Source of the DNA: a virus
Virus record (IMG/VR): IMGVR_UViG_3300042568_001099
Location: 1-28,033 of that record
Length of the DNA: 28,033 nt
Reading direction: 5' to 3' (one strand)
In this document: in pieces, positions 1 through 28,033 of the stretch
How positions within the stretch are numbered: the first letter of the stretch is position 1
Layout of the letters: each line of letters begins with the position of its first letter
Notes under the pieces: model-generated
What the model was told of the DNA's origin: nothing
The model's input: the letters and a program-made list of their open reading frames with translations, nothing else
Database searches by the model: none
Made by a program: the position numbers and the translations under genes

Positions 1-105
1 GTCTGCGGTGTTTGTTGTTGAACTCAACCACTCCATATCCATTTTGACTGATACTGTTGGAGCAACGTTAGTTAATTCTTGTAATCTTTGTTCTTTAATT
101 GTCAT
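1..105 (-). CDS. Unknown protein, N-terminal fragment cut by window edge
   Basis: An ATG at 105 opens 35 codons that run without a stop off the left edge. The N-terminus reads MTIKEQRLQEL followed by a Thr/Ser-rich stretch. It is too short to assign a function. The opening loosely resembles the tag seen on other proteins here, but it lacks the I-x-E core, so I do not count it. A TATTTATA box lies on this strand at 141-148, 35 nt upstream of the start. The leader is A-rich with no Shine-Dalgarno, as in Bacteroidota. Confidence 0.6.
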   Translation of the reverse strand, partial: MTIKEQRLQELTNVAPTVSVKMDMEWLSSTTNTAD

Positions 106-140
106 TTTTTCTATTTTTTTTTTATGAATTATTTACACAA

Positions 141-148
141 TATAAATA
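141..148 (-). promoter_or_regulatory. TATTTATA box (possible late promoter)
   Basis: Minus-strand TATTTATA 35 nt before the ATG of the left-edge gene. It belongs to the recurrent start-proximal motif described in the findings, but the spacing is unusually long. Confidence 0.3.
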
Positions 149-172
149 TATTTAAAATGACCATAAGTTTAA

Positions 173-247
173 TTATTTTTTATTTAAATCGCACACGGCA
201 ATTAAAATTAATATACAAATACCTAATAAACCCACACTTAATTCCAT
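173..247 (-). CDS. Micro-ORF, 24-aa single-pass membrane peptide
   Basis: ATG at 247, TAA at 173-175. The product has a short polar start (MELS), a hydrophobic core of about 16 residues (VGLLGICILILIAVC) and a charged tail ending DLNKK, which is the layout of a single-pass small membrane protein. A good Bacteroidota promoter (TTTG-N19-TATATTTG, 286-316) lies just upstream on the same strand, giving a leader of about 30 nt. It is too short for ordinary gene callers. Function is unknown. Inhibition or modification of a host membrane process would be a guess. Confidence 0.45.
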   Translation of the reverse strand: MELSVGLLGICILILIAVCDLNKK

Positions 248-285
248 AACTATATTTTTTTAAAGATTAATAACTGACTACATTA

Positions 286-316
286 CAAATATACAAAAAT
301 TATTAACATTACCAAA
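286..316 (-). promoter_or_regulatory. Bacteroidota-type promoter TTTG-N19-TATATTTG
   Basis: On the minus strand a TTTG (313-316) is separated by 19 nt from TATATTTG (286-293), matching the Bacteroidota primary-sigma consensus TTTG-N19-TAnnTTTG. It should drive the 24-aa micro-ORF ending at 173 and perhaps the truncated gene at the left edge. Confidence 0.6.
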
Positions 317-347
317 ATAAGTAATCCGTATATTTAGTAATAACTAA

Positions 348-355
348 TATTTATA
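348..355 (+). promoter_or_regulatory. TATTTATA box, 4 nt before ATG
   Basis: TATTTATA followed by gttt and the ATG at 360. This is the class-B motif at its commonest spacing (3-4 nt), which implies an almost leaderless transcript if it acts as a -10 element. Confidence 0.5.
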
Positions 356-359
356 GTTT

Positions 360-1187
360 ATGAACGTAATCATTAATGGTCCTCAGTTTTTCTTATTATT
401 AGATAGTCTCTTCTCAGAGTTGTCTGTTACGAGAATATATTCGTATAACCCAACATACAGAATTGAGTATGACAATGAGGAACTTTTTCATTATGAAAAT
501 GGTATTGTTAATGTTGGTCTTGATTTCATCAATAAAGTTAAAAGTTTTGTTCCTGTTAAAATAGATAAGGAATTTGCTATTAATGTCGCTAAATGGATTC
601 GTAGTAAAACAAACCTGAAACCAAAATCTATTTGGATTGGTCTTAAAGAATACAATGTTGGTCTTTATCTTAATGAAAATACAACTTTAATTAGTGCTGG
701 TGAATATAGCGGACCTATCGAACTTGGTATTAGAAAATGGGAAAAATCATTATTATATCCATTTATTAATAGTGTTGATTCTAAATTTAATCGTAAAAGT
801 AAAAACAAAAACTTAAAAGGTAATGAAGACACCGTTGTTGGTATGTGGGAAAAAAGTGTTGATGGAACTTATGAAATTGATACTGAAGATGTAAATACGG
901 TTAAAGAATCTGAAGAAAAACCTATGAAAAAGTTTAACAGAGATAGTAATCCCGACCAAGGTAAGTACGGTAAACTAATTGAGGATATTGCTCTTTCTTA
1001 TTTTGAGAACTCTGATGACGTTTGTGATATAATCTGTATTAAAACCAATTTGGATGAATACATTTTATTGGTTTTGATGTCCTATTCTATGAATGAAACA
1101 AAGTTGTCGTCGTACATTAAAAGTTTTTTACCTATCAACATAATCGTAATGATTCATACTTCGCGTCACTGTAAAGACAAAGATTAG
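360..1187 (+). CDS. Unknown protein with N-terminal I-x-[NTS]-x-x-Q-F tag
   Basis: A 275-residue protein of unrecognised family. It starts MNVIINGPQFFLLLDSLF, which fits the tag shared by many proteins here (M-x-hydrophobic-I-I-N/T-x-x-Q-F/Y-x-x-L) except that Glu is replaced by Gly. The first 130 residues look like a compact alpha/beta domain. Residues about 145-200 are Lys/Glu-rich and probably a flexible linker, and the last 75 residues (after GKYGKLIEDIAL) form a second small domain ending in a basic tail. It stands alone between strand switches with a TATTTATA box 4 nt before the ATG. A virion-associated role is inferred from the tag only. Confidence 0.8.
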   Translation: MNVIINGPQFFLLLDSLFSELSVTRIYSYNPTYRIEYDNEELFHYENGIVNVGLDFINKVKSFVPVKIDKEFAINVAKWIRSKTNLKPKSIWIGLKEYNVGLYLNENTTLISAGEYSGPIELGIRKWEKSLLYPFINSVDSKFNRKSKNKNLKGNEDTVVGMWEKSVDGTYEIDTEDVNTVKESEEKPMKKFNRDSNPDQGKYGKLIEDIALSYFENSDDVCDIICIKTNLDEYILLVLMSYSMNETKLSSYIKSFLPINIIVMIHTSRHCKDKD

Positions 1188-1218
1188 TGAAAAATAATTG
1201 TAAATAAGATTTTTTATA

Positions 1219-1839
1219 TCATTCTATTACGGTGTCAACTAATCGCTCACCTGTTTCTTTAATTTTAAATTGAGATAAGTTATTAGTCCCACTGTTACCT
1301 TTCTTACCTTTAACAAACTTGACAACACCGTTGTTGTATAATTTATTTGGGGTGTCAAACTGCTCACCATTAAAAACTAACATACCTTTGGTGTTAAGTA
1401 ATACTTCATAGTCAATCCCCATATAAGTTCTAATTAACATTTTATCTTGGCCAAAATTATTAGCAACATCAACTAATCTATTGTCAGGTGTTAGTTCTAC
1501 CGTCTCACGACTTTGTTTGAGTTCTGTGGTATCGCATGTTGTTCCACCGTAAGCAATCATGAAGTTAATGAACTCACCTGTTAAAGTATCTTCATCATCT
1601 TTAAACCACTCACCAAATACTCTACGACTGTCTAAGATTGCATGTAACATCTTTTCTACCTTATTCATATCGTCTACCTTAAAAACAGAGATAATCGAGT
1701 AACCTATGGGAGATTTTGTCCTATTTAATTGATATTCTCTACTGACAGGGTCAATCGAAAATCCTATCTTCTTATCAGATAGATTCAACTCTCTCCCTAA
1801 CACGTCATAGTACTGACCTAAATAAATGTATCCTTCCAC
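1219..1839 (-). CDS. GIY-YIG/T5orf172-like protein with possible RAMA-type C-terminal domain
   Basis: 206 residues. Residues 1-100 resemble the T5orf172 branch of GIY-YIG nucleases: GYIYLGQYYD at the start, KIGFSIDPVSRE (KxG..DP..R), then MLHAILDSRRVFGEWFKD (LH..L...R..GEWF). The usual GIY/YIG pair is degenerate, so catalysis is uncertain. Residues about 140-200 (VLLNTKGMLVFNGEQFDTPNKLYNN) resemble the RAMA domain found with restriction and methylation proteins. Transcription should start at a TATCTTTG box 4 nt before the ATG, giving a leaderless mRNA, and the promoter faces a divergent one for the ORF at 1896. A DNA-directed function early in infection is plausible. The nuclease fold is more certain than the RAMA call. 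Confidence 0.8.
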   Translation of the reverse strand: MEGYIYLGQYYDVLGRELNLSDKKIGFSIDPVSREYQLNRTKSPIGYSIISVFKVDDMNKVEKMLHAILDSRRVFGEWFKDDEDTLTGEFINFMIAYGGTTCDTTELKQSRETVELTPDNRLVDVANNFGQDKMLIRTYMGIDYEVLLNTKGMLVFNGEQFDTPNKLYNNGVVKFVKGKKGNSGTNNLSQFKIKETGERLVDTVIE

Positions 1840-1843
1840 ATAG

Positions 1844-1874
1844 CAAAGATAGAATATTATTTTGTTTATAACAA
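1844..1874 (-). promoter_or_regulatory. Leaderless promoter TTG-N20-TATCTTTG-N4-ATG
   Basis: Minus strand: TTG at 1872-1874, 20 nt, TATCTTTG at 1844-1851, then 4 nt to the ATG at 1839. It interleaves with the divergent plus-strand promoter at 1861-1891, so the two -33 regions overlap and the promoters may compete. Confidence 0.65.
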
Positions 1875-1891
1875 CTATTTTCTTATCTTTG
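1861..1891 (+). promoter_or_regulatory. Leaderless promoter TTTG-N19-TATCTTTG-N4-ATG
   Basis: Plus strand: TTTG at 1861-1864, 19 nt, TATCTTTG at 1884-1891, then ttgt and ATG at 1896. It is a near-perfect Bacteroidota promoter and the best evidence that the 27-aa ORF behind it is real. Confidence 0.65.
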
Positions 1892-1895
1892 TTGT

Positions 1896-1979
1896 ATGGA
1901 AAATGAATTAGATATTCAGTTGAAGTTAATCTTCGTACTTTTTCTTACTTCTACCGAAATAAACAATACAAAACCATAA
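1896..1979 (+). CDS. Micro-ORF, 27-aa peptide with hydrophobic centre
   Basis: ATG at 1896, TAA at 1977-1979. The peptide begins MENELDIQ, has a hydrophobic run KLIFVLFLTS, and ends STEINNTKP. The centre is short for a transmembrane helix (about 9-10 residues), so it may be amphipathic. The promoter TTTG-N19-TATCTTTG lies exactly 4 nt before the ATG. The ORF runs head-on into the micro-ORF 1926-2006 on the other strand and shares 54 bp with it. Both could be genuine, or one RNA may serve as antisense to the other. Function is unknown. Confidence 0.4.
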   Translation: MENELDIQLKLIFVLFLTSTEINNTKP

Positions 1980-2006
1980 TGTGAGAGCAATAATTAATTT
2001 ATCCAT
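1926..2006 (-). CDS. Micro-ORF, 26-aa single-pass membrane peptide
   Basis: ATG at 2006, TAA at 1926-1928. The peptide is MDKLIIALTLWFCIVYF followed by GRSKKKYED: a 14-residue hydrophobic helix with a strongly positive cytoplasmic-type tail, typical of a tiny inner-membrane protein. TATCTTTG at 2011-2018 lies 4 nt before the ATG, the same spacing as at 1839, 1896, 6935 and 22731. The -33 element is weak (TTTA). It overlaps the opposing 1896 ORF by 54 bp. It could instead be the last gene of the upstream operon. Confidence 0.5.
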   Translation of the reverse strand: MDKLIIALTLWFCIVYFGRSKKKYED

Positions 2007-2010
2007 ATGT

Positions 2011-2018
2011 CAAAGATA
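2011..2018 (-). promoter_or_regulatory. TATCTTTG -7 element, 4 nt before ATG
   Basis: Minus-strand TATCTTTG followed by 4 nt and the ATG at 2006. Only a weak TTTA is found about 19 nt upstream, so strength is uncertain. Confidence 0.5.
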
Positions 2019-2022
2019 ATAA

Positions 2023-2490
2023 TTATTTTTGGATTCTAAATCTAAGTAATGGTTTTCCGTTGATAGTTATGTCACCTTTTTCGTTTTTACCAATATCTTT
2101 GACAACAACTTTTTTGTTTTTAAATTTACCACCCATTAGGATGTCACCAACTTTAATGTCTAATTTAATCATTTCGTTAATATCATTTTCAGAGGGTTCA
2201 CAATGTTCTTTATAATATTGGATTAAATAACCTTTCTTAATTGAAAATAAGTAATCTGATATGTCGCCAACGTCCACCATATCTAAACCGTACTGTTCGT
2301 TTCTAACTAACCAAGATATTTCATCCATAACCCCTCTAACAAAATCATCCTTGTCATCAAAGTCACAAGGAAACATTTGAGGTAATAAAACATCAATTAA
2401 TTTATCAAGAAGGGGAATACGTCTTCTAAACTCATTACTAAACTTTTGAGATAAACTATCATATACGGTCTCATTTACTATTACTTTCAT
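2023..2490 (-). CDS. Tagged protein of unknown function, third gene of operon
   Basis: 155 residues starting MKVIVNETVYDSLSQKF, a good copy of the shared tag with V-N-E as the I-x-E core. Residues 20-110 are predicted helical and acidic (KLIDVLLPQMFPCDFDDKDDF). The last 45 residues form a small beta domain (KVGDILMGGKFKNKKVVVKDIGKNEKG) resembling an SH3-like barrel. Its ATG overlaps the TGA of the metallopeptidase gene (ATGA), so translation is likely coupled. It is the last gene of a three-gene unit with the 4033 and 2903 genes. Function is unrecognised; delivery with the virion is inferred from the tag. Confidence 0.8.
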   Translation of the reverse strand: MKVIVNETVYDSLSQKFSNEFRRRIPLLDKLIDVLLPQMFPCDFDDKDDFVRGVMDEISWLVRNEQYGLDMVDVGDISDYLFSIKKGYLIQYYKEHCEPSENDINEMIKLDIKVGDILMGGKFKNKKVVVKDIGKNEKGDITINGKPLLRFRIQK

Positions 2491-2903
2491 AACATTCTAT
2501 CATTTACTTTATCCAATAATTCTTCAGAAAAAGGAACTCCGTGTCTGTGTTCAAACTCGTCCTTCAATCGTTCTGTTGACATATTATATTTAGTTAGTAG
2601 AATGTACGCACCTAAGTCGGCCTCAATCTCATCTTCTTCTGAACGAGGACCATTATGTCCTAATATAAGATGAGACACTTCATGAGCCTCAACGAATTTC
2701 ATATCGTCAAAGGTGAATGCGTTTTCACCAATAAAGTTTTCACCATCTAAGAAAATTGTTTTAAATTCTGGAGCAAGAAAACCATAACCCATCATATTAA
2801 AATATTCTTTCATTTGTGGGTAATTAGGGTTCTCCTTGAAGATTACGTTAATATTCAATTTAGGCATAAATGAGCTTGGGTACGCAATTAAATCGTCTGT
2901 CAT
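2487..2903 (-). CDS. Zinc metallopeptidase-like protein (ImmA/IrrE-type HExxH)
   Basis: 138 residues. The zinc-binding signature HEVSH sits at about residues 74-78 in FVEAHEVSHLILGH, followed by EEDEIEADLGAYILL, where the Glu of EAD is the likely third ligand. This is the layout of ImmA/IrrE-type gluzincins, which cleave phage repressors or other regulators. No helix-turn-helix domain is attached. The gene starts 2 nt after the stop of the 4033 gene and overlaps the tagged 2490 gene by 4 nt, so all three are co-transcribed. A maturation protease or a protease against a host regulator are both possible. The protease fold is fairly sure, the target unknown. Confidence 0.8.
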   Translation of the reverse strand: MTDDLIAYPSSFMPKLNINVIFKENPNYPQMKEYFNMMGYGFLAPEFKTIFLDGENFIGENAFTFDDMKFVEAHEVSHLILGHNGPRSEEDEIEADLGAYILLTKYNMSTERLKDEFEHRHGVPFSEELLDKVNDRML

Positions 2904-2905
2904 TT

Positions 2906-4033
2906 TTATTGTGCTTTACCACTACCACAAGCATTGAATGTCGCCAAATTTTTAACCTCATCTTTATCGTTAGGAGTTGCGGATATATAATTGAAAACCT
3001 CTTTTTGTCCATTCGTAACCACAATATTACCAACACCTTTATGACATCCTCCATTCCAGTCTTTATTATTGAATGGGTTAAGACATTTCGCTTTTAAAAT
3101 GAATGATGGTTTTTCAGCTCCGTTTTTACCAATAGTTTGAATTAATATCTGACTAGCAATTTCAGGTGTTATTATAAATTTATTAAATCTTTTACCACCA
3201 AGAGATGTAGAGTTGTTATCGTATACATCAAGCCCTGGATAGTTTTTAGCCTTATTATAATTGTTATTTAAACTTGCATATGGTTTTTTATCATCTCTAA
3301 ATAGTTTAACATCGTTTAATGATATTTCGTAAATAGCGCTATTACATACATGTTTTTTAGTTAAATCAGTATAATTAACTTCAATAACCATATTATCTAA
3401 ACACTTTTTCATTCCCGTTAGTTCTTCTAATTTTAAAATTACCCGAACATATTGTTCCGTTAAATATTTGTCAGCATAATCAGTTTTATATATAGTGGTT
3501 TTACCCTCTCTATATTTTTTAACACATACATTTCTTTGTTGTACATCAGTCATTCCTTGAGGACAAAATGGTGCACCAAGGAATGGTGTCGCGCCTATTT
3601 TAGGTTGAGCAACTTGAAACTTAGGTAAACTAATTAATAGTTTTTGGTCAACAAATGATTGTAATTGTGTTGTAATATAGTTTTGAATTGACTCATTTCT
3701 TTTTGTCGCTAAATAAAGTGGGGGAACTGCCTTACCACCATTTTCATTGTCAACATTTGGTAATTGAGATTCACCTGATTCAATAGTAACACTAACTAAA
3801 TATATTTTACCAGCTCCACTACTTAAATATTTTTTAACTTTTTCAATCTCGGGGCCTAAAGTTTCTGGTAAATAGGTTTCACTCCAATAACCTCCACGAA
3901 ATTGAACATTTTTATCTATAGTTAGGGTAGACACTGGTTCAGGGTCAACTGTTGCAACTTCAACTAATAAGTCATATTGTTTTAATATGTCTTTCTTTTC
4001 TAATTCGTTTATTAAGAATCTTTTATAGCTCAT
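2906..4033 (-). CDS. Possible virion structural protein, first gene of operon
   Basis: 375 residues. The start MSYKRFLINELEKKDIL carries an I-N-E core like the shared tag. The sequence is Asn/Lys/Gly-rich. One segment (KIYLVSVTIESGESQLPN, then LATKRNESIQNYI) loosely recalls the beta-alpha unit of OmpA-like or phage baseplate proteins, in which an Arg-containing helix follows an ExGES strand. Five cysteines lie in the middle and C-terminal part (CPQG, CVKK, KCLDN, KHVC, KCLNPF...GGCHKG). A TATTTATT box is 14 nt before the ATG. I do not recognise a named family; structural or secreted is an inference from composition and the tag. Confidence 0.75.
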   Translation of the reverse strand: MSYKRFLINELEKKDILKQYDLLVEVATVDPEPVSTLTIDKNVQFRGGYWSETYLPETLGPEIEKVKKYLSSGAGKIYLVSVTIESGESQLPNVDNENGGKAVPPLYLATKRNESIQNYITTQLQSFVDQKLLISLPKFQVAQPKIGATPFLGAPFCPQGMTDVQQRNVCVKKYREGKTTIYKTDYADKYLTEQYVRVILKLEELTGMKKCLDNMVIEVNYTDLTKKHVCNSAIYEISLNDVKLFRDDKKPYASLNNNYNKAKNYPGLDVYDNNSTSLGGKRFNKFIITPEIASQILIQTIGKNGAEKPSFILKAKCLNPFNNKDWNGGCHKGVGNIVVTNGQKEVFNYISATPNDKDEVKNLATFNACGSGKAQ

Positions 4034-4047
4034 GATTAAATTTTTTT

Positions 4048-4055
4048 AATAAATA
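4048..4055 (-). promoter_or_regulatory. TATTTATT box, 14 nt before ATG
   Basis: Minus-strand class-B box in front of the operon 4033-2023. It falls in the second spacing cluster (12-14 nt), and it lies just beside the TTTG of the divergent class-A promoter at 4057-4087. Confidence 0.45.
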
Positions 4056-4056
4056 G

Positions 4057-4087
4057 TTTGTAGTTTAAGAATAAATGCGTATCTTAG
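4057..4087 (+). promoter_or_regulatory. Bacteroidota-type promoter TTTG-N19-TATCTTAG
   Basis: TTTG at 4057-4060, 19 nt, TATCTTAG at 4080-4087 (one mismatch to TAnnTTTG), then 20 nt to the ATG of the lipoprotein gene. Confidence 0.5.
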
Positions 4088-4107
4088 CAATATAAATAAT
4101 TAAAGAT

Positions 4108-4395
4108 ATGAAAAAAATAGTTTTAATAGTATTCGGCGTTATCGCATCTTTTTTAGTGTTAACTTCTTGCAAAGGGTTCAAGCCACTGTCAACGGATAAA
4201 AATACTCAAACGAGTGTTAGTGTAGTTGAGGTTGACACTAACTTGTACAACACATACTTTGTGAATTACAAGAATGGTCAAACTCAAACATTACAGTATG
4301 AGTATCGATACAACATTTACCGTGTAATCGACTCGGCTAAAGTTGACCATGTCGACACTTTACAATATAAGGTTCTTTGGGGAGAATTAAACTAA
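4108..4395 (+). CDS. Small lipoprotein
   Basis: 95 residues. A signal peptide (MKKIVLIVFGVIASF) runs into the lipobox VLTSC-K, so the mature protein should start at Cys21 and be lipid-anchored to the envelope. The remaining 75 residues are Thr/Tyr-rich with beta-strand character (TYFVNYKNGQTQTLQYEYRYN). No family is recognised. Phage lipoproteins of this size commonly act in superinfection exclusion or receptor masking; that is a suggestion only. It has its own host-like promoter and a hairpin with a T-run directly at its stop codon, so it is monocistronic. Confidence 0.85.
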   Translation: MKKIVLIVFGVIASFLVLTSCKGFKPLSTDKNTQTSVSVVEVDTNLYNTYFVNYKNGQTQTLQYEYRYNIYRVIDSAKVDHVDTLQYKVLWGELN

Positions 4396-4417
4396 AAGGG
4401 AATAATTCCTTTTTTTT
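4394..4417 (+). terminator. Intrinsic terminator after lipoprotein gene
   Basis: AAAAGGGAA-taa-TTCCTTTTT forms a 9-bp stem with one G-T pair and a T-run. It starts inside the stop codon of the lipoprotein gene and reaches the stop of the convergent 5129 gene. Confidence 0.55.
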
Positions 4418-5129
4418 ACCAATAATTTATAAATTTTCCTTCTGGAGTATAAAAATTAAGTACAGGTTGTGTCCCCATATAATCCTTATCAACCATTAAT
4501 GGGTTATTCCAAAAAAAACTTGTAACTGAACTTGCGAACTCGTATTCATAGTCAATGAAGTTTTCATTTTCTGACATTTCAGAAATTTTATCACTTAAAA
4601 TACCCATATTTCTAAGAGGTTGCCCTTCCCATTCAGGTGTCAATAAGACAACGTTTAGTTCAATAAGTGCGATATCGTCACCACTTTCAACGTAAGCCTT
4701 CTCAAAAGTAACTTTACATTTGGACCAAAACTCGTCAATTTTATATACACGAATCATGTCACATATATATTCAACATTACGTAAATCTTGTTTATTTAAG
4801 TAAAATTTTTTATCATAAAGAATATTCATGTTCTTAACATATTCACCATCTATGGAGATAATTAAACTATCAGAAATATTTTTATAGAGACGATTACCGC
4901 CAGTTTCCGTACCATTTATAAGTTTAGTAAAGTCATGAACAATTTCTTCAAAATAACCAACAAGAGCATCGGGGCTATAAGATAAATCATTTGGGTTACT
5001 AATATTGATTATAATATTATCACCATTAATTGATGAGTCAAAAACTAAACCTTTAATGTCGTTAATTTTTTTAAAATATTTTGAATAAAATAAATTAATT
5101 AATTGATTATTTGATTTTGAATTACTCAT
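4416..5129 (-). CDS. Protein of unknown function
   Basis: 237 residues, no recognised family. The N-terminus is Asn/Ser-rich (MSNSKSNNQLINLF) and predicted helical, followed by mixed alpha/beta sequence with many acidic residues. It contains no clear tag, signal peptide or membrane helix. The ATG lies 13 nt after the stop of the LpxH-like gene, and that gap is almost filled by a TATTTATT box (5133-5140), so the gene may have its own late promoter as well as read-through from the upstream pair. It ends against the convergent lipoprotein terminator. Confidence 0.8.
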   Translation of the reverse strand: MSNSKSNNQLINLFYSKYFKKINDIKGLVFDSSINGDNIIINISNPNDLSYSPDALVGYFEEIVHDFTKLINGTETGGNRLYKNISDSLIISIDGEYVKNMNILYDKKFYLNKQDLRNVEYICDMIRVYKIDEFWSKCKVTFEKAYVESGDDIALIELNVVLLTPEWEGQPLRNMGILSDKISEMSENENFIDYEYEFASSVTSFFWNNPLMVDKDYMGTQPVLNFYTPEGKFINYW

Positions 5130-5132
5130 ATT

Positions 5133-5140
5133 AATAAATA
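5133..5140 (-). promoter_or_regulatory. TATTTATT box, 3 nt before ATG
   Basis: Minus-strand AAGTATTTATT placed in a 12-nt intergenic gap, 3 nt before the ATG at 5129. Confidence 0.5.
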
Positions 5141-5141
5141 C

Positions 5142-5858
5142 TTAATATGTTAGTATTTTCCAATTACCTTCAAAGTCTTCAACTAAACAAGTCGCATTTT
5201 CACAAAAATCACCTGAGTTCATATAATCTTTTTCTAACTTTGGATGGTGTATGTGACCACAAACCGCAACATCATAACCTTTTTGGTGTGTCAAAGCTTT
5301 AGCGTTATCCTCAAAGTCAGATATGAAATTAATAGCCCCTTTAACACTTTGTTTGATTGTGTTAGCCAATGAATGATAAGGTAAATTAAATTTACCTCTA
5401 ATATAATTGTAGACTGTGTTAACCTTAATTACAAAATCATATGACCACCCGCCTATTACGGCTAACCATCTAACTTTCATTACCACAAAATCTAATACAT
5501 CACCATGGAAACAGAAATAACTTCTTCCGTCAACACCAATGTGAACATACTTCCTGACAATTTCTATATTACTTAATGTGAATGGGACGAATGGTTTTAA
5601 AAAGTCATCGTGATTACCTCGTAACCAAACAACCTTGGTTCCCTGTTCGGAACGTTTCATAAACCTCCTGAATATTTTAGTACAATCTGGTTTCCACTTA
5701 CCATTATTCTTTAACGCCCACCCATCAATAATATCACCGTTTAAAATTAATATTTCAGATTCGTTATCTTTAAGAAATTCTAATATATTTGTTGTTTGTG
5801 ATTGTCTTGACCCTAAATGTAAGTCACTCATTATTATTGTTCTCCATTTCATGTCCAA
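5142..5858 (-). CDS. LpxH-like metallophosphoesterase (UDP-2,3-diacylglucosamine diphosphatase family)
   Basis: 238 residues with the complete calcineurin-like metallophosphoesterase set: SDLHLGS (about residue 11), NGDIIDGW (about 39), RGNHDDF (about 79), CFHGDVLD (about 117) and CGHIHHPK (about 200). Order and length match LpxH-type enzymes and their Bacteroidota paralogues, which cleave UDP-2,3-diacylglucosamine to lipid X in lipid A synthesis. Substrate is not proven. The gene overlaps the upstream glycosyltransferase. A second in-frame ATG at 5852 makes an ATGA overlap with its stop and may be the true start. The pairing suggests modification of the host surface or lipid A during infection. 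Confidence 0.85.
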   Translation of the reverse strand: MDMKWRTIIMSDLHLGSRQSQTTNILEFLKDNESEILILNGDIIDGWALKNNGKWKPDCTKIFRRFMKRSEQGTKVVWLRGNHDDFLKPFVPFTLSNIEIVRKYVHIGVDGRSYFCFHGDVLDFVVMKVRWLAVIGGWSYDFVIKVNTVYNYIRGKFNLPYHSLANTIKQSVKGAINFISDFEDNAKALTHQKGYDVAVCGHIHHPKLEKDYMNSGDFCENATCLVEDFEGNWKILTY

Positions 5859-6571
5859 TAGTCATTGTCTTTTGTAAAGTATGGTTTATTGTTGTTGTTA
5901 AAAAATGAACCTAAAAATAGTTTGGTCATATATAAAATTCCTTTATTTTCAAATCTTCTTGGAGGGGTAAAAACAACATTATTTATTCTACCAAACTTTC
6001 TTGGTTTAATTTGTTTTGAAAATTGATAATCCTCAGCAATTTTTATTTCTTCATCAAACCCACCCAAATCAGTAAATGTTTTAGATTTTATCATCATAAA
6101 TCCACCCAAACAAAATGGTGTTGACCATTTTGAAATTATTTGTAAAAAATCAAATGTTTTATAAATGTAATTGTATTTACCGTTGTCGCTTCTAAATTTG
6201 GTGGTTACTAAATCTAAATTATTTTTATATATTTTTAAAAAAGCTCTCTTGATTGTTTTTGAATCCAACAAAAATACGTCAGCATCAATAAATAAAACGT
6301 ATGGTGTTGTAACTAATTTAAACCCGTTATTTCTTGCCTTAGCAGGTAATCCACCGTCTATCACATATAAATCAAACACATCATTATTTGATTTATTCCC
6401 CATCCTATTAATTAATGATTGGTTTGTTATATTATCGTTTGATTTATCACACACAATAACTTTCACATTATATATATCTGACTGATAATTTAACAGGTCC
6501 AATGTTTTTAATATAATGTCTTTTTCGTTTTTACAAGGTATTACGATGGTAATATATTTATTTAAATCCAT
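5849..6571 (-). CDS. Family 2 glycosyltransferase (GT-A fold)
   Basis: 240 residues. The N-terminus ITIVIPCKNEKDIILKTL is the classic GT2 nucleotide-binding start. KVIVCDKSNDN holds the conserved Asp. The metal-binding DxD is in VLFIDADVFLL (about residue 97), preceded by GLPAKARNNGF. FCLGGFMMIKSKTF and GGFDEEIKIAEDYQFSKQI supply the acceptor loop and the ED base motif. No membrane helix is evident apart from a weak C-terminal hydrophobic stretch (LYMTKLFLGSFF). It transfers a sugar from an NDP donor to an unknown acceptor, possibly O-antigen or phage DNA. It is coupled to the LpxH-like gene and has a TATTTATG box 4 nt before its ATG. Confidence 0.88.
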   Translation of the reverse strand: MDLNKYITIVIPCKNEKDIILKTLDLLNYQSDIYNVKVIVCDKSNDNITNQSLINRMGNKSNNDVFDLYVIDGGLPAKARNNGFKLVTTPYVLFIDADVFLLDSKTIKRAFLKIYKNNLDLVTTKFRSDNGKYNYIYKTFDFLQIISKWSTPFCLGGFMMIKSKTFTDLGGFDEEIKIAEDYQFSKQIKPRKFGRINNVVFTPPRRFENKGILYMTKLFLGSFFNNNNKPYFTKDNDYWT

Positions 6572-6575
6572 ATTT

Positions 6576-6583
6576 CATAAATA
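6576..6583 (-). promoter_or_regulatory. TATTTATG box, 4 nt before ATG
   Basis: Minus-strand TATTTATG-aaat-ATG in front of the glycosyltransferase gene. Confidence 0.45.
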
Positions 6584-6609
6584 GGTTAAAAATTTAAGAT
6601 TATAAACAA

Positions 6610-6657
6610 TTAACAATTAAATAATAAACCCAACCTTATAAATGGGGTTATTGTTAA
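6610..6657 (-). terminator. Stem-loop behind the 6935 gene
   Basis: aataaaccca (6623-6632) pairs with tggggttatt (6643-6652) with one mismatch, and the flanks ttaacaat/attgttaa add an outer stem. It lies immediately after the stop of the minus-strand 6654-6935 gene and upstream of the glycosyltransferase box. The T-run is poor, so it is a likely but not strong terminator. Confidence 0.4.
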
Positions 6658-6935
6658 CGATAATTATTCAGGACCGATTCAAGAACACCAATAGAATTTT
6701 TATCTTTAACCGTTTTATTCTTTTTGGATTTTAAAACGGATAATGCCTCTTGAAGTTCTTCTTTTTTAGACTTAACAGAACCTTTAAACTCAACAGTTTT
6801 TGTTGTTTCTAATTTAATTGTTGGTACATTGCGTAATTCTTTTTCATTAGTAAAAATAATCCGAACAACCTCTTTTGATTTGAAGTCGCTCCACGTTACT
6901 AACCATGTAATCAAATATACTAGTTCTTTATCCAT
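6654..6935 (-). CDS. Small basic protein of unknown function
   Basis: 93 residues from ATG at 6935: MDKELVYLITWLVTWSDF, then a beta-like stretch and a Lys-rich helical C-terminus (KSKKEELQEALSVLKSKKNK). The N-terminal hydrophobic segment is too short and Trp-rich to be a safe membrane helix. An in-frame TTG 15 nt further upstream exists, but it lies inside the TATCTTTG promoter box, so ATG at 6935 is the start. That box is exactly 4 nt upstream, implying a leaderless mRNA expressed by host RNA polymerase. No family is recognised. Confidence 0.7.
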   Translation of the reverse strand: MDKELVYLITWLVTWSDFKSKEVVRIIFTNEKELRNVPTIKLETTKTVEFKGSVKSKKEELQEALSVLKSKKNKTVKDKNSIGVLESVLNNYR

Positions 6936-6939
6936 AGTA

Positions 6940-6947
6940 CAAAGATA
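6940..6947 (-). promoter_or_regulatory. TATCTTTG -7 element, 4 nt before ATG
   Basis: Minus-strand TATCTTTG-tact-ATG, the same arrangement as at 1839, 1896, 2006 and 22731. The -33 region is weak. Confidence 0.55.
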
Positions 6948-6975
6948 CAAAATTAATTTGACTTTTTTAAACTAA

Positions 6976-7353
6976 TTATTTGTAAACGTCAAAAATCTCC
7001 GCAACACCTAATAAAATAAACGCCAACTCAAATTCACCAAATAATCCACAAATACAAGCGACAATTCTAATCCCTGATTTAATAAAACTAAATTTTTTAC
7101 TATTATCAATAAAGTCGCTACCAACATTTTTATTTGTTATTAGTTTTTTGTATTCCAAATATGGTTTTTCTGTATGAACTACTTTATGAAAATTATCAAG
7201 CCCAATTTTACCAATTTCAATATTTAAAATTTCTCTTTTCTTTTTAGGTTTATAATATTTTTTTTTACCATTTTTATGGTCAACATCTAAAATAGGTTTG
7301 TTAGGAGTTGTTTTTGGAGTTTTATCTTTCTCAATTTTAATTTCTTCAATCAT
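6976..7353 (-). CDS. Lys-rich protein with C-terminal membrane segment
   Basis: 125 residues. The first 45 are strongly basic and low-complexity (KKKYYKPKKKREIL), probably disordered or nucleic-acid binding. The last 30 (GIRIVACICGLFGEFELAFILLGVAEIF) form one or two hydrophobic helices. This gives a soluble basic domain on a C-terminal membrane anchor. No family is recognised. The leader on this strand (7354-7400) is purely AT-rich with a TATTTTTATT stretch, and the 8528 gene ends 47 nt upstream, so the gene may be co-transcribed with it. Confidence 0.7.
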   Translation of the reverse strand: MIEEIKIEKDKTPKTTPNKPILDVDHKNGKKKYYKPKKKREILNIEIGKIGLDNFHKVVHTEKPYLEYKKLITNKNVGSDFIDNSKKFSFIKSGIRIVACICGLFGEFELAFILLGVAEIFDVYK

Positions 7354-7400
7354 TTTATTAATTTTAAAATAAAAATAGTAATTAAAATTTAAATTGTCAA

Positions 7401-8528
7401 TTAAATATATTCATCAAACATTTCGTTTATATTTTTTTTAATATCAGACCAATCTGGATAATCAGGAGTTCTAAAATCTATACATTCAAAATCACCATCG
7501 TCGATTAGTTGTTTCATCAAAGTAGTATAACTACCAAAATAGTCTAAATATGAATCGGAATATGATTGACCTCTATTGTTTTCTAAAAATAAAGTGATGT
7601 TTCCAACAAAATCTCTAATTTTAATATAATTTAAGTATGTGGTTACTTTTTTACCATCCGATTTAGTAGTTTCTTTTGGTACTTCATCAATTTTTCCTTC
7701 AAAGTATTCATTTAAACCATCATATACTAATTCATATATTTCATTTTCATATGCAGAATTATAAGCGTTCCAATAAATATTTTTTAATTCTTGACCTAAC
7801 TCACTTAAATCAGTTTCACATAGTTCATCTATTGCTTCGGAATCTTTAATTAATTCATTTAAGTCTTCAGGTCCAATTCTAAAATAACCTTCAGTCCCCT
7901 GTTCTTCTGATAAACTTTCAAAAAAATCAGAATCATAATCTTCTAAAGATAATTCTTTATCTCCAATTTCTTTAAAAATAACATCTTTTAAATGGGCGGT
8001 ATTTTTTTCGTCTAAATCGTCAATAACATCAGATGGTTTTGTATCAACATCAAAATACCAATCGTGACCTAAACCATCTTCGCTAAATATTTGTTTTGCA
8101 ACATCTTCAGGAGAAACGTCACGACGGGAGGAAACACAGAAAAAAGAAGCTAAATCATCTCTATCATTACCTAAATATAAATAAAACCCATCAGGTCTAA
8201 TTTCAACATCACCTAAAACGTTGCTTGTAATATATTTAACGGTATTTTCATAGTTATATTCTAAACCATGTAGTAAATAATTGTTTTGAAACTCTTCAGG
8301 AACAGAATTATAGTCTAAATTAGCCATAATACCATTATCAACCAAATAATCAAACAATTCATTACTAAAATAACCAGAAGGAATCTCCCCTAAATCTATC
8401 TCTTCTAAAAGTCCATATTTTTTAACAAATTTAAAAAAAGTTATTATATTATTAAAATATGGTTGTAACTCATCCCACTCACCATCGTTGAATCTATTTA
8501 AAATCTCCGACGCTTTTTGATTACTCAT
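7401..8528 (-). CDS. Large acidic protein of unknown function
   Basis: 375 residues, very acidic (long Asp/Glu stretches such as NDRDDLASFF and DDLDEKNTAHLKD) with few basic residues, no signal peptide and no membrane helix. Composition is like a DNA-mimic or a soluble helical protein, but charge alone does not show function. Its ATG is 42 nt from the ATG of the divergent nuclease gene, and a perfect palindrome holding two opposed TATTTATA boxes lies between them, so the two genes are probably switched on together. Confidence 0.75.
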   Translation of the reverse strand: MSNQKASEILNRFNDGEWDELQPYFNNIITFFKFVKKYGLLEEIDLGEIPSGYFSNELFDYLVDNGIMANLDYNSVPEEFQNNYLLHGLEYNYENTVKYITSNVLGDVEIRPDGFYLYLGNDRDDLASFFCVSSRRDVSPEDVAKQIFSEDGLGHDWYFDVDTKPSDVIDDLDEKNTAHLKDVIFKEIGDKELSLEDYDSDFFESLSEEQGTEGYFRIGPEDLNELIKDSEAIDELCETDLSELGQELKNIYWNAYNSAYENEIYELVYDGLNEYFEGKIDEVPKETTKSDGKKVTTYLNYIKIRDFVGNITLFLENNRGQSYSDSYLDYFGSYTTLMKQLIDDGDFECIDFRTPDYPDWSDIKKNINEMFDEYI

Positions 8529-8542
8529 GTTTATATTGTTTG

Positions 8543-8570
8543 ATTTATAAATATCCGCATATTTATAAAT
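8543..8570. promoter_or_regulatory. Perfect palindrome with two divergent TATTTATA boxes
   Basis: ATTTATAAATAT (8543-8554), spacer CCGC, ATATTTATAAAT (8559-8570): two 12-bp arms without mismatch. The left box (8546-8553) points to the 8528 gene (17 nt to ATG), the right one (8560-8567) to the nuclease gene (3 nt to ATG). It could be a bidirectional late promoter or an operator for a dimeric regulator. Confidence 0.6.
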
Positions 8571-9164
8571 ATGAAAAGGTCACTTTTTTTAGTATTAATA
8601 AGTATCATATCATTATCATCGTTCGGCCAAAAACCACTTAGAGATAATGTTAAAGTTAAAACAGATATTTTTGAGGTTATGTACTCAGAAAAATTAGAAC
8701 AACCATTATGGGTTAAATATACCGTTCAGTGTCCTAACGGTACTGCAAATAGAACGGGAATGGATTTCTACATTAATGATTCAATCAAAACTTCAGATAA
8801 CAAAGATTATGAAAATAATGTTTACGATAAAGGCCACATGGCACCAGCTGCAGACTTCAATTGTACTCGTGAATTATTATACAAAACGTTTAGTTATTTA
8901 AACTGTTCATTACAACAACAAGATTTAAATAGAACAACTTGGAGACTATTGGAAGTCCATGAAAGAAATTTATCAAAAACCAATAGTGTTGTATTAGTTG
9001 AAATTAAATGTGTTTACAGTAAATCGTCAATTAAACTATTATCAGGTGCGACGGTACCTGACGCTTATTATAAAATAATTAAATACGGTAAAAAAGTTGA
9101 GAAGTATTATTTCAAAAACGAAAAGCCATCAACGACTGATTATACAAAATATATTATTAAATAA
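8571..9164 (+). CDS. Secreted DNA/RNA non-specific endonuclease
   Basis: 197 residues. A signal peptide (MKRSLFLVLISIISLSSFGQ) is followed by a beta-beta-alpha-metal nuclease domain of the NUC1/EndoG family. The catalytic motif is YDKGHMAPAADF (about residues 84-95), where DKGH replaces the usual DRGH and holds the general base His. The metal ligand Asn is expected in LNCSLQQQDLNRTTW. It should cut DNA and RNA after export, needing a divalent metal. The stop overlaps the ATG of the tagged 9164 gene (TAATG). A secreted nuclease cotranscribed with basic tagged proteins could scavenge or destroy DNA outside the cell, exclude other phages, or travel with particles. Confidence 0.88.
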   Translation: MKRSLFLVLISIISLSSFGQKPLRDNVKVKTDIFEVMYSEKLEQPLWVKYTVQCPNGTANRTGMDFYINDSIKTSDNKDYENNVYDKGHMAPAADFNCTRELLYKTFSYLNCSLQQQDLNRTTWRLLEVHERNLSKTNSVVLVEIKCVYSKSSIKLLSGATVPDAYYKIIKYGKKVEKYYFKNEKPSTTDYTKYIIK

Positions 9165-9517
9165 TGAAATTAATAATCACAGAATCTCAATACAAAAAAC
9201 TACTTAACGGTTTAACCACTTCTGAAAAAAACGAAAATGTTAATGAAGATTTAAGAAACTGGTTTAAAGAGAAATGGGTTGATGTAAGTAAAAAAGTTGA
9301 CGGAAAACATCCACCTTGTGGAAGAAAGGATGCTGACGGAAAATCATATCCAAAATGTCGCCCCTCAAAAAAAGTTTCATCTGAAACACCAAAGATTGCC
9401 TCATCATACGATAAAGATGAAAAAAAAGCAATGACTCAACAAAAAAGAAGAGCGGAAAAAAAAGACCCTAAAATAGGGAAAGGTAATAAACCAACAATGA
9501 CACGTTACGAAAAATGA
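9164..9517 (+). CDS. Tagged Lys-rich protein (DUF5872-like)
   Basis: 117 residues starting MKLIITESQYKKLL, the archetype of the shared tag. After a short linker comes EKWVDVSKKVDGKHPPCG and then a Lys/Pro-rich stretch with two Cys (GRKDADGKSYPKCRPSKKV). I recall this pattern from short phage and algal-virus proteins catalogued as DUF5872, from memory only. The rest is Lys-rich and disordered (DEKKAMTQQKRRAEKK), suited to binding packaged DNA. The gene is translationally coupled to the nuclease gene (TAATG) and to the next tagged gene (ATGA). An internal, DNA-associated virion protein is my best guess. Confidence 0.82.
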   Translation: MKLIITESQYKKLLNGLTTSEKNENVNEDLRNWFKEKWVDVSKKVDGKHPPCGRKDADGKSYPKCRPSKKVSSETPKIASSYDKDEKKAMTQQKRRAEKKDPKIGKGNKPTMTRYEK

Positions 9518-9891
9518 AATTCATAATCACAGAATCACAATATAATAAACTGTTTGACCTAAAAGAAATGGTTGATAGTTTTTATGGGTCAGTCGAGGAG
9601 ACTGACTTTAAAGTTACTGACTTATTAACTGAAGCCGAATACCAAGGACGTAAAGTTCAATTAGGTAAGATAATGCAAGGCGATGTAAAAAAATCTAAAG
9701 TTTACGTTAAAAACGACAAAGGTAATGTTGTTAAAGTAAACTTTGGGTTTGGCGGTAAATCCGCTAAAGGAAAAAGAATGGTAATAAAAAAGAATAACCC
9801 AGCAAGAAGAAAATCATTTAGAGCTCGTCATCATTGTGAGACACCAGGTCCAAGATGGAAAGCAAGATATTGGGCGTGTAAAACTTGGTAA
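9514..9891 (+). CDS. Tagged basic protein with RARH-C...RYW-C-W motif
   Basis: 125 residues starting MKFIITESQYNKLF, nearly the same tag as the neighbour. Residues 45-125 hold GDVKKSKVYVKNDKGNVVKVNFG and end in RKSFRARHHCETPG...ARYWACKTW. I recall the RARHxC...RYWxCxxW ending as a small conserved family common in tailed marine phages. The conserved Cys and His suggest a zinc knuckle. Two adjacent genes sharing a tag but with different bodies argue that the tag is a mobile module, not common descent of whole proteins. It ends before a perfect hairpin. Confidence 0.85.
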   Translation: MKFIITESQYNKLFDLKEMVDSFYGSVEETDFKVTDLLTEAEYQGRKVQLGKIMQGDVKKSKVYVKNDKGNVVKVNFGFGGKSAKGKRMVIKKNNPARRKSFRARHHCETPGPRWKARYWACKTW

Positions 9892-9921
9892 TCCTTTACC
9901 TCAAAAAACATTATAAAAAAT

Positions 9922-9951
9922 TTTGAGAGGGACATCAATGTCCCTCTCAAA
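9922..9951. terminator. Bidirectional hairpin between convergent genes
   Basis: TTTGAGAGGGACAT (9922-9935) and its exact complement ATGTCCCTCTCAAA (9938-9951) form a perfect 14-bp stem. A T-rich stretch follows on the minus side (9905-9921), so it terminates the 10407-9955 unit well and probably the nuclease operon too. Confidence 0.8.
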
Positions 9952-9954
9952 GTA

Positions 9955-10173
9955 TTACAACATATTTGTGTCTTCCTCTTCGTAACTTTCTATTGTGTTT
10001 TTAACGTATTCACGTATTTTGAACATACTAGATAAAAACTCCAATCTTAATTTATGGAATTCTTCATCTTTGATTTCTTCAAATCTACTATAATGCTCAA
10101 AACAATAATCAATTCCTTCTTCTCTCATTCGGTAATCAACCGATTTCCAATTTTCAAATTCTTCTTCAGTCAT
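9955..10173 (-). CDS. Small acidic phage protein
   Basis: 72 residues: MTEEEFENWKSVDYRMREEGIDYCFEHY..., ending in Glu-rich sequence. The pattern NWKSVDYRMREEG-IDYCF resembles a small uncharacterised protein that recurs in T4-like marine and Bacteroidota phages; that is recognition from memory, without a named function. It is entirely helical by appearance. It lies 12 nt behind the 10407 gene in one transcription unit and stops just before the perfect hairpin. Confidence 0.7.
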   Translation of the reverse strand: MTEEEFENWKSVDYRMREEGIDYCFEHYSRFEEIKDEEFHKLRLEFLSSMFKIREYVKNTIESYEEEDTNML

Positions 10174-10185
10174 ATTTTTAGTTTT

Positions 10186-10407
10186 TTACTTAATAATAAT
10201 CATATTTGTGCTTGTAATAGGTAGTCTCATCACAGGAATTGCAGAAATTGAATCAGTCTCTAATTTCTGCATAATTTCGTAAAATCCTAATTCAGAACAT
10301 CTTACAGTTGAAACATTGTCAAATACTTCTAAAACTTTTGAATCTTCTCTTGAACCTGATAATAAAACTACTCTTTTAATTGTAGTGTTGAATGTGAGTG
10401 TTTGCAT
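10186..10407 (-). CDS. Small protein of unknown function
   Basis: 73 residues: MQTLTFNTTIKRVVLLSGSRE, with a beta-strand-rich N-terminal half and a hydrophobic C-terminus (SAIPVMRLPITSTNMIIIK). Too short for a family call. It is the first gene of a two-gene unit driven by a clear host-type promoter (TTG-N20-TATATTTG, 10459-10489) with a 5' leader of about 45 nt, so early expression is likely. Confidence 0.65.
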   Translation of the reverse strand: MQTLTFNTTIKRVVLLSGSREDSKVLEVFDNVSTVRCSELGFYEIMQKLETDSISAIPVMRLPITSTNMIIIK

Positions 10408-10458
10408 ATTTTTTTATATTGTTTAAATAATGTGTTTTTTTATTCTATTTTTATATTA

Positions 10459-10489
10459 CAAATATATAAAAATTATTGGGGTAAAACAA
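10459..10489 (-). promoter_or_regulatory. Bacteroidota-type promoter TTG-N20-TATATTTG
   Basis: Minus strand: TTG at 10487-10489, 20 nt, TATATTTG at 10459-10466. It lies 51 nt before the ATG at 10407. Confidence 0.6.
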
Positions 10490-10500
10490 CAGTTTAAAAG

Positions 10501-10508
10501 TATTTAAC
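10501..10508 (+). promoter_or_regulatory. TATTTAAC box, 3 nt before ATG
   Basis: AAAGTATTTAAC-aat-ATG. A variant of the class-B box with the usual upstream AAAG and the usual short spacing. Confidence 0.35.
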
Positions 10509-10511
10509 AAT

Positions 10512-10904
10512 ATGGACATTAAAATAAATAAGGATAAATTTAAAAAACTACTGTTCAAGTACTTGGATTCACAGGATGAATTAAAATATGCTAATGAGCA
10601 TAGAACAGGTTATGGTAATAGTGTTAGAGAGTTTTTTTACGAATACCCTAACGATGGTGAGGATATGGATATGGATTCTGACTATGAATTTGTATTTACC
10701 TATTTTGGAACCTCAGAAGATTATGAAGAATATCATAACATTACGACCCCTTATGTGTTATCAACATACCCTTTAATTCAGATAGATACTTATCTCTACC
10801 AAAAAATAGTTGATTTGTTTGGTGATTTATACGCACCTCAATTAGTTCTTGAGTGGTTAAACAAACGTTATGATTTAAACGCGGTTAGTATTGCTGAAAA
10901 TTAA
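10512..10904 (+). CDS. Acidic protein with variant N-terminal tag
   Basis: 130 residues starting MDIKINKDKFKKLLFKYL, which keeps the hydrophobic/Lys pattern and the F-x-x-L of the shared tag but lacks the Glu. The body is very acidic (NDGEDMDMDSDYEF, TSEDYEEYH) and ends in an amphipathic helix (LVLEWLNKRYDLNAVS). No family is recognised. It is followed, 28 nt on, by the 10933 gene with its own box, and the two plus 11423 may be read together. Confidence 0.75.
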   Translation: MDIKINKDKFKKLLFKYLDSQDELKYANEHRTGYGNSVREFFYEYPNDGEDMDMDSDYEFVFTYFGTSEDYEEYHNITTPYVLSTYPLIQIDTYLYQKIVDLFGDLYAPQLVLEWLNKRYDLNAVSIAEN

Positions 10905-10920
10905 TTTTATTATATTATTA

Positions 10921-10928
10921 TATTTATA
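10921..10928 (+). promoter_or_regulatory. TATTTATA box, 4 nt before ATG
   Basis: TATTTATA-aaat-ATG, in the 28-nt gap between two co-directional genes. Confidence 0.5.
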
Positions 10929-10932
10929 AAAT

Positions 10933-11421
10933 ATGGAAAAGTCAAAATTAGAAAACATTGGTAATAAACAATTATTTTACTTACTTAAAAGTTTTATATC
11001 AAAATCTAATGATTCAACACCTGATATGGAAGATTATGATTTATCAAATAATTGTGACCACGCAGCAAAAATTGTTGGGCTGGATTTAAATTTTCCAATT
11101 GACGAAAATTATATTGTCGCAACATTACACCTAAATACAAATTATGATTTTTCAACACAAAAGCCAAATGGTGAAATTAAAAGACCGTCAGTTGGTGTCT
11201 ATAAGTTTGAAATTTCTGAAGATAGAACGGAGCATGTTAAAAGAACATATCGCCATGAAATGAGTTCTTATGATGCAAACTTAGTTATTCCAACAAGTAG
11301 AATGGCTGAAGGTGAAGGGGTATTTGATTATTACGATGGTGATATGATTGATGAAGATTATTACGATGGTGAAACAACAGATGTTAGTTATGACTATAGT
11401 TCAGTAAGAAAAATTAGTTAA
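10933..11421 (+). CDS. Protein of unknown function with Asp/Tyr-rich C-terminal repeat
   Basis: 162 residues, no recognised family. The N-terminal 120 residues look like a beta-rich domain (YIVATLHLNTNYDFSTQ, VGVYKFEISEDRTE). The last 40 residues are Asp/Tyr-rich and hold a short duplication: DYYDG and DEDYYDG encoded by a 17-bp direct repeat at 11326-11342 and 11356-11372, 30 bp apart. The tail may bind calcium or be disordered. One base separates its stop from the ATG of the zinc-finger gene, so the two are co-translated. Confidence 0.75.
   Translation: MEKSKLENIGNKQLFYLLKSFISKSNDSTPDMEDYDLSNNCDHAAKIVGLDLNFPIDENYIVATLHLNTNYDFSTQKPNGEIKRPSVGVYKFEISEDRTEHVKRTYRHEMSSYDANLVIPTSRMAEGEGVFDYYDGDMIDEDYYDGETTDVSYDYSSVRKIS
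11326..11372 (+). repeat. 17-bp direct repeat, 30-bp period, within a CDS
   Basis: GATTATTACGATGGTGA occurs at 11326-11342 and again at 11356-11372, in frame, giving the DYYDG duplication. Two copies only. Confidence 0.7.
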
Positions 11422-11422
11422 A

Positions 11423-12271
11423 ATGAAAAAAGAACAATTACTATCATTAGTTAAAAAATTATCAATACAATATAAAAATGGTTTACATCCTGGTAATGTA
11501 TTAGGTACATTAAGAGAGAATAAGTTTATTACAGAATTATTTGGTGATAGGATTTCTGGTGAAGATTTAGCGTATATGTGTTTTCTTATACCTCAAGAAA
11601 AAAAAGGTAGAGATATTAACGTTGCTTATGATATTATGAAATCCAATTTATTTGCGGTATCAATTGCAACTATATTAGAACATGACCCAAATGTTGAGTG
11701 TCCTTCCTGTGACGGTGCTGGCCAAAATGGTTGTGAAGATTGTATGGGAGATTCGTATTTAAGTTGCGATTTGTGTGATGGTTCAGGTGAAGTTACGTGT
11801 ATTGATTGTGAAGGTTCAGGGGAAGATTCGGAAGGTAAAGATTGTGGTGAGTGTCAAGGTGGCGGACAAGTGTATTGTGATGAATGTGGTGGTGATGGGA
11901 ATATTGAATGTAACTCATGTGATTCCACTGGTAGTGTTGATTGTTATAATTGTGATGGTAATGGTGATATTGCAACTAACGATTCACTTAAATTAGAATA
12001 TTTCTTTGTATTATCTTGGAATAGTAAATTTAGAGATTTGTTTGAAACTATGGAACAACCTAAAGTAATTAATAACGAAACCTATCTTAAATTAATAGAT
12101 AACTCTCAATCATTAGTATTCTTTAATAAAGAATGGGTTGATGAGTTTGATGACCATGGTCTTCTTGATTTGGAAGATAATACAACAGTATTTATTACTG
12201 TAGATTTAAAACCAATTATTGATTTACAGAATTTTTCAGGTGCGTTAAGGGTTATAAATCTTTATGTTTAA
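11423..12271 (+). CDS. DnaJ-type zinc-finger protein without J domain
   Basis: 282 residues. Residues 93-177 hold eight CxxC units, many as CxxCxGxG: CPSCDGAG (93), CEDC (104), CDLCDGSG (115), CIDCEGSG (126), CGECQGGG (141), CDECGGDG (152), CNSC (163), CYNCDGNG (174). DnaJ has four such units binding two zincs, so this array could bind four. There is no HPD-containing J domain: residues 1-90 are helical, and the C-terminal 100 residues are a mixed domain. It might bind unfolded virion proteins or act as a disulfide-type chaperone. It is coupled to the 10933 gene and overlaps the convergent 12252 gene by 20 bp. Confidence 0.85.
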   Translation: MKKEQLLSLVKKLSIQYKNGLHPGNVLGTLRENKFITELFGDRISGEDLAYMCFLIPQEKKGRDINVAYDIMKSNLFAVSIATILEHDPNVECPSCDGAGQNGCEDCMGDSYLSCDLCDGSGEVTCIDCEGSGEDSEGKDCGECQGGGQVYCDECGGDGNIECNSCDSTGSVDCYNCDGNGDIATNDSLKLEYFFVLSWNSKFRDLFETMEQPKVINNETYLKLIDNSQSLVFFNKEWVDEFDDHGLLDLEDNTTVFITVDLKPIIDLQNFSGALRVINLYV

Positions 12272-12752
12272 CTAAATTTCTAAATCTTTCTAAATTACTT
12301 AATATCAGATTATAAACTTTTGGTAAATAAAAGTGTTTATACCAAGTTAATAAATCTTCAATACCATCAAATTCTATTCGGCTTCTTAATTCGATATAAA
12401 AATCCTCATCAATCGTAAACCCGTTGATTTTATATTCTGTCGATTCAACGGGTGTAATGTTATTACCATCCCAAAATGGTGTCGCCATGGTTAACATTTT
12501 TTCATCGTCAGGTCCTTTATACTCCCAAGAAAATATACCATCCCAATTACTAACACTTATCTCACAATCTTTATAAACAGTAGGTAATAAATTATCTCTA
12601 TTCAAATCAAAAAGTAACATATTTGCGGTTTCATAATTAATAGGGTAATTTGCAATCCTAACTAATTCATATTTTGGTAACCCCAATATATTAGATGCGT
12701 TAGTTAAACCCAAATTTTCTATTAATTTGTATATTTTTTTTTCTTTACTCAT
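12252..12752 (-). CDS. Protein of unknown function with possible N-terminal HTH-like segment
   Basis: 166 residues. Residues 10-35 (NLGLTNASNILGLPKYELVRI) have the spacing of a helix-turn-helix, but the evidence is weak. The remainder is Trp/Asp-rich with beta character (SNWDGIFSWEYKGPDDEKM) and ends in helices. It overlaps the upstream 13479 gene by 8 bp (ATGAGTAA) and is therefore translationally coupled to it. Its 3' end overlaps the convergent zinc-finger gene by 20 bp. Confidence 0.75.
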   Translation of the reverse strand: MSKEKKIYKLIENLGLTNASNILGLPKYELVRIANYPINYETANMLLFDLNRDNLLPTVYKDCEISVSNWDGIFSWEYKGPDDEKMLTMATPFWDGNNITPVESTEYKINGFTIDEDFYIELRSRIEFDGIEDLLTWYKHFYLPKVYNLILSNLERFRNLVKHKDL

Positions 12753-13479
12753 AATTAACTTTAAAACTTAAATCCACATCAATACATATTTGCGGTAACA
12801 TTTGTTCAATAGTATTCATAACATTTTCTTGAACATCGTCCCAACACCAACTAGGTAAATCATCTTCACCATGACCTCTTTCCCATTCGTCAGTTTCTTC
12901 AAACCCAACTAAGATTCTATTTACGTTAATATATACAGTACCAGTATATAAAGTATCTTGTTCACATAAACTAAGTTCACGTTCATTTGGTTTCCATAAT
13001 TCAACATTTTTCACCACGTACTCAACGTGCCAATCAACCATATCATCATTATCAGTATAAGGCATTGTGTATGACCCTTGATGTGTAGGTTTATCGCTAA
13101 TCAACTTAGTTATAATACTTTTAAATCTATCAACCGAGTTTGTTTGTTCTTGGATTGACTCTTTATCAAACTCAATATAAACCTCACCGTAATTATACCC
13201 TAAACTACTAAGAGATTGTTCTATTACAATTTTTAATAGTTTCTTTAATCTACCTAAACGACCATCTTTAACATCAACTTTGACTTTAGCAACTATTGTA
13301 TTAAAACTAATAGGTTCATACTCACCTCTCCGATTCCACATATTGTTTGGGTACCCACTAATGTCAATCACAAATTTAGGTAATTCAAAATTGTGTTGAG
13401 ATTTAAACCTATCAATAAATTTAGGTAATATTTGTTTTACCACCTTCTCAACCTCAGAGATATACAAATTTTTTTTCAT
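12745..13479 (-). CDS. Protein of unknown function with tag-like N-terminus
   Basis: 244 residues starting MKKNLYISEVEKVVKQIL. The I-S-E followed by an amphipathic helix resembles the shared tag in its degenerate form. The body alternates beta-strands and acidic loops (KVDVKDGRLGRLKKLLKIVIEQSL, SLGYNYGEVYIEFD) and looks like a repeat of two similar alpha/beta units, each ending in a helix and an acidic strand, but I cannot prove duplication by eye. No family is recognised. TATTTATA is 6 nt before the ATG. Confidence 0.75.
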   Translation of the reverse strand: MKKNLYISEVEKVVKQILPKFIDRFKSQHNFELPKFVIDISGYPNNMWNRRGEYEPISFNTIVAKVKVDVKDGRLGRLKKLLKIVIEQSLSSLGYNYGEVYIEFDKESIQEQTNSVDRFKSIITKLISDKPTHQGSYTMPYTDNDDMVDWHVEYVVKNVELWKPNERELSLCEQDTLYTGTVYINVNRILVGFEETDEWERGHGEDDLPSWCWDDVQENVMNTIEQMLPQICIDVDLSFKVNYE

Positions 13480-13485
13480 CTATAA

Positions 13486-13493
13486 TATAAATA
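13486..13493 (-). promoter_or_regulatory. TATTTATA box, 6 nt before ATG
   Basis: Minus-strand class-B box of the 13479-12252 pair, opposite the plus-strand box at 13555-13562 in the same intergenic region. Confidence 0.45.
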
Positions 13494-13554
13494 TATCCCA
13501 TAATAGTTTATATTATTATTTAACTTCAAAACCGCAGATTAAATGTTAACCTCA

Positions 13555-13562
13555 TATTTATT
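13555..13562 (+). promoter_or_regulatory. TATTTATT box, 28 nt before ATG
   Basis: Plus-strand class-B box upstream of the YkuD-like gene. Spacing is longer than for most, so support is weaker. Confidence 0.3.
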
Positions 13563-13590
13563 TAATAAATAAACAATTAAAAATTAAATT

Positions 13591-14187
13591 ATGTCTTACA
13601 AAAGAGAGCAAATTGAATCGGCGGTTAAAAGTAAAGGTCACGTATGGTTTGAGGATGCAAACAACAAAGGTTTTGATGTGAACATTGTGGGAGTTAGAAA
13701 TGATTCTACAGGTGATAAAGTTACCAATGTATTTGATGATTATATTACATTATCATACAAAGAAAATGGTGAATGGAAATTCCATATTTGGCCAGCAACT
13801 ACTGACCCAGGTAAAAAAGGTGTTATGGAATATCATAACGCTGCGGGTGTTGCTCGTTTAGTTGAGGGCCAATATCGTGGTTCCCACACTATTAGATTAC
13901 ACCAAGGTAAATATGAAGCGTTAGGTCAAGCAAAGAATGTTAAGGTTTATCGTGATGCAAATCGTGATATGAAATATGATGAAACAAAAATAACTGAAGG
14001 TGTTTACGGTATTAATATTCATAAAGCGGGTGCTGACTCAACTTACGTAGAGAATTGGTCTGAAGGTTGTCAAGTATTTAAGAAAGCTGCGGATTTTGAG
14101 GAATTCATGTCAATCTGTAGAAAGTCTAAAAACATCCATGGTAACTCATTCAGTTATACTTTAATCGGAAGTAACGATATTAAATAA
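13591..14187 (+). CDS. YkuD/L,D-transpeptidase-like protein, possible cell-wall enzyme
   Basis: 198 residues. The C-terminal part reads GVYGINIHKAG...WSEGCQVFKKAADFEEFM, matching the H-x(n)-S-x-G-C core of YkuD-type L,D-transpeptidases (here INIHKA and WSEGCQVF, catalytic Cys about residue 159). The N-terminal part carries HIWPATTDPGKKGVMEYHNA. Similar proteins in phages are annotated as peptidoglycan-acting or structural. It has no signal peptide, so if it acts on the wall it needs a holin or delivery with the virion. Its stop overlaps the next ATG (TAATG). Fold assignment is fairly good, catalytic activity less sure. Confidence 0.78.
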   Translation: MSYKREQIESAVKSKGHVWFEDANNKGFDVNIVGVRNDSTGDKVTNVFDDYITLSYKENGEWKFHIWPATTDPGKKGVMEYHNAAGVARLVEGQYRGSHTIRLHQGKYEALGQAKNVKVYRDANRDMKYDETKITEGVYGINIHKAGADSTYVENWSEGCQVFKKAADFEEFMSICRKSKNIHGNSFSYTLIGSNDIK

Positions 14188-14576
14188 TGACTCAAGACCA
14201 AGAAATACAAGCGTTAAACAAGATTGTTAATTCAGGTCTTATACTATCGACGTACCCCAATGTTGACCATATTGATGTGTCTATACATGGGGCGCGTCAG
14301 CCATATCTTATCTATAAAATATATATGAAAGATGAAAATGCAACTAAAAAAGATATGTATGAGGATGTTGACCCTTTTTGGTTGGTTGACCATCATATTA
14401 AGAATGTTGTATCTAAATTAATTCCTTTTAAACATTTATCAATTAAAAATCCTGATTATCAAATGATTGTTTATAATGGTAGTGGTATTCCTATTTTTGA
14501 TTGGGAACACGATTTAAGTCAAATGAACCCTGGTAGTTCAGGTAAAACTGATTGGGAACGAAGACAAGAAAGATAA
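14187..14576 (+). CDS. Protein of unknown function coupled to the YkuD-like gene
   Basis: 129 residues, soluble, no recognised family. It begins with a helix (MTQDQEIQALNKIVNSGLI) followed by beta-strands with paired His (NVDHIDVSIHG, WLVDHHIKNVV) and ends in a polar tail (GSSGKTDWERRQER). The ATG overlaps the preceding TAA, so expression follows the YkuD-like protein and the two may act together, for instance as enzyme and partner or inhibitor. The stop abuts the stop of the convergent 15146 gene with no base between. Confidence 0.7.
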   Translation: MTQDQEIQALNKIVNSGLILSTYPNVDHIDVSIHGARQPYLIYKIYMKDENATKKDMYEDVDPFWLVDHHIKNVVSKLIPFKHLSIKNPDYQMIVYNGSGIPIFDWEHDLSQMNPGSSGKTDWERRQER

Positions 14577-15146
14577 TTATTTTTCACCACTTGTGAAATC
14601 AATATCATTAAACACAATTACAATTCCCGTACGGCTAGTTATTTCTTTTGAAAGGTATTCATCAGTACAGTCTTGAATTTCATTTTCAATCTCCCATCCA
14701 AATTCTTCTTCATTTCTTGCATCAATTAATTTATAAAGTTCTCCATTCTGAAATAAAGTCACCTCACCATTAACATCATCAATAAGTACTGTAGTTGTAA
14801 ATTGGGTTGAATTTTTTTCTTGTACTTCAGATACAGTAAATTTGTAATCATAACCACCATAAATAGGTCCAACAACATGGTGGGTGCCTTTTAACAATTC
14901 TTCAGTCATTTCAATTGATTTAGACTCACCTAACCACTCTCTTAAAAAACCTAAAACATCGTAATACCTAATTTTAGTTTTACCAACAATTAACTCAGGT
15001 AATCGAGTACCTTCAAAACCAAATAACTTATAAAAGTTATCATCAATTTTACCACCAAATCTATCCCAATATTTAAAGAAAGCTTTCTTTTCGGCAAGGA
15101 ATTCGTTGATACTGTGTAATTGTTGTTCTGTTATTTTAAGTTTCAT
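14577..15146 (-). CDS. Tagged protein of unknown function
   Basis: 189 residues starting MKLKITEQQLHSINEFL, a strong copy of the tag (I-T-E-x-Q-L). After a helical region comes FFKYWDRFGGKIDDNFYKLFG, then a beta-rich half (GGYDYKFTVSEVQEKN, FTTTVLIDDVNGEVTLF) and an acidic helix near the C-terminus. No named family is recognised. It lies 12 nt behind the Cys/His-peptidase-like gene and is likely read from the box at 15600-15607. Tag plus beta-rich body fit a virion component, which is inference. Confidence 0.78.
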   Translation of the reverse strand: MKLKITEQQLHSINEFLAEKKAFFKYWDRFGGKIDDNFYKLFGFEGTRLPELIVGKTKIRYYDVLGFLREWLGESKSIEMTEELLKGTHHVVGPIYGGYDYKFTVSEVQEKNSTQFTTTVLIDDVNGEVTLFQNGELYKLIDARNEEEFGWEIENEIQDCTDEYLSKEITSRTGIVIVFNDIDFTSGEK

Positions 15147-15158
15147 AATGTAGTAAAT

Positions 15159-15596
15159 TTATTTTAATTTTTGAATAACTTCTTGAACATCTTGTCTTTT
15201 AACAAAATCAATTACATCTTGTTTTAATTTTTTGGTTGAGCAGAATCTATTGAAAAACATTTCAGGAATCTCATCCCTACTTTCTTCCCAAGTTGAGAAG
15301 TCATACCCATCAGGGGTTAAATCCATTTCTCTGTTAGCCCATTCTTTTTCTCTTTCTGATGCAATATCAATAGTATGCACACCTTCAGAATCAATTAAAT
15401 AATCACCGACTTTAAGATAAGCATGGACTAACACATCGTCAATATTTTCATTATCATCATCAAGTCTTTCAGCTAATATTAAATGGTAATTAATTTCCTC
15501 ATTAGGAAGTAACTCTTGGAATACTTTTATTAGATATTTTGCAAAGTAATGACAATGTCCAAATTGATAATCATTACCAAAGAATGTTTGTTCCAT
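15159..15596 (-). CDS. Putative papain-like fold protein (Cys-His-Asp)
   Basis: 145 residues. FGHCHYFAKYL (Cys15), DDVLVHAYLKVGDYLIDSEGV (His about 59, Asp about 68) give the Cys...His...Asp order of papain-like, NlpC-like or transglutaminase-like hydrolases, and the surrounding pattern GxCHxxA...HAYL..GxYxIDxxG is typical of that class. No signal peptide. Substrate could be a peptide, an isopeptide bond or a host protein. It is upstream of, and co-transcribed with, the tagged 15146 gene. The fold call rests on motif spacing only. Confidence 0.7.
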   Translation of the reverse strand: MEQTFFGNDYQFGHCHYFAKYLIKVFQELLPNEEINYHLILAERLDDDNENIDDVLVHAYLKVGDYLIDSEGVHTIDIASEREKEWANREMDLTPDGYDFSTWEESRDEIPEMFFNRFCSTKKLKQDVIDFVKRQDVQEVIQKLK

Positions 15597-15599
15597 ACT

Positions 15600-15607
15600 G
15601 ATAAATA
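15600..15607 (-). promoter_or_regulatory. TATTTATC box, 3 nt before ATG
   Basis: Minus-strand TATATTTATC-agt-ATG before the Cys/His-peptidase-like gene. Confidence 0.45.
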
Positions 15608-15655
15608 TATTGGGTTAAGAAATATTTTTTATTTATCAAGTGAACAAAATACTTA

Positions 15656-15663
15656 TATTTACA
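15656..15663 (+). promoter_or_regulatory. TATTTACA box, 11 nt before ATG
   Basis: Weak class-B variant that fits the longer spacing cluster, before the DUF6915-like gene. Confidence 0.25.
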
Positions 15664-15674
15664 TTAAAGTCATT

Positions 15675-16022
15675 ATGCACCCTATTATTCACGCAAAATC
15701 ATCGGCCAAAAAATTTGGTGGAACTTGGGAAGAATACATAAACATACACAATTGGTTTGATGAGACCAAGGCTTGGTATGGACATTCTAACCACAGAATG
15801 TTTAGACATCATAGTGAGGGTATTTTTGAAATGGAAAAAGTATTTGGTATGTCATTTGTAAATAGTGACGGGAAAACAATTTATACACGTTATGTTGGTG
15901 AACAACATGTTAGAGAGGATTGTTATAACCATTTACCTTGTGCTAAAGAATGGATAATGGCTTTAGAATCTAAAGAAAGACCTATGTGGATGATGAGAAC
16001 TTTAGATATTAACATAGATTAA
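15675..16022 (+). CDS. DUF6915-like protein
   Basis: 115 residues from the ATG at 15675. MHPIIHAKSSAKKFGGTWEEYINIHNWFDETK, then HRMFRHHSEGIFEMEKVFG and YVGEQHVREDCYNHLP closely follow a small conserved family I recall as DUF6915, common in phages and plasmids. The repeated His (HRMFRHH, EQHVRED) suggest metal binding or catalysis, but no activity is known to me. The frame stays open upstream to 15549, but that part would overlap the divergent 15596 gene and is not conserved, so I use the inner ATG. Confidence 0.8.
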   Translation: MHPIIHAKSSAKKFGGTWEEYINIHNWFDETKAWYGHSNHRMFRHHSEGIFEMEKVFGMSFVNSDGKTIYTRYVGEQHVREDCYNHLPCAKEWIMALESKERPMWMMRTLDINID

Positions 16023-16024
16023 AG

Positions 16025-16032
16025 TATTTATA
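16025..16032 (+). promoter_or_regulatory. TATTTATA box, 12 nt before ATG
   Basis: AAAGTATTTATAGTTA between two co-directional genes, 12 nt before the ATG at 16045; it matches the box before 18404 (AAGGTATTTATAGTAA). Confidence 0.5.
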
Positions 16033-16044
16033 GTTAAAAACAAT

Positions 16045-16749
16045 ATGACACCTCAAGTAACTGAAGAACAATTAAAAAGCCTTAAACTATTTTCATATTA
16101 TTGCATGTCACATGGAAGTAGTGAGGTTAACATTACCGTTTATACTGAAGAATGTCGCCTTGATTATATGGACGACAGTGCGTACAGTGATGACGGAACA
16201 ACAATAGAATTATATGAAGCAATATCTGACACTTTAGAACATATTTTAGACAAAAATGAGGTCTACAAAGTAATGTCAGATTGTGAGTATAGAGGCACAA
16301 TTAAAATTAATATTGATTGTAAAGAACGTATATTATTTTTAAACGTATGGGAAATGCAATACACAACATTAGAATCTCAATCAGAAACCACATTAGAAGA
16401 AATTAGAGAAGATTATAGTGTTGAATTGTATGAAGCAATTGTGAATTTATTTGACCAACTTCACGAAAAAAATGTTTCTGAAGGTTATGTTGATTTTAGT
16501 GGTGGTGGTGATAGTGGTGACTGTAATGACTTTGCATACGGAGATTTTGAAGGTCGGATAAATTTAGACGTTAAAATTGTTAATTTTATTTACGAACAAT
16601 TAGAAAAACACATGGGTGGATGGGAAATTAATGAAGGTTCTCAAGGTCGTTTTATCTTTAATAATGAGTCAAAGGATGTTACCTTAGACTTTTCCGAGAA
16701 TCGAGAAGAAGAAGTACCAATCTCAATAGATTTTTTAATAAAATTTTAA
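16045..16749 (+). CDS. Tagged acidic protein, DUF6878-like
   Basis: 234 residues starting MTPQVTEEQLKSLKLF, the tag with V-T-E-x-Q-L. Two regions resemble the family I recall as DUF6878: VDFSGGGDSGDCNDF (about residue 150) and GGWEINEGSQGRFIF (about residue 193). These Gly/Asp-rich loops look like a metal or nucleotide site. Pronounced acidity. It is 22 nt behind the DUF6915-like gene, with its own box in the gap, and stops 3 nt before the convergent 17940 gene. Function is unknown. Confidence 0.8.
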   Translation: MTPQVTEEQLKSLKLFSYYCMSHGSSEVNITVYTEECRLDYMDDSAYSDDGTTIELYEAISDTLEHILDKNEVYKVMSDCEYRGTIKINIDCKERILFLNVWEMQYTTLESQSETTLEEIREDYSVELYEAIVNLFDQLHEKNVSEGYVDFSGGGDSGDCNDFAYGDFEGRINLDVKIVNFIYEQLEKHMGGWEINEGSQGRFIFNNESKDVTLDFSENREEEVPISIDFLIKF

Positions 16750-16752
16750 ACC

Positions 16753-17940
16753 TTATTTTGAGGGGTGATGAAAAGTAAACTCAGTATTATCATCAGTTAA
16801 ATAATCTTTATTATCAGAAATTATTTTTAACTCAATACCATTTTCCAAATCTTCTGAGAAAGGGCTTGGGTGTACATAACCTTCAGGATTAACAACCATC
16901 TTATTTGTACCTTCAACGGTACCTGCTTTATTAATAGTGATGTCAATTTTAATTTTACCACCGTCATTCTTAACGTCTGTGATAGTATAATTAACTTTCT
17001 TTCTGTTATCACCCCATCCAAAATCAATAGTTAATAATTTTTTAGTACCAATTAAAGAACTAGCAAATTTATCACCAAAATTAGTTACTCTTTCGGATTT
17101 AACATCATCTAAACTTTTTCCGTTAATAAGATTTTGGATTTCTTCCTTTGTTACACTAATAACTTTAGCATCTAAACCTGAATTATATCTTACAGGATTA
17201 GCGTGTGACATTTGTTTAGATGTTGATGATGAATAGGTATTACTAACTACATACCATTGATTGTTAATGAATAAATAAACTGGATACCAACCATAAGACT
17301 TAACAACATAATACCATTCATTTTTTCTATTAACATCCCAATACCCTTCAATATTAGAACCTTTAAAAGGAATTTTAGCGCTACTGAATTGGTACGCGTT
17401 ATTGTTTGGCGTTCTTCTTTGTTTAAACTCTTTGAAGTTTCTGAAAGTTGTCTTATCTAAATTCTCGTAATCACCATTAGGTCTGTAGTTCGCGGTATAA
17501 ATTTCGTAATAGAATCTTGCATCAGATTCAGGTCTCCCCACAAAAGGCATCATGGTTTTAACAAAAGCTAACATTTTAGATTGGTTACCCATATCTTGTT
17601 TATTTTTATTAAGATATTTGAATAACCTAATCTCTTTTTCCGACAAAGGATTTTCTCCTTGACCTTCAAGTTGTTCTTTAATAATTAATTTAACAATTTT
17701 AACTAAGTCAAACTCAGTAACACGAATTGTTTTTGACTCATCAATCTTAAAATCTTTTTTTAGTTTTATTCTCATAATTCCAACGGCATTTTTGAGCCTC
17801 TTATACTCATTAGAATTATTGACAATAGAATAATCATTAATAAAATCATTAATATCTTTAACAATTTCTTTAAGTTCATGTTGAGTATTACATGAAATTA
17901 TTTTTTTAATTAAATCGTTAAGAATTTCTCGTTTATTCAT
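16753..17940 (-). CDS. Large protein with internal tag-like helix
   Basis: 395 residues. Residues 1-75 are a Lys/Asn-rich helical region. At about residues 70-90 comes KTIRVTEFDLVKIVKLIIKE, a longer version of the shared tag (V-T-E, then an amphipathic helix), here internal instead of at the start. Residues 95-150 are helical. Residues 150-270 include Tyr/Trp-rich beta sequence (WYYVVKSYGWYPVYLF, NQWYVVSNTY), and the C-terminus is a beta domain with a His pair near the end (EFTFHHPSK). If the tag is cleaved or recognised, the first 75 residues would be a propeptide. TATTTATT is 3 nt before the ATG. Confidence 0.78.
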   Translation of the reverse strand: MNKREILNDLIKKIISCNTQHELKEIVKDINDFINDYSIVNNSNEYKRLKNAVGIMRIKLKKDFKIDESKTIRVTEFDLVKIVKLIIKEQLEGQGENPLSEKEIRLFKYLNKNKQDMGNQSKMLAFVKTMMPFVGRPESDARFYYEIYTANYRPNGDYENLDKTTFRNFKEFKQRRTPNNNAYQFSSAKIPFKGSNIEGYWDVNRKNEWYYVVKSYGWYPVYLFINNQWYVVSNTYSSSTSKQMSHANPVRYNSGLDAKVISVTKEEIQNLINGKSLDDVKSERVTNFGDKFASSLIGTKKLLTIDFGWGDNRKKVNYTITDVKNDGGKIKIDITINKAGTVEGTNKMVVNPEGYVHPSPFSEDLENGIELKIISDNKDYLTDDNTEFTFHHPSK

Positions 17941-17943
17941 AAA

Positions 17944-17951
17944 AATAAATA
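17944..17951 (-). promoter_or_regulatory. TATTTATT box, 3 nt before ATG
   Basis: Minus-strand AATATTTATT-ttt-ATG in a 20-nt gap between two co-directional genes. Confidence 0.45.
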
Positions 17952-17960
17952 TTGATTTAA

Positions 17961-18404
17961 TTATTTTAAAAATCTTAATTTATATAATGTTGAGTTAATT
18001 AATTCACAAACAGTATCAATTTGATTTTGAATGTAAGAATCTTTACAACAATCCCTTAAATCATCAACTTTACCACATAAATCTTTAAAATAATTAACTG
18101 TTATTGTAGTGTCTTTATAATCTTCAATATCGTATTTTTTATACCCCTTAAGGATATTATATTTACCTTGATATGACTCTATTATGCCATCAACAAGTGA
18201 ATCAATTCCCTCATAATAACCTTGTAACGCCTTGTGTTCGGAATATGATTTTGTTTGTAAATGAAAAGTATGTACCTGAGTTTGTGAATGTAACAATAAT
18301 GATACCATCTCAACAAAATCTTTTGTTCCTGTTTTTTGTTCAGTTAATAACTCGTTTTGCTTAATCGCTTCGTATATTCTGTCTTTTAAAATTTCATTTT
18401 TCAT
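17961..18404 (-). CDS. Ferritin/Dps-like four-helix protein (DUF5856-like)
   Basis: 147 residues, all helical. FVEMVSLLLHSQTQVHTFHLQ, then SEHKALQGYYEGIDSLVDGI and ESYQGKYNI form the conserved block that I recall from phage DUF5856 proteins. The spacing of His and Glu (HSQTQVHTFHLQ...EHKAL..YYEGID) recalls Dps/ferritin iron-binding helices. A Dps-like role in protecting DNA or storing iron would be plausible, but the diiron residues cannot be confirmed by eye. The N-terminus (MKNEILKDRIYEAIKQNELLTEQ) is a separate helix. TATTTATA is 13 nt before the ATG. Confidence 0.75.
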   Translation of the reverse strand: MKNEILKDRIYEAIKQNELLTEQKTGTKDFVEMVSLLLHSQTQVHTFHLQTKSYSEHKALQGYYEGIDSLVDGIIESYQGKYNILKGYKKYDIEDYKDTTITVNYFKDLCGKVDDLRDCCKDSYIQNQIDTVCELINSTLYKLRFLK

Positions 18405-18417
18405 AATAAGGTTTTAC

Positions 18418-18425
18418 TATAAATA
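18418..18425 (-). promoter_or_regulatory. TATTTATA box, 13 nt before ATG
   Basis: Minus-strand AAGGTATTTATAGTAA ahead of the ferritin-like gene. Confidence 0.5.
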
Positions 18426-18427
18426 CC

Positions 18428-18697
18428 TTAACTATCAATAAAATTGAAAGCCTCTATGTTATATTCTTCATCGATTGAGAATAATGTTAGATACAATGAT
18501 AATTGTTTGTAGATATAGTGTTGTATTACTTTATTAGTTAAACCATTAATATCCTTGGTTCTATAAACTTCAACAATAAAACTGAGGTCATTCTTCCCAC
18601 TCTTTAACTTTATATCAACAGAAGTTGTGCCTGTTGGACTTGGTAGTTCAATTGGTATTGTCTTATTCTTATGAAATTTTATCGCTTGATTATACAT
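18428..18697 (-). CDS. Small protein of unknown function at the end of the dTDP-sugar operon
   Basis: 89 residues, beta-rich (TIPIELPSPTGTTSVDIKLKSG, LSFIVEVYRTKDIN) with a helical centre and an acidic end (NIEAFNFIDS). No family is recognised. Its ATG overlaps the end of the RmlC-like gene by 8 bp, so it belongs to the same transcript. It may be an accessory or substrate-binding protein of the sugar pathway or an unrelated hitchhiker. Confidence 0.7.
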   Translation of the reverse strand: MYNQAIKFHKNKTIPIELPSPTGTTSVDIKLKSGKNDLSFIVEVYRTKDINGLTNKVIQHYIYKQLSLYLTLFSIDEEYNIEAFNFIDS

Positions 18698-19211
18698 TAA
18701 AATTTTTAGTTACCAAATCCTTTGTTGAAATTGTTAACTCATTATCCCCAATCACTCGTTCTACGGTTTGTTTAACTAAATTAAAGTCGGCCCAAAAAAT
18801 GGAACCCTCCTTTAATGGTGAGTAATCATTGTCTACCAAGTACTGAACTACCGTGTTATCCTCGGTAGTTATAAACCCGTGGGCAAATCCTTTAGGAACA
18901 AACAATTCATTGTTAGGTTCTACAACAAACTCATAAGTCTTTAGATAGTTAGGCGAATTAGGTCTAATATCAACGATGAAGTCGATTATCTTCCCCGTAA
19001 TGACCTTAACTAACTTTGACTGAGCGAACTCACCAACTTGAAAATGTAATCCTCTAAACGTAAATTTATTAGGGTTAACACTAATATTACTTTGTACCCA
19101 ATCTTTACGTAAAACAGATAAGTTACTTTCATCAAATTTTAAAGGTAAAGGCGCAAATGTTCCTCGACTATCTTTGAATACTGAATTATGTATTAATAAA
19201 CCTTCTTCCAT
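18690..19211 (-). CDS. rfbC: dTDP-4-dehydrorhamnose 3,5-epimerase (RmlC-like)
   Basis: 173 residues, close to the usual 180. The cupin core shows KDSRGTFAPL near the start, the catalytic His in TFRGLHFQ (about residue 52), KLVKVITGKIIDFIVDIRPNSPNY, VPKGFAHGF and the Tyr in VQYLVDNDYSP. These are the hallmarks of RmlC, which epimerises C3 and C5 of dTDP-4-keto-6-deoxy-glucose in dTDP-L-rhamnose synthesis. 3- or 5-only epimerases of related sugars look similar. It lies with an RmlB gene, but neither RmlA nor RmlD is in the window, so the host would supply them or they lie elsewhere. Confidence 0.9.
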   Translation of the reverse strand: MEEGLLIHNSVFKDSRGTFAPLPLKFDESNLSVLRKDWVQSNISVNPNKFTFRGLHFQVGEFAQSKLVKVITGKIIDFIVDIRPNSPNYLKTYEFVVEPNNELFVPKGFAHGFITTEDNTVVQYLVDNDYSPLKEGSIFWADFNLVKQTVERVIGDNELTISTKDLVTKNFNV

Positions 19212-19241
19212 ATTATTTATTATTTGTTTAAATTAACTCAT

Positions 19242-19463
19242 TTAAAACCCAAGTTCCGCTTTCATAATCATTAATGATTCAGCTTTGTCTTTAGCATTTG
19301 CATACTGTTCAATTAATTTATCCATTTCTTCAGTATGTTGTGGATGTTCCCCAATTGCAACTGGTGAAGTTACGTAAACTTCTAATCTTGCTAAAGCGTC
19401 CATTATTTCCGCTCGATATTTTGCGTCTAACGCATTAAGTAATCTGTTTTGTTTTTCTACCAT
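19242..19463 (-). CDS. Small helical phage protein inside the sugar operon
   Basis: 73 residues: MVEKQNRLLNALDAKYRAEIMDALARLEVYVTSPVAIGEHPQHTEEMDK..., two helices around a short loop with IGEHPQHTEEM. It resembles small uncharacterised proteins of T4-like phages, from memory and without a function. It lies 6 nt behind the RmlB stop and 30 nt before the RmlC start. Its presence between the two enzymes argues that the operon has been shaped in a phage genome. Confidence 0.75.
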   Translation of the reverse strand: MVEKQNRLLNALDAKYRAEIMDALARLEVYVTSPVAIGEHPQHTEEMDKLIEQYANAKDKAESLMIMKAELGF

Positions 19464-19469
19464 TTTTAT

Positions 19470-20366
19470 TTATTTAATTATTTTTTTTAACCATTCGGTT
19501 AGTTTAGTATTTTGCATTACACCAAATTTGTTTTCATATTTTAAAGAACTTAATGAATATCTTTTATCGTGACCCAGTCTATCTTCAACGTATTTAAATT
19601 TAACATCCTTACCTAATATATTACCAATCATTTTAATTATTTGGTTATTAGTGTATGATTCTCCAGTTCCAATATTATATATTTCATTAACTTCATCCGA
19701 CATTAATAGGGTTAATATTGTTTTTGCGTTATCATCAGCATGTATCCACTCCCTAACTTGTTCACCATCCCCATACACTGGCACCTCATCACCGTTTTTA
19801 ATTGACCTAATAATCTTTGGTATAAATTTTTCGTGGTGTTGATTTTCCCCGTAATTATTACAAGTACGTGTGATTAAATATGGAAACCCATATGTTCTTC
19901 CTGCAGACATTACCAACATATCGGCAGATGCTTTAGTTGCGGAATAATATGAACTTGGGATAATGTTATCGGATTCAATTGCTGAATACTCATCTATATC
20001 ACCATAAACTTCGTCCGTTGAAATGTGTAAGAATTTAATTAGGTTTTTGTTTTTTCTTGCGACCTCAATCATGTTGAAGGTACCTTGTACATTTGATTTA
20101 ACAAATGGTAATCCGTCTTTAATTGAATTGTCAACGTGTGACTCAGCAGCAAAATTAACTATGTAATCGTAGTCACCTAAATCCTCAGGTATCACATCAC
20201 ATATATCTTTTTTTAAATAATCGGTTGGTAATATAAGATTATTAAGATTACCTGCGTATGTAAGTTTATCAATAATTAATACTTTGTGGTATGTATTTTC
20301 TCTAACATAATTTACAAAATGTGACCCAATAAAACCTAACCCACCTGTTACTATAATTTTACTCAT
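19470..20366 (-). CDS. rfbB: dTDP-glucose 4,6-dehydratase (RmlB-like)
   Basis: 298 residues, somewhat shorter than the usual 320-350. The Rossmann motif GGLGFIGSHF opens the protein, followed by DKLTYAGNLNNL, NFAAESHVDNSI, HISTDEVYGDI and the catalytic YSATKAS. The dehydratase Asp-Glu pair (STDEVYG) is present. RTCNNYGENQHHEKFIP and VREWIHADDNA match RmlB. It makes dTDP-4-keto-6-deoxy-glucose from dTDP-glucose using bound NAD. First gene of the operon 20366-18428. Its ATG directly follows the T-run of an intrinsic terminator (20369-20404), so how it is expressed is unclear. CDP- or UDP-sugar dehydratases are the alternative. Confidence 0.92.
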   Translation of the reverse strand: MSKIIVTGGLGFIGSHFVNYVRENTYHKVLIIDKLTYAGNLNNLILPTDYLKKDICDVIPEDLGDYDYIVNFAAESHVDNSIKDGLPFVKSNVQGTFNMIEVARKNKNLIKFLHISTDEVYGDIDEYSAIESDNIIPSSYYSATKASADMLVMSAGRTYGFPYLITRTCNNYGENQHHEKFIPKIIRSIKNGDEVPVYGDGEQVREWIHADDNAKTILTLLMSDEVNEIYNIGTGESYTNNQIIKMIGNILGKDVKFKYVEDRLGHDKRYSLSSLKYENKFGVMQNTKLTEWLKKIIK

Positions 20367-20368
20367 AA

Positions 20369-20404
20369 AAAAACTTTTGTCTTAATAATAAAACAAAAGT
20401 TTTT
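20369..20404 (-). terminator. Intrinsic terminator abutting the RmlB start codon
   Basis: On the minus strand AAAAACTTTTGT pairs over 12 bp with ACAAAAGTTTTT (12-nt loop), followed by further T and then directly ATG of the RmlB gene. It should end the 20746 gene transcript. It could also act as an attenuator of the sugar operon. Confidence 0.6.
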
Positions 20405-20425
20405 AAATGTAAAAGTATTTTCTAA

Positions 20426-20746
20426 TTATTTACCAATTACTATTTCATCGTAATTTAATTTACCCATACCTTCAGAGTCTTTAGACTCAAATTCGTCATA
20501 CATATATGTCTTAACAACACTAACAACACTTTGTTCGGCCTGAGCAAGTTTAGTCTCCATCCAATCCTCAAGTTGTTCACCTTGTTCCATTTTTTCCCAC
20601 ATAGCATGTGCTAATGTTGCAATAGTGAATAATTGTTGTTTTGCCATATAAGACCCTTCTTGTCCGTGCTCTTGTATATTTCCTTTTTTAACGCCATTAA
20701 CTAACAGTTCTAATTGTTTTTCCGAAATAATAATATCTTTAGCCAT
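20426..20746 (-). CDS. Tagged small phage protein
   Basis: 106 residues from ATG at 20746: MAKDIIISEKQLELLVNGV, the tag with I-S-E-x-Q-L. The body GSYMAKQQLFTIATLAHAMWEKMEQGEQLEDWMETKLAQAEQSV is a helical family that I recognise from many T4-like phages of marine and freshwater origin (SYMAKxQL...LxDWMxxKIA), of unknown function. A longer frame starts at 20770, but the TATTTATA box (20759-20766) lies within it, so the inner ATG is preferred. It is isolated between two intrinsic terminators and is therefore expressed from its own promoter. Confidence 0.82.
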   Translation of the reverse strand: MAKDIIISEKQLELLVNGVKKGNIQEHGQEGSYMAKQQLFTIATLAHAMWEKMEQGEQLEDWMETKLAQAEQSVVSVVKTYMYDEFESKDSEGMGKLNYDEIVIGK

Positions 20747-20758
20747 AATTGTTTTAGT

Positions 20759-20766
20759 TATAAATA
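20759..20766 (-). promoter_or_regulatory. TATTTATA box, 12 nt before ATG
   Basis: Minus strand, preceded by TTTTGTTTTAATGA and by the terminator at 20775-20803. The same order (terminator, TTTTGTTTT, ATGATATTTAT) recurs before the 25803 gene. Confidence 0.55.
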
Positions 20767-20774
20767 TCATTAAA

Positions 20775-20803
20775 ACAAAAAAAAGGAGACCTAAGTCTCC
20801 TTT
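20775..20803 (-). terminator. Strong intrinsic terminator
   Basis: Minus strand: AAAGGAGAC-ttag-GTCTCCTTT, a perfect 9-bp stem with tetraloop, followed by a run of T interrupted once by G. It closes the transcript arriving from 21196/21480 or the candidate RNA at 20782-20860. Confidence 0.85.
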
Positions 20804-20860
20804 AGGGCCGACAGGTTATGTCAGACACCACCACCTTATTTTTTTAAACAAGGAAACAAC
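20782..20860 (-). ncRNA. Candidate small RNA or structured 3' UTR
   Basis: Between the T-rich stretch near 20840 and the terminator, the minus strand has a GC-rich island (GGTGGTGGTGTCTGACATAA, then CCTGTCGGCCC) that stands out in a 30 % G+C genome. It contains repeated TGTC/GACA tetramers able to pair (for example GACA-taacc-TGTC) and ends in the strong terminator. No promoter of its own is visible, so it may be processed from the 21480-20954 transcript. It is not a tRNA. Confidence 0.35.
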
Positions 20861-20946
20861 ATATTATGAGAATTCAGAAACAGGTAAAACTCTAAAACCA
20901 TCAACATTTTTATTAACAAAATTGTTCTTATATTAATAAAAGACAT
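20836..20946 (-). CDS. Questionable 36-aa ORF
   Basis: ATG at 20946, TAA at 20836-20838: MSFINIRTILLIKMLMVLEF, then YLFLNSHNMLFPCLKK, hydrophobic in the middle. It starts 8 nt after the stop of the 21196 gene. A different frame over the same DNA (20864-20932) lacks a start but reads NVDGFRVLPVSEFS before a stop, which looks more like a real protein C-terminus. So this ORF may be chance and the region a gene remnant. Confidence 0.2.
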   Translation of the reverse strand: MSFINIRTILLIKMLMVLEFYLFLNSHNMLFPCLKK

Positions 20947-20953
20947 TTTTTTA

Positions 20954-21196
20954 TTATTCTTTAGTAATTAATTCCCAAACTTTATTAAGTTCTTTTTTAT
21001 TAAGAATTGTTTCACTAGGTTGTTCAATAGTATCTTTTGAAATTAATTTATCGTAAACACTTTTTACTTTAATTACTAAAAAAACAAAAAAAAGTACTGT
21101 AATAATCAACAAAGTTTTAAGAATTTTTTTCCAAAACTTATAGATGATATAAAGTGATACTAAAATTGAGATTAATAATCCTGTTTCAATGCTCAT
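20954..21196 (-). CDS. Small membrane protein
   Basis: 80 residues. An N-terminal helix (IETGLLISILVSLYIIYKF, 5-23) is followed by WKKILK and a second one (TLLIITVLFFVFLVIKV), then a soluble tail of 35 residues ending in charged helices. The topology is two membrane spans with a short basic loop. No holin-specific or spanin-specific signature is visible, although size and layout would allow a class II holin. It starts 8 nt after the 21480 gene stop and is co-transcribed with it. Confidence 0.75.
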   Translation of the reverse strand: MSIETGLLISILVSLYIIYKFWKKILKTLLIITVLFFVFLVIKVKSVYDKLISKDTIEQPSETILNKKELNKVWELITKE

Positions 21197-21204
21197 AATT
21201 TATT

Positions 21205-21480
21205 TTATTTAGTAACTAACGCTTCAATTTTGCTTTTTGCATGGTCAGCCAAAGTGAACTCGTTAGTTGATGTAACAATAATTGAATCCTTTAAAAATTT
21301 GTAAGGAATGTTGATTAAGAAATCGGTTCCGTTGAAAAATGTTAAGTCATTTTTTAACTCTAAACATCCACTAACCATCTTCAAAAATAATTTGAATTGG
21401 ATTCCATCAATGAATGTTTCATTCAAAAGTTTACCAAATTTTTCGTTCTCGATTCTGATGTTGTATGTCTGTGTGTTCAT
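21205..21480 (-). CDS. Small protein of unknown function
   Basis: 91 residues, no recognised family: MNTQTYNIRIENEKFGKLLNETF at the start, beta-rich centre, and a helical basic C-terminus. It has a plausible -7 element TATATTTG (21498-21505), 17 nt before the ATG, but no good -33. The small membrane protein follows 8 nt downstream. The start of the gene lies 34 nt after the stop of the 22258 gene. Confidence 0.72.
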   Translation of the reverse strand: MNTQTYNIRIENEKFGKLLNETFIDGIQFKLFLKMVSGCLELKNDLTFFNGTDFLINIPYKFLKDSIIVTSTNEFTLADHAKSKIEALVTK

Positions 21481-21497
21481 ATCCTTAATTGTTTCTA

Positions 21498-21505
21498 CAA
21501 ATATA
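21498..21505 (-). promoter_or_regulatory. TATATTTG -7 element, 17 nt before ATG
   Basis: Fits TAnnTTTG on the minus strand. No TTG is found at the expected 19-20 nt distance, so strength is uncertain. Confidence 0.35.
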
Positions 21506-21514
21506 CTGCGTTTT

Positions 21515-22258
21515 TTACAATTCTCCTAATTTTTCTACTAAAGAAGTTAAATTAAATTCTTTAGGTACAATGATATCCTTTTTAATAAACTCAATCTTAT
21601 CATTAACAGAACGATATCTGTACCCTAAAATAATCTTGGTTTTATTAACATTAGTTATTGTAAAGGTATTAGGGTCGTTTGGGGTTGTTGGTGTACCAAA
21701 ATCAACCATAGAAAACCTAAACATGTCAATTAATTCTCTGAACGCACGGCTTCTGATATCTTGTTTTAATAATCTGTCTTTTTCAATTGCCCATAAAGAA
21801 TCTACATATTCAATTACTTTTTTAGCAACAGTTCTACCAGATTTGTAATATGGACTTTCTTCATTATAACCTAATAAAGTTTTAATTTTAAAACCCAAGT
21901 TTGTTTGTCTCCACGAACCTCTTGGAGTAACATAGTGTTCACTAACATCAATACGAATTTTACCCCTTGGTACTACTTCAGGTAATTTACCTGTGTATTT
22001 AATTTCATAATCAAAATAATTTAATGTTAAAGTTTCAACGGGAAATGAATCAACCCAAACTTTATAATCCAAAGAATTTTGAGTTTTAACCAATTCAAAA
22101 TCAGGAGACACTTTAACCATATCAGCATAGAAATCTTGAAAAACTTTTTGTTTCTTGTCAATTTCTAACTTTTGTTGGTCATAACTTTTTAACGCACTAC
22201 GTTTAGCGTTTTGGTACTTAGTTTTTGCAATTTTTTTTTGTGTTAATATGTCGGTCAT
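21515..22258 (-). CDS. Protein of unknown function with N-terminal coiled coil
   Basis: 247 residues. Residues 5-45 are a charged helix (KKIAKTKYQNAKRSALKSYDQQK) likely to form a coiled coil. The rest is mixed alpha/beta with basic patches (VVPRGKIRIDVSEHYVTPRGSW, KTLLGYNEESPYYKSGRTVAKK) that could contact nucleic acid. No catalytic motif is seen and no family is recognised. TATCTTTG is 20 nt before the ATG, so it falls in the host-promoter class together with SmpB, 38 nt upstream. Confidence 0.75.
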   Translation of the reverse strand: MTDILTQKKIAKTKYQNAKRSALKSYDQQKLEIDKKQKVFQDFYADMVKVSPDFELVKTQNSLDYKVWVDSFPVETLTLNYFDYEIKYTGKLPEVVPRGKIRIDVSEHYVTPRGSWRQTNLGFKIKTLLGYNEESPYYKSGRTVAKKVIEYVDSLWAIEKDRLLKQDIRSRAFRELIDMFRFSMVDFGTPTTPNDPNTFTITNVNKTKIILGYRYRSVNDKIEFIKKDIIVPKEFNLTSLVEKLGEL

Positions 22259-22278
22259 AGTATTGGTGTTTGTAATTA

Positions 22279-22286
22279 CAAAGATA
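22279..22286 (-). promoter_or_regulatory. TATCTTTG -7 element, 20 nt before ATG
   Basis: Minus-strand TATCTTTG in the gap between SmpB and the 22258 gene; no clear -33. Confidence 0.45.
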
Positions 22287-22296
22287 CAAAAAATTT

Positions 22297-22731
22297 TTAA
22301 ATGCCACGCATAATTTCTCTATTAATATCTCTTTCTTTAATAGATTCTCTCTTATCATGTAATTTTTTACCCTTACCCAAAACTATTTCCATCTTCAACA
22401 ATCCTCTATCATTTGAAAATATTCTATATGGGACCAATGTTAATCCTTTAACAAGTTCTTTTTGTAATTTAACAATTTCTTTTTTCTTAAGTAATAACTT
22501 TCTATCTCGCAATGGTTCGTGAGTGTACGCCATTTTATATTCTGGAATATTCATTCCTTTAACTACTAACTCGTTATTAATAAAAAAACAATAAGCATCA
22601 ACTAATGACACTTTACCACTACGAATTGATTTAACTTCAGGACCAACCAATTTTATACCAACAATCAAAGTTTCGATAAATGAATATTCGAACTTAACTT
22701 TACGATTTATTATGCTGATTTGAGTCCCCAT
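22297..22731 (-). CDS. smpB: SsrA-binding protein SmpB
   Basis: 144 residues from ATG at 22731. IINRKVKFEYSFIETLIVGI, VGPEVKSIRSGKVSLVDAYC, THEPLRDRKLLLKKKEI, KGLTLVPYRIFSNDRGLLKMEI and GKGKKLHDKRESIKERD are all present in order, so the beta-barrel and the Lys-rich C-terminal tail that mimics the codon-anticodon helix are intact. SmpB brings tmRNA to stalled ribosomes. In a phage it could keep translation running or redirect host tmRNA. No tmRNA gene is seen in the window. The frame extends upstream to 22770, but the TATCTTTG box 4 nt before 22731 fixes the start. Confidence 0.93.
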   Translation of the reverse strand: MGTQISIINRKVKFEYSFIETLIVGIKLVGPEVKSIRSGKVSLVDAYCFFINNELVVKGMNIPEYKMAYTHEPLRDRKLLLKKKEIVKLQKELVKGLTLVPYRIFSNDRGLLKMEIVLGKGKKLHDKRESIKERDINREIMRGI

Positions 22732-22735
22732 AAAG

Positions 22736-22743
22736 CAAAGATA
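22736..22743 (-). promoter_or_regulatory. TATCTTTG -7 element, 4 nt before SmpB ATG
   Basis: Minus-strand TATCTTTG-cttt-ATG, again exactly 4 nt. The expected -33 region is close to the arm of the hairpin at 22759-22790. Confidence 0.6.
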
Positions 22744-22758
22744 GTGATTAAAAATTAA

Positions 22759-22790
22759 AAACCCTAACAATTTTTACACTGTTAGGGTTT
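22759..22790 (-). terminator. Intrinsic terminator upstream of SmpB
   Basis: AAACCCTAACA (22759-22769) and TGTTAGGGTTT (22780-22790) pair perfectly over 11 bp with a 10-nt loop. On the minus strand TTTTTAATTTTT follows. The only minus-strand genes upstream are the DHH operon, which ends at 23252 beyond the convergent DUF192 gene. So it would terminate an antisense read-through or a small RNA. Confidence 0.65.
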
Positions 22791-22850
22791 AATTATTAAC
22801 CAACTCAAGAAAGGGGGTCGTTGGGGCTTTGTAGGATATAAATATATTAA
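22791..22850 (-). ncRNA. GC-rich intergenic island, possible small RNA
   Basis: The minus strand reads CCTACAAAGCCCCAACGACC followed by CCCTTTCTTGAGTTGG, a GC-rich patch in an AT-rich intergenic of 180 bp without any ORF. CCAAC and GTTGG can pair, and the intrinsic terminator at 22759-22790 follows on this strand. No convincing promoter is visible. It could also be a regulatory leader on the plus strand for DUF192. Confidence 0.25.
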
Positions 22851-22901
22851 ACTTTTCAAAAAGAAAAACTATTTTTAAAATTTTATTATAAAAACTTAAG
22901 A

Positions 22902-22909
22902 TATTTATT
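22902..22909 (+). promoter_or_regulatory. TATTTATT box, 4 nt before ATG
   Basis: AAGATATTTATT-aaat-ATG before the DUF192 gene. Confidence 0.5.
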
Positions 22910-22913
22910 AAAT

Positions 22914-23255
22914 ATGATAATAAAAATTAATAACAATAAGTTTAAAGTTAAAACAGTTATTACACCAAAAGATACTGAAAGTGGTATGATGGGTAAAAAA
23001 TTTGACAGTTCCTATAATGGTATGTTATTTTTAATGGATGACGGTGAACATTGTTTTTGGATGAAAAATTGTATTATCCCGTTAGACATTATTTTTATTG
23101 ATAGTAATACCATAACTAAAATACACCATAATTGTTCCCCATGTACGACAGATGAATGCGTTAATTACTGTGGTGAAGGTGATATAATTTTAGAAATTAT
23201 GGGGGGTAACGCAAAAAAATTAGGATTACAAATCGGTGATGAGGTTAATTTTTAA
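22914..23255 (+). CDS. DUF192 family protein
   Basis: 113 residues. The DUF192 pattern is clear: VITPKDTESGMMGKKF, YNGMLFLMDDGEHCFWMKNCIIPLDIIFID, then a Cys cluster (HHNCSPCTTDECVNYCGEG) and DIILEIMGGNAKKLGLQIGDEV. Bacterial members usually have a signal peptide and an unknown envelope role, whereas this one has none and is shorter. The Cys cluster might bind a metal. The gene is the only plus-strand gene between 16.8 kb and the right edge. It overlaps the end of the convergent DHH gene by 4 bp. Confidence 0.9.
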   Translation: MIIKINNNKFKVKTVITPKDTESGMMGKKFDSSYNGMLFLMDDGEHCFWMKNCIIPLDIIFIDSNTITKIHHNCSPCTTDECVNYCGEGDIILEIMGGNAKKLGLQIGDEVNF

Positions 23256-24658
23256 CCTTCATTAATTTTAGACTGTAACACATTTACCAATTCTTTTTGA
23301 ACCATTTTAGTAAACTTCACATAAGGAGAATCATCTGACTCAGCATTATACTTGTACTTTCCAGCTGGCGGTCTTTTAGACCTACCTAAATAACTAAGCC
23401 CCGAAATGTTCGTGATACATTTATGACCACCACTATTAGCTTGAATTAAATCCCAAGCATTAATTGTGACACCATCTAACATTTTCATTTCTTCCTCGCT
23501 TAATTCAGTAAAAGGAATTTCCATCATTTTACCAATTTGAGTTAAATGTTCTTTACCATTCTCCATTGTTTTAAAATTGTTACCATATAACGCAACAAAA
23601 TCTTTAAACGTAAACCCAACTGATTCAGGACCAAATCCTTTTGAACCTTCAGAAATCCATTTAATTGTTGATAACGGTATTTGTCTTTCTTGTAATTGCG
23701 TTTCCCATTTAGCAAGTACTTCCTGAGCAATCTCACCTAAGTTAACACCTTTTAACTCACGTTCTTTTTTATAAGGATTACAAGACGCTTGAACTAATCC
23801 TAATGGCCAAGCAATAACTAAGAAATCAGCATCAGGGTTATTTTTGAAGGGCGTGTATCTATCATAAGAACCAGGTTTCATCATACTACCACCCCCGTAT
23901 TGAACAATAATGTTACCTTCAATTTTAACATTATGGTGGTTTTTCATTTGGTCAATATAACCTTCTTTGTTTTTCTGTAATTCGGGTACGGTAGCGTAAC
24001 CTTTTTCAATCATGATTCTTTTTATGTTAGTAACAAGATTCATAAGTGATGGGGTACCAACCATAACAAGTTCTTCTAAAAACCCTGGTTTATTTTTAAA
24101 CGCCAATAATAACTTATTAGCAACTAAACCTAAGGCAGTTTTGTTTTTACCCAAAGATTTATCTTTATCTAATTTGAATAAATAATTTATTACTTGGTCA
24201 ACCGTTACTTCGTTCGCCGCGTAGTTAGCTGAGTCAACCATAGATATTAATTGAATATCTTCAGGTGAGAATATTTCATTAGGTGATACCACCTGGGATA
24301 TTGTTTCAACATTTGAACGTGAACTTCTAAATGAAGTGGATTTAGTATCTTCCGCCCCCGCTTGTCTATCGTGGTGGTCTGTATGGATAACAAACATTGG
24401 TTTACCATGAGCAAAATCCACAAGTACTGGCATAATGTCACCTTGAGCATCATTCTTCTTTACCGAGAACTCTTTATCCCCGTATTGAATAACGTGAGCA
24501 TCAACAACTTTAATACCATTGTCTTCAAGGTATTTTTTCATCGCAAGTGCAGTTGTTACGCCATCCAAATCTTGGTGAAAATAAATTTCAGCATTAGAAT
24601 AACGTTTAGCTAACTTATTGATATCTCTGATACCACTTTCTTTTAGTAAGTTTTTCAT
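23252..24658 (-). CDS. DHH-family phosphoesterase, tag-like start
   Basis: 468 residues. NAEIYFHQDLDGVTTALAMKK (about residues 24-45) is the DHH motif I region (xHxDxDG). VLVDFAHGKP is motif II, and FVIHTDHHDRQAG (about 97) is the DHH motif itself. A later SMVDSANYAAN matches motif IV, and NSGGHKCITNISG near residue 415 looks like the GGHxxA site of DHHA1. This order fits RecJ-like exonucleases or cyclic-dinucleotide/nanoRNA phosphodiesterases with an unusual middle domain. It starts MKNLLKESGIRDINKL, a weak version of the tag (L-K-E). Coupled by ATGA to the 25803 gene. The substrate is unknown; cleavage of cyclic oligonucleotide defence signals is a possibility only. Confidence 0.87.
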   Translation of the reverse strand: MKNLLKESGIRDINKLAKRYSNAEIYFHQDLDGVTTALAMKKYLEDNGIKVVDAHVIQYGDKEFSVKKNDAQGDIMPVLVDFAHGKPMFVIHTDHHDRQAGAEDTKSTSFRSSRSNVETISQVVSPNEIFSPEDIQLISMVDSANYAANEVTVDQVINYLFKLDKDKSLGKNKTALGLVANKLLLAFKNKPGFLEELVMVGTPSLMNLVTNIKRIMIEKGYATVPELQKNKEGYIDQMKNHHNVKIEGNIIVQYGGGSMMKPGSYDRYTPFKNNPDADFLVIAWPLGLVQASCNPYKKERELKGVNLGEIAQEVLAKWETQLQERQIPLSTIKWISEGSKGFGPESVGFTFKDFVALYGNNFKTMENGKEHLTQIGKMMEIPFTELSEEEMKMLDGVTINAWDLIQANSGGHKCITNISGLSYLGRSKRPPAGKYKYNAESDDSPYVKFTKMVQKELVNVLQSKINEG

Positions 24659-25803
24659 ACTAATGCTTTTCCCCCACCTAATAGTGAACCGATTAATGAT
24701 GTGAATGCATCTGTTTTAACCGCAGTTGATGCTGATTGTTTTGCAGTAGACAATGATGGTAACTCGGACGCTACAGTAGTTTGTGTTGTTTGTCCTGAGG
24801 CGAACTCCTGATTCCATAAATTTTGTGATTCGGGTAATTGAGCGTATTGTTCATACTGTTTTTCAACGTCAGGGTACATTTTTTCAAGCTCATCAGGACC
24901 AACAAAATTTCCAACGCCTAACCAATCTAAAAACCCCGCATAAAATTTAGTTCTTTTCATCAAAGACCTTGTTGCAGGATTACCACCAAAAATTCTAGGA
25001 ACCCCCGCATAAAATTTAGCACCTAAACTTGCATCCGATTTCATAAAACTTAACCAACTATTTTTTCCAGTACCTAAATCTCTAAACCCTCTGAAAGATT
25101 GGTCTTTACTCATTTGTTTTAATAATTCCTCTTTTTCAACAGCGCTTAACGCCTTTTCACTTTTTACAATACCTTTACCAATTTCAGTTCCCGCTTTCAT
25201 TTCTTTTCCGGCTTTACCAAAAATTTGAACGTACTCTTCAATAACTTTTACTAAACCAGAACCTAACAAAGGAACTCGGCCAATAGACCCTTTTAAAGCG
25301 GTCACTAATTTCTCACCCCAAGTTGGAGCAGTCTCAACCATCTTAGCAATAGGTCCACCAGCTCTTTTTGCCGTACCAGCAATTTTAACGGCATCGCCAG
25401 TTAAAGTTGCTGCTTTAAACGCTTTAGCGGCTCCACCACCTAATTTCATAACACCAATGACAGGTTTAGCGATAAGGTCACCTAAATAAGGGATTGCCGA
25501 AACAAATGAAAGAATTGCATATAATTTATCACCTTGTCTCCAATAACTAATACCATTAACAATATCAACAATACCTGTTGGGTCAAAGATACCGACAACA
25601 TCACCAAGAGTATTATACCATTTAGATTCTTTTATTAACTTGGTTTGTTCAGGGTATATTTTTTTTGCAAATTCAAAAACAAATATTTTATCTTCTTTAG
25701 ATAATTTGTTCCATTTTTCTTCAAGAATCTTATATTGTTCCTCTTTATAAATTTGAAATATCCTATCTTTTAATTCAGACTCATTAAGTTTCATTCCTTT
25801 CAT
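24655..25803 (-). CDS. Tagged hydrophobic protein, possible ejected/pilot protein
   Basis: 382 residues. The second in-frame Met gives MKLNESELKDRIFQIY, a tag with L-N-E (the first Met is 9 nt upstream). Residues 60-130 (GDVVGIFDPTGIVDIVNGI, LYAILSFVSAIPYLGDLIAKP) are Gly-rich amphipathic to hydrophobic segments, like the pre-toxin segments of polymorphic toxins and like phage pilot proteins that make a pore in the host membrane. The middle is Lys/Gly/Ala-rich, the C-terminus Ser/Thr/Ala-rich. It is first in an operon with the DHH protein. I infer a virion protein injected with the DNA. No named family is recognised. Confidence 0.78.
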   Translation of the reverse strand: MKGMKLNESELKDRIFQIYKEEQYKILEEKWNKLSKEDKIFVFEFAKKIYPEQTKLIKESKWYNTLGDVVGIFDPTGIVDIVNGISYWRQGDKLYAILSFVSAIPYLGDLIAKPVIGVMKLGGGAAKAFKAATLTGDAVKIAGTAKRAGGPIAKMVETAPTWGEKLVTALKGSIGRVPLLGSGLVKVIEEYVQIFGKAGKEMKAGTEIGKGIVKSEKALSAVEKEELLKQMSKDQSFRGFRDLGTGKNSWLSFMKSDASLGAKFYAGVPRIFGGNPATRSLMKRTKFYAGFLDWLGVGNFVGPDELEKMYPDVEKQYEQYAQLPESQNLWNQEFASGQTTQTTVASELPSLSTAKQSASTAVKTDAFTSLIGSLLGGGKALV

Positions 25804-25816
25804 GTGTATTTTTTAT

Positions 25817-25824
25817 AATAAATA
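25817..25824 (-). promoter_or_regulatory. TATTTATT box, 13 nt before ATG
   Basis: Minus strand: TTTTGTTTTCATGATATTTATT, following a terminator by 9 nt. It is almost the same junction as at 20759-20803. Confidence 0.5.
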
Positions 25825-25833
25825 TCATGAAAA

Positions 25834-25859
25834 CAAAAAAGGGGATATTAAATTCCCCT
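25834..25859 (-). terminator. Intrinsic terminator overlapping methyltransferase stop codon
   Basis: Minus strand: AGGGGA-atttaata-TCCCCT then T6. The left arm begins within the TAG of the methyltransferase gene, so termination is immediate after translation ends. Confidence 0.75.
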
Positions 25860-26709
25860 ATTTATTAAATTCTAATTTAAGTTGTTTTTTCTTATCCACA
25901 AAAGATTGTATTCGTTTACGAGAAATCTCAGCGTAGTCAGGACTTAGTTCTATACCTATCCATCGTCTATCTAATATTTCCGCAGCAACGCATGATGTCC
26001 CGCTACCCGCAAATGGGTCAAGAACTACATCGTTTTTGTAGGACAATATTTTAATCGCTTTTGTTGGTATGTCCATCGAGAAAGTTGCCTTGGTGAGTGA
26101 TTTAGTATCTGCAAAGTAATTCCACTGACCAAATACAAGTTCCATAAACTCTTTCTTATCTTTTTCCTCATACACAATTTTTTTCTTTAATGTCCCATCT
26201 TCCTGTTCAATCTCAGTTGGGACTCCTTTCCACTCTGGTTCACCTTTAACTTTTTTAATGTGTTGTTTTTTATAAGCTAATATTACACATTCTTTTGGAT
26301 TATAAATATATGGAGAACTGGGACTCATCCAAGAACCCCATGCGGTTGTCTTACTTCTGTGTGGCGAATCTTCTTCTAAATCCACAATTCCAAAGAATTT
26401 AAATCCAACCTCTTTCATTATTTGATAAAATTCTGAAACAAAAAATACTCTACCTCCTCTATCTTGAACATTCACTTCGTAGGGAATGTTAATTGAGACT
26501 CTACCGTCATCTTTAATCAATCGGTAAGTTTCTGTTAACCATTCTCTTGTCCAACCCCAATATTTATCCATAGGTAAGTCATCTATGTGGGTGTCATATT
26601 TAATTCCGCAATTATATGGTGGTGATGTCACAACCAAATCAATACACCCATCAGATAATGTTTTCATTACCTTGATACAATCTCCATTTATTATTTTTCC
26701 TGTTTCCAT
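25858..26709 (-). CDS. DNA methyltransferase (N6-adenine/N4-cytosine, beta class)
   Basis: 283 residues. The catalytic motif TSPPYN (motif IV, about residue 30) precedes the AdoMet motif DPFAGSGT (motif I, about residue 228), the circular order of beta-group amino-methyltransferases. NGDCIKVMKTL and RWIGIELSPDYAEISRKRI are the usual flanks. No target recognition domain can be named, though the insert EPEWKGVPTEIEQEDGTLKKK is a candidate. There is no restriction endonuclease beside it, so it is an orphan that may protect phage DNA. TSPPY fits N4-cytosine or N6-adenine equally. Gap to the upstream gene is 5 nt, and a terminator follows directly. Confidence 0.92.
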   Translation of the reverse strand: METGKIINGDCIKVMKTLSDGCIDLVVTSPPYNCGIKYDTHIDDLPMDKYWGWTREWLTETYRLIKDDGRVSINIPYEVNVQDRGGRVFFVSEFYQIMKEVGFKFFGIVDLEEDSPHRSKTTAWGSWMSPSSPYIYNPKECVILAYKKQHIKKVKGEPEWKGVPTEIEQEDGTLKKKIVYEEKDKKEFMELVFGQWNYFADTKSLTKATFSMDIPTKAIKILSYKNDVVLDPFAGSGTSCVAAEILDRRWIGIELSPDYAEISRKRIQSFVDKKKQLKLEFNK

Positions 26710-26714
26710 AATTT

Positions 26715-27245
26715 TTAAATTCCTGCCGTTAAATGATAACTAAATCCTTTACTAGTTGTATCACCATATGATTTATAAATTTCATATGATTTTTCATCAT
26801 ATATAATTTCATTTACTACTTCGACTCTACAACCAACATCATAGACTTTTAATCTTAATTTATCAATATCAAAATCTTCTTCAAGTGGTATATCATAAAT
26901 TACTTGTTCACCTTTACAATAATTTTCAACAATTAAAAAAGCTTTATTACTACAATATTTTTCTTCGTAATCAATTTTTTTTATATCCAAAACTTCTGTT
27001 TCATAAACAACTTTTCCATCCTCATCTTCAACTCTTAAAATAAATGAATCCGCAAAAGGCCCCATAATAGATTCGTTTGGTGAATCAAGGAAACTTTCAA
27101 CTTCTAATATTTCACATATATCATCGCATTCCATCTCATCTTGTTCTACCCCATTATCACGAAAAGTTTCGTATTGTTTTGTGTTTAATTCAAATGGGTA
27201 AAGTTCTGCTCCTTTACCAGCTAAAATAATTTTGTAGTATTTCAT
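26715..27245 (-). CDS. Acidic protein of unknown function
   Basis: 176 residues, strongly acidic in the middle (VEQDEMECDDICEILEVESF, DIKKIDYEEKYCSN). MKYYKIILAGKGAELYPFELN at the start has beta character. No known motif and no membrane segment. The ATG overlaps the TGA of the preceding micro-ORF by ATGA, so it is the third member of a tight chain, followed 5 nt later by the methyltransferase gene. It could regulate the methyltransferase or inhibit a DNA-binding defence enzyme (acid-rich DNA mimic), but nothing proves it. Confidence 0.75.
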   Translation of the reverse strand: MKYYKIILAGKGAELYPFELNTKQYETFRDNGVEQDEMECDDICEILEVESFLDSPNESIMGPFADSFILRVEDEDGKVVYETEVLDIKKIDYEEKYCSNKAFLIVENYCKGEQVIYDIPLEEDFDIDKLRLKVYDVGCRVEVVNEIIYDEKSYEIYKSYGDTTSKGFSYHLTAGI

Positions 27246-27331
27246 ATTATTATATCAATTAAAATATCCATCACTAACACAGTTATTAACACTATTGCAA
27301 CAACAATTAAAATTCCCATTACTATCATCAT
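27242..27331 (-). CDS. Micro-ORF, 29-aa membrane peptide
   Basis: ATG at 27331, TGA at 27242-27244. Sequence MMIVMGILIVVAIVLITV then LVMDILIDIII: almost purely hydrophobic, one long membrane helix with two Asp near the C-terminus. The ATG overlaps the TGA of the preceding micro-ORF and the TGA overlaps the ATG of the 27245 gene, both as ATGA. Two consecutive ATGA junctions in register strongly favour real translation. Function unknown. Confidence 0.55.
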   Translation of the reverse strand: MMIVMGILIVVAIVLITVLVMDILIDIII

Positions 27332-27399
27332 TTGCGTATCAATTTTAAAATTAATACCACATTCAATAATAAACTTACATACACTAAACTACCTATCAT
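27328..27399 (-). CDS. Micro-ORF, 23-aa membrane peptide
   Basis: ATG at 27399, TGA at 27328-27330. MIGSLVYVSLLLNVVLIL followed by KLIRK: one membrane helix with a basic cytoplasmic-type tail. It starts 17 nt after the stop of the 27812 gene, within an AT-rich gap that ends in AAAAAAAAATAAGAT. It is coupled by ATGA to the 29-aa ORF, which lacks the basic tail, so the two may pair in the membrane. Confidence 0.5.
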   Translation of the reverse strand: MIGSLVYVSLLLNVVLILKLIRK

Positions 27400-27416
27400 A
27401 TCTTATTTTTTTTTAA

Positions 27417-27812
27417 TTAAACTATTTCTGTAATTATTTGAGCTAATTTATATCCTGCAAATGCTCCTCCCGCAGCTGAACCAGGTAGAACGATAAACTT
27501 ACCTAAAATTGTATCATATTTTTTTCTGTTGACAATGTACGAAATTAAAACGTAATACAAAATATAATTTATTAAAACTAAAAAGTCCAATTCTTTTGCA
27601 ACAAACACAACAATAGAATTACCTAAAAACCCCCACATAAAATTAATAAAAGTTTCTCGTAGTAATTCACTTGGTGTTGTGATTGCGTCTAAAACTGAAA
27701 TTTCTTTACTGAGTCCTGTTTTATTTTTCGATGTTTTCGATATGGTGTTGGAGGTACCAAAGTCCTTTTCTGAGGTCTTCAAGTTCTGTATCTTTTCTTT
27801 TTTTTCCTGCAC
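27417..27812 (-). CDS. Membrane protein overlapping the DUF3310 gene
   Basis: 131 residues if the ATG at 27812 is used. This overlaps the DUF3310 gene by 92 bp in another frame. The first 40 residues are Lys/Ser/Thr-rich (MQEKKEKIQNLKTSEKDFGT). Then come a hydrophobic segment (FINFMWGFLGNSIVVFVA), a second (LVLINYILYYVLISYIV) and a Gly/Ala-rich third (FIVLPGSAAGGAFAGYKLA). No other ATG lies before the first membrane segment. A short non-ATG start after the DUF3310 stop cannot be excluded. Three hydrophobic segments and a basic N-terminus would suit a holin or a membrane-anchored protein, function unknown. Confidence 0.65.
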   Translation of the reverse strand: MQEKKEKIQNLKTSEKDFGTSNTISKTSKNKTGLSKEISVLDAITTPSELLRETFINFMWGFLGNSIVVFVAKELDFLVLINYILYYVLISYIVNRKKYDTILGKFIVLPGSAAGGAFAGYKLAQIITEIV

Positions 27813-28020
27813 GACTAATATATTTTATTGCATTTCCTAAACTAAACCCTAAATCCCAAGCGTCAATAACTTTTATTGCTTCGTATTCATTATTTTTACC
27901 AAATTGGTAATGGTCAGGATGATTTACCATTTCTTTTTCTATGTTAACATTAGATGAATTTACACACTGGCAATTACCATCTCCCCCATTTATTGGGTTA
28001 CACGCACAATTATTTTTCAT
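27721..28020 (-). CDS. DUF3310 protein with Cys-rich N-terminus
   Basis: 99 residues. VNHPDHYQFGKNNEYEAIKVIDAWDL, then GNAIKYISRAGKKRKDTELEDLRKGLWYLQHHIE is the DUF3310 (SaV-like) domain, spread among phages and thought to be nucleotide- or nucleic-acid-related. The first 25 residues add MKNNCACNPINGGDGNCQC, a CxC...CxC arrangement that could bind a metal and is not part of the domain. The start lies 13 bp from the window edge, so upstream signals are unseen. It overlaps the next gene by 92 bp. Confidence 0.9.
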   Translation of the reverse strand: MKNNCACNPINGGDGNCQCVNSSNVNIEKEMVNHPDHYQFGKNNEYEAIKVIDAWDLGFSLGNAIKYISRAGKKRKDTELEDLRKGLWYLQHHIENIEK

Positions 28021-28033
28021 TTATCTTATTAGT

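Follow-up and report, generated by a model that had tools for sequence, protein, structure and literature searches.

Shared N-terminal leaders ending in a protease-type site on otherwise unrelated proteins of a large-phage lineage: a probable expansion of T4-type capsid targeting

Several dozen proteins with unrelated bodies in a lineage of large aquatic phages begin with short shared leaders that end in a hydrophobic-x-Glu site. The tag is real, and its extent goes far beyond the window, the whole stretch of 28,033 nucleotides analyzed here. Judging from the sequences, it is highly probable that these tags represent a greatly expanded form of the T4 kind of capsid-targeting propeptide, and the leaders most likely mark proteins for packing into the head and delivery into the bacterium. 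The first-pass annotation of the window had proposed a modular T4-type capsid-targeting and cleavage peptide, in effect a packing list, and this is the reading that the sequences support best. In the published literature surveyed (titles, abstracts, and passages, no preprints), we recognized no description of these tags, which does not prove their absence from print, and came across no virion proteome with which packing could be compared.

Across six long relatives, N-terminal segments were common to unrelated proteins in 246 pairs, versus 1 pair for internal segments, 5 for C-terminal segments, and 1 for shuffled segments. The same test on G014 gave 102 N-terminal pairs, with controls that were also high (26 internal, 32 C-terminal, and 11 shuffled). 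T4 served as a positive control, in which the method recovered the known capsid-targeting sequence (CTS) MKTYQEFIAE, though overall T4 was not above its control (3 pairs versus 3.2 shuffled). The cultured Flavobacterium phage immuto (host Flavobacterium sp. LMO8) has a match to the S77 (gp21-type) prohead protease, and its shared leaders include MENFDLKKFLVEN..KLINE, MKKSQLRQIIKEAL, and MKKQILSEQF..AGIITE; Microcystis phage Mel-JY01 has S77 as well and yielded no shared tags in the sharing test. Tag profiles derived from six relatives' contigs, with a pass threshold of 8 bits, matched 130, 24, 24, 26, and 21 of 1713 N-termini for classes A to E, respectively. The corresponding controls gave 1, 0, 2, 2, and 2 of 1713 shuffled N-termini and 2, 3, 0, 0, and 0 of 1739 internal segments. 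The leaders were thus far more frequent than in shuffled N-termini. Many class A proteins are alike in body too, and class A proteins are therefore partly paralogues.

The tags consist of a short helix followed by hydrophobic-x-Glu, and the motif written earlier is only the front of many of them. That motif proved too narrow; it covers class A completely but only the first half of the class B and class D tags, and it is absent from C and E. Likewise, shared leaders do exist as proposed, but in at least five classes rather than as one tag type. Each of the three longest contigs encodes 42 to 44 proteins with one of the five classes, a count from which 8 matches of at least 8 bits had been removed beforehand (five judged spurious, namely four DnaB and one other; one undecided; and two genuine-looking with a mis-called start). 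Some ORF starts are wrong because ORFs were called by the longest ATG frame. The scan covered 88 of 90 representatives, the other 2 being unmappable. Two 23-amino-acid tag peptides, queries too short to inform, gave no tblastn match against named phages, and neither megablast with 25,000 of the 28,033 window bases nor a 101-base blastn gave a match. Coverage was 396,200 of 484,177 bases for LR756508 and 198,200 of 280,334 bases for phiKZ, a weak negative control that has a diverged gp21 relative of other specificity (PMC9026906; PMC5694885).

An indication of function lies at the border between tag and body. The gp21 protease of T4 cuts at L/I-x-E (PMC9026906), and the leaders described here end in this prohead protease motif. 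On bodies that carry differing tags, the border Glu was kept in 48/48, 66/66, 28/28, 23/23, and 22/22 homologues of five families, in 17/25 of a sixth, and in 4/4 of another, against a chance level of about 0.30; the homologues are not independent events, and rows with an unalignable start were left out (7, 10, 1, 0, 2, and 1 in six families, the 48/48 family apart). In the classes whose seed pattern lacked the terminal Glu, it was nevertheless present in 16/16 (class C) and 11/11 (class D) proteins, with a control value of 0.18. When class B starts were retrieved on the basis of their first 12 residues, the border was present in 89/89. At 74 sites of classes B to E, the P3 residue was I in 34, L in 26, V in 6, M in 4, Y in 3, and F in 1, in a site search that itself demanded Glu and a hydrophobic P3. 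In eight further class B to E proteins the searched stretch contained no site, seven of them having ILKE or ILRE immediately before it, and one class D match had no border site. The family-by-family border tests are more telling than an automated search for the same body with a different class, which returned 3 pairs of 1689, at least 1 of them trivial. Hydrophobic-x-Glu sites were also found within longer proteins, where they seem to part modules of putative cargo. The first-pass annotation had placed the predicted cut at I-T-E; a better position for it is the final hydrophobic-x-Glu within the tag, which is often elsewhere.

The leader could instead be a docking helix for another part of the virion (tail tube, tape measure, or portal) or for a cell compartment, with the Glu as a helix cap and not a cut site. 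The core motif [IL][TS]E-x-[QED] does resemble a helix N-cap, and moraphages are described as lacking a recognized tape measure protein in the passages of PMC12619734. However, hydrophobic-x-Glu at the helix end persists under leader replacement and is also seen between modules of longer proteins, none of 18 annotated genes for tail, replication, and head functions carried a tag at 8 bits, and a docking helix leaves the protease-type border unexplained. We consider this reading improbable. Still less probable is a functionless leader on a selfish or hitchhiking DNA segment spread by recombination, which had been raised earlier as an alternative. Adjacent-gene runs do have a common leader (six genes in G002; G005 has runs of three and five), and identical codons are somewhat above expectation (0.51 to 0.69 versus 0.49 to 0.56). 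Yet the codons have partly diverged, with different ones encoding about a third to a half of the identical residues, so conservation of the peptide goes further than that of the DNA, and differing leaders with the same border swap on one body. The least probable reading of all is that the leaders are N-terminal parts of host-takeover proteins, serving as partner-binding, regulatory, or degradation signals with no relation to the head. The tagged genes of the three longest contigs are indeed clustered in a few stretches, mostly small, and without known function, but this reading predicts neither the gp21-type border site nor the finding that the test recovers the T4 CTS.

The first-pass annotation had predicted a protease of the T4 type. 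A gp21-type (S77) prohead protease is in fact encoded in the lineage together with the capsid protein, and G013, G014, and G015 carry the protease, a gp23-type capsid protein, and tags on the same contigs. Profile search of the window gave no S77 match. Among 18 contigs retrieved via a gene near the head module, 16 had S77 and 17 had gp23, which is not a frequency because the 18 were chosen among the longer of 80 contigs found by that gene. Among 18 contigs found by the tag alone, S77 was present in 14, including all 7 of those longer than 290 kb (a figure with no random large-contig background). These 18 belong to a set of 20 distinct contigs with lengths from about 94 kb upward; the other two are L398 (G004, without S77) and L414 (G024, with S77), giving 15/20 together. 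When 12 contigs retrieved via the DHH gene were searched by profile, none gave S77 or gp23, in a run in which the control was silent (T4 was positive in a later run); these seem to be fragments without the head module.

The leaders of the capsid proteins end in [HF]LINE followed by A, the same motif as at the tag borders, and the scaffold reads L[TSF]E followed by Q in the rows shown. Beyond the cut site, neither the scaffold nor the capsid leader was matched by the tag profiles. Derivation of the leaders from the scaffold was considered and dropped, as the profiles miss the scaffold N-terminus. Class B matches occur in two scaffolds, at residues 179 to 204 (9.9 and 5.0 bits). Major capsid protein (MCP), protease, and sheath were found in the lineage, and glutamine synthetase and DnaJ were assigned by eye from N-termini alone. 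Moraphages, large aquatic Bacteroidota phages, are reported to have T4-like MCP, protease, and sheath, glutamine synthetase, and a DnaJ-like protein (PMC12619734).

Within the window, the four proteins that reach 8 bits are all class A, starting at 9164 (27.8 bits), 9514 (29.4 bits), 20746 (15.8 bits), and 4033 (12.8 bits). About 0.03 class A matches would be expected in the 46 window ORFs given that 1 of 1713 shuffled N-termini reaches 8 bits. The 117-amino-acid basic protein of ORF 9164-9517 carries MKLIITESQYKKLLNGLTTSEKNENVNE (9164..9247, plus strand). It reads ..NVNE then DLRNWF, and its homologue L197 reads ..HTIKE then DLAVWF; we infer which of two Glu residues forms the border. ORF 9514-9891 has a tag plus leader over residues 1 to 40 (9514..9633, plus strand) ending DLLTE before AEYQGRK, with the conserved body phrog_7595 matching residues 41 to 125, directly after the Glu, and LLTE then A retained in four of five homologues. 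ORF 20426-20770, whose true start is probably at 20746, carries MAKDIIISEKQLELLVNGVKKGNIQE (20669..20746, minus strand); its 36 homologues have 32 distinct N-termini (16 shown), with a variable leader in front of a kept body, GSYM[AS]K[QK]QL. ORF 2906-4033 begins with MSYKRFLINELEKKDILKQYDLLVE (3959..4033, minus strand), and in its one diverged homologue, L043, the leader ends ..DILIE ahead of the shared body PEPVST.

Two further proteins are supported through their homologues. The DHH-like protein of ORF 23252-24658 has the short tag MKNLLKE (24638..24658, minus strand); the window copy itself scores -1.4 bits, the hydrophobic-x-Glu border is found in all 66 homologues with an alignable start (7 are unalignable), and homologue L345 shows a full class B tag, MKKIVKLTESELTQVIKRMITE, followed by SGIRDINK. 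ORF 24655-25803 has a tag helix and leader over residues 1 to 59 (25627..25803, minus strand), ending ..LIKE before SKWYN. E8, E21, E22, and E59 are invariant in 13/13 aligned homologues, and the homologues G005_145766 and G014_104396 pass 8 bits with a tag core; the window copy reaches 5.0 bits from residue 21, outside the core, and the predicted structure of the product is poor (pLDDT 56).

The 12 N-termini listed in the first-pass annotation are all present as written, and these six (9164, 9514, 20746, 4033, 24658, and 25794) are well supported as tagged. Support is moderate for two more: MKLKITE of ORF 14577-15146 (15126..15146, minus strand), class A at 7.6 bits with homologues starting MKIIITES or MKFIISEQ, and the class A-like MKVIVNE of ORF 2023-2490 (2470..2490, minus strand), at 6.3 bits with two close sequences only, the one available for comparison being G002 MRVIVNED. 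The latter protein has a C-terminal module (2026..2172, minus strand) preceded by an internal border, DINE then MIKLDIKVGD; the module recurs on G013_37716, G015_217883, and G014_186243, each time after hydrophobic-x-Glu (LSE, INE, and ISE). The N-terminus at 360 is not a tag (0.3 bits), while ORF 360-1187 does contain a homologue-backed border, L-N-E at residues 104 to 106 (669..677, plus strand), before the module NTTLISAGEYSGPIELG; in each of 48 distinct family members a hydrophobic-x-Glu lies no more than 7 residues from the border, mostly at an N-terminal tag. The sequence at 10512 lacks the Glu and matches in part, with 6.1 bits from residue 9 and MKYIITEN in its one diverged homologue, L020. 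That at 13479 scores 0.7 bits, and its homologues begin elsewhere. The claim for 16045 found no support, the Glu being out of register because several homologues read T-P-E at that place.

Two window proteins had been missed. The Dps-like protein of ORF 17961-18404 carries MKNEILKDRIYEAIKQNELLTE (..NELLTE then QKTG; 18339..18404, minus strand), and its phrog_858 body begins at residue 25. The window copy went undetected by the tag profiles (1.2 bits); a border site lies within 6 residues in 17 of 25 alignable homologues, and 8 are without one. ORF 16753-17940 has an internal class B-like tag, KTIRVTEFDLVKIVKLIIKE (..KLIIKE then QLEG; residues 70 to 89, 17674..17733, minus strand), behind an extra N-terminal domain. 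The border is present in 23/23 homologues, most of those shown starting with class E leaders instead.

From these features we infer core binding, cutting, packing, and delivery as follows. As a short amphipathic helix with hydrophobic-x-Glu at its end, the leader would bind the scaffold core during head building, and the protein behind it would therefore be enclosed. At head maturation, the gp21-type protease would cut after the Glu and free the cargo, which would enter the host together with the DNA. The leader would have diversified into at least five classes and been placed on some 40 proteins per genome. Whether this amounts to a genome-wide packing code, with interchangeable leader classes (possibly separate scaffold-core addresses), about 40 proteins per virion including Acb1, and cargo polyproteins cut in the head before injection, is in our judgment evenly balanced.

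Informative domain matches were obtained for few tagged families. The predicted cargo includes the anti-CBASS protein Acb1, an ADP-ribosyltransferase-fold protein, a superoxide dismutase, and a probable polyprotein; T4 has a counterpart for the ADP-ribosyltransferase-fold cargo in Alt. If the packing reading is true, what a widespread and largely uncultured group of large phages carries in the head can be read from sequence, and proteins of unknown function gain a place (the head interior) and a time (the first minutes of infection). Preloaded counterdefense, ADP-ribosyltransferase-fold, redox, and cell wall cargo would then be predicted, many natural leaders would be on offer for loading phage heads with proteins, and the number of proteins deliverable alongside phage DNA would become testable.

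The closest known system is the CTS of T4 internal proteins IPI, IPII, and IPIII, likewise a short N-terminal leader on diverse cargo with a terminal hydrophobic-x-Glu, cut by gp21 in a phage that, like the tagged lineage, has gp21, gp22, and gp23 (PMC9026906). IPI counters a host nuclease (PMC3012670). The three T4 proteins have similar leaders (PMC9026906), whereas in the tagged lineage about 40 proteins per long contig carry leaders of at least five classes, and longer proteins, unlike the T4 internal proteins, have internal sites as well. The T4 gp24 start MAKINELLRE is close in kind to class E, and the gp22 start MLKEQLIAE to class C; none of 245 T4 ORFs reaches 8 bits with the tag profiles. 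Since the profiles miss the T4 leader, we regard the tags as probably working like a CTS and do not file them as homologous. The giant phages SPN3US and phiKZ also pack many proteins with their DNA, among them inner-body and ejection proteins, and a gp21 relative processes some of these proteins after Glu, but the cut motif is A-x-E or S/A/G-x-E and several propeptides exceed 100 residues (PMC5694885). In SPN3US, 8 of about 50 head proteins are cut, and the passages describing them note a shared N-terminus for the paralogues gp53 and gp54 only (PMC5694885). An N-terminal 30-residue signal directs the anti-restriction protein DarB into the P1 head, as described for one protein, and the passages on the Dar system mention no tag common to unrelated cargo (PMC9024508). 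Polyvalent proteins of phages and plasmids similarly combine multiple conflict domains in one chain (PMC5512222); in contrast to these, as characterized in the parts of that source drawn on here, predicted protease sites connect the modules of the tagged lineage, and one of these modules also occurs as single tagged proteins.

The first-pass annotation had described one N-terminal leader on at least ten unrelated proteins, and sharing of N-terminal leaders proved far more common than in shuffled N termini. Among 509 representatives of unrelated bodies from six contigs (residues 41 onward, BLAST E of 0.01, single linkage), 246 of 129,286 pairs reached a gapless N-terminal score of at least 45, compared with 1 for internal segments, 5 for C termini, and 1 for shuffled N termini; at a score of at least 50, the counts were 178, 0, 4, and 0, respectively. 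The big cluster (n = 109) was linked at a looser score of 38 and is an upper bound, and the second largest (n = 17) looks like signal peptides. Five class profiles (A to E), whose seeds were drawn from the same N termini that were then scored, matched 130, 24, 24, 26, and 21 of 1,713 N termini at 8 bits or more, against 1, 0, 2, 2, and 2 of 1,713 shuffled N termini and 2, 3, 0, 0, and 0 of 1,739 internal segments. After exclusions there were 189 tagged proteins in 90 families, and tagged open reading frames (ORFs) numbered 44 of 360, 42 of 377, and 42 of 332 in the related contigs G013, G014, and G015. Codon identity at shared leader residues was slightly over expectation (0.51 to 0.69 versus 0.49 to 0.56), and leader sharing appears mostly old, with some recent copying possible.

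In our own wording of the profile listing, the class motifs are MK[IVLFY]II[TSN]E[SN][QKR] (A), MKK[IV][IV]RLTESDLxRIVKRVI[NSK]E[QSN] (B), MNLQENIxRIKxMMGxLTE (C), MKKxFILTEEEKNxIxxLY..NEQ (D), and MKDLIRKILRE[ES] (E). Their common end is hydrophobic-x-Glu. The I-T-E core on which the tag was first defined is indeed present in classes B and D, but there it is only the front half, and the leader ends at a later hydrophobic-x-Glu; class A has I-T-E plus, often, such a later site, and either may be the one used. When classes C and D were sought with seed patterns lacking the terminal hydrophobic-x-Glu, it followed the core in 16 of 16 and 11 of 11 cases, respectively, against 0.18 in control windows. 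Class B starts found by their first 12 residues alone, in 80 loci sampled from at least 120 stretches of viral contigs, had the site at residues 15 to 30 in all 89 distinct ORFs.

A border Glu that serves as a cut site should remain in place when leaders are exchanged. In the family with the body ATSDSSGGRGSY, taken from loci surrounding a gene close to the head module, hydrophobic-x-Glu lay within 7 residues of the border in 48 of 48 distinct members, whose leaders are very unlike one another (MKNNKIHISE, MLNQLIKKILLE, MLRDILNKVKREIIKE, and MDLKNKIIQYLTE); in a few members, including window ORF 360-1187 (residue 106), the border is internal, at residues 86 to 110. A site within 6 residues was found in 66 of 66 members of the DHH-like family, 28 of 28 with the YKISPEE body, 23 of 23 of the window 16753-17940 family, 22 of 22 with the YMFFSNLEQ body, 4 of 4 with the PG-type body, and 17 of 25 of the Dps-like family, these being counts of sequences, not of independent events, and the chance from a random internal position being 0.30. 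Three of the eight Dps-like exceptions were inspected, and these have LREQ or MREQ farther upstream. With a slash marking the predicted cut point, the DHH-like protein starts MKNLLKE/SGIRDINK in the window and MKKIVKLTESELTQVIKRMITE/SGIRDINK in a homologue (L345), and a pair of paralogues in G013, separated by under 100 bases and differing in unrelated leaders, read ..RILSE/QSTPPVTSG and ..NFLVE/QTIPPVTSG. A reading of the leaders that dispenses with a protease must still account for this kept border.

For cleavage at the border, the gp21-like protease that the first-pass annotation had suggested looking for was found in related contigs. Pfam S77 (T4 gp21) scored above its cutoff in 16 of the 18 contigs found via a gene near the head module, and Gp23 did so in 17 of the 18. 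Among 18 contigs chosen for a class B start, 14 had S77, including 7 of 7 longer than 290 kb; neither S77 nor Gp23 was seen by profile search in 12 contigs found via the DHH-like gene. The head gene order is that of T4, namely, terminase, portal, protease, scaffold, and capsid protein, with terminase and portal assigned by place and length. The border reads ENQAS[HF]LINE/AT in the capsid protein (26 rows inspected of 50 distinct) and ESL[TSF]E/Q in the scaffold (26 of 35). T4 gp23, which is cut after Glu 65, reads SFLTE/AE. Two scaffold proteins have internal class B-like stretches, at residues 179 to 198 in L146_15237_16613 (9.9 bits) and 190 to 204 in L143_14935_16458 (5.0 bits).

At 8 bits no tag was scored in any of 18 genes examined that are annotated for tail, replication, or head functions. 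In four other contigs the DnaB helicase matched at exactly 8.0 bits, at residue 42, which was judged spurious. Pfam searches of 88 of the 90 family representatives returned 42 families at an E value of 0.01, and the 25 of these listed include peptidoglycan binding (three members), thioredoxin, Tlde1/YkuD, an AAA-type kinase match, and Acb1. The anti-CBASS Acb1 family protein G005_178348 (L110:148-714; 33.4 bits versus a cutoff of 27) has the leader MNLNEELSKMKSIMGINE/N, which suggests counter-defense loaded in the head; G013_29610 looks like a homologue, judged by its N terminus. G002_36503 is an Fe/Mn superoxide dismutase after the leader ..FLNE/MKRIG. At L082:16703-18241 (minus strand) a superoxide dismutase is fused with a second domain that is mostly absent in G003, and at the corresponding place G005 has a 294-amino-acid protein whose N terminus looks as though the dismutase part was lost.

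A small protein occurs with three different leaders (class A, class E, and one invisible to the profiles) and also within a 669-amino-acid protein. Its model (pLDDT 65.6) had KptA as best Foldseek match (E of 3e-4, TM 0.48), a KptA-type entry was also the best VIA match (Z of 8.7 over 91 residues), and by predicted fold only we assign it, with modest confidence, to the ART superfamily. The 669-amino-acid protein (L089:7756-9765; G002_166156_168165) has a class C tag and 11 hydrophobic-x-Glu-[SQAN] matches, five of which we read as putative borders (IKE/S, INE/S, IYE/N, IME/S, and INE/S). Two repeated domains start directly after INES and IMES, and the whole is probably a polyprotein.

The 28,033-bp record is probably a fragment of a genome. 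Its DHH-like product scored 22.1 bits to Pfam DHH, under the 28.1 cutoff, has at least 593 relatives in viral contigs, and is 99% identical in G002 and G001. Contigs fetched whole were G002 (177 kb), G001 (126 kb), G003 (215 kb), and G005 (215 kb) via this gene and G013 (322 kb), G014 (282 kb), G015 (272 kb), and G025 (108 kb) via a second, which is 97% identical between G025 and G003. Relatives encode a T4-like head and contractile tail, with glutamine synthetase and DnaJ recognized by eye, a content that fits the newly named moraphages as far as the available description goes (PMC12619734). The tagged product of 24655-25803, adjoining the DHH-like gene, is strongly conserved, Gly/Ala rich, and possibly membrane-active; its model, a poor one (pLDDT 56), is helical throughout. 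The untagged phrog_3000/endolysin-like protein of 13591-14187 has a stretch, NWSEGCQVF, that by our reading resembles an L,D-transpeptidase active site. The C-terminal module at 2026-2172 (minus strand), MIKLDIKVGD..MGGKFKNKKVVVK..ITINGKPLLRFRI, is common to proteins of differing build and is once joined directly to a tag (G015_217883).

Applied to T4, the same sharing test recovered two proteins, 100 and 193 amino acids long, that share the leader MKTYQEFIAE and that by length we take to be IPII and IPIII, without an overall excess (3 pairs versus 5 internal and 3.2 shuffled). Pairs numbered 4 versus 2 and 2.4 in controls for phiKZ, 22 versus 2 and 3.0 for the cultured Flavobacterium phage immuto, where one cluster is of 7 signal peptides, and 248 versus 15 and 14 for LR756508, with leaders such as MRLSERKLRRIVKEEISRVLRE. 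In this 484-kb uncultured phage (LR756508.1), 31 proteins whose leaders are related, a few joins being perhaps chance, cluster around the head genes at about 103 to 244 kb, and one 576-amino-acid frame (156507-158102) has two S77 matches. The Microcystis phage Mel-JY01 has S77 yet gave 4 pairs versus 7 and 4.2, and thus not every phage with S77 shows a shared tag system.

We infer from sequence that tagged proteins would bind the core, be cut, be packed, and be delivered. No account of these tags was recognized in the literature searched, portions of the published record. In the available text of PMC9026906, T4 gp21 cuts after L- or I-x-E, ten IPIII residues are enough for head entry, and Alt, carried in the T4 head, is an ADP-ribosyltransferase. 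The T4 leader was earlier proposed, in the accessible parts of PMC9026906 and PMC3012670, as a general route by which T4-like phages pack diverse proteins; as far as that literature shows, the novelty here lies in the scale, in having several classes of leader, in the sites inside proteins, and in the presence of the system in large, uncultured aquatic phages.
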